This document shows positions 1-64,000 of a stretch of 64,000 nt of DNA, piece by piece. The stretch comes from Bryoerythrophyllum caledonicum (Eukaryota; Streptophyta; Bryopsida; Pottiales; Pottiaceae), in assembly GCA_963971425.1 (NCBI GenBank), contig OZ020516.1:1178001-1242000 (forward strand). Reading direction: 5' to 3'. Under the pieces are notes generated by a model. The model made no database searches, was not told the origin of the DNA, and worked only from the letters and a program-made list of their open reading frames with translations. How positions within the stretch are numbered: the first letter of the stretch is position 1; each line of letters starts with the position of its first letter. A program made the position numbers and the translations under genes.

Positions 1-1
1 T

Positions 2-1548
2 GTTGGCGTTAGTTGCCTCGCCCTCGGCTACTTCCTTGCCAGGCGCTATTCCTTCTACCATGCCCCTCCGCAGTTCTCCCTGCCTGCCACCCCCGACATG
101 CACCACGTCGAAGACCTTGCCGACCAATTTGACGACTTCAAAATGGTATTACATCAGGTTTAGGGTTTAGAGTTTTTCTTCATCTCCTGAATTCGTATTT
201 CCATTCACGCGTCTGGTCCCCCTCCTTGGCTCCGTTTCGCAGGTCCTTGTGGTGCGAAACGATTTGAAGATGGGCAAGGGCAAAGTGGCCGCGCAGTGCA
301 GGTCCGAATTCTTCTTCGAACCCCTCTTTTGCAAAGTTGCAATACGGTTTGGGAGGTGGGGGACATGTCAGTCAGTGATGGGTTTTCCTTTATCTGACTG
401 ATTTGGTCAGTATTGTTGTTGAGAATTTTCGCAGCCACGCTACACTTGGACTCTACAAGAAGGTGTTCTATCGAGCTCCGAAGGCCCTGCAACGGTGCTG
501 TCCGCCCGTCCACTTTACCCCTTGTTGTTTTGATTCCTGAACCAGTCCTCGTCCGGATGGCAGGTTCTTGTTTCCCGGATTTCCAGTTATTTGTGGCATG
601 TATTGAGCTCTCATTCGAGCTTCGGTATTTTAACTATTTGTTTAGTACTGGCATCCATGCATGCGTGTGTGTTCTTGTTGTTGCGGCTGAGTGTGGGTGC
701 TGGCTATGTGGTGTTTTTGAAGGTGGGAGATGTGTTCACAAGTGAAGGTGGTGACCAGGGTTGAAAGCGAAGAGGAGATGATTTATTTGCAGGTTTGTTC
801 GGATATATTGCCACCCTTCTGTTTTGTTGAATTTCATGCTTTCTTCCAGCTTGGCTCGTGGGTTCAATGATGCAGGTTGGAATATCATGATCATGTGCTG
901 TTTGACATCTGTGTATGTAGACGAGAGCAAAGACAATGAAACTCCCTTGTCACATTACTGTTGATGCCGGACGCACACAGATTGCCCCCAGTACGTGATT
1001 TGCCTTTCATCTGTTGCTTCTAGCAGTTTAAAGATTGCAATTTTTCTTATCAGTGATAGGGGGGTTGCATCCTTTCAAATAGGCCTAAGGAAATATTGGA
1101 GGACACAATATGTCGTTCTTGTTTGTCGTGTATTATGATTTTTGACTGTAGCTTGGTACAACTTGAAATAACTTCTTTTCTGTGATTCTTAGTGAAACTC
1201 GTCTTACCCTAAGCTTTTTTCTTAGCAAGTGCGGCAGTGTCGCATTCTCAAGTATTTCTGCGCGTGTGTGGTGTGTGTTGTTTTCAGACTCAAAGACAGT
1301 TTTGGCGATTTTAGGTTTGTTCCTACTTAAATCTCCCTCTGGAAAAACATTGAAGATTCCTGTCTAGTATCTTTAGCAAGTGGTCGTAGTGGATTTTTTA
1401 TTTTTTTTGCATGATGTTCTGTGTATGTCCAGGAGATTCTTTGTTCCAACTGGTTGAGTTTCGTTGTTGCCGTTGGGTGGGTGTTCCTCTCGTTGCAGGG
1501 CCAGCAAACTTAGTTGACGAAATAACTGGTTCCTTGAAGCTGTTGTGA
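2..1548 (+). CDS. PTH2: peptidyl-tRNA hydrolase 2, membrane-anchored, 5' end outside window
   Basis: Releases tRNA from peptidyl-tRNA that has dropped off ribosomes. Exons placed by splice sites and frame: <2-145, 243-301, 435-494, 723-792, 921-990, 1288-1314, 1499-1548; every junction has GT..AG ends and matching phase. The joined product shows the family signatures in order: [29 protein letters not shown], the WEMCSQVKVV strand, DAGRTQIAP and the C-terminal GPANLVDEITGSLKLL. The visible N-terminus (VGVSCLALGYFLARR) is a hydrophobic segment like the anchor of animal PTRH2, so an organelle or other membrane-bound form is likely. The first codons lie left of the window. No frameshift or internal stop is seen, in contrast to everything downstream. 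Family assignment is firm; location is inferred. Confidence 0.93.
157..170 (+). promoter_or_regulatory. telo-box-like motif in PTH2 intron 1
   Basis: GGTTTAGGGTTTAG lies just inside intron 1. Telo-boxes (AAACCCTA on the other strand) are common near the 5' ends of plant translation genes. A role here is inference only. Confidence 0.3.
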
Positions 1549-1875
1549 CACAAGTCCTGGTATTCTTCCAAGTTTGGGATTGAACTCCTCATTCAGCATA
1601 TATGCTCATCTAGACTTGTCTTTCGAAATTTCGGCAGGATTGACAAAAATCTCAGCAAGCCGTCAAATTCCGAAGAGTAACAGCAACTCTGGATCCGCGA
1701 GATAGATACCTTAGGATTAATTGGAGAAGATTGTCATTTCTTGCAACGGATCGGCCCCTTCTTCACCGTGCTACCTAGCGCTTGTAGCATGCGCCTAGTT
1801 TGGAATTGGATTGTGGCTAAGGCGGTTGGCATCCATATTCACTAATCCCAGTCTGTGCACGATCTTAAAGTCATG
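1549..1875. other. PTH2 3' flank
   Basis: Sequence after the PTH2 stop, presumably 3' UTR and intergenic DNA. I see no further gene or repeat. Confidence 0.5.
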
Positions 1876-2488
1876 TGTTGCAAGTCTTTGGATCAATAAT
1901 TCTCCAGAAGGCACTCAATTGTCGTTAAATGCTTTCAAAGTAAATTGCTCTAGTTTTGTTGCCATAGAGATCTATTGTTTCCTTTTGAATATTCTACAAA
2001 AACTAAAACTAACAGAGACTACTCCACATGTTAGCTTTCTTACTCATTCTTTTGTTCAACATTCGGATCCTTCCGGATTCTGGACTTCTACCATAGCTTC
2101 CGGAACTAATTTTTGGACGGCTGAAAGTGAGTTCTATTTATCTTTGTTCCTCCTTAAAGAGTCTTCTGGACGATTTGAATGAGTGACCGGAAGGCCATTG
2201 ATTCCGTTTGTGTGAGTGGCGGATTCCCCACTATATGATGCTAGACACCCACTGCCTCGTAATTTTTAAGTGGTTCAACAGCCACTCTTCCTACTCCGCC
2301 AATCGGAGGACGATTGTTGCTACTGAACCGGACTCTCACAACATCCGGATGGCCTTCCGGACGCGGTCACGCAGAGGATTGTCTAGACTACTACAACATT
2401 CTGGCTAGTACTGGTGTTATTCTACCGAGTGAGTTTTCCAACTTACAAAGAGGACTACTTGTAGACATACACATTAGGTTTTTCCCTA
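1876..2488 (+). repeat. direct repeat, left copy
   Basis: From TGTTGCAAGTC to the stretch after TAGACATACACAT this segment matches 9242-9868 in the same orientation, with substitutions and small indels. Shared landmarks are the CTAGACACCCACTGCCTCGTAA and ACAACATCCGGATGGCC stretches. The two copies flank the foldback element. They could be LTRs of an old retroelement or two copies of a dispersed repeat; no coding capacity is seen. Confidence 0.7.
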
Positions 2489-2671
2489 TCGCATGGGTGG
2501 ATTGCAGCCTCAACCGGAATCTGGGTTCACATGGAGCTTCTGTGCCCTGGAGACTACGAGGCATACCTCTACAATACGTATTTTTCTCTCTGAGCTACCT
2601 CTGGACTTTGGAGAGTATCATGCCTCTCCTTGAGGTCTTGTCTAGCTCTTCTATGCGTTCTCCTAGGACGA

Positions 2672-2770
2672 GGCTATTTTGCGAGCGTAGAGTTGCGAGC
2701 GGAGAGCGGCGAGCCTTGGTTTGCGAGCCTAAAGCGCAAAAAGTTGAGAGTTTTAAGGAAAAAGTAAAAT
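2672..2770 (+). repeat. terminal inverted repeat, left arm
   Basis: Inverted counterpart of 9055-9153, diverged, followed inward by AT-rich sequence. Confidence 0.6.
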
Positions 2771-2945
2771 TTTCTTAAATTATTTTAAAGAAAATAACTA
2801 ATTTAGAACATCACTGGCCCTATTACCGTGGAGTAGGTGCCTGACACATCAGGCAAGCCAAAATAGTTTTCTACAATAAAAGGATTTTAAGAAGAAAAAA
2901 TTGCAAGTCATCAAGAGAAAGGCCTATGACCGTGGTGATAAAGTT

Positions 2946-5240
2946 ATCCAATTATGGGAATTTATGATTTCTATTGTTGAGAAGATAAAGAAGAAATAAA
3001 GATAAATGGGTGAACAATGAGGGAGTAGATAAAATGTCGGTAGCAAGAACACAATTGAGGAGGGTAAATAAAATGATAGTGAGAAGCACTGTTATGGAGA
3101 GACACTAACTAGTATCGATAAGGAAGTTCATGTAGGGAAATGGTGAGAATCAAGGAGAGTGAGACGGTAACGGATTAAAGATGGAAAGGATTAGTTCAAA
3201 GTAGAGATATAGTTTAGAGGAAGATTGATAGAGATTGAGTTAGGACATAATGTTTGTGAGAGGGACAACAAGGGTCCGAGGGGTACAGAGAGGAGTAGGA
3301 AGACCTAAAACAATTCTACAGGTATAGAACACATGTGCACTAAATATTCATTCCATCATTCTCATGTGATATACAAGAAAGTGCTCATGAAGAAAATATT
3401 GACGTGGCCTTTTTAGTCTCACTGCAATTTTCATAGTAAAAGAAAATAGTACCCTGTAGAGTTTTGAAGTATATTTAAGCACCGTAGTGTTTTAAAAGCA
3501 AAATCCAAAGGACTCATTTAATCTCATTCTACGTGAAACTAGGAGTGTGCATGGTGACATCTAGGTTGTGGTCAAATCCACAAATCACGGTAAATATGTA
3601 GTGGAGGTGCTTGTAGTAGGTTCACGCACCAAGCATCCCAATTGACTTGTTTGACATCTCTGTTAAAGATAGATAGTCATAGTATGGAAATCGGCCAATT
3701 GTCAATATATAGCATGAAACCTTTGAAATGCTAATGGAGTGTAAAGTAATATTGTAGCCATGAAGGCGGTTCTAGAAGGATGTTGCAAATCTTTGCACCT
3801 ATTGATATTGAAGAGGCACAACTATTATGGTGTTTAGTAGTTGGAACTTTAGGATTTCTACGGATGTTCTTTCCAAATCTCTTGGTAGAGTGGTCCAAAG
3901 GATTAGGAGGAAGAGGATGATTTGCAAGGTTCAGTGAAACGCCTTTGCCGAACAGTTTCGCTTCATACATCTCCACACCTGGCAAGTCTAAACCTGCCAC
4001 ATTTGAAAGCAAGTATCATGGACTTGCTAAGGCAAGTGTCCATCTTCACCAACGAGACGTCTAGGACAGGGGGTTTTGAAACCACCTACGGTCATTGAGG
4101 GCTGTGGACACAACAATGGATATCATTTCTGCAGAAGAACTATATCTTTTCTAGTTGGTCTATTTGTAATTTTCCATAAGGCTAGTATAAGTTGGAGTAG
4201 CCATAGGTCGCCCATTCTGAACAATCCTTGCTATACATTTTTTTATGCCATGCATGGCAAAGCAAGCTTTTGTTGAGGTCCTAAAAAGTCATGTAATGTG
4301 CCATTGCTCTTTGTCACAATCAACCTCTTCAGCAGATTTGATAGACTGCACAAGGGACGAAGAAGGCGGATTCTTGGACAAATCAACCTCGGCTAGAAGA
4401 GGCTTGTTTTTAGAGGGCGTATCAGAGTCATAGGATGTGAGATCTTTAGATTATTATGCCGTCTTGTAAGCCGTAGATGGGAAAAAATGATCTTATCTCG
4501 GCCATGGGAGTCAAATTCAAAACCAGGAGGGAGTTCCGATTTTTGTTTCAACAAAATAAATTCTTCTTAACGTTCCAGGTGAGGATGCCATGTGCAAAAT
4601 TTGTCTGCACTAGACATTGTGGCAAGGTCGCAAAAAAACTCTTTGCGTTTCTAGTGCGCTAAGCAATACGATAGACAATACAAAGTCGCAGTTCTTTTTT
4701 GTTAGGACGAGTTCTCGACTTCTCATCCTTGAGAAACTGCTAGTAGACAACAACTTGCATGAATGTGCGGCCATGTCATCAACATTGGCGACTTGTAGAT
4801 TGTTTTTTTTAGTTAATAAAAATTCTTCATGTAAGGTCCTCTGTCAATACACATGACGACATTTCCGCCAGCTTAGCATCGGTCAGAACCTTACATGAAG
4901 AACTTTTATTAGCAATGACTTGACAGGTGAAGTTAGAAGTGCAGATGAAGATCCAAAGTGATTATAGTAGTATATGGAAAGACGTGGTAGAGCATATTCA
5001 ATGGTGGCAACGCTTAAGGACTAGGAGCAATCAAAATCATTTTCCGCCATCATGGATGAATGCTATATCATACCGGGCTCTTCCAGGCATCCAACATCGG
5101 CTTTGTAGAAAGCTCCAATGGAGATAGTATACTACCCAAAGAAAATTGAAGACTATGCTCCTGAAAGCGTTGATGGAGCAAAGGCCATAGGCAAAAACGT
5201 TGCAAATGTCGGCTACGTTCAATTGGCAAAACAAAAGACA
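2946..5240. other. gene-free AT-rich interior of foldback element
   Basis: Only short chance reading frames, without splice structure or recognisable motifs. I see nothing I can name. Confidence 0.5.
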
Positions 5241-5519
5241 ATTGTAGTACCTTAAATAGGCAGCCGATATCGGCGGCCTATAATCGGGGTAGGGAAAAAT
5301 TAAGGGAAATGAAAACTCCTAAAAAGGTTAGGGAAAAAAATAGAAAAAAATAATTAAAAAATGCACTGGCAATGTTGGCAGTGCGTCATCGTGGAACGAA
5401 AAGGGAAAATTAATGATAGAATAGATTGCACTACCGATGTCAACGGACATACGATTTTGACCTTACTTGACGGAAGGTACTTCTCCAATGGTTCAAAGAA
5501 TCTATAGATGAGGTCTTCG

Positions 5520-5955
5520 ACATCAATATTTTTTTTAAGGGCCCTTCATATATGTAGAAAGGGAACTTTCAAAAGGGTGTTGCCATCAACAGTCCTCTAG
5601 AGGGGCTTTACAATATTTAAAAAGGGTATTTTTAAAGCAGATGGCGACATTATCAACCCTGAAGAGGGCCCTCATATTGTTTAGAAAGGAAACCTCTATA
5701 AAGGGTGCCGACATCAACACACCTCTATAAAGGGTGCCGACATCAACACACCTCTAAAAAGCCCCTCCAATATACAAAACAGAACGTCTAGAAGAGACGT
5801 TGACATTAAAATCCAACTACATGGTCCGTTATATTTATTTATGGAATCTTAGAAAGGGATGCTAATATTAGGATTTCTCTAGAAGGCCCTTCTAAAGTAT
5901 AGAAAGGGAACCTCCAAAAGAGGTGCCGACATCACCACCCCTCAAGAGGACTCCT
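5520..5955 (+). repeat. tandem subrepeats, left side of hairpin
   Basis: About six diverged units of 70-80 bp, each with an AAAGGGAACCTCCAAAAGGG-like part, a GCCGACATCxxC core and a CCTCTAGAGG-like part. A unit at 5700-5755 is duplicated exactly (AAAGGGTGCCGACATCAACA). Confidence 0.65.
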
Positions 5956-6276
5956 TAAATGTATTTAAAGGGAACCTCCAAAAGGGGAGCCGACATCGGC
6001 TGCCTCTTTATTGTGCAACCACGCTCTAGAAAATTTGAAGGAAATTCCGAAATGGTATTACACTTTATCATTGGATGTTTTACGGATGAGTTATCAATAG
6101 ATGAAGTTTTGAATCCTATACTTTCATCCGCAAATAACTCATCCGTAAATTGTCATATGATAAATTGCAATATCATTTCGGAATTCTCTTCAAATTCTCC
6201 AGGGCGTGGTTATACAATCAAGAGGTGGCCGATGTCGACTCCCTTTTTGGAGGTTCCCTTAAGATACATTTAAGGG
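5951..6276. repeat. central hairpin of about 2 x 155 bp
   Basis: The left arm (5951-6110) is the imperfect reverse complement of the right arm (6122-6276). Matched blocks are GGGAACCTCCAAAA, GACATCGGC, ACCACGC, AATTTGAAG, ATTCCGAAATG, TTTATCAT and ACGGATGAGTTAT. A transcript would fold into a long hairpin. A 104-codon reading frame spans the palindrome but is a by-product of it. Confidence 0.75.
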
Positions 6277-6445
6277 GTCCTTTAAAGGGCCGCTGATGTC
6301 GGCTCCTCTTTTGGAGATCCCCTTAATATACATTCAGGGATCTTTTAGAGGGCCGCCAATGTGGGCTCCTCTTTTGGAAGTTTCCTTAATATATATTTAA
6401 CAGGTCCTCTAGAGGGGCGCCGATGTTGGCTCTCCTTTTGGACTC
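6277..6445 (-). repeat. tandem subrepeats, right side of hairpin
   Basis: About three units, inverted relative to the units at 5520-5955 (CTCTTTTGGAG, GCCGATGTCGGC-like core, CCTTAATATACATT). Confidence 0.6.
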
Positions 6446-7508
6446 CAGTCTCATGTTGTTTGTCACAACTAAATTCATGAAGAAAGGTGGCTACTAGTAT
6501 ATTAGGTGGTCTTTGTGTTACATTTCATCTTGCTTCCATCTTGGTGTATTGCACGAGCATCCGGCAAATTATGGAGAAACTGCCAAAAGATCACGAGTGC
6601 CTAACAAAGTTGAACAACTTTGTGCTTCAGGTAGAGTCCTTTTCATCAATCTTTGGACTTCTCTTCATACTTTTTTTCACTTGTTGTTGTCTTTATAATT
6701 TCCTGTTGGCATCCTCTTCATTGAAAATTACTATTACTTGCAGCGCCTTGATTTGAAGGGCGCGGATGTTGGCGGCCACTCAGCCTCTCCTCTTCCACTC
6801 AACTTGGTGTTATTCGACTATCTCTGCTGAGCGAAACACTATCTCCAACACTTTTGATAGATATAGTAACTGCACCAAACACAAGTGTTGAGTGGCCGTC
6901 GACATTGACACCCTTTATTCAGGTGTGCGGCTGTTCGGCCTTGTACTCAACCTTCCTTCTTAGTGATGACTAGTTTGCACCTTTTCCTTTCTCATTTTGT
7001 GGTGTTTTACCTTGTCTGCAATTGAAGAAACAGACTTGAAGCGCCGCACTACCCCTTCACTGCAAATACTTTACTTTGATTTGATTATAGCATACGTAAA
7101 GGATGGCCTCTCCATTCATAGAATCTCTATGAATGCAACTCATATTCAATTTTGGAACAAGTATTTAGTTAAAGATGTGGATTACTTGTTCAAATTTAAA
7201 GAGAATTTTCTCTGCAAAACAGATGCTGTGCTGGTCTTTGCTTTAATGTTTCTAACATCAAAATAGAAGTCTTTTCATACGCAGTGCCTATAATCTGAAA
7301 GTGCATTAAGAGTGGTAGGGAATCAATGACCTTCCTCTTTCCTCTTATGCAAACCCAGGAGTTAAGGTTAGCTTAACTATTCAATTCACATTGTCTCTTA
7401 TCTTTTCTTCAATTAATTTCTAATGAGCTTCATTTCTAACTCTGTTTCTAACTCCATTTCAATTTTTTTCTCAAAGTTGTTTTAATGTCAATGATTTCAA
7501 ATTCTTCT
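6446..7508. other. gene-free part of foldback element
   Basis: AT-rich, with no supported gene and no clear repeat. Confidence 0.45.
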
Positions 7509-7847
7509 CTACATCCACATTGTGGTGGAGGGTGATTGTTCCTCAATTGCTGTAAATGAAGATCTCGTGGAGTTTGAGATGGGGGTCTTAGATTCAAATG
7601 TCACGGAAGTTATTCCTTTACGCATCTCATGCTTGAACATTGCTTTAAATACTTGCGAGTACGAAGACAAAACCCACTTGTGTGCATTTATTGATCCCTC
7701 AATTGCATTGAATGTCACGTCAACATTGTCTCCTACTTCTAGCTCTATCAGGATCTCGTAATTCCTCCAGAATAGAAGCTCTACAGTGCTATAAGGTCCC
7801 TCTCTTACTAGCTCGGTCAAGTCACGTTCAGCCTGGATTTTGCCATC
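7509..7847 (-). pseudogene. BTB/POZ domain fragment
   Basis: The minus-strand frame reads GDNVDVTFNAIEGSINAHKW, then VLSSYSQVFKAMFKHEMRKG, the conserved core of plant BTB/POZ domains (DVTF...G.I.AHK.VL...S.VF.AMF.H.M). Upstream, the same frame continues through DGKIQAERDLTELVREGPYS until a TAG at 7848-7850. After the core the expected last helices of the domain are not in frame, which suggests a frameshift or intron. BTB proteins usually serve as adaptors for CUL3 ubiquitin ligases. Because it lies inside an inverted-repeat element it may be a captured gene piece. Family call is moderate; function is unlikely to remain. Confidence 0.55.
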
Positions 7848-7850
7848 CTA

Positions 7851-9054
7851 AATTACAGTCTCACTATTCCCTCCAACAGTTCTTGCCAAATTTTAATAAT
7901 GTCGCCCAACTACAGGTAATTTGGACACTCCTCTTGCACCACTAAATATGCACCACCTCTCTCAGCTACCTCCAAAATCACTCTTGTTGTATGTCCTCTC
8001 TCCTTCCATTAATTTATTCTTGCAATTCCTCCCCTCTCCTCCCATTGTTTTATTCTCGCCGTTCCTTCCCTCTCTTCTCACTATTTTTTTCTTTCCCTCC
8101 TTCCTTTGCGACTTGGCTATTTAAAACCATTCTGATCGTTTTTACCCTCTTATTTCATCTTTTAATGCATGTCACCTCCTACGTGAATAGACCATCCCAC
8201 TATCCAAAATGAGGCTTCCACAAGAAGACGTTGTTGACGATTTTTTGTACTCCCAAAAATGATTCAAGGCCCTTACAACCACCCTACTAGTTCACCTTTA
8301 CATCCAAGATGTCTTAAACGTCATATCTCCAGCTATTTCCACATATGAAGCTAAATTGATGTTGTTTTCTGAATTCTGTATGGGACCATATCTCCAATAG
8401 TTCTACCGGTCTTCGCGCATGTCCACTAGATTGCTGACATCGGCAGCCTATAGGCGTAACGCCCATTGCTTCACCCCCGCCTATTTCCACAATTTGAGTT
8501 CATTATAACATATCTGATAGGATGGACTTTCCACAATTTACTAGCGGTAAAGTCCTTCGTTTTGGTTCCCTTTTTCCTCTCTTTTAAATATCATTTTATT
8601 AGCATGTTGTCAATTCAAAAGAGTTGTCTCAATATCTCTCCTTGTGCACCGTCCCTCTAGCAATCCACTTTGTTCTTTCTTTGTCATGTCCATTGAGGAC
8701 ATATTGGTTTCTAAATTTTGCTTTAGAAAATATAATTTCTATACTGGTACTGTTAATATTGAATGACACCTTTAGTCACATGAACTCATGAATGTAATTT
8801 TCACTTGATTTAAATTTGAAGTGCTCCTCTTTAAAAATCCTCTGACTTGTTCTAATGAAAAACAAATTCAAATTTTGTTTTGAATCCAACTTTGCTCCCC
8901 TACTTTAGTGCAATCAGCTAATTTCTTCTAGGCAACTCCTGCCACGGTCATAGGATAGTAATATCCATGTGTGGTCCAATTTCCACGGCTATAGGACCCT
9001 ACCCTAAACCTTGATTTTCAATTATCCTTTAACTTTAAATTTAAATTTTACTAT
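7851..9054. other. right interior of foldback element
   Basis: Pyrimidine-rich and AT-rich DNA without a supported gene. At about 8430 a CTGACATCGGCAGCCTATAGG stretch mirrors the CAGCCGATATCGGCGGCCTA stretch near 5262. Confidence 0.45.
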
Positions 9055-9153
9055 ACTTTTACTTTTTGTAGAAAATCCCAACTTCTTTGCGCTCTACGAT
9101 CGCAAACCAAGGCTTGCCGCTCTCCGCTCTAGGCTCTAGGCTCGCAAAATAGC
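9055..9153 (-). repeat. terminal inverted repeat, right arm
   Basis: Inverted counterpart of 2672-2770. Confidence 0.6.
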
Positions 9154-9241
9154 TTTCCCCCGTTCTCCTGATGCAAGTCCCAACGCGTTACCTCAAGTAT
9201 AAACACACCAACGCTCATCACAAAAGAACTTAATCACCACA

Positions 9242-9868
9242 TGTTGCAAGTCGTCGGGTCAGTATTCCTCTGGTTAGCACTTAATTGCCATTAAATATAA
9301 CCAAAGTAAACCGCAACAATGTCGTTTCCAGAGAGACCTATTGTTCTTTCCCTAAAAGATAGACAAAACTATACTACCAAACACTACTCCATAGGTTAGC
9401 TTTCCTATTCATTCTTTTGCTAAAGATCCAGATCCTTTCGGTATTCCGAAGTTCTTACAATAGTTTCCAGAACTAGTTTCCAAAGGGCTAAAAGGGGTTT
9501 GATTTATCTTTGTTCCCCCTCAGAGAGTCTTCCGGACGGTTTAAACGAGTGGCCAAAAGGCCACTCATCCTATTTTGTGTAAGTGGTTGAATTCCCTACT
9601 GTCTTGTGACTTAGAGTGGCTAGACACCCACTGCCTCGTAACTTAAAGTGGCTAGACACCCACTCTCCCTGATCCGTTAACCGGTGGACGATTGTTGTTG
9701 CTGAACCCACACTCTCACAACATCCGGATGGCCATCCGGATGCGGTCACGCAGAGGTAAATCCGGACTACAATGACATTCCGGTCGATACTATAGTAGTT
9801 CTACTTAGTGAGCTTTACAGCTTGCAAGTGAATCTCCTTGTAGACATACACATCAGGTTTTTTTCCTA
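9242..9868 (+). repeat. direct repeat, right copy
   Basis: Matches 1876-2488 in the same orientation. It ends near a purine run (GTAGGGGGAGG) that would suit a polypurine tract if these are old LTRs. It contains an internal duplication of CTAGACACCCACT. Confidence 0.7.
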
Positions 9869-10020
9869 ACGTAGGGGGAGGTGCCACATTTAAGTAAATT
9901 AAGACTTTAGGATGAAATCTAGACTATGGCACATTATTATGTATAGGATGCTAGACCTTAACATCTGTCAATGTTACCATCATAGCAAAGTATTGAAAAA
10001 TATTACAATAAATGAGTGCA

Positions 10021-10440
10021 AAGAAAGATAGTAATAGCCATTGAATTGTTATCATGGGTCAAAACTGAATGAAAAACTGATCAAACGACAGTTACATAGA
10101 GGGATCTCTCTATAGATACATACATTGATAGATTTGTCCATCCATGAAACACATTATCAAGTAAGCATAAAAGTAATAGGCGTTCAAGTGGGGCGCAAAG
10201 ATAGACAGTAATAGCCATTGAATTGTTATCATGGATCACCAATACACAATAAGAAACTGATCAAATGATAGCTATATAGAGGATCTTCCTGTAGATACAT
10301 TGATAGATCTGCCGATCCTTGAAACACATTAACTAGTAAGAATTAAAGTAATAGGTGTTCAAGGGCAATCGAAGAAAGACAGTAATACTCATTGAAGACT
10401 TTATTCATAGATCAAAAGTGAATGAGAAGCTGTGGCAAAA
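10021..10440 (+). repeat. tandem repeat, 2.4 units of about 175 bp
   Basis: Units start at 10021, 10199 and 10371 (partial), each opening with an AGACAGTAATAGCCATTGAA-like stretch and containing ACTGATCAAA and GAAACACATTA landmarks. No coding content. It lies just outside the minus-strand HAD genes and may mark a boundary of the X/Y/Z locus. Confidence 0.7.
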
Positions 10441-10478
10441 CAAAAATGGTAAAACCAACCATGTAATGCAGTTTAGTT

Positions 10479-11100
10479 CTACAAAGTTTGCAGTACTCGG
10501 TCACTGTGCCATGATTCAAGCAGTCTTTGTTTGTACTTTCCATCCATCTGATGTTGACGTAGATAGTTTTTCACCGAGGCATAAGATTGCAGCGGAAGGA
10601 TGAACAGAATCAATGTTGTAGTAATATTTGGTATGACATTGGATGCATTGGGCAAGACCATTTCACCACACAAAGGCTTCGGAAAGTTGCAAGCCATGTC
10701 TCCATTAAAGACATGCCGCATTGGTTGATCATCAACCATCAACACTTTGTCAGGAAGGCAAATTTTCTTTGTCTTTTGGTCTATTGATAGTCTTCGAAAA
10801 ACCTTGTAACAGTAAGGATAAAATTGTGGCCTTGAGCACTTGTTTCGTCCATAAATGAAGAGAAGTCTTGACCTTATGTCATCGGGGAGGAGCACTTGAA
10901 GAACCCTCTTCAACCGTCTGGGGACCATGGACGACCATATACCAACATGGAAGGACCTCAATAGGATTTGGAAGAACTCTATGAGACTAGGTCGAACAAT
11001 AATGTTGTTGTGATCAAAGCGCCGAGGGGTGCAGTTTTTCTTGCTCGAAGCAAAGCAATCCGTTCACGGACAATACAATGACTTTTTTTTTAGTCGTTGC
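10479..11100 (-). pseudogene. gene W: FCP1/NIF-type HAD domain, frameshifted
   Basis: Starting near 11092 the minus strand reads KKKVIVLSVNGLLCFEQEK, which aligns with HAD motif I of NLI-interacting-factor/FCP1 proteins but has Ser where the catalytic first Asp belongs. A one-base shift then leads into FDHNNIIVRPSLIEFF and WSSMVPRRLKRVL, and on to LMVDDQPMRHVFNGD, the HAD acidic motif. The open frame covers 10479-10961. These domains normally dephosphorylate phosphoserines, for example on the RNA polymerase II tail. The lost Asp and the shift make this copy inactive. It is co-directional with gene Y, which carries a better copy of the same domain, so the two look like a duplicated pair. Confidence 0.6.
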
Positions 11101-11279
11101 GGACTGGCTGCGAACATAACAAAAGAGAAGAGTTGGAAGTTAGATGGGAAAATATTCCTATCTAGGCATCAGAGCAAGAGAGGACATGAAGCGTGTTACA
11201 TGTGGTAGTTGTAAACCATTGACAAGGATATATTGAAGCCATATTAACAAATAAACAAATCACCGATAGTAGTGCTTAG

Positions 11280-12955
11280 TCAATGAAATTTTCCATTCTT
11301 GAAATCCCATGGTTTAGAACACCCTAATACAATATTACGTGCGATCGCAGACTTCCTAAATCCAATACTAGCCCCACACCCGGAAAGAAGATTCTCTCGA
11401 ACAAAATCAGCACCAAGGAGCTTAGAGGCAATCATAATCTGCAGCCACGGAAGCATGGTGTTCATGAGGAACCGGTCCGGCGATTCACTAGACCACTCCG
11501 AAGGATGAACAGCGTTGAAGTGCCCGTTGAGGAGGTTCTTCTCTGGGTTGTCGTCAACGAGCAATTCCCGATCAAGGTCCACATGCTCAAGAACACCTCT
11601 AAGTTTTCTGAGATCTTTCATCATGTACTTCTTGTCTCTCTTGCCCTTGCTTCTAGGAAAGGAAGATAACGTCACATCGTTGTGTGACAAAACCGGCAGT
11701 TGCTCTCGTTTGAGAGAAGAACCAGATAGAACACAGTCTAACATGAATTCTATGTTTCTCGGAATGGCGCAACTCCATACCACAACATTAGCCTTACTCC
11801 ACAACCAGTTCAAAAACGGAACACAGTCGGGTCTAGGGATACAACCGCGACCGCTATTAGTTCTGTGGACCAGAAATCCATTCAAGTCCAGGACGACCGT
11901 GTACCTCGGATCCATTACCTTTATAGAGCGAGGGGCGACAGTCAGAGCGGGTGGAGGTATTTCAGTTGCAGCGAACCAAAGAGCAAGCGTTAGTAGAGAG
12001 GGAGGGACATCGAAAGATCTTCCTATCTAGCAATATAGAGCACCAAAAGGAGGAGGTTAGGACATCGAAAGATCTTCCTATCTAGATATATAGAGCACAA
12101 AGATGGCGATGACATCAGAAGATATTCCCATCTATCAATACATCGCAAAAAGAGGAGAGTAGTGAAGGTAGAGCGGCCTCCAAGAGATGTACCTTCAGTA
12201 GAGGGTCGACCACCATAATGGGCACCGCAGCGTGCATTCTTCTCCCCAACAGCAGCTTCATCATGAAGCAACTCTGAGTCGACCCTGTAGTCCTGGCTAA
12301 ACTTCAGTGAGTCTGAATCTGCATCATTGAATGCAGACTTCAACACGTTCGCAGGAGGACTGAAGGCCTACAGAGATTCGCTGGCCTCATCGAATATCCC
12401 AGCTAGCAATTCTTCCACAATCTCTACGCCATCTCGGGAAGAAGTCCGAGCTTGAGGAGTTGAAGAAGACGCGGCGCAATCAGTAGCAAGAAGTCTGGCA
12501 AGTGTATCTGCTGCCGAGTGTTGCTCACAATCCGAGATAGTCCCCAATACAACGCTCGAACTAGGCTGAGATGATGCATCTACCTCCATTGGCATCGCGC
12601 CGGACATAGAACGTTGAACATCGTCCGATGGAACTTTGGGTGGAGATAAACGTACAATCGGACATGTCACTCTCGTCTTAGAGCCAGATTTTCCCGGGGT
12701 ATACTCCATCGTGTATGTAAATACTGGCTTCTTATATTTCGAAACAGACGGTTTCGGCAACGGCGCAACAACTGCCTCAATGTCCTGTGGCAGCTTTTCA
12801 ACAAGGGCCTCAACAGAGTTGTCTTCAATGCCATCATCGGCCCTTCCACTCACATCTCCATGCTCGATGTCTCACAACGATGCCACTCCATCCATCGCCT
12901 CGGTATGAGCAGCAAGACGTACCACCACGTCTTCACCAGTGCATGCACTCACGTC
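11280..12955 (-). pseudogene. gene Y: acidic protein with C-terminal FCP1/NIF-type HAD domain
   Basis: Two exons are supported: 12955-12193 and 11965-11280. The donor after ACT GAA G at 12193 fits an acceptor at 11965 only if its AG has mutated to AA; the phase then matches exactly. The first exon is Ser/Asp/Glu-rich. The second encodes YTVVLDLNGFLVHR (HAD motif I, with Asn replacing the second Asp), WSKANVVVWSCA and ELLVDDNPEKNLLN (acidic motif), as in plant NIF-like phosphatases. In-frame TGA (12872-12874) and TAG (12368-12370) interrupt exon 1. The true start is not resolved. The intron holds copies of the GATAGGAAGATC motif. The HAD family is fairly sure; activity is doubtful because of the DxN motif and the stops. 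Confidence 0.6.
12005..12140 (-). repeat. intron palindrome array, gene Y
   Basis: Three copies of the GATAGGAAGATCTTTCGATC motif (minus sense) at about 12010, 12063 and 12113, spaced about 50 bp, inside the gene Y intron. Confidence 0.75.
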
Positions 12956-13300
12956 CTGGATATTAGGCCACCGTCAAGCATTCCCAATGGAGGGATCCCC
13001 CTTCGCACATAACCCGGACGGCATAGATTTAGGATAGAGAATTAGAATATGATAGAATTAGGGTGCTTAGATTTTCGTATTAAAAATAGGCAAAGCGTAA
13101 GACCAATGTCGATCGAAAGAATCCTCCTATCCTCTAGTACTCAGTGAGGAATGAAGGATCCTCCAATCCACAAAGACTAACCGAGGAACTTCTAAAACAA
13201 AAAATTTACAATAATAAACAAAAAAATTACAATAATAAACAAAACAATTGCCCTATTAGATTACTGAGCATCTAAAAAACATATGTAATCCGTCAAAAGA
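12956..13300. other. spacer between genes X and Y
   Basis: AT-rich, with two degenerate copies of the GATC-containing motif at about 13110 and 13150. Either an intron of Y or intergenic. Confidence 0.4.
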
Positions 13301-13346
13301 TTAATTGTTCTGGTGATTGAGTTTGGAGTTAGCCGCTGCATCATAC

Positions 13347-14399
13347 TTAAGAACTGTGCGGAGAGGAGCCTTCTCCTGCAGGAGCCTGAGTCGGTAGAAA
13401 CTCGTCATGCTCATGGAATAGCGGCTCCTTCGAGGCTTTCTTCTTCGAGATCTTACTCTTTTGAGACTGGCGAACTTGGACCTTCTCCTCCTCGTCTTCC
13501 TCCTCGACCTCCGTCTCGTCCTCCGGCTCATCCTCCGTGCTCAATTCTTCATCAGATGGCTCCTGCTGTCGTTTCCTCAGCCTCTCCGCCTTGTCGTCCT
13601 CCTCCTCGTTTTCGTTCTCCGCCACGTTGTCGTTCTCCTGCTCTTCCTCCTCGTCCTCATTTGCCTCCTCCCTCTGCGTTTGCGTGGATGCCTCAATCAC
13701 CTCTTGTTCGTCGGCGTGGACCAAATTCTTACGATCATGCCCTCTCTTCGAGGCCCGCTCCTTCTTCCTAGGCTGTCTATCCCTGGGCTCTATCATATTG
13801 GGCTCTTTCATCCTGGGTTGTTTCTTCTTGGTTAGTTTCTCTTCTTCAGGAACTGTTACTTTAGCCACTTTTCGAGAGTCCCAAATATATGTGGCCGTCC
13901 TTATGGCAGCCAGACATTTGTCCTTCGAATAGACGACCTCGATGACTTGCGCGCCCATTTTCTGCAAGCAAAATCGAGCGACACAAATGAAAACTTGGAA
14001 TGCCAACAATCATAATGCAACAACGAGAATCACACACATCATAGCATACCGCGGGGAGATCGAAATATATTCCTATCCACTTACCAAACCAAGCCAGGTT
14101 ATTGCAGGGCCTCCACCGATGTTCACAATGACATTCTTGGGCGCCGCAAGTGTCCCAATAATATCATCCACCGCATCGATATTGAAATTCGCCCACCTGA
14201 GCTGATTCTACTACGTTGTCACATTCTTGAAATCCGATGCGGATACTACAGACTTGAATGGCATGTCGTTCCCAAAGAATTGACGAAAGGATGCGGTAGG
14301 CTGGCAACCCTGCTCATTTCCATAGACAAAATTGAAGTAGAGAGGAAGTGTAAGTTCAGGAGATGGAGGTAACTTGAAGCCCTCAGTACCCTCCGTAAT
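13347..14399 (-). pseudogene. gene X, segment 3: methyltransferase-like motif and acidic C-terminus
   Basis: Exons 14399-14095 and 13961-13347, joined in phase across a GT..AG intron that again carries the motif (about 14050). The first exon continues gene X in frame from 41776 across the hAT insertion. It contains two adjacent TAG codons at 14208-14213, then PKNVIVNIGGGPAITWLGL. After the junction follows KMGAQVIEVVYSKDKCLAAI. Together these look like motif I (glycine-rich loop) and the following acidic/Ser strand of a Rossmann-fold SAM methyltransferase. After this comes a basic, then strongly Glu/Asp-rich tail of about 170 residues ending in TAA at 13347. I see no clear DPPY-type catalytic motif. 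The methyltransferase call is an inference from this one region. Confidence 0.45.
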
Positions 14400-14530
14400 C
14401 AGAGTTGTTCGGCCGTCCGTCCACCCGGTAGTGTCCGTCCGTCCCGATGTCCGTCCGATAGAGGCTGCTGTCCGTCCGATAATGGCTACTGTCCGTCCGA
14501 TAAAGGCTGTTGTCCGTCCGATAAGGGTCA
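14400..14530 (+). repeat. hAT subterminal array, left end
   Basis: Eight or so GTCCGTCC units, several followed by GATAxxGGCT. Subterminal repeats of this sort are the usual transposase-binding sites of hAT elements. Confidence 0.75.
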
Positions 14531-14599
14531 ACCCTAGTTTGACCATGACTCGAGGTAAATCAATTTACCCACTGCCACGAAGGCGACTACGTGGCTAAC

Positions 14600-15060
14600 A
14601 CGTCGTCAACAGGGTCGCGCGCGTGCGGACAGGGGGGCGGGCGCGTGAAGGGATCGGGCGCGTACGGAGATGGGCCGGGCGCATACTGAAGGGGCCGGGC
14701 GTGTGCGGATATGGGTTGGGCGCGCACTGAAGGGGCCGGGCGCATACAAGGGAGGACCGGGCGCGTACCGAATTGGGCCGGGCGCGTACAAGGGTGGACC
14801 GGGCGCGTACTGTGAGGGGCTGGGCGCGTGCAGGGAGGACCGCGCGCATAACGCCAGTGTCCGGGCGCGCGCGGTGAAGGGCCGGGCGCATACTTGGAGG
14901 GGCTGGTGCGTCCGGCCAAGGTCGCGCGCATTCGTAGAGGGGCTGCGCGCGTTCGTGGGGGAGGACTGGGCGCGTTCGTGGAGGGGGCTGGGCCTGGTGC
15001 GTGGCCTTTGGGGTCACGCACGTACGGGTATTGAATTTAGGGGTTGCGCGCGCTCTCTCA
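14600..15060 (-). repeat. GC-rich array 1
   Basis: About 17 diverged units of 20-30 bp with core GCGCCCGGCCC on the minus strand. Long Pro/Arg/Gly reading frames cross it on both strands only because the unit lacks stops. It lies between the left hAT end and the 3' end of the kinase gene. Confidence 0.8.
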
Positions 15061-15223
15061 CTTTTTAACATGCATGAGCTTCATATTGCAATGTGTATGA
15101 AAAATGTTAATCTTTTATTTATCACGAGGTGGGCAAAAAGCACCGTTACATCACAATGCTAGTACGTATTGCAAAATGATCAACAATTGAAACCTTCACT
15201 ATCAATACGCTAAGTCAAAATAT

Positions 15224-16810
15224 CTATATCTCATAGCGGAAGCAAGCGTCCGGAACTTCAAAGTTGAATGGTTTAGCCATTAGCTCGTCAACCACTTTGC
15301 AGAGTGTTGGACGTTTGAGAGGATCTCGCCCCAGTAATTTCTCGATCTTCACTTGAAAAGCTGCGTAGTTGACGGTTGATTTGAACAATATTGAGTCAGA
15401 TTCTTTCTCCCAAATCGCTCTAGCCATCCATCCAACGGAGTACAAATCGGCGAGCTGGGTGTATTGGTGACGCCGCTGCATCACATCCAATGCCGTTTCC
15501 GAATCTTGTGGGCCGAATTTGTAAAACAACTCTGGAGCTACCCAATGTCGTCTACGGCGTTGATTGTCCAGCTTCGTGTCTGTCCGAAATCCATATTTTG
15601 ATGGCTCTTCGTGTGATACTCGGCTCGCAATTCCCCAATCACAAACGCCTATGAAGATGGATCCTGGTTTCTCTGGAGGAAAGTGGAGAAGCACGTTTGA
15701 TGGAGCGATGTCATTGTGAATGACATTTGCCTTGTGGACTTGGGCCATGGTGCACATCAAAGCCCAGGCAAGTCTTGCTCTATTCTTCCGGAAGGCTAAG
15801 ATTTGTGTTGTATCCTCCGCCGAAATATATGGAGCTGAAAGGATTGAGTTGCTCGAAGCCGCCGGATTTGCCTTTGAATCGATGGTTTTAAAATGGGCCC
15901 AACTACCACCATTCCACCACAATGTGTACGCCTCCATATTCTTTGTATTCACCGCCCAAAACTTTATAACTCCTGGGTGTGCAACATGACATATCATGGC
16001 CTCGTGAGACCGTTGTCTAAATTTCTCCTTCGGATGAGACGCCGTTGGCATTTTCCCGGCAAACTCCATGTATGCCGAAATGGCTCGCACACTCACGATG
16101 CGGAGCTTCCGAACCTTTCCGTATCCACCAACGGCGTCATATCCGGAAAGTCCATAAACTCCGATATCTTCTGGAAGAAATTGCACGCTGTGCAACATAT
16201 GTGCCTCCATGGCTGACTTCATCGCTTGTTCATTCCAAGGCATACCTCTCGTACGAGAGCTTGAAAACCGGCCGATGGTGGTCTTCACACCTTCGAGGAA
16301 CTTGCGGAGTTCCAAGTCTCGTGGCTGATGTTGGCCCCCGCGAGGTTTTTTCACCTCACAATCAAATACATGCGATGCATTACTCGTACATTGAGTGATT
16401 ACTCTCTCCATGAATGAGGCATAGTGATACATGCCATATGCATCCTTGAACCATTCAGAACTCTCCAGAGCGCGCTCGAATTTCGACTAGAGGTCCGCCT
16501 GTAAGCACATGATTCCTGGCTCTCCCTTCTCTAAATAAACTTGACGGAATCGCACCACGTCAATTTCACACCATCGACGGTAGTATTGTATTGCCACACC
16601 TCGAAGAAATGCGGTATACTCCTTTGGTGGATAACCGGCATCCTTCTCGTGCGCAGGCATTTTTTGCTTCGCCCTCTTCGACGGTGCCTTCGGTGCATCG
16701 GAAGGATTGCAGCTCGACTCCGCAACGCTAGTAGGTGGAAGCTCCGATGCATCTGGAGCATCTAAATCAACATACGCGGGCCGCTTCCCAGTATTACGAT
16801 CAGTGGCCAT
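15224..16810 (-). pseudogene. protein kinase gene carried by the hAT, one in-frame stop
   Basis: Start ATG at 16810, stop at 15224. About 107 residues, then TAG at 16489-16487, then about 419 residues in the same frame. The first part is basic with no known domain. The kinase domain follows: glycine loop VGGYGKVRKL, lysine in MEFAGKM, Glu in RSHEAMICHV, catalytic loop VIHNDIAPSNVLL (HND instead of HRD; Asp codon at 15712-15710), DWG instead of DFG (15640-15638), WVAPELF for APE, and DPLKRPT near the end. The Lys, both Asp and the Asn are present, so the ancestral protein was probably an active Ser/Thr kinase. Its 5' side faces a GC-rich array shared with the divergent coiled-coil gene. Domain call is strong; the role in transposition is unknown. 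Confidence 0.8.
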
Positions 16811-16841
16811 TGCAATAATCACAACCCTACACAAACTATAA

Positions 16842-16851
16842 TTTTATAAAA
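16842..16851 (-). promoter_or_regulatory. possible TATA box of kinase gene
   Basis: TTTATAAAAT on the minus strand about 35 bases before the kinase ATG. Weak evidence, and close to the start codon. Confidence 0.25.
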
Positions 16852-16989
16852 AAATCAAAACCTCCCCTGGACCCAATGTGTGGTGGCCCCCCTCTTAGTT
16901 CCTAGCAAAGTACAAATAGTACTAGGACAAGGAGCCACTTGAGAGGAGCCTATGTGATTGATATTAGAATCTATTCCATTTATAATGAA

Positions 16990-17393
16990 ATGGAAAACCC
17001 TGGCCGCGCATGCACGTCTGCATGCGCCTGACCAAGACGCCACGCGCCCGACCCTCTAGCGTACGCGCCCGGCCCTCCAGAGAACGCGCCCGGCCCTCCA
17101 GCGTACACGCCCGGCCCGTAACCGAATAGAGCCTGTTCCCACACGGATAGAGCCCGTTCCCGCACGCGCCCAGTCCGTTCCCGTTCGTGCCCGGCCTGTC
17201 CCCGTTTGCGCCCGGCCTGTTCCCGCACGCGCCCGGCCCCAATGTCCACGCGCCCGACCGTGGATCCTACGCGCAAGGCCCCAAACCCTACGCCCGAGAC
17301 CCCGAAACGTACGCGCGAGACCCCAGCGTATGCGCCCGGTCCCCATACGGCATGCGCGCGTTCCCCATGCGGCGTGCGCGCTCGGCCCACTAG
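16990..17393 (+). repeat. GC-rich array 2, between divergent kinase and coiled-coil genes
   Basis: About 17 units of roughly 20-24 bp with core GCGCCCGGCCC on the plus strand, ending directly at a TATA box. The same layout recurs before the transposase gene, which suggests promoter or heterochromatin-boundary use. Confidence 0.8.
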
Positions 17394-17401
17394 TATAAAT
17401 A
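17394..17401 (+). promoter_or_regulatory. TATA box of coiled-coil gene
   Basis: TATAAATA immediately after GC-rich array 2 and about 280 bases before the ATG at 17683. Confidence 0.55.
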
Positions 17402-17682
17402 GTCGCGTGCGCCCAGCCCATCTCACAAACTCCAATTGGAAATCGTGGCTTTCAACTATCTTTTTAAGGTGGTTGATTGCGTGATCTTCGATTGGGGCTC
17501 CAGATTTGCACACATCCATACGATGTATTGCATCACCGCATCGATCACCGTTCTAATTAATTAACATTGCTACCTTGGATTATTTTGAAATCCAAGGTGG
17601 TGATTTTGGTTCGTTTTTTTTTTTCGATAGAGCTTAGCGTAGTTAACGAACATTTTGGTAGATTTTTTTACAGTGTTCAGCT

Positions 17683-18410
17683 ATGGAGAGTGAGAGTGAG
17701 CCGGATGCCCAACAACAGCCACCAATGTCCACCGCGCAGAGGAAGAGGGAGAAAGACAGAGATAGGGCCAGGCACGGGAAGCTCCAGAAGAAGCGGATGC
17801 ACGTGTTCAATAATCCAGTGAAGATTGCATTCGTGGGTTGGCAAGATAAGCCATCGCCGTGGTCGTCTGTCACTTGCGAGGATTACATCGAGTGGTGCCA
17901 TTTGTCGAAGATGTTTCCTCCACATCGCCATTTAATAAATCGTCGCGCAAACAAGGCGAATTTGAAGTATTGCATCAATGAGGCGTTTCGAGCTCGTGCC
18001 CTCCAAGTTCACCAATACTTATACGAGCTCGAATTCATGCCCCGCAATGATTGTCCCCTCTATCTCACTCGCATGGTATATGCGGAGGTTGTTCTCAATA
18101 AGCGAGTGGATTGGAGGACTGTGCGGAAAACTCCCAAAATGCCGAGGGTGTGGATGCATGCCGATGTGCCTAAGGAGCAACATCCAGTGTTACTTTTTAC
18201 GGCACTAGGGCCACAGAAAACGGATGGACCAGAAGAAGTAGCTCCAGTAGAGTCAGATTCATCACCGGATACGGACTCAGATGGACGTGTAGGTCGACGT
18301 TCATCGACTTCTCTAGTGGCGTGTGCGTCACGGAAAAAGCGCCAACGAGTGAAGCTCCATCAAGCAGGATGTCTACTGGTTCAAGGAGGTGGCCAGGTAG
18401 ATTTACCAAT
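17683..18410 (+). pseudogene. hAT cargo gene, 5' part, interrupted by solo LTR
   Basis: ATG at 17683 opens 242 codons: a charged start (MESESEPDAQQQPP, then a basic stretch to about residue 45), a compact Trp/Cys-containing middle part (VGWQDKPSPW, EDYIEWCHLSKMFPPHRH) with several paired aromatic residues, and a Ser/Asp-rich linker with RKKRQRVK as a possible nuclear signal. The frame is cut within codon 243 by the LTR at 18411. It resumes at 20904 when one copy of the CCAAT duplication is removed. I do not recognise the family. Divergent orientation to the kinase and the shared array suggest the two were expressed together. Confidence 0.65.
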
Positions 18411-20898
18411 TGTGAGCCAAATAAACCGCCCCCTAATGGAGTGGCTTATCTTGAACACAAGACCTACATATGGGATGCAGCCCCTTGTGCAAACATACTT
18501 TGACCATTCATACAAGCATGATGATCCAAGGCGTGGTCACTTAAGGGGGTTCATTGATAATTAGTGATGTGATGGCTGAATTCAGCCTTAGGTTGAATCC
18601 AACCTTTAGACAACCGTAAATTCCGCCTCAAACTTCCGTTTCCAATGTTTTAAAGCTCTATTAGGTTCAGTTTCGCCTTGTGTACTTGATTAGACCTTCC
18701 ATGACCCATTCCAGGCTTAGGTGTGAACCGGGCAGCTGCGACAGTAGACAGGCTTCTTGTTTTAACCCTGAACTTATATTCCTTTTATCTTCTTGACTAT
18801 AACTCCGTTTTGTATGTTTGTTTTTTTTATTCTTATTAGTTTTTTGTGCTTAACATGATGGCAGCATTCAATTGATCATTTGACTCGACCCTGGACCTCC
18901 CAGCCAGCGACCAGCAGTGCACCTTCAACATATGACTTTATTCAAGATCATGCACCACATTCCTACGCATGTATCACATTCATTCACACAAGAATCCACC
19001 CCAACCTTACTAAGAGTGAGCCTCCAGCTGTGTTCACTTACTAATGGCGCTCTAATCGGTTATTTAGTTGAATATATAGCAAACCCTAATTCTACCAAAA
19101 AATTGGCAGCGCTTCCGCGTGGTTTTTGTATTTAGAAAATTAGGGTTCAAGTCATACACATGGAATTGAAGAGGTTCGAGGGAGAAAAGAAAGGGGCTCC
19201 CTGATTTAATTCGGTTCACCCTCCATCCTTAGCCTTCGACTTGCTTGGTCAGCTCGTGATCTTCCTCCTCTTGTTCAGCTCGTGATCTTGCTCCTCTTGT
19301 TCAGCTTGTGATCTTGCTCCTCTTGTTCAGCTCGTGATCTTGCTCCTCTTGTTGTTGCCCTTGCTCCGCGGCTCGTATCTTCGTCTTCGCAGCTCCAAAC
19401 CGCACGCTCTTGGGCTTGTTGGAAAGCCAACTTTCTAATCTATCTACTCCTAAAATCTTAACTCGATTGGAGCAAAACTCCGTGACTGACAAGGAAAAAA
19501 CCGAGGCCGTTGAGATCCGCTGGTTGCCCTTGCTCCGCGGCTTGTATCTTCGTCTTCGCAGCTCCAAACCGCACGCTCTTGGGCTTGTTGGAAAGCCAAC
19601 GCTTCGATCTATCTACACCTAAAATCTTAACTCGATTGGAGCAATACTCCGTGACTGAGAAGGGAATTACCGAGTCCGTGTGAGATCCGCCGCCGATCTT
19701 CCAGCTGGTCGCCCTCGCTCCACGGCTCGTATCTTTGTCGTCACAGCTCCAAATCGCACGCTCTTGGGCTTGTTGGAAAGCCAACGCTCTGATCTCTCTC
19801 CACCCGAAAAATCAACTTGATTGGAGCAATACTCCGTGACTGACGAGGGAAAGACCGAGGACCTATGGGATCCGCCGCCGATCTTCCAGCTGGTCGCCCT
19901 CGCTCCACGGCTTGTATCTTCGTCGTCGCAGCTCCAAATCGCACGCTCTTGGGCTCGTTGGAAAGCCGACGCTCTGATCTATCTACGCTCAAATTTTCGT
20001 GATCATTGATTCAAAACTCTAGCCCACACGAGGGGAAACACCGAGGCCTACCTCTTCTCTCTCTCCACACACCTCTCGGTTCCTAACTCTCACACAACCT
20101 TCATTTCCTAGCTCTCTCTCTCCAATTTCCTAACTTCCATGGTTCGAATGAACGACCTCCAAGGGGGTAACCCCAAGGCCCTTGCTCCCTACTTCGTTCC
20201 CAAGGTCGTTCCCTTTGTCGTTCACAGCCGCCAATTTGGGTGGGCACATTAATGGTCACACTAAACAACTAGTAACTAAAAAGCAATAATTCACTAGCCA
20301 CCCTTGCATTTAACACAAGTGGGTGTCCCACTAACCAAGGAATATCTAAATCTAACCTTTGACTCCATGCCACATGTGTGTGCATGATCTCAATAAGTGA
20401 GCCTCTAAACTAATTTCAACGATGCAAATACTACCTAATTAGCCTAGATTGAATTCCCCTTGTTTTGGGTTATGGCTAATTTACCAAATGATGGTGAGGG
20501 TTTTTTTCCCCAAGCCTTTGGGTCCCTTAAACTATTTTTTCCTCTTCCCTTTTCTTTGAGGCTCTTTGATTTTTTCCTTCTTCCTTCTTTTCTCCTTCTC
20601 ACCATTTTTCCCTCCTTCCTATTGTTTTGGTTTTCTCCATCTTTTCTTATTTTTTTTTTCTTTTTGTTTTCTTCTATTCTTTTAATTTTTTTTTCTTTAT
20701 TTTTTGGTTATCTTCCTAAAACTTCCGGTTACCACAATGTGGCTCCCACTGATGATTTAGTGCACGGAAGGCTTAATTGGTCAATCCAATCGAAAACCAA
20801 GAACTAACCAATGGGATAACCCATTTTCACTACTAGTTAACCCTTATGGACGCGATGCGCGGTCCATTCAACCTCGTGGGCCGGTTTTGCGGCTCACA
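18411..20898 (-). mobile_element. solo LTR of the Gypsy 1 family
   Basis: TGTGAGCC...GGCTCACA ends, 5-bp duplication CCAAT (18406-18410, 20899-20903), and collinear similarity to the LTRs at 27863-30565 and 38321-40997, with more substitutions and fewer internal repeats. Orientation is given by matching the coding strand of Gypsy 1. A solo LTR arises by recombination between two LTRs. It splits the coiled-coil gene. Confidence 0.92.
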
Positions 20899-20903
20899 CC
20901 AAT

Positions 20904-21575
20904 CGTTAATCTTGTTGGCGATGATGAACCCGCCGCGAGGCTTGAGGGTGTTTAGATGAAGAACCCATCCATGTTGTGGATGAAATGCCAATGATGGATG
21001 TCGTAGTCACCACTTCCAACACCAGGCATGTAGCATCAAGGTCCGGAAGTACGACCGTCGATGCTCACCATGAGTTATTGGACACTATCTGCTTGAAGGA
21101 TGAGATGATTCAACGTCTCCAAGAAGAGATTGAAAACCTGAAGCTGCAATCTAGTGAAAAGGGTGATATTATCACCAAGCAAGCAGCCGAAATAGAAGAG
21201 TTGCATCGAGAACGTGTTGCCAGCCAGGCTGATATTGGCGAAGTTGCTCGAGGTGTGGACGAGACAATGATCGCCAATGTTATTGGCAACATTACTAGCT
21301 GCTTGCTAGAGACTCCGACAAGACCACCGCGTCACCACTTCGCTAGTCGTCCGTTGGTTTTTCTACCGCCGCCGACTGTAGCAGCACAGCCATTCGTAGA
21401 TTCCATCGGCATCGAGGATTCTCTGTCATTTTCCCGAGCTAATCCAAGGACGGAACTTGTTCTGCTTCGCACTGCAAGCGACATCCTTCGAGAAAGGATA
21501 AGATCGGTGGGCGAGCAGTGTGGGAAGTCGTCCCACAGGTTTTCGGCTGATTACCATAAAATCCGGCTAAAATAA
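20904..21575 (+). pseudogene. hAT cargo gene, 3' part with coiled coil
   Basis: After the LTR the frame continues for about 17 codons, hits TAG, and a one-base shift leads into a 200-codon frame ending at 21575. Residues such as LLDTICLKDEMIQRLQEEIE and QAAEIEELHRERVASQ form heptads of a coiled coil of about 60 residues, so dimerisation is likely. A Pro-rich part follows. The last 18 codons may already belong to inserted DNA, because TGTGGGAAGTCGTCCCACA at 21519 looks like the start of a Copia-type LTR. Confidence 0.55.
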
Positions 21576-22092
21576 AAAAAATAGTGGTGATAAAATAAGT
21601 AAAGTTGAGTTAGATAGTACAGAATCAATAACTGGAAAATAGGATGGGTGCCGGATAAGCTAAGTCCTTAAAAGGTCTAACGAAGTGCATAATCCGGATG
21701 GCCGGTCACGTGGGAAACCGGGTATAATCTAGGGAACCCGGAAATACCTTGAATCGGGAGAAGAAATCAAGATATACCTACTATGGAACCTGTCATAATG
21801 GCGATAGTGACGTCAGAGCCGTTAAAGGGCTTTGATAGTGACGTCACTACCGTTGGAGAAATCCCGTACTTTGGGGCCGTTATAAAAAGGCCAACCGACG
21901 GGGAATACCCAAAACAGTTTTTCTTCTTCGTCCTCGATTTCTTCTTCTCTCCCTCCGGACTGTTTTCGATCCCCCTCCCTTAGTCCTTCTACAGGTTTCT
22001 CAGCCGGTTGCTCCTCAAGCTTCCGGCAGTATTAGAGAGATGTTGTGAGGTCAGTGCGTGCAGGTATGACCGGAGGCTGACGGAAGAGCGCC
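21576..22092 (+). other. 5' region of the gag-like reading frame
   Basis: Contains TATAAAAAGG at about 21890 followed by a pyrimidine-rich leader. Together with the LTR-like start at 21519 this resembles the promoter half of an LTR, but no matching right copy is visible because of the N gap. Confidence 0.35.
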
Positions 22093-24066
22093 ATGGCCGG
22101 CGAGAGATCCGGGAAACATGAAAAGGTATAGAGCGCTGCCATCGGGGGACCACCCATCGTGAGAGTGATACCGGAGTACCCGGCGGCCGACGGAGACATG
22201 CATACCTTGTTCCACTTTCTGGACATCATGGGGTGTTCCGGCCTGATAGCGGCGGCGTGGGGAACGAAGGATGAGAAGGTTGTGACGGAGCTCATAGGCG
22301 CACCCGACAACCAGTATGACGGTAGTATACGCGCACACCCGAAGAAGTGGACCCGGGCGGAGTGGAAGCGGACCTACGGCTTCGCTGATGGGGACGTTAA
22401 GGTGACGGAGCGGAAGGACGAGCTCACGGACGGCGAGTTCCGAGGACCGGCTGATCCGAAGGAGGGATACTCCATCGCCGACCTAATCGACCCACTAGCT
22501 CAGATTGTAATAGGGTTTCTAAACCCTATTTTTCACCCGGGGAAACCCAAGCGTTTAATATTGAAGTGGGCAACCACGTTTTTAGAAGCTATGCGCGAGA
22601 AGATCACCGTCGACTGGGGGTCCCTCATGCAAGATTTGGTGGAGCGACTGATCAAGAATCTCCACCAGAACCGGAAGGCGGGGTCGCCGCTTCCGGCGTA
22701 CCTGTCCCATCTCTACCACCATCATGAGCTGCTTAAACCGGAAGAGCACGACGAATACGAAGCCCTAGTGACCATTCAGAGGTACGGAGGGGTGAAGGCT
22801 GATGAGCAGGGTGATGAAGATGAAGAAACGGAGACAGCTCCGGCGCCAACACCCTAGACCCGGAAAAGGAGTCGCTCAGCCCAACCGGAATCACCACCAG
22901 TGCGCTCTCCACCCGTCCATCTAGACCCGGCTCCCGAAGGTGAAGAAGAAGATGGAGCGGGGCCGTCGAAGCGGCCAGAGCGATGCCCGACCCCGGAGAT
23001 CCCGACACTCATCGGAATGCACAAGGAGGACATTATAGAGCTGCTCCAACACGTTGCCTGGAGAGCTTCCCGGATCAACCAACACCTGAACGACAGCACC
23101 TCCCTGATATACGCCATCATGGGGGAGCTCTGGCTCGAAAATTCGGAGGAGATTCTGCCCCGGTTGAAGAGCCATGGGGAAACTGATTTCCGGTTGGAGC
23201 AGATGGAAGCCCAGCACCGGACCCTTTTGCAAGCCCGGTCGAAGATGCAGCAGGACCTGTCGAAAGCAGATGCAGCGCTTGAAGAAGCCCAAGTATTTTG
23301 CAAGGCAGCAGAAGCGAAGGCAGCCGGATCAGCTCAAGCCGTTGGCGAGGTACGGGAAGCATTGAGTTTTCTGGTTGACACTGTCAACCGGAGCATTCTC
23401 TTCACGGAGTATCTGGAGAAGGGAGGTGAAGTAAACCGGGGTTAGGTCATCCGTTTCCATCTGGACCACGCCCGAAAGATGGAGAAGACGTGGGGGCAGA
23501 TGCAGTTACTGGCGAACAACGCAGCCTGCATCGTTATCCCGGAGAAGCTGACGGAGCCAACTCCCACCATCGATCTTACCTCGTCCCTGGAGGCTACCGG
23601 ACCTTCCCAACAGGCACATGAACCCTCCGGGAAGGGTAAGGGACCAATGGAGGAGACGGTAGTCACTCCGGACACAGCCCCGCCCGGACAGAGTGGCAGA
23701 GCGCCTCCCAACAGTCCGGAGACGGTCCGGAGGACCCAACTCCCTTTAGTACTAATTCAGGATTCTCCTTCCAACTTCCGGATCCCTCTTTCGCCACCAA
23801 CCTCCAGTCGACGGAAGACGACCTCTCCCCTTTCTTGAGGTCATCCGGATACGGTCACCAGTCCCAAGGCAACACAGAGGACTTCTCCCGGCACCGCAGA
23901 GAAGGCGACGCAGGTGGCAGCTGCAACCGATCAACCCGACTTTGAAGCTCCCGCCTCCGGAAGTGGTCCAGTACCGGATCCCATTCCGGATAAGGTAAGT
24001 GGCAGGAAGCAGACCGTGGGAGCGTCTCCGATGCGCCGGAGTGGACGGAACAAGAAGACCCCTTAG
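22093..24066 (+). pseudogene. gag-like / plant transposon protein, four in-frame stops
   Basis: One frame runs from ATG 22093 to TAG 24064-24066 (657 codons) with no indel but internal stops: TAG near 22128, TAG 22855-22857, TAG 23443-23445, TGA 23836-23838. The first 250 residues (WTRAEWKRTYGFADGDVKVT, LNPIFHPGKPKRLILKWATT, VDWGSLMQDLVERLIKNLHQ, LPAYLSHLYHHHELL) form a globular domain of the style found in plant transposon-associated proteins. The middle (residues about 370-450) is coiled coil, and the end is Pro/Ser-rich with a basic tail (RRSGRNKKTP). No reverse transcriptase or transposase motif is visible. It may be the gag of a non-autonomous retroelement or another cargo gene; I cannot decide. 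Confidence 0.5.
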
Positions 24067-24195
24067 TTAGATTATTAGTTTTAGCAGAAGATTTGTTAGT
24101 ACCGGTCATTAAACTTGCGGTAGCGATTAACAATGGGGCTCCAGATTGCACTCGGCTACTGATCTGTCTATCGAAACCGGAAACTTAGAATTGTT

Positions 24196-24395
24196 NNNNN
24201 NNNNNNNNNNNNNNNNNNNNNNNNNNNNNNNNNNNNNNNNNNNNNNNNNNNNNNNNNNNNNNNNNNNNNNNNNNNNNNNNNNNNNNNNNNNNNNNNNNNN
24301 NNNNNNNNNNNNNNNNNNNNNNNNNNNNNNNNNNNNNNNNNNNNNNNNNNNNNNNNNNNNNNNNNNNNNNNNNNNNNNNNNNNNNNNNNNNNNNN
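24196..24395. other. assembly gap (200 N)
   Basis: Run of N. It hides the junction between the gag-like unit and the transposase promoter, possibly including an LTR and most of a GC-rich array. Confidence 1.
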
Positions 24396-24400
24396 ACATA

Positions 24401-24450
24401 GAGAATGCGCCCGGCTACCCTTGTGCGCGCCCGGCCCGAGATGCTCCTGC
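24401..24450 (+). repeat. GC-rich array 3 (truncated by gap)
   Basis: At least two GCGCCCGGC units remain right of the gap, just before the transposase TATA box. Confidence 0.7.
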
Positions 24451-24458
24451 TCCGGCAC

Positions 24459-24466
24459 TATATAAG
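24459..24466 (+). promoter_or_regulatory. TATA box of hAT transposase
   Basis: TATATAAG about 195 bases before the ATG at 24656, directly after the GC-rich array, as for the coiled-coil gene. Confidence 0.6.
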
Positions 24467-24655
24467 AACTATATGCAATAAGCTTGACTCACCTCACATC
24501 CTTGGCTTCGTGTCCTGGAACTCCTTATTGGGCTCCTTGCATGAATCTGCAAGTTTGTGAGTGACCTTTGGGTCATTATTTTCTATGCACACACAATTTC
24601 CTATTACTTTTGGCGGATTCTCTTTGGCACAACATTGCGCGCCAATTTTATTGTG

Positions 24656-27600
24656 ATGTCGTCTCAACAAAGGGCTCAAACAAAGGAGTGGGCCCCATGG
24701 TACACATTTAACAAGAAGGATCAAGTGACATGTGTTTGGTGCAATTACACGTTCGCATACAAACGTGGAAGGTGCATGTCACACTATGGGTATCCACAAT
24801 GGACGGAGACTTCGTGCACTAAGGCCCCAGTAGCTGTTAAGGCCCGTTTTAAAAGATGTGGAAATATTATTCCTACTAGGATGACCGAGGCGGAGATCGT
24901 TGGCCTTCCTAGCGCACCAGCAACATGTTCCACTGAACCTTGTTCTAGCCAATCCATCCAACATGGTAGTTTCTTGGAAACTCGAAATGAGGAGAACACG
25001 CAGTCCACGAATCCTCTAAGCCAAGCAGCATCATCAACACCAAGATTTGTACGACAACGGAGCTTTGCAGAGGCTTACCAAATAGAAAAACGAAAAGAAT
25101 TGGACGAATTATGGGCACAATTTTTTTATAAAGCCAACGTTGCATTCAACGTGGTTAGACATCCAGCCTTCATCAAGGCCACCCTCGCAACGTCAAAGGC
25201 GGGTTTCGATTATACACCGCCATCGTACAATGCCATGAGGACGACATACATTGAGCCTCTAAAAAGAAAAGTGAAAGACCTTGTGGACAAGAAGACCGGC
25301 GTAGATATTGCCAAGTATGGCGCAACAATATGCTCGGACGGGTGGGACAATGTTACACGTCGCCCTCTCATGAATATCATGCTCGTATGTCCAATGGGTG
25401 ATATCTTCTTGGGGTCTATAGACACCACGGGTATGAAAAAATCTACGGCATATATAGGGGACCAATTGAAAAGTTTTATCCGTAAGGTTGGACCATTGAA
25501 TGTGGTCCAAGTGTGCACCGATAATGCTTCAAACATGTTGGGGGCAATGAAGAAGGTCAACGATGAGTACCCGCACATATATACTCAAGGGTGTTGTGCA
25601 CATATTTGGGACCTCCTCCTCGAGGACTGGGGGAAGGAAGGCATGTTTGCAGACCTCGTCCAGAAGGCGAAACAGATTGCATAGTATATCCTGAACCACC
25701 ATGTGCCCATGGCCCTTTTTCGTCATTTTTCGCCAAAATTGTCTCTGTTGTGGCCAACAGCAACAAGGTTTGCATGTAATTACATAATGATCCATCGTCT
25801 GTTGGAAGTGAAGAATGCCCTGGAGATGGTTGTGATAGACCCAGCATGGACATCCTACGTATCCTCTCTTTCCGATAGGCAAAACGGGCACCGTGCCCAT
25901 GCGAAGGCCTCGTAGGTACGAGCCACCGTTCTAGACGAGACTTTCTGGCATCGGTGCAATAACTTTGAATTTGTAGTGGCACCAGTTCTAAAGGCATTGC
26001 GGACTTTTGATGGTGACACTCTGGCAATGGGAATTGCTTGGGTGACCATGAACAAGCTAAAGGAGCACGTGTTCAAGCTGCGCAATGCGCCATTCAACAT
26101 GCTTGACGGAATTGCAACTCGCCTTGAAGGATCATTCCTACGGCGTTGGGAGATGATGACAACAGATCTCCATTATGCAGGGGCTTTATTGAATCCTTAT
26201 CTAGCCAATAACTTGCAAATTCAAAACAATGGTGAGGCCAAAAGGGCCCTAAACAAGGTTGTTATGACGCTCTGTGGTCCACTCGGAGTGTCTTTTTCGG
26301 TAGTAATGCTCGAAATACGGAGTATGAAGAATTGCGAGGCGCATATTCACCGGAGGAAGCTGGGGAAATTGAAAACAACAACCTCTTGCCTCACCAATGG
26401 TGGAACCGCGTGGGCGGGCAATCATTGCCTATCATTGCAAAGCGTATACTAGCACAAACCTGCTGGGCCTTGTCATGTGAGCGTAATTGGAGCATGTATT
26501 CGTTCGTGCATAGTAAGAGCCGAAATCGCTTGGGAGTGCAGAAAGCGGAAGATTTGGATTACATCTACACGAATAGTCGATTGCTCCGAGAACGTGCTCG
26601 TCCAGACCCGATTCGATGGTTTGAGGAGAATGTGCATTCGGAGGAGTCTGATCCAGATGGGGGACTTCCTTCAAACACAGAGGACGAGGGTTTGGAGTCG
26701 GATGATGAGGGTTATAACTAAATGGGCGGCGATTGGGAAGACCTTGCCGGTGACAACAACCCTGTGTCTGATCATAGCCCACCTAGGGACAACTCTGCAA
26801 ACAACGAGCACGGAAGGGATGCACTACATGACCATTTTCACAAAGTCCACGGTGACCCAGTGGATCCTTTTGTGTTTGATGATGTCGACGGAGCGGCAGT
26901 CCATACTATAGTAGAATTGTCGGGTGAAGACCGTGCCCAAGAAGCTAGGGCAGACGAAGATGGGTCGGCATTGGGGGGCAATCTTTATGGAGATGACAAC
27001 ATCTCGGAGAATCAGTCTATGAACTCAAACGGCTCTAGCGCCTCGAGCCCTTCTAGTGGCGATGGCCCTGAACTCGACGGTCATGGCATTGGCATTGTAG
27101 CAAAGGATATATTTCCTCACGATGGAAACGAAGTGAGCAGTGGTGGAAACGATAATGAATCCCATGAGCCAATGGCCACGACAGGGTCCATTGAAGTTGT
27201 GAGAAGCTCTCCGGTTTTGCCTCAAGCAATAGAACCGGACTCAGAGGAAGACATGCCACTACAAGATTTGTTTCGGCGGCCCCGTGATCAAAGTACCGCA
27301 TCGATCGGAAGAGCTCTTTTACGTGTAAAGAAAAAGACCTCTTCAACAGTAGTTCGGCCACCCGTCCACCGTAGCGCACTCGTCCCAAATGGTGGTGTGG
27401 AGCGTGCAATACTAACCCCACAACTTCCCTCCGCGAGGGTTGAGTCCTCTACTATGAGCAGCCATTTAGGGACACGGAGGGGCGAGAACAATGGTACTCT
27501 CCCTTTCTTCACGGGACCTTGGCGAGGTGGAACCTCGGAGAGAGTCATTGGGGCCAAAGGCAACCGCTCCAAAAACATGGATGGACTAATAGACAAAAGG

Positions 27601-27862
27601 AAGAATATCCGAGTAAAACGACTTGTGAACGCCGCATCAACTACTGGAGCCGAGCTACAATTACGAAACTTGGCCTCGGAGATTGAGGAGTACGTGGCAC
27701 CAGTCTTGGAAAATTCAGCGGAGAACTTCTCATCATCGGGCGATGATGCAGACGATGAGGATTGCAATGAGGTACCTGGCGACAATACGGTGGTGCTTCG
27801 CGGGCTTTCTCTTCTCCAAAATGTTCGCCGATCAAAACGAAAGCGAAAACAAAATGAAGAAT
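24656..27862 (+). pseudogene. hAT transposase with long acidic C-terminal extension
   Basis: Residues 1-60 hold a BED-type zinc finger (CVWCNYTF...CMSHYGYP...SC). About residues 180-340 are a DUF659-type catalytic part (ATICSDGWDNVTRRPLMNIM, VCTDNASNMLGA, CCAHIWDLLLEDWGKEG). At 26380-26600 lies the hAT dimerisation region (WWNRVGG, CERNWSMYSFVHSKSRNRL, LDYIYTNSRLL). Breaks: TAG 25682-25684, TAG 25913-25915, a one-base shift near 26290, and TAA 26719-26721. After that TAA the same frame stays open for 380 codons of Asp/Ser-rich sequence ending in a basic RRSKRKRKQ, so a long tail fused to the transposase seems likely. A separate second protein starting at ATG 26722 is the alternative. Gypsy 1 cuts the frame at 27862; the last codons are at 41003-41021. 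Confidence 0.88.
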
Positions 27863-30565
27863 TGTGAGCCAAATAAACCGCCCCCTAATGGGGTGGCTTA
27901 TCTTGAACACAAGATCCTACATATGGGATGCAGCCCCTTGTGCAAACATACTTTAACCATTCATACAAGCATGATGACCCAAGGCGTGGTCACTTAAGAA
28001 GGTTCGTTAATAATTAGTGATGTGATGGCTGAATTGAGCCTTAGGTTGAATCCAACCTTTAGACAAGCGTAACTTCCGCCTCAAAGCTTTGTTTCCAATG
28101 TTTTAAAGCTCCATTAGGTTCAATTTTGCCTTGTGAACTTGATTAGCACCTTAACCACCAATTCCAGGCCCAAGTGCGACCCTAACAGCAGCAACCAGCA
28201 GACAGGCTCCTCTTTTTATGTTAAAAGTTTAATTCTTCATTATCTTCGTGATTATGACTCCGTTTTTTACGTTTGTTTTTTGTATTCTTATAAGTTTTTC
28301 TTGCTTAACATGATGGCAGCCTTCAATTGATCATTTGACTCGACCCTGGACCTCCCAGCCAGCGACCAGCAGTGCACCTTCAACATATGACTTTATTCAA
28401 GATCATGCACCACATTCCTACGCATGTATCACATTCATTCACACAAGAATCCACCCCAGCCTTACTAAGAGTGAGCCTCCAGCTGTGTTCACTTACTAAT
28501 GGCGCTCTAATCGGTTATTTAGTTGAATATATAGCAAACCCTAATTCTACCGAAAAATTGGCAGCGCTTCCGCGTGGTTTTTGTATTTAGAAAATTAGGG
28601 TTCAAGTCATACACATGGAATTGAAGAGGTTCGAGGGAGAAAAGAAAAGGGGCTCCCTGAGTTAATTCGGTTCACCCTCCATCCTTAGCCTTCGACTTGC
28701 TTGGTCAGCTCGTGATCTTGCTCCTCTTGTTCAGCTCGTGATCTTGCTCCTCTTGTTCAGCTCGTGATCTTGCTCCTCTTGTTCAGCTCGTGATCTTGCT
28801 CCTCTTGTTCAGCTCGTGATCTTGCTCCTCTTGTTCAGCTCGTGATCTTGCTCCTCTTGTTCAGCTCGTGATCTTGCTCCTCTTGTTCAGCTCGTGATCT
28901 TGCTCCTCTTGTTCAGCTCGAGATCTTGCTCCTCTTGTTGGTGCTCTTCACTCCGCAGCCCGTAACTTCGTTGTCACAGCTCCGATCCGCGCGTTCTTGA
29001 GCTTGTTGGAAAGCCAACTTTCTAATCTATCTACTCCTAAAATCTTAGCCTGATTGGACAAGAACTCCGCTACTGACGAGGGAAAACCTGAGGCCGTATG
29101 AGATCCGCCACCGATCCTCCAGTTGGTCGTCCTCACTCCGCCGCCCGTATCTTCGTCGTCACAGCTCCGATCTGCGCGTTCTTGAGCTTGTTGGAAAGCC
29201 AACGTTCTAATCTATCTACTCCTAAAATCTTAGCCTGATTGGACAAGAACTCCGCTACTGACAAGGGAAAACCTGAGGCCGTATGAGATCCGCCACCGAT
29301 CGATCCTCCAGCTGGTCGTCCTCACTCCGCCGCCCGTATCATCGTTGTCACAGCTCCGATCCGCGTGTTCTTGAGCTTGTTGGAAAGCCAACGTTCTAAT
29401 CTATCTACTCCTAAAATCTTAGCCTGATTGGACAAGAACTCCGCTACTGACGAGGGAAAACCTGAGGCCGTATGAGATCCGCCACCGATCGATCCTCCAG
29501 CTGGTCGTCCTCACTCCGCCGCCCGTATCTTCGTCGTCACAGCTCCGATCCGCGTGTTCTTGAGCTTGTTGGAAAGCCAACGTTCTAATCTATCTACTCT
29601 CCTATTTTCGCAACGATTGAATCACATTCCAGCCCACAGGAGGGGGAAATCTGAACCCTACCTCTCTCTCTCCTTCCACACACCTCTCTCGGTTTCTTAG
29701 CTCCTACCACACACCTCTCTCACTCCTACCTCCCACCCTTCGAATGAGCGCCCTCCAAGGGGGTAACCCCAAGACCCTTGCTCCCTTCTTTGTTCCCAAG
29801 GTCGTTCCCTTCGTCGTTCACAGCCGCCAATTTGGGTGGGCACATTAATGGTCACACTAAACAACTAGTAACTAAAGAGCAATAATTCACTAGCCACCCT
29901 TGCATTTAACACAAGTGGGTGTCCCACTAACCAAGGAATATCTAAATCTAAACTTTGACTCCATGCCACATGTGTGTGCATGATCTCAATAAGTGAGCTA
30001 TTAGCTAATTTTCAAAGGTGCAAAAATCTAATTTAACCTACCTAAATTGAATTCCCCTTGCTTGGGGTAATTCCTAATTTACTTAGTGATTGATGAGGAT
30101 TCTTTTCCACTTCTTTTGGACCCTTTTGACTATTTTTTTAAGGGCTTTTAACGCCCCATTCTTTCTTCTTTTCTCCTCACCATCCTCCTTCTTCTTCTCC
30201 CATTTTTTTGGTTTCGTGATTTCTTCATCGTGACCGAATATGGTCTACAACTCGATAGGAGGTAAATTCTTCTCCACCACTACTCATTTTAATTCTTTTC
30301 TAATTTTCTTTTGTCTTTTTTCCCTTCTCTCTTTGCTTTTCTTTTCTGGTTTATTCCCCTTTTTTTTCTTCCTTTTTGGCTAACTACATAAATTCCGCGA
30401 TTGCCCATAAATGGCTCCTCTTTTAGTGAGGGGAAAGGCCACTTGGCCATTTTAATCAAAAAACCACGAGCTAGTCCATGGGATAACCCATTTTCACCAC
30501 TCATTAGCCTTAATGGACCCGACGTGAGGTCCATTCATCACCGTGAGCCGTTTTTGCGGCTCACA
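27863..30565 (-). repeat. Gypsy 1 LTR (3' in element sense)
   Basis: 2703 bp. Contains a 26-bp tandem array (about 9 copies, 28700-28942, core CTCGTGATCTTGCTCCTCTT) and about four copies of a 187-bp unit (28950-29605). Differs from its partner mainly in the copy number of the 26-bp unit. Confidence 0.95.
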
Positions 30566-30709
30566 CATGGCGGCCATCTGGGACAGCTCGAAGAGGCAGA
30601 GAACCCACTCTTGTTCATGGGCACACGGTCAATATTTACCTTTTTTGTGTTCGAATGACCCATGGCAGTACCAAAATGTGGAGGTCCACTTGTGAAGGTC
30701 GTGAACAAA
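30566..30709 (-). other. Gypsy 1 3' untranslated region
   Basis: Between the end of pol and the LTR. The minus strand reads CCCAGATGGCCGCCATG next to the LTR, nearly the same as in Gypsy 2, so it probably includes the second-strand priming region. Confidence 0.6.
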
Positions 30710-33700
30710 TCACACCTTGTACTCTTTGCATCGGTTGCCCGATGTTCGCGTGGGGAAATCCTCGCCGTTCAGGGTTTGAAGTTGAACGGAGTTGTTGGGG
30801 AAGACCTCCTTCACGAGATAGGGTCCCAACCACAAAGCATCGAACTTCCCTGGAAAATCCAATCTCCTCGCGTCTTGAAGGAGGACTAGCATTCCCGGTC
30901 TCAATGACCGGACCTTGTTCCGTTTGTCGAAGGCAATCTTCCTCCTTCGTCGGATGGCTTCCATGTTTTGGGCGCTCCACCGGCGCATCTCGTCGAGCTC
31001 CTCCAATCGTTCTAACCGATCGGCTAAGGACGTGGCCATGGACCATCGTTCGGTCACGGCCACTCGCAGAGAGGGGATCTCGAACTCGATGGGTAAAATG
31101 GCTTCAATGCCATACACCAATGAGAAGGGAGTAGCATGGGTGGTCACTTTGAACGTGGTTCGGTAAGCCCATAACGCGGCGGGGAGTTTCGTGTCCCAAT
31201 CCCTCTTGGAATCGGTGACGGTTTTCCTCAAGATGTTCACGAGGGTTTGGTTGACCCGTTCGGTGTGCCCATTGATTTGAGGGTGATAAGGGGTGGTCTT
31301 ACGATGATTGATCTTGAACCGCTTGGTCATAGCTTCGATCACCTCGTTCAAAAAATGCTTCCCCCTATCACTAATGAGGATTTTGGGACATCCGAACCGG
31401 GTAATGATTTGCTCGAACAAGAATTTGGCCGCATGATTAGCATCATTCGTTTTCACGGCTCGAGCCTCTGCCCACTTGGTGAGATACTCGGTTGCCACCA
31501 CAATGTGCTTCATCCCACTAGAAGAGCTCGGGTGCACTTCCCCCACATAATCAATACCCCACTTCTCGAATGGGACCAAGGGCAAGGATACTCGTAGTGG
31601 CATGCTCATTCGAAGGTCATTTCGGGCATACCGTTGACAAGCGTCGCATCGCTTGGTGTACTCATGGGCGTCTTGAAATAACGTGGGCCAATAATAACCC
31701 GCACGAAGGACTTTTTGGGCCGTCAAGGTCCCAGAGAAGTGTCCTCCACACGCACTGTCATGGCAGGCTGAGAGGATAGTGGGAATTTCCACGGACGTCA
31801 CACATCGACGTAGCAAGCCGTCCACCCCCCGACGGTACAGTTTGCCCCCTACTATGGTAAAGTGGCGGCTATGGAGGCGAACCTTTCGACGCTCGTTTTT
31901 GGACAATGAGTCCGGTAGAAGGTGGGTGGTGAGGAATTCGGCCACCAGATTGTACCATGAAGGAATGGAGGATACTTTGAACAAGTCCTCATCTATCAAG
32001 GCCTCATCAATGGGGACAATACCGGGTTCCTCTGAGAGGCGTGAGAGGTGATCCGCTTGAAGGTGCATCCGCCCCGGGCGGTATTCCACCGTGTAGTCAA
32101 ACTCCTCTAAAAGTAAGACCCACCTCGCTAAACGACCACTCAAGTCCGCCTTGTTGACAAGGTATTTGATGGCCATGTGATCCACGTAGAACACTACGGG
32201 GTTGAGTAACAAGTAGTGGCGAAACTTCTTGACCGAAAAGACCATTGCCAAGCACTCACGTTCGGTGGTGGTATAGTTCTTTTCGGCGGGGTTCAATTGC
32301 CTACTTGCAAAAGCAATGGGGTGGTCTTTGCCATTAAGGCCCACCGGTTGGCACAATGTGCTTCCCACAGCCACCGCCGAGGCATCACAATAGACGTGGA
32401 AGGGCAATTCCCAATTCGGGGGCCTCAAAACCGGGTAGGTGGTTAATTCCCCCTTCAAGACGTCGAAGGCCTCTTGGCAATGGGGAGTCCACTCGAACCT
32501 TACGTTCTTTTGGATAAGCCTAGTGATGGGCATGGCCTTCGTGGCATAGTCATGGATAACCTCCCGGTACCACCCTATGTGTCCTAGGGTTTTTTGTATC
32601 TCCTTGACATTCGTGGGAGGGTGTAACTCCACGATAACCTTCACTTTATCGGGGTCCGGCTCTCGACCATCCTTGGATACCACGAACCCTAACAAGACTC
32701 CCCGTTCTACGGCAAGGAAGATTTTCTCGGGATTGAGGGCAATACCGGTGCGCCTACACCGTTCAAAACTTTGTCTCACGCACGTGAGGTGGTTGTCCTT
32801 CGTGGACTGGGTGCTAAAGTCATCAATGAAGACGGTCATGGATTTATGCAAGAGATCTGAGAAGGCATAATTCATGGCCCTCTGAAATGCGGAAGGGGCA
32901 TTACAAAGCCCAAAAGGCATGACCAAATAGATGAACGTGCCCCATGGGGTAGTGAAGGCGGTCTTATGATAGTCCTCTGGGGCAATGGAGATTTGATTGT
33001 AGCCCGAGTAGCCATCCATAAACGTATAAAGATCATGACCACCTACCTCCTCCAAGATGGTGTTGATAAATGGCAAGGGGAAGTGGTCTTTTTGGGTGTG
33101 ATGGTTGAGTTTCCTATAGTCAATGCACACCCGTAGCTTCCCGTTTTTCTTTTTAACCAACACCATGGGGGATACCCAATCGGATATCTCTACGGGTTTA
33201 ATGAACCCCGCTTGAAGGAGCTTCTCCAATTCGGCCTTGACAATGAGCTGTAGGTTAGGATTCATACGCCGCTCCTTTTGTCTAATGGGAGTAGTGCCTG
33301 GGAGAAGGGGGATGTGATGTTGTGTTACCGCCGGGGGAATGCCCTTGAGGTCTTTGTACGACCACGCAAAAATGTCCCCAAACTCGACCACTAGTGCTTT
33401 GTATTTCACCATCTCCTCCTCGGTCAACCCAACGCCCACCTTAATACTACGGACCTCATCCTGCTCATGAGAAACCACCATCAACTTCCAATCATCATGA
33501 TGAACGTGTGGTTGTTGGGTAGGTCCCTTGTACCAATCATTCGGAACTTGGGGGTATGTTGCCCCCGAACCACTAGCTAGGATACCGGTGGATGTCCTGC
33601 GGAAGTGGAGAGATGGGTTGAGAGGGCCTTCGTCCCCCAAAACCTCCAATTCGTCCCCTTGCGTGCCCTCTACATCCATTCCAAACACCGCCGAGGGTTC

Positions 33701-34171
33701 TAGGTCATCGAGGAGGGGAACTAGGCTAAGTTCCAACCCGGTTTCCCTTCCAATGAGCTCACTCTCCATGAAATGCACGGACATGGCTTCATCCGCGCTC
33801 GAGGTAGGGTGCTCCCTCAACCAGTCTACAAATTCCCCGGTGGGAACCCACTCATAAAGGCCCGGTCCCATGCTTTTAAATGGCATTATGTGGGCCTTCG
33901 AGGGTTGGGCTCGATCCACCGCCTTGTGGGGCGCAAACCTCACCCGTTTGGGAGGCTCCTTTGATAGTACCTCTTGTGATTCATCCTCCGACGAGCCCAT
34001 GCAACCACGGCATATTCCTAGCCTACTTGGTTGGATATGGACTGTAGTAGGGTTCTCCGGTGGACCATAGGTGATGTTTGGTTTTGGCCCCCCCCATTCT
34101 ACCGTGGCATTGGCAATCCGCAACCAAGGCCTACCTAGTAGCAAGGGGTATGCCTCCTTGTTGGAGTGCAT
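30710..34171 (-). CDS. Gypsy 1 pol: protease end, reverse transcriptase, RNase H, integrase
   Basis: 1153 open codons. Residue 1 is an internal Met of the gag-pol polyprotein (the LLLGRPWL protease end). RT spans about 310-490 with LRVCIDYRKLN, FMDGYSGYNQI and the catalytic FIDD at 448-451. RNase H begins at FHVYCDAS (about 591) and contains TTTERECLAM. Integrase has the zinc region CHDSACGGHF...CDACQRY (about 803-847) and the catalytic acids in IDYVG (about 874), SDRGKHF (about 936) and NGHTERVN (about 971). It copies the element RNA and inserts the cDNA. It is complete and without stops, but is joined to gag out of frame at the C run 34204-34212. Confidence 0.95.
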   Translation of the reverse strand: MHSNKEAYPLLLGRPWLRIANATVEWGGPKPNITYGPPENPTTVHIQPSRLGICRGCMGSSEDESQEVLSKEPPKRVRFAPHKAVDRAQPSKAHIMPFKSMGPGLYEWVPTGEFVDWLREHPTSSADEAMSVHFMESELIGRETGLELSLVPLLDDLEPSAVFGMDVEGTQGDELEVLGDEGPLNPSLHFRRTSTGILASGSGATYPQVPNDWYKGPTQQPHVHHDDWKLMVVSHEQDEVRSIKVGVGLTEEEMVKYKALVVEFGDIFAWSYKDLKGIPPAVTQHHIPLLPGTTPIRQKERRMNPNLQLIVKAELEKLLQAGFIKPVEISDWVSPMVLVKKKNGKLRVCIDYRKLNHHTQKDHFPLPFINTILEEVGGHDLYTFMDGYSGYNQISIAPEDYHKTAFTTPWGTFIYLVMPFGLCNAPSAFQRAMNYAFSDLLHKSMTVFIDDFSTQSTKDNHLTCVRQSFERCRRTGIALNPEKIFLAVERGVLLGFVVSKDGREPDPDKVKVIVELHPPTNVKEIQKTLGHIGWYREVIHDYATKAMPITRLIQKNVRFEWTPHCQEAFDVLKGELTTYPVLRPPNWELPFHVYCDASAVAVGSTLCQPVGLNGKDHPIAFASRQLNPAEKNYTTTERECLAMVFSVKKFRHYLLLNPVVFYVDHMAIKYLVNKADLSGRLARWVLLLEEFDYTVEYRPGRMHLQADHLSRLSEEPGIVPIDEALIDEDLFKVSSIPSWYNLVAEFLTTHLLPDSLSKNERRKVRLHSRHFTIVGGKLYRRGVDGLLRRCVTSVEIPTILSACHDSACGGHFSGTLTAQKVLRAGYYWPTLFQDAHEYTKRCDACQRYARNDLRMSMPLRVSLPLVPFEKWGIDYVGEVHPSSSSGMKHIVVATEYLTKWAEARAVKTNDANHAAKFLFEQIITRFGCPKILISDRGKHFLNEVIEAMTKRFKINHRKTTPYHPQINGHTERVNQTLVNILRKTVTDSKRDWDTKLPAALWAYRTTFKVTTHATPFSLVYGIEAILPIEFEIPSLRVAVTERWSMATSLADRLERLEELDEMRRWSAQNMEAIRRRRKIAFDKRNKVRSLRPGMLVLLQDARRLDFPGKFDALWLGPYLVKEVFPNNSVQLQTLNGEDFPTRTSGNRCKEYKV

Positions 34172-36824
34172 TCGGATGACTTGGAAGGTGAGGGAATACT
34201 CTACCCCCCCCCGTGGTCACTTTACAACCACTAATTTGGCCTAACGGGGCCTCCGAGCTTTGATTAGCCATGTTGATGATGTACGGTGAAGGTTCTGTGA
34301 TGTCAAGGCCTAGTTTCTCCATGGTTGAGAGGGGCATGATGTTCAACCCACTACCACCGTCTACTAGTACATTAGGTACGATCTTGTCCACAATCGAAAC
34401 CTCGATTTGTACCGCCTTGACCTCGATATTGGGGTGTGCGGATTTAACCCGAGCCGCCAGCCTGACCTTTGCCCTAGGCCTTCGCTTCACCGGAGTACCC
34501 GACCTAAGGGACTTCCTCATGGGTGGTGACACCTCTAATAGTTGGGCTATGGTGATGTCCGCTTTGAGGCGACTCAAGTCCGCCCATAAATCGTAAGGCC
34601 CCTCTCCCCCTTGCTTCTCGATACGCGGGAACGTGTTTACCTCAAGACTAGGGATTGGTGGACCTTCCCATGGCTCTTGGGGGGTGGACAAGGGTGTTCG
34701 AGACCTAGGTATCCCACGGGGGGACTCGAAGTTGGCTCGTTTAGTGCCTTCTACCGCCTCCTTGGTGGTATCGTTTAGGTCAGAGAAGTGAGGTGAATCC
34801 TCTTCTGAGGTCTCACCTTCCTCTGGTATAGGTGGAGGGGGGCTTGAGTATCTAGGCTCCCGTCGGCTAGACCGAGTCTGGACTGCCAATGCCGGTAACT
34901 CACAAGTTTTTGCTTCCTTGGTTGTGCTCACCTCGTGGAAAACTACATTGAGCTCAGTGAGGGAGGGGCTCTGGGTGGACACGATCTCACTTGACATGGT
35001 GGCATAGCGCACATCTTGTGGGCCTTGGTTTTGTTGGCCCCCGTGGTTCTGCTCTAGGTTTTGTTGGCCCCCGTGGTTTTGCCCTAGGTTTTGTTGGCCC
35101 CCGTGGTTCTGCCCTTGGTTAATAGGGATGTACCCGGCCTTGGTATTCACCCCCATTGGAGGAGTCTGATTTTGGCGATGATTGTTGTAGTCGTAGTAGA
35201 GACTAGGAGGCCTAAGGGTATTATCGGAGGTGGGGTTACGCGCACCTCTCAAATGATCTTGGGCTTGTTGAGGATAGTTCCCTGGTGGAAAGGGCATGGG
35301 AATTACCTTGTCCGGTCTACGACATACTTGGGTAGGGTGATTACCCCCGCAGTTACCGCATACCACCCCACTTTCGACCCAACATTGCCCTGGTGCGTGT
35401 CTCTTGCCACACGGTTGATGGATTTCATACCGTGGTCTCGGAGGTCCCCCATAACCTTGGCTTGGAGATGCATAGCCTTGAGGCATGTAGCTAGTTACTG
35501 TCGGTGGTTGGTTCCTATGAGGAGGCACATACGGAGGTTGAGAAGCTTGGTGTTGGGGTGCTGCCACCGGAGTGGTACAAAAAGGGCTGGTGTGGCCTGG
35601 TTGACCACATTGAGTGCACCATAAGCCCGAAGCATGTCTACCGGATTCTATGGGTGGAAACGTGGGGTTAGGGACTTGGTTCTTAATCAATAAGGCCATT
35701 TGGTCTTGCATGGCCTTGATTTGTTGAGCTAATTGATCCTGGAAGCCCTGTTGGCCTTGAAGGATTTTGTTCTTCATTTCCTCCTTCCATGTGCCCCGCT
35801 CCTCATGATAGGTGAGCTCAGGAAGGGCTACTGGTGGCCTAACGTTCAAGGGTGGGGCGTAGTAGTTCCACGTAGGAACTTGTGCGCCTGTGGATCGTTG
35901 GTTACGTTCTAAGACTGGTCCCTTACCCTTGGCATGGATGGGTATGAAACTAGGAATATGGTGATCCTCCTTCCTCCACATGCGCTCTTGGTCTCGATCC
36001 ACCTGCTCTGTTAGCCTAGCTTGTGCCTTGGCCTCATCTAACGATGCAGGGCGGACCTTCAAAATCTCCCTAATGGTTCCCTCATTGTTGAACCCTTGGA
36101 TAAAGAACTGGGTTAAGGTGTCATTGATGAGGAGGTTTCCCACGAGCCTTGTAACCACCAGGTCGAATCTCCTAATGTATGTCGTGATATCCTCCCCTGG
36201 ACCTTGGCGTAGCGCGGCTAGGGCTGTGAGGGCATTACTTTGACCTACTTCGGGTCTAAAGTGCTCCAAAAAGGCCCTCATGAGGCTATCCCAGTCCTGG
36301 AAGGTGTTGGGGGGGTGGTTCCTATACCACTCGTAAGCGGCATCCTTTAAGGTACACGAGAACCACACTAGGAAATACCCGGTGTTGGTGATGAGACAAG
36401 TAGTGAGGAGCTCTAGAAACCGTTCCACATGTGCGGAGGGGTCTTCATCCCTAGTTCCTCTAAACGTGGGCAAATTGGGTGGCATAGGCGCCGCCTGTAA
36501 GCCTTCGGGTACTACAATTGGTAAACCCCTTGGCTGAACCAAGGGGTTGATGGGAGGCCGAACCGGGGGTGGCCCTCCAGAGGCCATGGTAGGGGCTGAG
36601 GTGTTGCCTGGTGGACTAGTAGTGTTGGTGGTGTTCACTGGATCAAATGCAGGGATAAGGAAAGATGGGGGAAAAAGAAGGGGAGGAGCTGGGATAGCCT
36701 CTAGCTGAACCTCCAAGAATCCTTCCGCCGTGTCCTCAGTGAGTTCCCTAGACCTAGTCCTTTCACTCGCCGGTTCCCACGGTGGTGTGAGGGAAGGTTT
36801 TTGGGACCTTGTGGCACGGGACAT
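34131..36824 (-). CDS. Gypsy 1 gag and protease
   Basis: ATG at 36824, 897 codons. The retrotransposon gag domain covers about residues 125-285 (HVERFLELLTTCLI, YEWYRNHPP, FLEHFRPEVGQSNALTAL, IRRFDLVVTRLV). Then come CCHC knuckle CTQCGQPGHTSPFC near residue 400, a second Cys/His cluster CGNCGGNHPTQVC, and Gln/Gly/Asn-rich spacers with three GQNHGGQQNL repeats. The protease active site is VLVDGGSGLNIMPL. The frame then runs through nine C residues (34204-34212) and ends with an unrelated tail at 34131. In Gypsy 2 the equivalent gag and pol are one frame, so this is a +1 shift (mutation, assembly error, or less likely recoding). Confidence 0.93.
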   Translation of the reverse strand: MSRATRSQKPSLTPPWEPASERTRSRELTEDTAEGFLEVQLEAIPAPPLLFPPSFLIPAFDPVNTTNTTSPPGNTSAPTMASGGPPPVRPPINPLVQPRGLPIVVPEGLQAAPMPPNLPTFRGTRDEDPSAHVERFLELLTTCLITNTGYFLVWFSCTLKDAAYEWYRNHPPNTFQDWDSLMRAFLEHFRPEVGQSNALTALAALRQGPGEDITTYIRRFDLVVTRLVGNLLINDTLTQFFIQGFNNEGTIREILKVRPASLDEAKAQARLTEQVDRDQERMWRKEDHHIPSFIPIHAKGKGPVLERNQRSTGAQVPTWNYYAPPLNVRPPVALPELTYHEERGTWKEEMKNKILQGQQGFQDQLAQQIKAMQDQMALLIKNQVPNPTFPPIESGRHASGLWCTQCGQPGHTSPFCTTPVAAPQHQASQPPYVPPHRNQPPTVTSYMPQGYASPSQGYGGPPRPRYEIHQPCGKRHAPGQCWVESGVVCGNCGGNHPTQVCRRPDKVIPMPFPPGNYPQQAQDHLRGARNPTSDNTLRPPSLYYDYNNHRQNQTPPMGVNTKAGYIPINQGQNHGGQQNLGQNHGGQQNLEQNHGGQQNQGPQDVRYATMSSEIVSTQSPSLTELNVVFHEVSTTKEAKTCELPALAVQTRSSRREPRYSSPPPPIPEEGETSEEDSPHFSDLNDTTKEAVEGTKRANFESPRGIPRSRTPLSTPQEPWEGPPIPSLEVNTFPRIEKQGGEGPYDLWADLSRLKADITIAQLLEVSPPMRKSLRSGTPVKRRPRAKVRLAARVKSAHPNIEVKAVQIEVSIVDKIVPNVLVDGGSGLNIMPLSTMEKLGLDITEPSPYIINMANQSSEAPLGQISGCKVTTGGGRVFPHLPSHPNALQQGGIPLATR

Positions 36825-38298
36825 CTACTCTAAAGTCTAAGAGAATCTTGTTGTGTGTTGATGATGGTCATGTTCCCCCGAAAGATTTTCCATCCAAGGT
36901 TTAAGGGTCGTGGGTGAAACTACACGAAGCACGGCCTAATTCGATCGGTAAGTGGATGTTTCCAACACTCCTACTCCCGATTCTATCACGAGGATGGACT
37001 GACCCAAGACCAAGACCCAATTTTTAGTGGTGGAGTTTTAGCTCGATGAAGCCGCCGAAGAATCCTATTAAGGACTACCCTCCGAGGGCAAACGACAAAA
37101 AGCTAACCGAATTGAGGGATGTCTCCACGAGCATCACCCCGTTGGAAAGTTGTCCCCCAACTGGCGCCACACGGTACAGATCCTTACTGTGGGGCTGACC
37201 CAGACCTCAATTTGATAAAAGGTGGGGTTCCTCGGTATCTTTGCTATCCCCCCTTCCACCTTTTACCACCTTGAACTAGGCATTACCCACTAGGAGGAAA
37301 ACGACTCAATCACGGGACGGCATGCAACAAGGTGTGTATACAATGTTATCACTGTGAAGAAGACATACCTCGATGCATCTCCAGCCACCCTGTCACCATT
37401 AGTTGAAGTCGACCTTGGACCTAATCGCACTCTATCGATGCTAAGGCCAACCAATAAGTCACATACAATGTTATAGAGGGGGATAACTTACCTTGAAGCA
37501 ACTCCAGCCAATCCACTTGTTAGCACAAGATTTATTGCATGCAATTTCGTGGTTGACCAAACCTAGCGGTTCTAAGGCAAGTGTTCCACACGGCTCAAGT
37601 GGGAAATCAGGGTTTTCTAACCCTAGTGTGGTCACCACATCCAAGTTGGTCCTACTTACTACTCGTGGTCCTACAAAGAGGGTGTAGTGCACATACCGTA
37701 CGCAGCGCTCCTTCCAAACAGCACCCCTACGTCTTGGATGCGTCCACGACTCCAACTCCCCTCCAAGTGGCTCATTCACACATACATTGCCTTAACTTGC
37801 AACTTTTGATTCAACCATTCCAATTACACCAAGTTGTTCTTACCTTGGTGGTTAGTCAAGCGCGGGGGGAAGGAAGGGGCGCCCTTGTCCCATACCCGGG
37901 CACTTGCACCCTTCCCCTTCGGCCTAGGAGCTCACTGGAATTCTTACAAACACCGTGGGAGGGCCTCAACCTTTCACTCCTAGGCCCCTTGCTCGACTCA
38001 AAGCCACAAGACTAGAAGGGGATCCTTCCAACACAAGGTGTTTTGTGGTTGGAAGGTCGGGAAACCCACACTCCCTTCTAGACCCCCACCTTTAAACACA
38101 ACTTGGCATCCATGCACTCACCATACTTCCAAACATTCACAAGTCATTCACCATCCAACAATAACTTAACCATTCATGAGTAAATTGGGCACTTACCTCA
38201 AGTTAACCTATGTTGCTCCATATGCCATAAGGCTAATTGCGTTTGTACCTTACATCCAACGATAGAACAATTAGCACAATCAAACCATGAACACGCCT
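36825..38298 (-). other. Gypsy 1 5' leader
   Basis: About 1.5 kb between primer-binding site and gag, without a coding signal. A GGTGGTAAAAGGTGG-type stretch and other blocks recur in the Gypsy 2 leader. Confidence 0.6.
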
Positions 38299-38318
38299 CC
38301 TCCCGGCAGACGCACCAA
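38299..38318 (-). promoter_or_regulatory. Gypsy 1 primer-binding site
   Basis: Two to three bases inside the 5' LTR the minus strand reads TGGTGCGTCTGCCGGGAGG, beginning with the TGG that pairs with the CCA end of a tRNA. It is not the common plant initiator-Met site. The tRNA was not identified. Confidence 0.6.
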
Positions 38319-38320
38319 AA

Positions 38321-40997
38321 TGTGAGCCAAATAAACCGCCCCCTAATGGGGTGGCTTATCTTGAACACAAGATCCTACATATGGGATGCAGCCCCTTGTG
38401 CAAACATACTTTAACCATTCATACAAGCATGATGACCCAAGGCGTGGTCACTTAAGAGGGTTCGTTAATAATTAGTGATGTGATGGCTGAATTGAGCCTT
38501 AGGTTGAATCCAACCTTTAGACAAGCGTAACTTCCGCCTCAAAGCTTTGTTTCCAATGTTTTAAAGCTCCATTAGGTTCAATTTTGCCTTGTGAACTTGA
38601 TTAGCACCTTAACCACCAATTCCAGGCCCAAGTGCGACCCTAACAGCAGCAACCAGCAGACAGGCTCCTCTTTTTATGTTAAAAGTTTAATTCTTCATTA
38701 TCTTCGTGATTATGACTCCGTTTTTTACGTTTGTTTTTTGTATTCTTATTAGTTTTTCTTGCTTAACATGATGGCAGCCTTCAATTGATCATTTGACTCG
38801 ACCCTGGACCTCCCAGCTAGCGACCAGCAGTGCACCTTCAACATATGACTTTATTCAAGATCATGCACCACATTCCTACGCATGTATCACATTCATTCAC
38901 ACAAGAATCCACCCCAGCCTTACTAAGAGTGAGCCTCCAGCTGTGTTCACTTACTAATGGCGCTCTAATCGGTTATTTAGTTGAATATATAGCAAACCCT
39001 AATTCTACCGAAAAATTGGCAGCGCTTCCGCGTGGTTTTTGTATTTAGAAAATTAGGGTTCAAGTCATACACATGGAATTGAAGAGGTTCGAGGGAGAAA
39101 AGAAAAGGGGCTCCCTGAGTTAATTCGGTTCACCCTCCATCCTTAGACTTCGACTTGCTTGGTCAGCTCGTGATCATGCTCCTCTTGTTCAGCTCGTGAT
39201 CTTGCTCCTCTTGTTCAGCTCGTGATCTTGCTCCTCTTGTTCAGCTCGTGATCTTGCTCCTCTTATTCAGCTCGTGATCTTGCTCCTCTTGTTCAGCTCG
39301 TGATCTTGCTCCTCTTGTTCAGCTCGTGATCTTGCTCCTCTTGTTCAGCTCGAGATCTTGCTCCTCTTGTTGGTGCTCTTTACTCCGCAGCCTGTAACTT
39401 CGTCGTCACAGCTCCGATCCGCGCGTTCTTGAGCTTGTTGGAAAGCCAACTTTCTAATCTATCTACTCCTAAAATCTTAGCCTGATTGGACAAGAACTCC
39501 GCTACAAACGAGGGAAAACCTGAGGCCGTATGAGATCCGCCACCGATCCTCCAGTTGGTCGTCCTCACTCCGCCGCCCGTATCTTCGTTGTCACAGCTCC
39601 GATCTGCGCGTTCTTGAGCTTGTTGGAAAGCCAACGTTCTAATCTATCTACTCCTAAAATCTTAGCCTGATTGGACAAGAACTCCGCTACTGACAAGGGA
39701 AAACCTGAGGCCGTATGAGATCCGCCACCGATCGATCCTCCAGCTGGTCGTCCTCACTCCGCCGCCCGTATCATCGTTGTCACAGCTCCGATCCGCGTGT
39801 TCTTGAGCTTGTTGGAAAGCCAACGTTCTAATCTATCTACTCCTAAAATCTTAGCCTGATTGGACAAGAACTCCGCTACTGACGAGGGAAAACCTGAGGC
39901 CGTATGAGATCCGCCACCGATCGATCCTCCAGCTGGTCGTCCTCACTCCGCCGCCCGTATCTTCGTCGTCACAGCTCCGATCCGCGTGTTCTTGAGCTTG
40001 TTGGAAAGCCAACGTTCTAATCTATCTACTCTCCTATTTTCGCAACGATTGAATCACATTCCAGCCCACAGGAGGGGGAAATCTGAACCCTACCTCTCTC
40101 TCTCCTTCCACACACCTCTCTCGGTTTCTTAGCTCCTACCACACACCTCTCTCACTCCTACCTCCCACCCTTCGAATGAGCGCCCTCCAAGGGGGTAACC
40201 CCAAGACCCTTGCTCCCTTCTTTGTTCCCAAGGTCGTTCCCTTCGTCGTTCACAGCCGCCAATTTGGGTGGGCACATTAATGGTCACACTAAACAACTAG
40301 TAACTAAAGAGCAATAATTCACTAGCCACCCTTGCATTTAACACAAGTGGGTGTCCCACTAACCAAGGAATATCTAAATCTAAACTTTGACTCCATGCCA
40401 CATGTGTGTGCATGATCTCAATAAGTGAGCTATTAGCTAATTTTCAAAGGTGCAAAAATCTAATTTAACCTACCTAAATTGAATTCCCCTTGCTTGGGGT
40501 AATTCCTAATTTACTTAGTGATTGATGAGGATTCTTTTCCACTTCTTTTGGACCCTTTTGACTATTTTTTTAAGGGCTTTTAACGCCCCATTCTTTCTTC
40601 TTTTCTCCTCACCATCCTCCTTCTTCTTCTCCCATTTTTTTGGTTTCGTGATTTCTTCATCGTGACCGAATATGGTCTACAACTCGATAGGAGGTAAATT
40701 CTTCTCCACCACTACTCATTTTAATTCTTTTCTAATTTTCTTTTGTCTTTTTTCCCTTCTCTCTTTGCTTTTCTTTTCTGGTTTATTCCCCTTTTTTTTC
40801 TTCCTTTTTGGCTAACTACATAAATTCCGCGATTGCCCATAAATGGCTCCTCTTTTAGTGAGGGGAAAGGCCACTTGGCCATTTTAATCAAAAAACCACG
40901 AGCTAGTCCATGGGATAACCCATTTTCACCACTCATTAGCCTTAATGGACCCGACGTGAGGTCCATTCATCACCGTGAGCCGTTTTTGCGGCTCACA
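38321..40997 (-). repeat. Gypsy 1 LTR (5' in element sense)
   Basis: 2677 bp, same internal arrays as its partner but one 26-bp unit fewer. Confidence 0.95.
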
Positions 40998-41234
40998 AGA
41001 ATCCTCAAGCTCAGATGATTAAAAGATGACGGACATGAGGGTACTACAAGTTAAAAGTGACTTTAGTGGTGTGGTGATAGCATGGTACAATAGCACCGCG
41101 GTTTTAAAATATGTACTTGGTGTTGAGAGTGCCCATTCATGAAAGCACCACATTGAAATAAATAATTTTAATGTTAGAGCACCTTGGTACAATTGAATTC
41201 TTTCAAATTCTCTAAACCTCAGCCCTTTTGAGGG
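40998..41234 (+). other. end of hAT transposase frame and 3' region
   Basis: After removing Gypsy 1 with one AGAAT copy, the transposase tail continues as SSSSDD and stops with TAA at 41019-41021. The rest is AT-rich, probably 3' UTR. Confidence 0.6.
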
Positions 41235-41590
41235 GCAGATGCAGTGTTCGATCGCGCACGCCCGGCCCCTAATCGCGCGCGCCCGATAGGCAGGTGCGCG
41301 CGCGACCCACAATGGAACGCGCCAGGCCCGTGACGCTGCGCGCCCGGCTCCTAACGGTACGCGCCCGACCTTGACGGTACGCGCCCGACCCTGAAATGCA
41401 CGTGCGAGGCCCTTAGGGGTACGCGCCCGGCCCTGTATGCACGCGCCCGGCCCTAAATCGTACGCGCCCGGCCCTAATTGGAACGCGTCCGGCCCTACAT
41501 GAACGCGCCCGGTCCAGATTGGTACGCGCCCGACTCCAAATGCTGCGCGCGCGGTCCGAAGGCACGCGCCCGCCCCTTGATGTGACGTGG
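41235..41590 (+). repeat. GC-rich array 4, right side of hAT
   Basis: About 15 units of 20-24 bp, core ACGCGCCCGGCCCT. Same core orientation as arrays 2 and 3, opposite to array 1. Confidence 0.8.
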
Positions 41591-41689
41591 AATGCCGTCT
41601 GGACGTGTCGTGCACACGTGTTTTACTAGGGGGTAAGTTGAAAATTAGATTTAGGGTTTATAATTTTTTTTTACACGCAATTGTCCGCC

Positions 41690-41775
41690 AAAAAGTACTG
41701 TCCGTCTCGTCCGTTCGTCCTACTGTCCGTCCGTCCGCTGTCTTTGGGCCCTGTCCGTCTATGCAGACAACCTCG
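41690..41775 (+). repeat. hAT subterminal array, right end
   Basis: GTCCGTCC-type units leading to the terminus. The last 50 bases match the left end of the MITE at 56253 (reverse complement), including the GACAGCGGACGG and GACGGACAGG blocks. Confidence 0.75.
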
Positions 41776-44211
41776 TCCGTAATATGTAAAGTCGATGAAA
41801 AATTCCATGGTTTGATCTGGTGAACCGTTGAACCCTTCTCCGCTATAGCATTCGCAATATCCACCCTACCATCCCGGTCGGTGATAAATATGCGAGGATC
41901 ACGAGCCCCCCGAAATTGATGCTCATTCTTGTACTCCATCGCCTGCAAAGTTTCACGACCAACTCATAGATATTGTCGAAATCGGATTCACAGCCAGTAT
42001 CTCGATCAACAAAGCATGAAACAAACACCACGTTTGCATCCATCGCCAACCATCCCTTCTTCAATAATGTGGACAAGTGGGTAGACTTCTCAACATCCCC
42101 AGTAAGCTTGTCCATGGTGTTGCACCTATAAAAGGCGGAAAACGACTCAACGGCAGTCGACGGCTCCGGCAGACGCTCCTGCGATGAAATTTGCCTCCGA
42201 TGCTCAAAGAGCAACTTTAGAACGGCTGGAAAGTCTTCTGGCTTGGAGGATGGCGCCAAGTTATTCCCTCGCTTTTCAAAGAACTTAATGCCAGCCTTAT
42301 CTTTCATCAACCTGTCATACCAAGACTCAACGGCAAACTCCGAAACCTTGAATTCATTGGCCGCATCACCGTACTCCGTCTCCGTATAAGACACATCCTT
42401 TTGGGTCTTTGACTTCAGCGGCTACGTCTTAAAGTAGTGCATAAACTCATTTTTTATGAGTCTCTTCTTCTTCTCGATGCTGCACCAGTATTCAAGTCCT
42501 ATAAGAACAGAAACCTTCTTTGTGGACTTCGTTGACTTAATCGAGCAGTTCTTCTCCATGACCAACTTAGCAACTCTGTCAATATCGGTCTCCCACATGG
42601 CAAACAACGGCTGAAGATCGGCCTTTTTCAAGGCCTACTTTGGTACCGCCTCTGCTTTGCCCTCTCCCTCTTCACCACAGCATCCGAAACATCGGCCACG
42701 TCGGAAGAGTCGCCGTCTGCACCGCCAGGAAAAGTGCATTGCACCCAGTATGGATCAGGTAGTAGGCCACTTATCCAGTTCTCCTCGATACTCAGCCAGG
42801 TCTGGTAAACCCGCTCATCAACGAAGAGAAGCGGCAACTTTGGCTCACCAGTGGCATCATCTTTTGTGCAGTCATTCTTCGTGAAAACAGCGGGAACCTT
42901 ATCTAGCCAAGCTTGTACGAAAAAAATCGACACATAGAACATCATCAGAGACTCGGATCGAAGAAAGCACGAGGATATGATAGGAAGATCGTCCCATCCA
43001 GTGAGACGCTGGGGATAGGAAGATCTTTCGATCTATAAGAATGACCCGAAGTCTAGAGGCAGAGAAGTTAGAACATACGCTAATGCAACGAGGTCAAAAG
43101 GTGCAGGGGAAAATCCTTAGAACAACATCATCCAACAATAATAACAGACATCAAAGGACACTGCGGATAGTAGGATATTTCGATCTCTATGACCACTGTG
43201 GTGATTAGAGGACCCTTGGGATAGGAATATATTCCAATCAATTCTGTGGTAGACTACATAACAATGCGGACAAGAAAATGCAATTTAACAAGTGGTTTCA
43301 GACTTACATTGAATTGAGGCGAGTGTGCCAAACCATTTGAAGACGGCTTTGGACACCCCGCCTGGGCCCAGCTCTTCCGTGCAAGTCCCAGTTGAGTAAG
43401 ATAGTTGCTCTGCACCCTAACTACGGCCACATCTTGGTTAAAGATTCTTGAGTAATAGCACAACTTCCCAAAATTGGCTGGATCTGCCCAAACGATGGTA
43501 ATTATGAAGCTTTGTGCGTCGGCTAGTTCATCATCACTAAGAGACTTCTCGGCAATAAGGACTTTATGCGCAGCGACGCAGTGCTGCCCACCAATGATAA
43601 CGTAGTGCGTATCATCTGTAATGTCCTGTCTCGTCGGCTTTGTCACAAAATACTCGAATAAACTATCGACGGGATCCACACCAAAATCGTCAGCAGCGGG
43701 CTTGTTCTTAATCGGCATAACGTTCAGATGCTGGAGCGAAACTTGAAACGGCATCGTCCGCTTCTGGTCAATGATCTCGCCAACACGTTTCTTCTCGAGC
43801 TTCCGATACACCACCACCCCGGGTGTGGCCCTATGCAGACATTGAATTCCGACGACGAGGTCGGTCTTCGCATCGTCGAGTCTCTTTATCGAGCGCGTAC
43901 CAAATATATGCAGACTCGAGAATTCTTTCTCGTACAACGCCCTCACTTTCTGCAGGTCCTGTGCCAAATACTTCGAAACATAATTGCCCGATAACATCAC
44001 AACCTGAGCCAATGAATTCTTCAATCTTGGGATCTGACTTCTTCTGTTGTTTCTTTGTGTCCCCAGGTCCTGAAGTCTCCCCAACTGCATGTGACGGCCT
44101 CTTCTTCTTTCTGGTAGCTGTAGGCGGATCCTGCTTGGTCAACTTGCTTTTGGCGGCATCACGATTAGCTCGGAGCTCCGCCCAACTTTCTATAATTCGT
44201 TCAATGTCTAG
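41776..44211 (-). pseudogene. gene X, segment 2: ParB-like domain and middle part
   Basis: Minus-strand exons about 44211-43306 and 42911-41776, with an intron carrying the palindrome motif (donor AAT|GTAAGT at 43305). The frame enters from 57322 across Gypsy 2. It encodes a basic/Ser-rich stretch, a helical region (NYVSKYLAQDLQKVRALYEK), then MPFQVSLQHLNVMPI...HYVIIGGQHCVAAHKVLIAE. The GGQH.xAAH segment after a short strand resembles the ParB/DGQHR-type domain of partition proteins and ParB-methyltransferase fusions. The rest (WETDIDRVAKLV, FEHRRQISSQERLPEP, DPRIFITDRDGRVDIANAIA) is unrecognised. Three one-base shifts (near 44030, 42650, 41950) and TAG codons near 42636 and 42422 show decay. 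Confidence 0.55.
42955..43240 (+). repeat. intron palindrome array, gene X
   Basis: Copies at about 42972, 43015, 43165 and 43207 (GATAGGAAGATCTTTCGATC and variants such as GGATAGGAATATATTCCAAT). Confidence 0.7.
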
Positions 44212-46802
44212 TGTGAGTGACCAAAAGGGGCCCTCACTCTATTTCTTCATTTTTCCCAAGTTCTTGATAGAATTAACCAAATTTTAGTTAAATTGGTGGA
44301 CAACCCATCAATTAGAGTCAAATTCCTAGATTAATAGGCCTAGTGCCATGATGTGACACTAAGTTTCCTATTTTTTCCTCCTCCCTACTAATATGCGGGA
44401 AAGCGTAGTGGAAGTGAAATGGAAATGAAGAAAAAGATAAAAAAAATAAAAATAAAGTCCTTGGAAAATGACTAAAATTTGAGGAATGGGTCAAAAAATA
44501 TGAAAAAAAATTGGAAGAGTGTCTCCTAGCAGGTAGAAGTAGTGGTAAAATTTCTAGAATTTTCCGAGTTGAATTGCTATTTTATTCTAGGGTTTGACTA
44601 GTGGATCGGCGGGTTGACCGTTCGGGAAAAGTACTTAGGAAACTTCAAAAATGCTAAGAAAATTTAGGTAGACTAATTAGGGTGCTAGGAGTCCAGATGT
44701 GTGGTTAGTTTTTGAATTTATAGGTAAATTGCAAATCATCAGTAGATAGTAGTAGATCTAGTGTAATAGTCTTTAAAAGATCAAAAGAAAAAGAAAAAGG
44801 AAAAGAGAAAAGAAAAAGAAAGTGGTTGGAGGTGCTTCTCCATGCACATGCCACATGACAATTCTTGCCACCATGGATTTCATTTTAGGGGGGCTTGTCA
44901 GGAGCAAAGCGGCGAGTTAATACTCGTGATAAACTTAAAACATGCAAAAACGGTTGTAAGTAGCCAATCCTGCACTTTTGTGAGAGGTCATGGGCTGCCT
45001 CATTAAAAATAATCCAGTCTTGTCGGGGAAGGAAAAGAAAAGACAGAGGAAAAAAAAAAAAAAAAAAAAAACAACCAGGCGGAATCCCTAGCGAAGCGAG
45101 CTGGAGCTCTCGGTTTGTGTGTCTTGTTATTTTTTGGGAGTGCGCCGCGATCGGCGTGGGCGAGGGGCTCCTACGAGCGAGGGAGCTGGAGGATCGGAGG
45201 CTGGGAGACTGTGTGCCGGGAGCTGTTTCGGGCGAGTGCGCACCTGAGCGTGCGAAGAGAGAGTCGTTTCTTCGGGCGCACCTGTGTGTGCGAGGGTGCG
45301 TGGGCAAGAGGCTACTTGCGCACGAGCATGTGGCGTGCGGTTGCCGGCGCGGCGCAGTAAGGAGGAGGTGGTGCGAACTGGTAGGATCCGGGAGGAGAGC
45401 GCGCTGGAGTGCGCGAAGGAACTCGGCGAGGGTTGTGTTTTTTCTGGGAGACTCTGTTTTTTTTTTCTTTTTTTTTAGAGCCGTTGTCTTGGCGAGAGCA
45501 CACCTGAGTGCGCGGGAGAGCTGGCACGAGCTGGAATTCGGCGTTGGAGTGCTGCAGAGAGTGCGCACCTGTATGCACGAGGTGTGAGGTGCGGTTTTTA
45601 TTTTTTATTTTCTTTGTTCTTGTGTGTGCGAGAGCTGTCTCTGAGGGAGCTGTTCCGGGAAAGTGCGCCTTGTGCAGCAAAGGCGGAGCGGAAGAGTGCG
45701 CGGCAGTTGGTGATCGGAGGGTGAGAGTGCATCGGTGCATAAGACGGCGCAGAAGCGCTGCGCGTGTGAGTACGCACGTAGGGGGAACTGTTTTGTGGAT
45801 CACGAGGTGCTGCGGCAGTCTGAAGGCAACTGGGTGGAGTGCGGAGTGAGTGCCGGCGTTTATAAACGCCTCTGACCACAGGTGGTGTGTTCGGGTGAAT
45901 GTCTGTGCGAGAAGATCAAAAGCCTGTGCGCGCGGTGCTATCCGGAGAGGAGGTGCTAGAGAGCTGCGAGGGCAAGGTGCTGTGCGAGTGTTTAAATTTT
46001 GGTGGCCGAATCTCATGCGGAAGCGCTGGTAAATTTTTGCCAGAATTAGGTATTTGACCACAAAGTTCCACCAAAGCTGAACCGGTCCACAGCCCATTGA
46101 TTCTACTTTGTATGCATAAGTTCGTCTTTGGAATCATAATGATGTGTTGCGATCGTTGGTGCATAAAAATTGCTTGTGATGGTGGTTTCTATGTCCTCGG
46201 CCTGCTGATTTCGGTTCTAAGTGGTCTATTCAAGTTGGAATAGAGCTGCTGGTCATTTTAATAGGAAATTATTTTGGATTCAGAGTCCCGAATCAAAAGA
46301 TAAAGGCTGCCGAAGTTGCTGCTACAAAACAGGATCTGGATCAGGCCTGATCAGCCGACCTAAACTCGAAAAAAAATAATTAAAAATATAAAAATATAAA
46401 AATATAAAAATATACAAATATACAAATATACAAATATAAAAATATAAAAATATAAAAATTAAAAAATATAAAACAAACAAAAAAAAATTAAAAAAATTAA
46501 TAATCATAATAAATAATAACCATAATAATCACATAACAAATAATTAAATAATTACTTATACCTAATTAATTTATCTAGAGTTAAGTGTTTAAATTCCAAG
46601 AAAAGGTTAATCGAGTCCACTTAACTGGGTGAAATTAATAGTACTATTAAAATTCTAAATATATAAATAGATATGTCAAAGATCCAAATCCAGTAAAATT
46701 AGAATTTATAGTTAAGCATAAGGAATGGTTTAAGTGGTGTAACAATAGGACCTTGTAGGTTTAAAAATTGATTCTCTTAGGGGGTCTATTTTTGGGCTTA
46801 CA
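44212..46802 (+). repeat. Gypsy 2 5' LTR
   Basis: 2591 bp, with a poly-A tract (45050-45070), a GC-rich GTGCGC-containing centre and an AT-rich AAATATAAAAATATA run (46380-46460). Long reading frames inside are chance products of this composition. Confidence 0.95.
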
Positions 46803-46805
46803 TTT

Positions 46806-46824
46806 GGTGCGTCTGCCAGGAGGA
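46806..46824 (+). promoter_or_regulatory. Gypsy 2 primer-binding site
   Basis: TGGTGCGTCTGCCAGGAGG two to three bases after the LTR, one base different from Gypsy 1. Confidence 0.6.
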
Positions 46825-47848
46825 GCTTTTTGTTTGGTTTGTTGCTTGGAAGGTGTTTGTCTTGCAGTTGGATTGTTGAGTTAAGGGTTCTGAATTGTCT
46901 ATTTCTGACCTAGAGTGTGAGTTGAGTGGTGTTTGGTCTCATGTGGGAGGTGGAGTGCGCTATTGCTTGAGGTAAGTTGCTGAACCTACTTTTGTGCATG
47001 TATTCTTGTATGAGGTGTTTTGTTCAAGTTGTAATGGAGGTGGGGAGTTAGAAGGGTGTGTGGAATTCCCGACCTCCTAACACAAGCACATTGTGTTAGG
47101 CGGATCACCTTCTAACTTTTGTGCTTTGGTTGAGTAAGGGGGCTTAGGGGTGAAAGGTTGAGGCCTTCCCACGATTGCTTGAAAGTAATCAGTGAGCTTC
47201 TAAGCCAAAGAGGGAAGGTACATGTGCCCGGGCATGGGACAAGGGTGCCCTTCCCTTCCCCCCCGAACTTGATCTACCACCAAGATAAGAGCAACTTGCG
47301 TGCTATCAATAGCCTTGTATGTGGAATGGGATGAATGTTGCATATATGGAATGGTATGCATGTTGAAGGGGTCGTGAGGAAGGAGTACGGCATAAGGTGA
47401 GTATACGAACCTTCCTCACTACACCAAACGCTACACTAGACACTTAGATTCGGTTAGGGATCGAACGGGGAAGGTGAATTTGCAGCCAGGTACGTTCTCC
47501 CCTTCTTAATGAATTAGATATGATGAACCAATGAAGGATTTTTTTGTACATCTTGGTGTCGTTTCTCTTAAGTTGGTGATGCCGTCCCTTGGAGGGAAAT
47601 GGGGGATACCTTGATACCGAGGAGAACTCTCCAAGTAGGTGGTCAGCCCAACTAAGAGTCTGTATCGTATGGGGCATAGTGGGTATACCTCGTCTGGAGG
47701 TTAGCCCTACATGTAACCTTCTGTTTTGTTTACTTCCCAACATGGGGGAGTTTGGGAGAAACTCGAGATTATCTTAAGTCAACTAATTGTTTCCATGAAT
47801 TGTCTTCACATAGGTCTAGAAAACTAAAAACGGTAACTTAATCGTTAG
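46825..47848 (+). other. Gypsy 2 5' leader
   Basis: No coding signal. Contains a stretch (about 47050-47290) related in inverted position to the leader of Gypsy 1. Confidence 0.55.
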
Positions 47849-50800
47849 ATGAGCCCTGTGACTCAATCCGGAAGATATTATAGTCTGCTTTCCCTTCCCC
47901 CGATCTCTACTACGCCAACTTCATTTCCCAATCCTAAGACACTAAAAAGAGGTCCTAGATCAGGAACCAATTTGGGAAGCCCTAAAAACCTTAGAACCAT
48001 TGGGGAATCGAGCTTTAAGTTTTCTTCCTCTTCTTACTCCTCTCCTCCTAGTCGTGTTGACATGGAAGATCCAATTGTCAACCCACCTCTAAATCCCTTG
48101 GTTCAACTAAAGGGTTTGCCTATTGTAGTTCCTGAAGGGCTGCAAGCTGCCCCTATGCCCCCAAACCTTCATAGTTTCAAAGGAACTAGGGATGAGGATC
48201 CCTCGATGCATGTGGAGCGGTTTATAGAGTTATTGACGACGTGTTTGATAACCGACAACCGTTACTACTTGGTGTGGTTTCCAACCACACTCAAGGAATC
48301 GGCTTATGAATGGTACCGCAATCATGCGGCATCCACCTTCCGTGATTGGAATGGCCTCATGAGGGCATTCTTGGAACAATACAGACCCGAAGTAGGCTAG
48401 AGTGCAGCCTTGACGGCCTTGGCAAACTTTAGGCAAGGGAAGGATGAAGATATTTCATCCTACATTCGTAGGTTTGAGCAAGTTGTCACCCGGTTCGTGG
48501 GTGATTTGCTCACAGATGATACTTTGAGACATTTTTTCCTTCAAGGGTTTTATCTAGAGAAAACGTTACGGGAAATTCTCCAGACAAGGCCCACCACCTT
48601 AGAGGAAGCTAAAGAGGCAGCTAGGACCGTGGCAGCGGTGGCAATAGAACACGAGAAACTATGGAGGAAAGAGAATGAGAGCATTCCTAGCTTTATTCCC
48701 ATCCATGCCCGGGAGAAGTCTGACTTAGTTGAATCTCAACCTGGCCCAACAGTGTATTCTCCACCGGTAGTGAATACCATTCCTCTTAATGTCAGGCCAC
48801 CCATTCCTCTACCCGCTCTTACATATGGACCCACTTGGCGTCACGAGATGAAGAAGGAGATCCACGACGCTCAGCAGGGGTTCCAAGACCAACTCCAACA
48901 ACAATTGAGGGCAATGACAGATCAGATGGCTCTTCTACTCAGGAACCAAAATCCTAATGCCCCACCTCCTCAGATAGAGTCAGGTAGACATTCTTCTGGT
49001 ATGTGGTGCACTTCATGCGGCGAGAATGGTCACACCATGCAGTTTTGTACCACCTTCCCACACCATTCAAACGTCTACCAACCCCCACACGGGAATCAAC
49101 AACTTAACCGTGGTCAAGGTCCGAGGCCCCAGCCTCGTTGGGAGATCTGTCAGTCTTGTGGAAGAAGACATCCACCTGGGAGTTGTTGGTTGGAGAATGG
49201 GGTAGTGTGTGGGAATTGCGGTGGTAATCATCCCACAATTAGATGTAGGGAGAAGGACAAAGTCATTCCTATGAGGCCAATGAAAGGGAATTTTGCCCAA
49301 CAAACCATGGATAACCAGAGAGGGGCTCGAAACCCTTCGAATGACAATAGTCTCCATCCTCCCAACATGTACTATGATTATAATAATCATCGTCAAAACC
49401 ACCAACCTCCTCAAGGCTTGCAAACCCAACAAGGTTTTGTGCCCTTTGGCCAGAACCAAGCGTCTAACCAAGATGCTCAATTTGCATCTCCTTCTTCTTC
49501 ATCTCCCTCTACCACTGTCACGTTAACAGAATTGGGGTCTCATGGAGCTCCCCAAAGTTCTACTTCTTCCCAATCTCATTTCGTATCGCATGAACCTGTC
49601 ATTCCACATCAAGTGGCTCACCTTTCGCTTCCCGCTAATGCGGTGATGACACGAGCTCAAAGGGCCAACCAACCCTTCGTAGCTCAGGAATCAGAGGGTA
49701 GCTTCGAGGACTCAGCACACTTATTAGAACTCAATGATGTAGTTCATGAAGCCGTGAAGTCCACAAGGAAGGCCAACCAGAAGGTGCCTCCAATGAATCT
49801 GTTGATGTTAGATTCCACCCCTTCTGAAGGAGGTGAAAAACCCCCGAATCCCCACACACCCGAGCCAACCTGGGAGGGTCCAACAATTCCCATTCAAGAA
49901 ATGGGAATTAAAAACCCTTCATCCACCTCCACTTTTAGACCATATGATCTTTGGGAGGACTTGAATAGGTTGAACGCCAACATTACCATTGCCCAACTCA
50001 TCCACTTGGCTCCCTTGGTACGAAAGGAGTTGAAGAAGAAGATTCCACTAGCCAAAAAGGTGAAGCTCAAGGCCAATCTAGCTGCTAGAGTGAGCTCTTT
50101 TAGAAAGCCTTCTAAAAAGGCATTTGAGGTTCGTGCGGTAGAAATTGAAGCCACTACAGTGGATAAGGTGTTGCCTAAAGTGTTGGTGGATGGTGGTAGT
50201 GGTGTAAACATCATGCCCCTTCACACCATGGAACAATTAGGGCTAGATATCACAGAGCCCTCACCTTATGTGATCAACATGGCCAACCAGATTCCAGAAG
50301 CACCAATAGGCCAAATTTCTGGGTGCAAGATGAACACAGGAGGGGAGGACTACACGGTCACCTTCCAAGTGCTTCGAATGCACTCGAATAAAAATTCCTT
50401 CCCCTTGCTTCTAGGAAGAGCGTGGTTAAGGGCAGCCAATGCTAATGTAGATTGGAGTGGTGAAAAACCTCACATCACCTATGGTATGGGGTCGAATCTA
50501 ACCAAGGTTTATATTCAACCTAGCTTCCCTAAGACCGTAGGATCTTCTAGCTCATCCTCAGAGGATGAAGACCATGTGCCACGCGGAGCTAGAAAGACAA
50601 TCAAGGGGGTCAAGTTCGCGCTTTCAGAAGTAACAAAAACCACCACTCCTTCCCCATAGAGTTGCTTGGGGCCTAGCCTATACGAATGGGAGGACGATGG
50701 AGAATTCTCTACTTGGTTGGCTGAGCACTTGCACACTGAGTCTGAGCAATCCATGGATACGTTTTTCATGGAAGAACTTAGTGGTGATCCTCTCAAGGAC

Positions 50801-53800
50801 ATTGACTTAGCCATTCTCGTAGACGACCTACGTTACGAGGATGTTTGTGGTGTCACCTTAGATGGCACACAATTGTCCAATGTAGATCCTATCTTGGATG
50901 AAGAAGTTCTCATTTCTCCATTGCATTTCAAATCCACTTCATCAGGAATACAAGTGGGGAGTGATCTACCCATCTATCCACCAATCCCCCATGACTGGTA
51001 CAAGGGGCCAACGGAACAACCACATGCGAGTCCAAAAGATTGGCAAGAAATAGATGTATCGTTTGAGGGAGAAGAACCGCGAATGATAAAGGTTGGGAGC
51101 CAACTCACAAAGGAAGAATTAGAGCCCTATAGAGCCCTAGTCATGGAGTATCGCGATGAGTTTGCATGGTCTTATAGGGAACTCAAGGGCATCCCTCCAA
51201 AAGTGGTGCAACATCAAATTCCCTTAATTCCAGGCTCAGTGGCCATTCGCCAAAAAGAGCACCGAATAAATCCACAACTCCAACTTATAGTTTAGGCGGA
51301 GTTGGAGAAACTCCTTCAGGCTGGATTTATCCGCCCAGTAGAGATTACCGACTGGGTTTTCTCCATGGTGATAGTCAAGAAAAAAAATGGGAGGTTGAAA
51401 GTTTGTATTGACTATCGCAAACTTAACCAAGCCACGCAAAAGGACCACTTCCCTCTTCCTTTCATTAACACCATTTTGGAAGAAGTGGCTGGTCATGAAC
51501 TTTACACCTTCATGGATGGTTATTCTGGTTATAACCAAATATCCATACACCCCGATGACTACCACAAAACGGCCTTTACCACTCCTTGGGGCACCTTTAT
51601 CTATGTAGTCATGCCATTTGGATTGTGCAATGCACCATCCGCCTTCCAACGGGCTATCACCCATGCCTTTTCTGATCTCTTACACACATCTATGACAGTG
51701 TTTATAGATGATTTTAGTACCCAATCATCAATTGAGGAACATTTGGCATGTGTTCGAGGAAGCTTCGAGCGGTGTAGAAGGACGGGCATCGCCCTTAATC
51801 CAGACAAGATCTTTTTATCCGTTGAGAGGGGTGTCTTGCTGGGCTATGTGGTCTCCAAAGAGGGTAGGGAACCAGATCCAGAGAAGGTCAAGGTGATAGT
51901 TGAATAGCCTCCACCCACAGATGTTAAAGGAGTCCAAAGGACTCTTAGTCACATAAAATGGTATCGGGAATTAATTCCCGATTATGCGACAATTTTGTTA
52001 CCCATTAATCGGTTGCAACAAAAGGCAATAAAGTTTGAATGGACTCCAGAGTGCCAAGGGGCATTTGATATCCTTAAAACCTAGCTTAGCACCTTTCCAG
52101 TGTTAAAACCTCCAAACTGGAACTTGCCGTTCCATGTTTATTGCGATGCCTCCTCTATAGCCGTAGGGAGTGCATTATGCCAACCAACTGGTGAGAAGGA
52201 GAAGGACTACCCCGTGGCCTTTGCTAGTCGCCAGTTAAACCCGGCAAAAAAAAATTACACCACCACGGAACGGGAATGTCTAGCCATGGTGTTCTCTTTG
52301 AAGAAATTTCGCCACTATCTATTACTCAATCGGGTGGTCTTCTTCGTAGACCACATGGCCATCAAATACTTGGTGAACAAAGCCGACCTTAGCGGTAGGA
52401 TTGCTCGATGGGTACTACTCTTGGAGGAGTTTGATTCTACCGTGCAATATAAACCGGGTAGGAAGCACTTGTAAGCAGATCACCTAACTAGACTATCGGG
52501 AGATCCAATTACCACACCCATCGATGATTGCTTGGTAGATGAGAACCTCTTCCTGGTCTCTTCTTCTCCTATTTGGTACCAAAACATTACGGAGTTCCTC
52601 AAAACCCAACAAATGCCAGACAACTTGGGAAAAAATGATCGTCGAAAGGTGCGCATCAATAGCCGCCACTTCGCTCTTGTAGGTGGCCGTCTCTACCGCC
52701 GAGGTATTGATGGCATTTTGCGGAGGTGTGTAGAAGCCACTGAGATTCCAACTATTCTGGCTTCTTGCCATGATAGTGCATGCGGGGGGCATTTTTCTGG
52801 TACCTTAACAGGCCAGAAGGCCTTACGCGCTGGTTACTATTCGCCTACCATGTTTCGGGATGCCCACGATTACACTCAACGTTGCGATGCTTGTCAGCTT
52901 TATGCGAGAAATGATCTTCACATGGAGCTGCCCCTTCATGTCTCTCTTCCCCTTGTCCCATTCGAAAAGTGGGGAGTAGATTACATCGGACAGATTCATC
53001 TCCATTCGAGTAGAGGGATGAAGCACATAGTGGTGGCGACAGAGTATCTCACCAAATGGACAGAAGCCAAAGCAGTAAAATCAAATGATGCCAAAAGTGT
53101 TGCTACGTTTTTGTTTGAGCAAGTGATAACCCGGTTTGGATGCCCTAAAATCCTCATTAGTGATCGGGGCAAACATTTCCTCAATGAGGTGATCGAAGAC
53201 TTGACCGATCGGTTTCAAATTGACCACCGTAAAACCACACCCTACCACCTTCAAACAAACGGGCACACTGAAAGGGTCAATCAAACCTTGGCCACGATCC
53301 TGAGGAAAACGGTCGTAGACTCAAAGAGAGATTGGGATGTTAAACTCCCCGCTGCGTTGTGGGCTTACCGAACAACGTACATAGTGACCACCCAAGCCAC
53401 TCCGTTTGCACTAGTCTATGGTGTAGAGGTTGTACTTCCCATAGAGTTTGAAGTGCCATCACTTCGAATAGCGATAGACACTCGATTGACCACCAAGCAG
53501 TCCTTGATCCATCGATTGGAACGGTTGGAGAAATTAGACGAGGATCGTAGACTGAGCGCACAACACATTGAGGTTGTCCAGAGGCGCCGAAAAATTGCGT
53601 TTGATAAACGCCACAAGAAGCGAACATTGTTGCTAGGAATGTTGGTTTTGCTTCAAGATGCGAGAAGGCTAGAATTCCCTGGGAAGTTTGATGCGTTGTG
53701 GCTGGGTCCCTATCTCGTTACCAAGGTATTTCCTAACAACTCGGTCCAGCTCGAAACCCTGAATGGTGAATCATTTCCAACACGCACGGCTGGTAGTCGT

Positions 53801-53821
53801 TGCAAGGGATACCGAACATGA
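47849..53821 (+). pseudogene. Gypsy 2 gag-pol, one frame with six in-frame stops
   Basis: ATG 47849 to TGA 53819-53821, 1990 codons with no frameshift, broken by TAG at 48398, 50657, 51293, 51905 and 52082 and TAA at 52472. Order: gag domain (HVERFIELLTTCLI, YEWYRNHAA), CCHC knuckle CTSCGENGHTMQFC, second Cys/His cluster CGNCGGNHPTIRC, protease VLVDGGSGVNIMPL, RT (VCIDYRKLN, FMDGYSGYNQI, FIDDFS), RNase H (YCDASSIAVGS), integrase (CHDSACGGHF, CDACQLY, VDYIGQ, SDRGKHF, NGHTERVN). All catalytic residues are still visible, so the loss of function comes from the stops alone. Confidence 0.94.
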
Positions 53822-54459
53822 TAGAGTTGGATTCATTATCACTAGCCCACCTCACTTCGTGACAATTGGCCTCACAACAGGGAGGACATGACTCTCCTGA
53901 TTCAGCTAGTGCCTCTGACCACTAGTTGCAGCCGGTCATGTTTCTCTCATGGGTCAACCATACTAGTCTCAACACTGCACTAGAGACAAGTGTCTTCTTT
54001 TCTCCCACCTTCCTATCAAAAATAATTTTGACTCCTTGTTTTCCTTACCTTCCACGAAAATTGGAACTTCTATACCTCTGTAGTCCAAGTTCACTGCGAT
54101 GAAGGCGGAAGACGGTTTTGAAATCTTTTTTGGCTATAGCTTCAACCTAGGTCCGTCCAAGGCGAATGGGTTTAACTCAAAAATTGTGCCAGGCATCCAT
54201 TCTGCTAATTTTCCAAATCTTTCTAGTCAAATGTTGTTTCCATATTATCTATTTTTTTCTCATTTTTCCTCCCTTCTCCATTGTAATTTCCTAGCTTTTC
54301 TTCTATCCCATCACTTATTTCTAACTTCCTAGTTTTTATTCTTCCAAATTCCCTAAATGTCTTTCTACATCCTTTTCTTTTTTGCTCATGACCATGTGCC
54401 GGAGCGAGCAAGAGGTCTAGGTCCACTCTCCTCTCACGAGTCGGCCCAGATGGTCGCCA
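53822..54459 (+). other. Gypsy 2 3' untranslated region
   Basis: Pyrimidine-rich and gene-free. Ends CCCAGATGGTCGCCA just before the LTR, as in Gypsy 1. Confidence 0.6.
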
Positions 54460-57321
54460 TGTGAGAGTGACCAAAAGGGGGCCCTCACTCTATTTCTTCA
54501 TTTTTCCCAAGTTCTTGATAGAATTAACCAAATTTTAGTTAAATTGGTGGACAACCCATCTATTAGAGTCAAATTCTTAGATTAATAGGCCTAGTGCCAT
54601 GATGTGACACTAAGTTTCCTATTTTTTCCTCCTCCCTACTAATATGCGGGAAAGCGTAGTGGAAGTGAAATGGAAATGAAGAAAAAGATAAAAAAATAAA
54701 AATAAAGTCCTTGGAAAATGACTAAAATTTGAGGAATGGGTCAAAAAATATGAAAAAAAATTGGAAGAGTGTCTCCTAGCAGGTAGAAGTAGTGGTAAAA
54801 TTTCTAGAATTTTCCGAGTTGAATTGCTATTTTATTCTAGGGTTTGACTAGTGGATCGGCGGGTTGACCGTTCGGGAAAAGTACTTAGGAAACTTCAAAA
54901 ATGCTAAGAAAATTTAGGTAGACTAATTAGGGTGCTAGGAGTCCAGCTGTGTGGTTAGTTTTTGAATTTATAGGTAAATTGCAAATCATCAGTAGATAGT
55001 AGTAGATCTAGTGTAATAGTCTTTAAAAGATCAAAAGAAAAAGAAAAAGGAAAAGAGAAAAGAAAAAGAAAGTGGTTGGAGGTGCTTCTCCATGCACATG
55101 CCACATGACAATTCTTGCCACCATGGATTTCATTTTAGGGGGGCTTGTCAGGAGCAAAGCGGCGAGTTAATGCTCGTGATAAACTTAAAACATGCAAAAA
55201 CGGTTGTAAGTAGCCAATCCTGCACTTTTGTGAGAGGTCATGGGCTGCCTCATTAAAAATAATCCAGTCTTGTCGGGGAAGGAAAAGAAAAGACAGAGGA
55301 AAAAAAAAAAAAAAAAAAAAACAACCAGGCGGAATCCCAGCGAAGCGAGCTGGAGCTCTCGGTTTGTGTGTCTTGTTATTTTTTGGGAGTGCGCCGCGAT
55401 CGGCGTGGGCGAGGGGCTCCTACGAGCGAGGGAGCTGGAGGATCGGAGGCTGGGAGACTGTGTGCCGGGAGCTGTTTCGGGCGAGTGCGCACCTGAGCGT
55501 GCGAAGAGAGAGTCGTTTCTTCGGGCGAGTGCGCACCTGAGTGTGCGAAGAGAGAGTCGTTTCTTCGGGCGCACCTGTGTGTGCGAGGGTGCGTGGGCAA
55601 GAGGCTACTTGCGCACGAGCATGTGGCGTGCGGTTGCCGGCGCGGCGCAGTAAGGAGGAGGTGGTGCGAACTGGTAGGATCCGGGAGGAGAGCGCGCTGG
55701 AGTGCGCGAAGGAACTCGGCGAGGGTTGTGTTTTTTCTGGGAGACTCTGTTTTTTTTTTCTTTTTTTTTAGAGCCGTTGTCTTGGCGAGAGCACACCTGA
55801 GTGCGCGGGAGAGCTGGCACGAGCTGGAATTCGGCGTTGGAGTGCTGCAGAGAGTGCGCACCTGTATGCACGAGGTGTGAGGTGCGGTTTTTATTTTTTA
55901 TTTTCTTTGTTCTTGTGTGTGCGAGGGCTGTCTGTGAGGGAGCTATTCCGGGAAAGTGCGCCTTGTACAGCAAAGGCGGAGCGGAAGAGTGCGCGGCAGT
56001 TGGTGATCGGAGGGTGAGAGTGCATCGGTGCATAAGACGGCGCAGAAGCGCTGCGCGTGTGAGTACGCACGTAGGGGGAACTGTTTTGTGGATCACGAGG
56101 TGCTGCGGCAGTCTGAAGGCAGCTGGGTGGAGTGCGGAGTGAGTGCCGGCGTTTATAAACGCCTCTGACCACAGGTGGTGTGTTCGGGTGAATGTCTGTG
56201 CGAGAAGATCAAAAGCCTGTGCGCGCGGTGCTATCCGGAGAGGAGGTGCTAGCAGGGTTGTCTACATAGACGGACAGGGGCCTAAAGACAGCGGACGGAC
56301 GGACAGTCGTACAGTCGGACAGGACGGACAACACGTTTATCGGACAGATGCCTAGAATATTCTAGAGAATATGCCCCAACTCTATACAAATATTCCCGAA
56401 TATACCCGAATATGCCGGAATATTCTAGAATATTCTCTAACGGACGGACAACAACCTCTATCGGACAGACAGCCGGACAGACGGACACTACTGGACGGAC
56501 GGACGCCGGAACAACCCTGGGTGCTAGAGAGCTGCAGGGCAAGGTGCTGTGCGAGTGTTTAAATTTTGGTGGCCGAATCTCATGCGGAAGCGCTGGTAAA
56601 TTTTTGCCAGAATTAGGCATTTGACCACAAAGTTCCACCAAAGCTGAACCGGTCCACAGCCCATCGATTCTACTTTGTATGCATAAGTTCGTCTTTGGAA
56701 TCATAATGATGTGTTGCGATCGTTGGTGCATAAAAATTGCTTGTGATGGTGGTTTCTATGTCCTCGGCCTGCTGATTTCGGTTCTAAGTGGTCTATTCAA
56801 GTTGGAATTGAGCTGCTGGTCATTTTAATAGGAAATTATTTTGGATTCAGAGTCCCGAATCAAAAGATAAAGGCTGCCGAAGTTGCTGCTACAAAATAGG
56901 ATCTGGATCAGGCCTGATCAGCCGACCTAAACTCGAAAAAAAATAATTAAAAATATAAAAATATACAAATATACAAATATACAAATATAAAACAAACAAA
57001 AATAATTTTTAAAAAATAATAATCATAATAAATAATAACCATAATAATCAGATAACAAATAATTAAATAATTACTTATACCTAATTAATTTATCTAGAGT
57101 TAAGTGTTTAAATTCCAAGAAAAGGTTAATCGAGTCCACTTAACTGGGTGAAATTAATAGTACTATTAAAATTCTAAATATATAAATAGATATGTCAAAG
57201 ATCCAAATCCAATAAAATTAGAATTTATAGTTAAGCATAAGGAATGGTTTAAGTGGTGTAACAATAGGACCTTGTAGGTTTAAAAATTGATTCTCTCAGG
57301 GGGTCTATTTTTGGGCTGACA
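54460..57321 (+). repeat. Gypsy 2 3' LTR
   Basis: 2862 bp. Longer than its partner by the MITE (56253-56519) and by a 41-bp tandem duplication near 55500-55565; shorter in the AT-rich run. Confidence 0.95.
56253..56519 (-). mobile_element. hAT-type MITE, deletion derivative of the giant hAT
   Basis: 267 bp, perfect terminal repeats CAGGGTTGT...ACAACCCTG, 8-bp duplication GGTGCTAG (56245-56252, 56520-56527). The left 60 bases match the right end of the giant hAT, and the right 50 bases match its left end (reverse orientation). Between them are GGACGGAC units and a GAATATTC-rich centre. It can only move with a transposase supplied in trans. Confidence 0.95.
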
Positions 57322-58459
57322 TCTAGTCCTATCCTAGCAATAGAAAAACCGTGATCTCTGACCGAAGCACAAAGTTGGGGGACCATATCCTTACTTGATA
57401 CAAAAAGGCCGTAGATCCTCGAACACTTTGCACTTGCAACAAACTCCTTAACAACAAGAACAACAGTGTCTTCAATTCCAGGCACGTCCACCACATCCAG
57501 CACCTCCACGTTATGAATCGTGAGCGCAATCGTTTCTTCAGGTCCATGGGCGTCATCGGCTACAAACATAACTGGCACAATTTGGATTGTCCGCTTCGAT
57601 TCCTCCCGTTTCCAAGCAAGACCCCATTCAGTGACATTACTTGCAATGAACAAGGCGCTCGGTTTAGAGTCATTGAATGTGCGGCAAACGGCCTTGACAC
57701 CACAGGTCACCGCATCACGGAGGCAGTGAGGACGCCAATCCTTATTCGTCTCCGACCACGGAATCAAGTTTGCACTGCTCATACAAACAGAATGGTCTGA
57801 TGAAACGGCATGATGGGATAGGGAGATCTACCAATCAAAACTAAACCAGACGTCGCAAAGTATCCAAGTGAAGGGATAGGAAGATCTATCGATCCACAAA
57901 CACTCAAGTAACCCAAGCCCACCGCAGTGTGGGATAGGAATACAATCCAATCTACGAACTCCCTATGAACAAATCCCGATCCAATGACCCAACAAGGAGA
58001 GATGGGAAGATCTACCGATCCACAAACTCTGAAGCATTAGAAGCCCACCACAGAGTGGGATAGGAATATATTCCGATTTACGAACTCCCTCTGAACTAAT
58101 CTCGATCCTATGACCCCACAAAGAGAGATGGGAAGATCTACCAATCCACAAACTCTCAAGCAAGCCAAGCCCACCGCAGAGTAGGATAGGAATATATTCC
58201 TATCATCTAAAATCCTAAACCTTAAGGAGATATTGCTATATCCACTGATCCACGAAGTGCTTTGGAAACCTTTCTCTCAATAAGGAGGGATACATAGAAA
58301 TTTCTATCTACTGCACCTTGAATTGCAATGCATAATATAACTGGGTGTAGTTCATATCATATGATATTATCATTGAGCTAGGTTCGTGTGTATCACAACA
58401 GAGATCATTCAGAGCATGGAATCTTACTTGACGGGATTTTCAGAGGTGGTTTCGGACAT
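57322..58459 (-). pseudogene. gene X, segment 1: N-terminus
   Basis: ATG 58459 starts a 32-base first exon (58459-58428, donor AA|GTAAG). Exon 2 starts at 57774 after an acceptor in GAGCAG|T, phase matching. It encodes about 150 residues ANLIPWSETNKDW...FSIARIGLD, which continue in frame at 44211 once Gypsy 2 and one TCTAG copy are removed. The N-terminal part looks globular with alternating strands (TIQIVPVMFVADDAHG, DTVVLVVKEFVASAKCSRI) but I do not recognise it. The intron (57775-58427) is filled with the palindrome array. Without insertions gene X would be about 4.7 kb. Confidence 0.6.
57805..58260 (+). repeat. intron palindrome array, gene X intron 1
   Basis: About eight units of 45-65 bp with GGGATAGGAAGATCTATCGA or GGGATAGGAATATATTCC cores, alternating with CACAAACTCTCAAGC and CCCACCGCAGAGTG linkers. 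Confidence 0.8.
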
Positions 58460-59960
58460 CGAGCTGCATCCAAAACAATGCGCAATCTGAAAATCACAAG
58501 AAAACATGTTGGTATAAGTCGTTATTGATTAGTTACATGATTAATACGTAACTAGTATAAGCAAATTGATATTCATTTGAGAAACTATATTCCGAAGTGA
58601 AAAAAAAAACGTACTAGAGAGGTAACCTAGGTTTAGTACGTTGTTTTGGTTCTAAAATCCTTCAAGCATGCAAGAAAAAGCTGAGGAATAAGAATGAGTG
58701 CTGAAATTACCTTCGTCTTTATGAATCAGTGCATCGAGGCACCCGCTGGTTAGCACTAGGGTTGCACCCGTTGGACGCACCCGTTAGTTGCAGTCGCTCG
58801 CTCGAAAAAATTTCTCGCTTGCTCGCTTGTTTGCTTGCTCGCTCCCTTAGAACCTTCAAACAACCGCGTTGCTCGTGCTCCTCCTAGACCTTTCAACGCT
58901 GCTCCTGGCCGCGGTGCTCCTAATTTTGCTGCTCCTGATCACGATGATCTTGATCGCGCTCACGAAATCGCCTTCGACCGACACTAACACCTCGTACTCT
59001 TGCTGCTGCTACTCACAAATAGACCTCGCACTCAAATTCACGCTAACGTACTACAGTCCATACACAACGCAAGAAAAAACAACACGCAGGAGGAGAGAGA
59101 CGAAGGCGGGGAAGCTAAGAAAACAAGAAGCGTTTGAAAAGCAAGAATGGGAGGAGTTGGAAGAGCTGGAAGGGCTGGAGTTGGTGGTGGCCGGAGGGAG
59201 GTAATGGAAAAAGTAATGATGGTGGAACCAAGCCGTCGACCACGACGGCTGAGTTACCATTTGGCACTTCTAATGATGATTTTTCCATCATTTGTCTCGA
59301 GTGAACTTCTCTACAAGCCGTGAAGTTCTTTTCCTGATTTGACTCTTCATTACTTTCTTGTGTGATTTGAGTCTTAATTACTTTCTTTTCATGAATTTTC
59401 AATACTTTTTTTACCGAGAACTTTTTTTTGTGATTTGTTTTTTAGATTTATATAATTAATTTACTAAAATTCTTTTTCATTACTTTACAAATTTAATTTT
59501 CAGATATAATTTCTATATTTAGTTTTCAAAAAAGATTTATATATTTAATTTGCAAAATTGAATTGTACATTTAAATTGAAAATTTTAATTATACATTTGA
59601 TTTCCAAATTTAGTTTTACACATTTCATTTGCAAATTTTATTTTCACAGATTTCATCTGCAAATATAATTTTACACATTTGATTTATAAACTCACTTTTC
59701 ACAATTTAATTTCCAAAGTAGGCGGCCGCGGTATTCTACATGTATTATGATGTATTAGAACATGATAAAGTTCAAACTTTGGAATAACCTTCAAATGAAA
59801 GATGTTAGTTGAAAATTATCAATTGAATGAAGTAAGTCTTGTTAATTTGAATACAATTTCTAAATACATCAAAATCTAGAAGATTAATTGTTAAACAATC
59901 AAGGTATATACTTTTGCATTTGTGGATTAAATTTTAAAAACATTGAATACAACAAAAAAA
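58460..59960. other. 5' flank of gene X, low complexity
   Basis: Likely promoter side of gene X. Contains GCTCGCTTG runs (58790-58850), CTGCTCCT runs (58870-58960) and an AT-rich stretch after 59400. A 111-codon plus-strand frame at 58869 is low complexity and not supported. Confidence 0.45.
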
Positions 59961-59970
59961 TATTAAACTT

Positions 59971-60003
59971 AAACCCTAACCCTAACCCTAAACCCTAAAC
60001 CCT
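59971..60003 (+). repeat. interstitial telomere-like repeat
   Basis: AAACCCTAACCCTAACCCTA then AACCCTAAACCCTG: both six-base CCCTAA and plant-type seven-base CCCTAAA units, with more degenerate units to about 60055. Confidence 0.85.
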
Positions 60004-60063
60004 GTCCTAACCCTAATCCTACATCCTACATCCTTAACCTTCAAACCCTGTATCCCTAAATGA

Positions 60064-60573
60064 AAAATCGATTCTAGTTATTTCTATTCAATCTTTCATT
60101 CTATATCTTTATTCTATTTTTTGATATAAATCGTATGGAGATATAATTGTACAATAAAATATATCGTATGGAGAAACAATTAGATATAAATCGTATGAAG
60201 ACATAATTGTATGTTGTATATATATATATATATAACATTTGTGTATGTATAGTTGTATGTTGGATATATATAAATATATAAAATGTATCAATAAATAATT
60301 CTTGTATGGTGTATATATGTATAAAATGTATGTATGTATAGTTGTATGATGTATATATAGATATAAATCGTATNNNNNNNNNNNNNNNNNNNNNNNNNNN
60401 NNNNNNNNNNNNNNNNNNNNNNNNNNNNNNNNNNNNNNNNNNNNNNNNNNNNNNNNNNNNNNNNNNNNNNNNNNNNNNNNNNNNNNNNNNNNNNNNNNNN
60501 NNNNNNNNNNNNNNNNNNNNNNNNNNNNNNNNNNNNNNNNNNNNNNNNNNNNNNNNNNNNNNNNNNNNNNNNN

Positions 60574-60653
<80 letters not shown>

Positions 60654-61165
60654 GTATAAAATGTATCAATATATAATTGTATGTTGTATGTATAATTCTA
60701 GTAATTTCTATTCAATCTTTCATTCTATATCTTTATTCTATTTTTTAATTCTCTATTCTATTTTGTGATTCTAATTATTTCTATTCAATCTTACATTCTA
60801 TTTCTTTATTTTATTTTTTATTCTAGTTATTTCTATTCAAGCCTTCATTCTATTTCTTTATTCTATTTTTTGATTCTCTATTCTATTTTGAGATTCTAAT
60901 TATTTCTATGCAATCATTCATTCTATTTCTTTATTTTATTTTTTTATTCTCTATTCTATTTTGTGATTCTAATTATTTCTATTCAGTCGTTCATTCTATT
61001 TCTCTATTCTATTTTTTGATTCTAGTTATTTCTATTCAAGCCTTCATTCTATTTCTTTATTCTATTTTTGATTCTTTTTTCTATTTTGTGATTCTAATTT
61101 TTTCTATTCAATCCTTCATTAGACTAATTCTCTATTTTATTTCTATTCAATCTTTCATTAGACTA
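60064..61165 (+). repeat. AT-rich tandem repeat split by (TA)n
   Basis: About nine copies of a 50-75 bp unit (TAGTTATTTCTATTCAATCT, then TTCATTCTATxTCTTTATTC) at 60071-60120 and 60695-61165. Between them are GTATGTTGTATATATATA blocks and a long TA run (60574-60651). Confidence 0.8.
60374..60573. other. assembly gap (200 N)
   Basis: Run of N inside the TA-rich microsatellite. Confidence 1.
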
Positions 61166-62109
61166 ATTGAAACCATCGGATGTCAATGAGCACTTGTGGT
61201 GCACCGTGGGATGCACATGAGAACTACGGATCTTCATCATAAATTCCGACCACTTAATTGTCAAGAACCATTACACTCAAGATTCCATTTCATCTGCCAA
61301 TCATTACAACAAACGCTACTCTCCATCCCCACGAAAATGGTCAATCATTCTATGATGCCAAGGATTGGACGTACAATTTCCCGCTCAAGTTTGAAAGGAG
61401 ACGCTCCATCCCTGACTTGAAGCAATTTCAAGTTTTATTTTTCAACACTGTAGCAAGTGGTCGGCATCGTGTGTAGTAAGGCGCAATTAGGTTGACAGAA
61501 CGATAGAGCAACTGTTAGAGGGAGAACGTGAGGGACGTGGTTAGGGAGTTCGTATTCAAGGCAGCAGAGCTTCAGCATGCGTTGTATCGAGTGTGGTGTT
61601 GGAGTATGAGCGCTTAAGCGTTAGTAGATGCTGGCGCCTTCAGCGCAAGCTTGGTCGTGGGTGTTCGTGCGTGGAGTTGGATTGTGTTCATTGATGCTAG
61701 CGTCTGGAGCTTGATCGTGATCCATCTCTGTTAAGTTTCGCCTCAACAATGGTACCGTCGCCTCCCTCTTTCAGCATTTCTTCTGCGAGACTGTGCGTTT
61801 CTATCTCAAACATTAGGAAATTGCTATGACGCCGTTCATCCGATGTGTAAAGGTTGATATTGTCTCTTGAACTTCAACGTCGATCACTTCCATACTAGTG
61901 CTTTCTGTATATGAGTAGAATTGAATTGTTGTATGCCTTGAATTCCAAGGCTCTCACAATTTGTATGTGAATGTAATTAAGCTTGTGGTATGGATTCATA
62001 CTTTGCACAATTCTATCGGTTTTGTTCCAGTGTCAATGTTGTTTCCATTCCGATAGAACACACTAAATCGAGGTTTATAAATAACCACCAGACCCTCTCG
62101 TTGCTTTCG
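61166..62109 (+). other. possible 5' exons of gene Z
   Basis: Two open stretches are seen: 61258-61476 (WTYNFPLKFERRRSIPDLKQ) and about 61740-61850 (GTVASLFQHFFCETVRFYLK, then TAG). Neither can be joined to the exon at 62789 with certainty, so their coding status is open. Confidence 0.3.
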
Positions 62110-62725
62110 TTGATCAAAAGATCTATCGATCTCCTCATCAACAACTTCTAGGAGAGGGAGACCTTGCAGATAGGAAGATCTTTTGATCCTCTACGATTCT
62201 TTAAAAGTCCATCGCTCCTAAATATTTGATAAGAGTGAGACGGTGTGGATGGGAAGATCTTTCGATCCATTTCATAATCTTATGCCCAGCATAGGATCTC
62301 GCGTCGACCCTCTTGATAGGAAGATCTTTCAATCTCACTTCGTTCGTCTAAGGTTTTTGCGAGACCTCGTGGATTGGAGTATCTTTCAAACTCCCTCGTA
62401 GAAAATTTTGGTGTGTTTGAGACCTAAAGATCGGAAGATCTTTCGATCACTGTCATGGTTAACTTCGATTTGTGAGGGACCTTGGGGATTGAAAGATTAT
62501 CGATCCCCTTAATGTTCCAGTCAGTCTCTAGGAAGACCCTGTAGATAGGAAGATCTTTCAATATGTCTTATGGTTTACTATGGCTACTAAGTAACCTTGT
62601 AGGCTGGATGATCTTTGAGTCCCTTGGAGGGACCCACTGGATAGGAAGGTATTTTGATCTTTCTCGTGGTCGACTTCTCTCTCAGGGTGAGTGTGAATTT
62701 TGTTGGATATGTTGATCTGTCAATC
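62110..62725 (+). repeat. palindrome array before gene Z
   Basis: About eleven units of 50-80 bp, each with a GATAGGAAGATCTTTCGATC variant (for example at 62168, 62247, 62315, 62429, 62542), in the region directly upstream of the acceptor at 62789. Confidence 0.85.
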
Positions 62726-62788
62726 TCTCTTATGTGCCTAATGGTGTTCTTGTCCGTTTGTTGATCGACTGTTTTGATGCTTGCGCAG

Positions 62789-64000
62789 GGTCATTATCGG
62801 ACCAGTTAGGATGTTTTCTTCTTGTGCACGTGACAATGGCATGCGAGACCGCCAAGGTGAACTAGCGCCCGGAATGGCTGTTCTGCTTTGCTATGCTGGA
62901 CATGGGATTGTGGGACGAACCACTGTTATTGAAGCAGCCCCCTCAGGGCGTTGGCTTGGTGTTGACATCAACGTTCACATGCCTCAGATGACTCTTCTCC
63001 GACCTGTGGAAATTTGTCCTGCGGCTAGATGTCTTCTGATTCATCCAATTCAAGAGGGTGTTACTTTGTTGGCTGATTCAATCGGTAGAACTGTTCTTTG
63101 GATGTCAGCATGCATTGTCCTTCTAGATGAGCCAGTATCGGTCGATCTAGAACTTGATGGCAGTTTCGAATCTGTGGACTCTCGTCCGTTCTTTCCGCAA
63201 GAGGAATGGGTGGGGATGGTGGTGATACACTATAATTGCGAAGGACTTCCGATTGCATCTGGTCGCATCAATTGTGCCCTCCCTGCTGAGCCTTTCTAGG
63301 ACAGTACATTGGGGGAGGGGAACATTGGCGTCACTGTCTTTGACGTATTCATCGGAGACCGTAACGACATCATAAGCCATTAGAGGTGGCCCATTCTTGA
63401 TTGTAGATTCAATGGGGGGCGTGGTCTTAGCGAGACAGTGGACCACTTCATCCGACTTCTTCCTCCTATGGACCCCAACGCCCACCTTGGTGGTCGTCCG
63501 AAAGCAGCATACCGCTTTGTTCGTCACGAACCGCGAATCGAGGAGAAATTCACCTCTTATTTGAATAAGACTCTCTCCGAAGCAATTCAGGCGATCAGTT
63601 CGTTGTCATGTTGTCCTGACGAATGTGTCAGATTATTCCGGCCCCAAGATACGTTCCTCGTTCGGCAGAAGTTCAGGCTAAAAGATTTCAATGACCGACG
63701 GGAGTATGGTAGAGCTGTGGGTGGGCAATTGCGTTACTTGGGAAATAATAGGAAAAGAAAGTATGTGACTGTGCTTGGACAAGATGTCTGCTCAACAGCG
63801 TGGTACCAGATCCATGGTATTCCAAAGTCAACGTTCCACACCTATATCGACCAGTATAAGGAGGGCATCATTTCGTCAATGTACGGGAACAAAGGCGTCA
63901 AACGTCCGCGCCTCGGTTTAGTACAAGCCATGGGTACAATTTCGGCTATCATAAGTGAGAACGCTGATCACATGCCTCATCAGATGCGCACGACTATACC
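62789..64000 (+). pseudogene. gene Z: transposon-associated domain plus DNA-binding/transposase-like region, 3' end outside window
   Basis: Exon begins after the acceptor TTGCGCAG|GG at 62788 and stays in one frame to the window end, with TAG at 63297-63299 and 63390-63392. The first 170 residues (GELAPGMAVLLCYAGHGIVG, LADSIGRTVLWMSACIVLLD) resemble the small strand-rich domain found beside plant En/Spm-type transposon proteins. The second part has CCPDEC, then YVTVLGQDVCSTAWYQIHGI and PKSTFHTYI, a Cys cluster plus helix-turn-helix pattern seen before DDE-type domains in uncharacterised transposase-like proteins of plants and animals. It faces away from gene X across a shared upstream region. 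The families are recalled from pattern only; the catalytic part would lie beyond the window. Confidence 0.5.

Follow-up and report, generated by a model that had tools for sequence, protein, structure and literature searches.

The window, a stretch of 64,000 nucleotides, contains at positions 14400–41775 a degenerate hAT element, one copy of a large multi-gene hAT family in this plant genome. We consider it very probable (about 0.9) that the features described below represent the anatomy of such a family, with genes for a protein kinase and a RING-type protein as an integral part of it. The central claim of the original prediction, that a kinase moves together with the transposase as part of one hAT element, is upheld by the recurrence of the same ends, gene order and orientation in other copies and by a kinase dN/dS below that of its controls.

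Both termini and the 8-bp duplication proposed to enclose the element are present: TCCGTAAT occurs in identical form on both sides, and the sequence between the duplications reads CAGAGTTGTTCGG...GACAACCTCG, with ends of hAT type. When the flanks are joined, a 122-codon frame runs through the joint; gene X is therefore restored in the empty site, as had been claimed. Copies A and F carry short terminal inverted repeats of the CAGGG type, CAGGGTTGT, at both ends; the ends of the family resemble those of Ac. On this strand the motif GTCCGTC occurs seven times in the first 200 bp of the window element, four times in the last 200 bp and nowhere in between. The window also contains a MITE with ends of the same kind (Table 1), flanked by its own perfect 8/8 duplication GGTGCTAG at 56245–56252 and 56520–56527.

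Table 1. Features of the hAT element and related sequences in the window.
Feature	Positions	Strand	Remarks
Target-site duplication, left, TCCGTAAT	14392..14399	.	
Left terminus CAGAGTTGTTCGGCCGTCCG (usual family form CAGGGTTGTTCGGCCGTCCG)	14400..14419	+	at most 5 mismatches in 30/30 kinase loci cut out
Subterminal region with repeated GTCCGTC	14400..14590	+	
Left GC-rich array, ~21-bp units	14591..15060	.	
Protein kinase gene, 529 codons including stop	15224..16810	-	Pkinase match; in-frame TAG at 16487–16489
GC-rich array separating the kinase and RING-type genes (region of divergent promoters)	16980..17400	.	TATAAATA at ~17394 (by reading)
RING-type/coiled-coil gene, 5′ part	17683..18410	+	no Pfam match for this piece
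Nested solo LTR	18411..20898	.	target repeat CCAAT; not the element's own
RING-type gene continued, coiled-coil part	20904..21520	+	RING-encoding 3′ part missing here
Nested gag-like retroelement insert	21518 (about)..24195	+	extends into the assembly gap; not the element's own
Assembly gap, 200 N	24196..24395	.	
Short GC-rich array remnant, and promoter region of the transposase gene with TATATAAG	24396..24640	+	
hAT transposase (DUF659, hAT dimerisation region) with acidic tail	24656..27862	+	
Nested Ty3-type LTR retrotransposon	27863..40997	-	target repeat AGAAT (by reading); not the element's own
Transposase gene region, 3′ tail	41003..41230	+	
Right GC-rich array	41231..41600	.	
Right terminal region and terminus ...GACAACCTCG (...GACAACCCTG in copies A, F, K)	41601..41775	+	
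Target-site duplication, right, TCCGTAAT	41776..41783	.	exact, 8/8 with left copy
MITE, 267 bp, internally deleted relative	56253..56519	-	both ends as in the window element

Nested retroelements and the assembly gap account for about 18.5 kb of the 27 kb of the window copy, which possesses no unbroken gene. GC-rich arrays with units of about 21 bp lie at both ends of the element and between the kinase and RING-type genes. The proposal of such an array by each gene holds at these places, and a short remnant precedes the transposase. No copy of genes B and C, known from the complete element, was found in the window; they would lie within the gap at 24196–24395 or have been lost from this copy. 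Rfam and tRNA scans of the window returned nothing. A fungal host, which the fungal precedents described below had suggested, was rejected because of a LEAFY SAM domain match (1.3e-27); it identifies the host as a plant, LEAFY being a streptophyte gene.

Copy F is complete at 14,275 bp (duplication 7/8). Behind its left end come an array, the kinase gene (−), a second array, the RING-type gene (+) and two paralogues without a RING (+); the hAT transposase with its acidic tail (+) follows, and a last array precedes the right end. The description of a giant element therefore needs revision in size, the complete unit measuring 14.3 kb and not 27 kb, but multi-gene cargo is confirmed and even extended by the two further paralogues of the second gene. 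In copy F, frameshifts interrupt three of the genes (RING-type, B and transposase), and none of the copies read has all five frames open. One transposase frameshift is common to copies F and G, at a site that is open in the window frame; some of the frame breaks may thus be assembly errors. Both ends were also identified in copy A (10,772 bp, duplication 8/8), copy G (10,451 bp, duplication 7/8) and copy K, which contains an assembly gap and lacks a direct repeat (CTTCTCAA / ATTGAGAA).

Twelve elements were read, namely the window copy and 11 others, seven of which had been picked because a RING-type gene was already in view. The kinase is present in all 12, the RING-type gene in 10 and the transposase in four, with constant order and orientation wherever they occur; the check set in advance, recurrence of the kinase and the second gene between the same ends in the arrangement of the window, thus gave a positive result. 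Among best-scoring matches at most 15 kb apart, 24 kinase–RING pairs show the expected arrangement and 4 another one (chance mean 1.0, maximum 5 of 1000). The corresponding figures are 15 and 1 for RING–transposase pairs and 14 (window included) and 1 for kinase–transposase pairs (for each, chance mean 1.3, maximum 6 of 1000), under a chance model that leaves out small contigs with long names and assumes 26 Mb for some contigs.

The kinase gene of the window, predicted from the start as part of the element, matches Pfam Pkinase at 1e-12 and its 529 codons are interrupted by a single in-frame TAG. Judged by this domain and by its catalytic residues, the product is a predicted eukaryotic protein kinase, with the motifs HND and DWG in place of HRD and DFG. 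Alignment A1 (22 sequences) includes 21 of 40 kinase relatives, the other 19 being left out; K253 and D367 are nearly invariant in it, and N372 and D391 invariant. The catalytic HND, N and DWG are nearly or fully kept in the 21 aligned environmental relatives (33–80% identity), and the catalytic lysine is lost in L041, the copy heading the alignment. A PDB search with the kinase as a single sequence gave no match, a PDB profile search gave weak general kinase matches only, and the viral collection held no relative of the kinase.

Pooled kinase dN/dS is 0.51 (435 pairs, 30 copies) against 0.68 and 0.76 in the shifted frames. The expected value below 1 was accordingly obtained, with a contrast that is modest because the shifted-frame controls are themselves below 1. 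The 529-codon frame is unbroken in only 6 of 30 copies; among the 100 scored copies, the matched stretch contains one or more stops in 71. Codon variants differing at more than one base, 72 in all, were dropped before counting.

The second gene had been described as a coiled-coil gene. A divergent gene does start at 17683, but its identity differs: it encodes a putative member of a RING-finger family, in which the coiled coil forms the middle part only. In the window it is split by the solo LTR at 18411–20898, with a frameshift shortly beyond. The zf-RING_2 domain is found in 11 of 13 environmental relatives with E up to 0.01, not all of them exceeding the curated cut-off, and the RING-type profile matches the RING of RNF24 (1.4e-7). 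Copy K keeps the eight Cys/His residues as CPVC...CRCLYHPMC...CAKC but, with 15.8 bits (0.017), stays below the Pfam cut-off of 27.3; the damaged L041 copy has lost Cys and yields no RING match. The dN/dS of this gene is 0.52, a value without a shifted-frame control. The viral collection held no relative of the RING-type protein.

The transposase of the window matches DUF659 (6.9e-34, 117 bits) and Dimer_Tnp_hAT (6.4e-5, 23.1 bits against a cut-off of 21.4). Two in-frame stops (25682 and 25913), a frameshift at about 26.3 kb and, ahead of the acidic tail, a TAA at 26719–26721 break its frame; in copies F and G the tail is in one frame with the transposase, in agreement with the long-tailed protein originally described. 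Stop-free frames of 1,111 and 1,119 aa exist elsewhere in the genome, where intact transposases lie at C14:8617613, C15:2052277 and C3:811075. The transposase lists kept 118 of 123 matches, leaving out six rows that were short or second pieces of one copy. Transposase dN/dS values of 0.74 and 0.60 come without a shifted-frame control, and single pairs exceed 1.

By analogy with hAT biology, the transposase would bind the CAGGGTTGT termini and the GTCCGTC repeats in the outer 200 bp of each end and would cut and paste the element, and internally deleted copies and MITEs would be mobilised in trans. Each gene probably has its own promoter, with an array and/or a TATA box upstream of most, and the kinase and RING-type protein would serve as accessory proteins of the element. 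We hypothesize, at somewhat less than even odds, that these two proteins influence how the host controls the element, through silencing, DNA-damage or cell-cycle state, which we rate as the likeliest role; next comes the more tentative idea that they phosphorylate or ubiquitinate the transposase and so set its level.

Plant TIR elements are well known to capture host genes, and the kinase and RING-type genes might be passengers of this kind, similar to those of Pack-type elements and without a role for the element. The stops in 71 of the 100 scored kinase copies would suit such an origin. However, the genes are full-length and stand in fixed order across many copies, kinase dN/dS lies under its shifted-frame controls, catalytic and zinc-binding residues are kept among distant relatives, and solved kinases give no close match; we therefore regard capture without function as unlikely. 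A separate transposon carrying the kinase block could also have nested within an ordinary hAT element, nesting being common here and the window copy itself containing three nested insertions (solo LTR, LTR retrotransposon, gag-like). This we rejected as highly improbable, since the outer boundary past the kinase is a hAT terminus at each of the 30 top-ranked loci (out of 100 scored, and including the window) that were cut out; it lies 642–903 bp beyond the kinase stop and has no more than five mismatches. The same block and ends recur at unrelated sites: the 100-bp flanks of the 30 loci all differ, and no two match by blastn. A kinase with boundaries of its own, named beforehand as an observation against the prediction, was not seen at these loci, because the hAT terminus adjoins every one.

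A somewhat better candidate, still rather improbable in our view, is that kinase–RING elements are mainly non-autonomous and moved by separate transposase-only elements, the linked copies being a minority. Transposase copies without a kinase may indeed exist, as the transposase is found in only 4 of the 12 elements read and none of the top-100 kinases lies within 40 kb of four of the longest transposase frames (C14, C15, C3 and C9); a MITE with ends of identical type exists as well. Against this, copies F, G and D and the 14 scored pairs (window included) hold the transposase behind the cargo in constant place and orientation, and copies A and H are shaped like internal deletions of the full form. 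We thus retain the reading of kinase and RING-type genes as integral cargo of the hAT family.

The hAT superfamily of DNA transposons includes the Ac/Tam3 type. The present family shares with it the 8-bp duplication, short CAGGG-type ends, subterminal repeats, DUF659 with a hAT dimerisation region, and a MITE derivative. It differs in its additional genes (kinase, RING-type and two paralogues of the latter), in the long acidic tail of the transposase, and in the GC-rich arrays that lie at both termini and precede several genes. Pack-type elements and MULEs with ULP1 peptidase genes are plant TIR elements with extra genes; unlike the family described here, they belong to other superfamilies and carry mostly fragments or a single peptidase gene. 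A literature search with mostly open-access coverage and without bioRxiv found no plant hAT element with a kinase, which leaves such absence unproven.

The premise that hAT elements normally encode a transposase alone overlooks fungal hAT7 elements, which carry TET/JBP genes and have 7-bp duplications in rust fungi (PMC12730594). They resemble the present family as hAT elements in which an accessory enzyme gene travels with the transposase, and differ in their 7-bp duplication and dioxygenase, as opposed to 8 bp and a kinase with a RING-type protein. Among the ORFs scanned here there was no TET/JBP match. Fungal IS3EU elements, according to the same source, possess transposase, TET/JBP and alpha-kinase genes with 6-bp duplications (PMC12730594). 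Like our elements they are DNA transposons with a kinase gene opposite in orientation to the transposase; in contrast, they belong to another transposase superfamily and encode an alpha-kinase, whereas the kinase described here matches Pfam Pkinase.

For plant cut-and-paste transposons, one or two proteins are usually thought sufficient. That a hAT family retains kinase and RING-type genes, with signs of constraint on the kinase, suggests signalling enzymes as the means by which such elements manage their host. The family also supplies repetitive kinase and RING-type genes, which annotation could take for host genes. We speculate that a streptophyte hAT lineage may possess its own kinase and ubiquitin-ligase-like module altering the host's control of transposition, in the manner of DNA viruses. 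If so, the environmental relatives of the kinase and RING-type protein would point to a widespread class of plant transposons equipped with signalling genes as accessories.

The kinase gene belongs to a recurrent unit with hAT ends and duplications. A six-frame search of the genome (437 Mb, 894 contigs; the window is contig C3 1178001-1242000) with the kinase gave 2238 candidates, 100 of which were scored; every one of these matched, with 89-100% identity, and 29 were stop-free in the matched stretch. The best 30 of these, window included, were extracted with 1.5 kb on either side, and each holds the left end, the left array and the kinase gene in order; the middle array is visible at 22 and the next gene's start at 15 within these short stretches. 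The terminus (searched as CAGAGTTGTTCGGCCGTCCG; usual form CAGGG...) lies 642-903 bp beyond the kinase stop at 30/30 loci with at most five mismatches, and the kinase is therefore inside hAT ends at every locus extracted; kinases with boundaries of their own, named in the original prediction as counter-evidence, were not found among them. The 100-bp flanks of the 30 loci are all distinct, with no pairwise blastn match, and 6 copies keep an unbroken 529-codon kinase frame, a count blind to insertions.

For comparison with the window, 10-20 kb was read at each of eleven further kinase loci. A, B, C and D were chosen as stop-free copies; F, G, H, I, J, K and M were chosen because the start of the RING-type gene (the predicted coiled-coil gene) was already visible, which raises the RING-type count. 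These 12 elements carry the kinase gene in 12 cases, the RING-type gene in 10, the transposase gene in 4, and the RING-less paralogues of the RING-type gene, genes B and C, in 4 (start only in K) and 2. The original prediction asked whether the kinase and second gene recur in the same order and orientation; across the 12 elements all parts do so wherever they are present. Copy F is complete at 14,275 bp: kinase (-), RING-type gene (+), gene B (+), gene C (+) and transposase (+) with acidic tail, with frameshifts in several frames and a duplication, ACCAGATT/ACCTGATT, matching at 7/8 positions. Copy G (10,451 bp; CTCAATAA/CTCAATAG, 7/8) has a shortened RING-type gene, gene C and transposase, and copy A (10,772 bp; AGCCCAAG, exact) the kinase and a shortened RING-type gene. 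Copy H retains kinase, RING part and gene B, with an incomplete right end; D, kinase and transposase; and K, both ends over 7,494 bp with an internal gap and without direct duplication. The right ends of B, C, I, J and M lie outside what was traced. A large two-part gene (L041 9399 to L044 2259), one part with a weak match (0.08) to CxC2, a KDZ-transposase-associated cysteine cluster, adjoins or lies inside element B.

In the window, sequence reading confirmed where both ends and the listed genes lie, together with the exact duplication TCCGTAAT, and joining the flanks restores a 122-codon frame of gene X across the junction, as claimed for the empty site. A Pfam search of gene X gave nothing above cut-off. 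Insertions of other elements have brought the hAT element to 27,376 bp.

Features of the window copy and its surroundings
Feature	Position	Remarks
Gene X (insertion target)	13350-14369 and 41784-44138	encodes a long acidic and basic stretch
Solo LTR	18411-20898	CCAAT repeats; within second gene
Gag-like element	21518-24195	enters second gene at about 21518; without recognised Pfam domains in the window
Ty3-type LTR retrotransposon	27863-40997	AGAAT repeats; in end of transposase gene
Assembly gap		200 N, within the hAT element
Second Ty3-type element	47038-53821	opposite strand; four stretches resemble the first Ty3-type element at about 70-81%
MITE	56253-56519	267 bp; both ends as in the large element; own exact 8-bp duplication
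Telomere-like short interstitial runs	59970-60021	AACCCT and TAAACCC

The two LTRs of the first retrotransposon differ at 13/2675 aligned bases; this element and the solo LTR represent related families, about 82-93% alike in aligned pieces. An element resembling by eye the gag-like one occurs at L042 4550-5884 within element D, another member of the hAT family. In the window copy, one in-frame stop interrupts the kinase and one frameshift the second gene, and the transposase has two stops, one frameshift and a TAA ahead of the acidic tail. Copies F and G carry a tryptophan codon at the site of this TAA, which makes transposase and tail a single protein. Open transposase frames at C14:8617613 and C15:2052277 measure 1,111 and 1,119 aa.

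The window copy, A, F and G each contain GTCCGTC 5-7 times within the first 200 bp and 4-5 times within the last 200 bp, with at most one occurrence on the same strand between these end regions. Both element ends carry GC-rich arrays built of units of about 21 bp, and F has further ones in the kinase/RING-type interval, upstream of gene B and upstream of the transposase. The stretch upstream of gene C is GC-rich in G and not in F. TATA-like boxes precede the RING-type, gene C, transposase and kinase genes of F; upstream of gene B none was matched.

Linkage was counted for pairs within 15 kb among the best-scoring 100 kinase, 97 RING-type and 118 transposase places, so the counts are lower bounds and uninformative on rarer arrangements. 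Kinase-RING pairs showed the expected arrangement in 24 cases against 4 others (usual spacing about 3.2 kb), RING-transposase pairs in 15 against 1 and kinase-transposase pairs in 14 against 1. Random placement (1000 trials; a rough model excluding small contigs and assuming some contig sizes) gave means of 1.0, 1.3 and 1.3 and maxima of 5, 6 and 6, respectively. No listed kinase lies within 40 kb of four long transposase frames (C14, C15, C3, C9); that on C9 has an internal TAG, and the C14 frame lies 20 kb from a RING-type gene.

A 5.8-billion-protein collection yielded 40 relatives of the kinase; the 21 aligned share 33-80% identity with it, and in most the similarity covers the full 520-530 aa, N-terminal part included, where Pfam matches nothing. 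Motifs HND, N and DWG occupy the sites of the usual HRD, N and DFG. At least 90% of the 22 aligned rows retain the lysine and first aspartate, and 22/22 the other catalytic residues; in the row of this genome (L041) the catalytic lysine is lost. Solved kinases match the profile weakly (best 1.6e-4). The second gene has 13 relatives (34-67% identity), 11 with zf-RING_2 (E up to 0.01, best 4.5e-7). The pattern is weaker in this genome: copy K keeps eight Cys/His and scores 0.017, under cut-off, and one damaged copy has no such pattern. Genes B and C share the RING-type protein's N-terminal 130-140 residues at 46% (E 1e-39) and 42% (2e-37) identity and are 48% identical to each other; neither gene B nor gene C, the latter of 251 aa in F, has a Pfam match.

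Several other genes were observed. A RING-finger gene of another kind (zf-RING_2 1.7e-6; L040 5228-7644), followed by a coiled-coil-like frame, lies beside kinase copy C and could be part of a separate element carrying similar cargo. A different hAT transposase (L053 6869-8245; DUF659 1.7e-37, Dimer_Tnp_hAT 3.6e-7) lies just past an assembly gap in element M's RING-type gene. For the hAT dimerisation region, 150 of 1150 genome candidates were scored and all 150 passed the cut-off; hAT transposases outside the kinase-bearing family are therefore abundant in the genome. LEAFY, known from land plants and algal relatives, is usually single- or low-copy; here its SAM domain exceeded cut-off in 7/7 candidates, the best at 1.3e-27 and six at 5.5e-8 to 3.9e-4 (C12:14410522, C7:26862901, C7:17250359, C11:5479762, C2:20042169, C15:13900320). 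From its LEAFY match we take the host for a streptophyte.

That the kinase and RING-type genes are mere passengers appears improbable. Kinase dN/dS is below 1 across copies: the pooled value is 0.51 (435 pairs, 30 copies; 95% of pairs below 1, range 0.21-1.76), also under the shifted-frame controls of the same alignment (0.68 and 0.76). The signal is modest, since dead copies are numerous and the controls too fall below 1. Kinase pN/pS is 0.60 for single-copy and 0.41-0.50 for shared changes. Without such controls, the RING-type gene gave a pooled 0.52 and the transposase 0.74 (5′ part) and 0.60 (3′ part; four sequences each, single pairs above 1). These ratios fit selection during element activity, then decay.

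By analogy with hAT biology, the transposase would cut and paste the element, acting in trans. Less firmly, we infer that the kinase and RING-type proteins are accessory factors. We tentatively favour action on host control (probability about 0.45) over the less likely alternative that they act on the transposase. A plant hAT element with such kinase and RING-type genes was not found in the literature searched. Among fungi, hAT7 elements carry a TET/JBP dioxygenase and make 7-bp duplications, and IS3EU elements carry transposase, TET/JBP and alpha-kinase genes (PMC12730594); these thus provide fungal precedent for extra enzyme genes in hAT elements and for kinases in DNA transposons.
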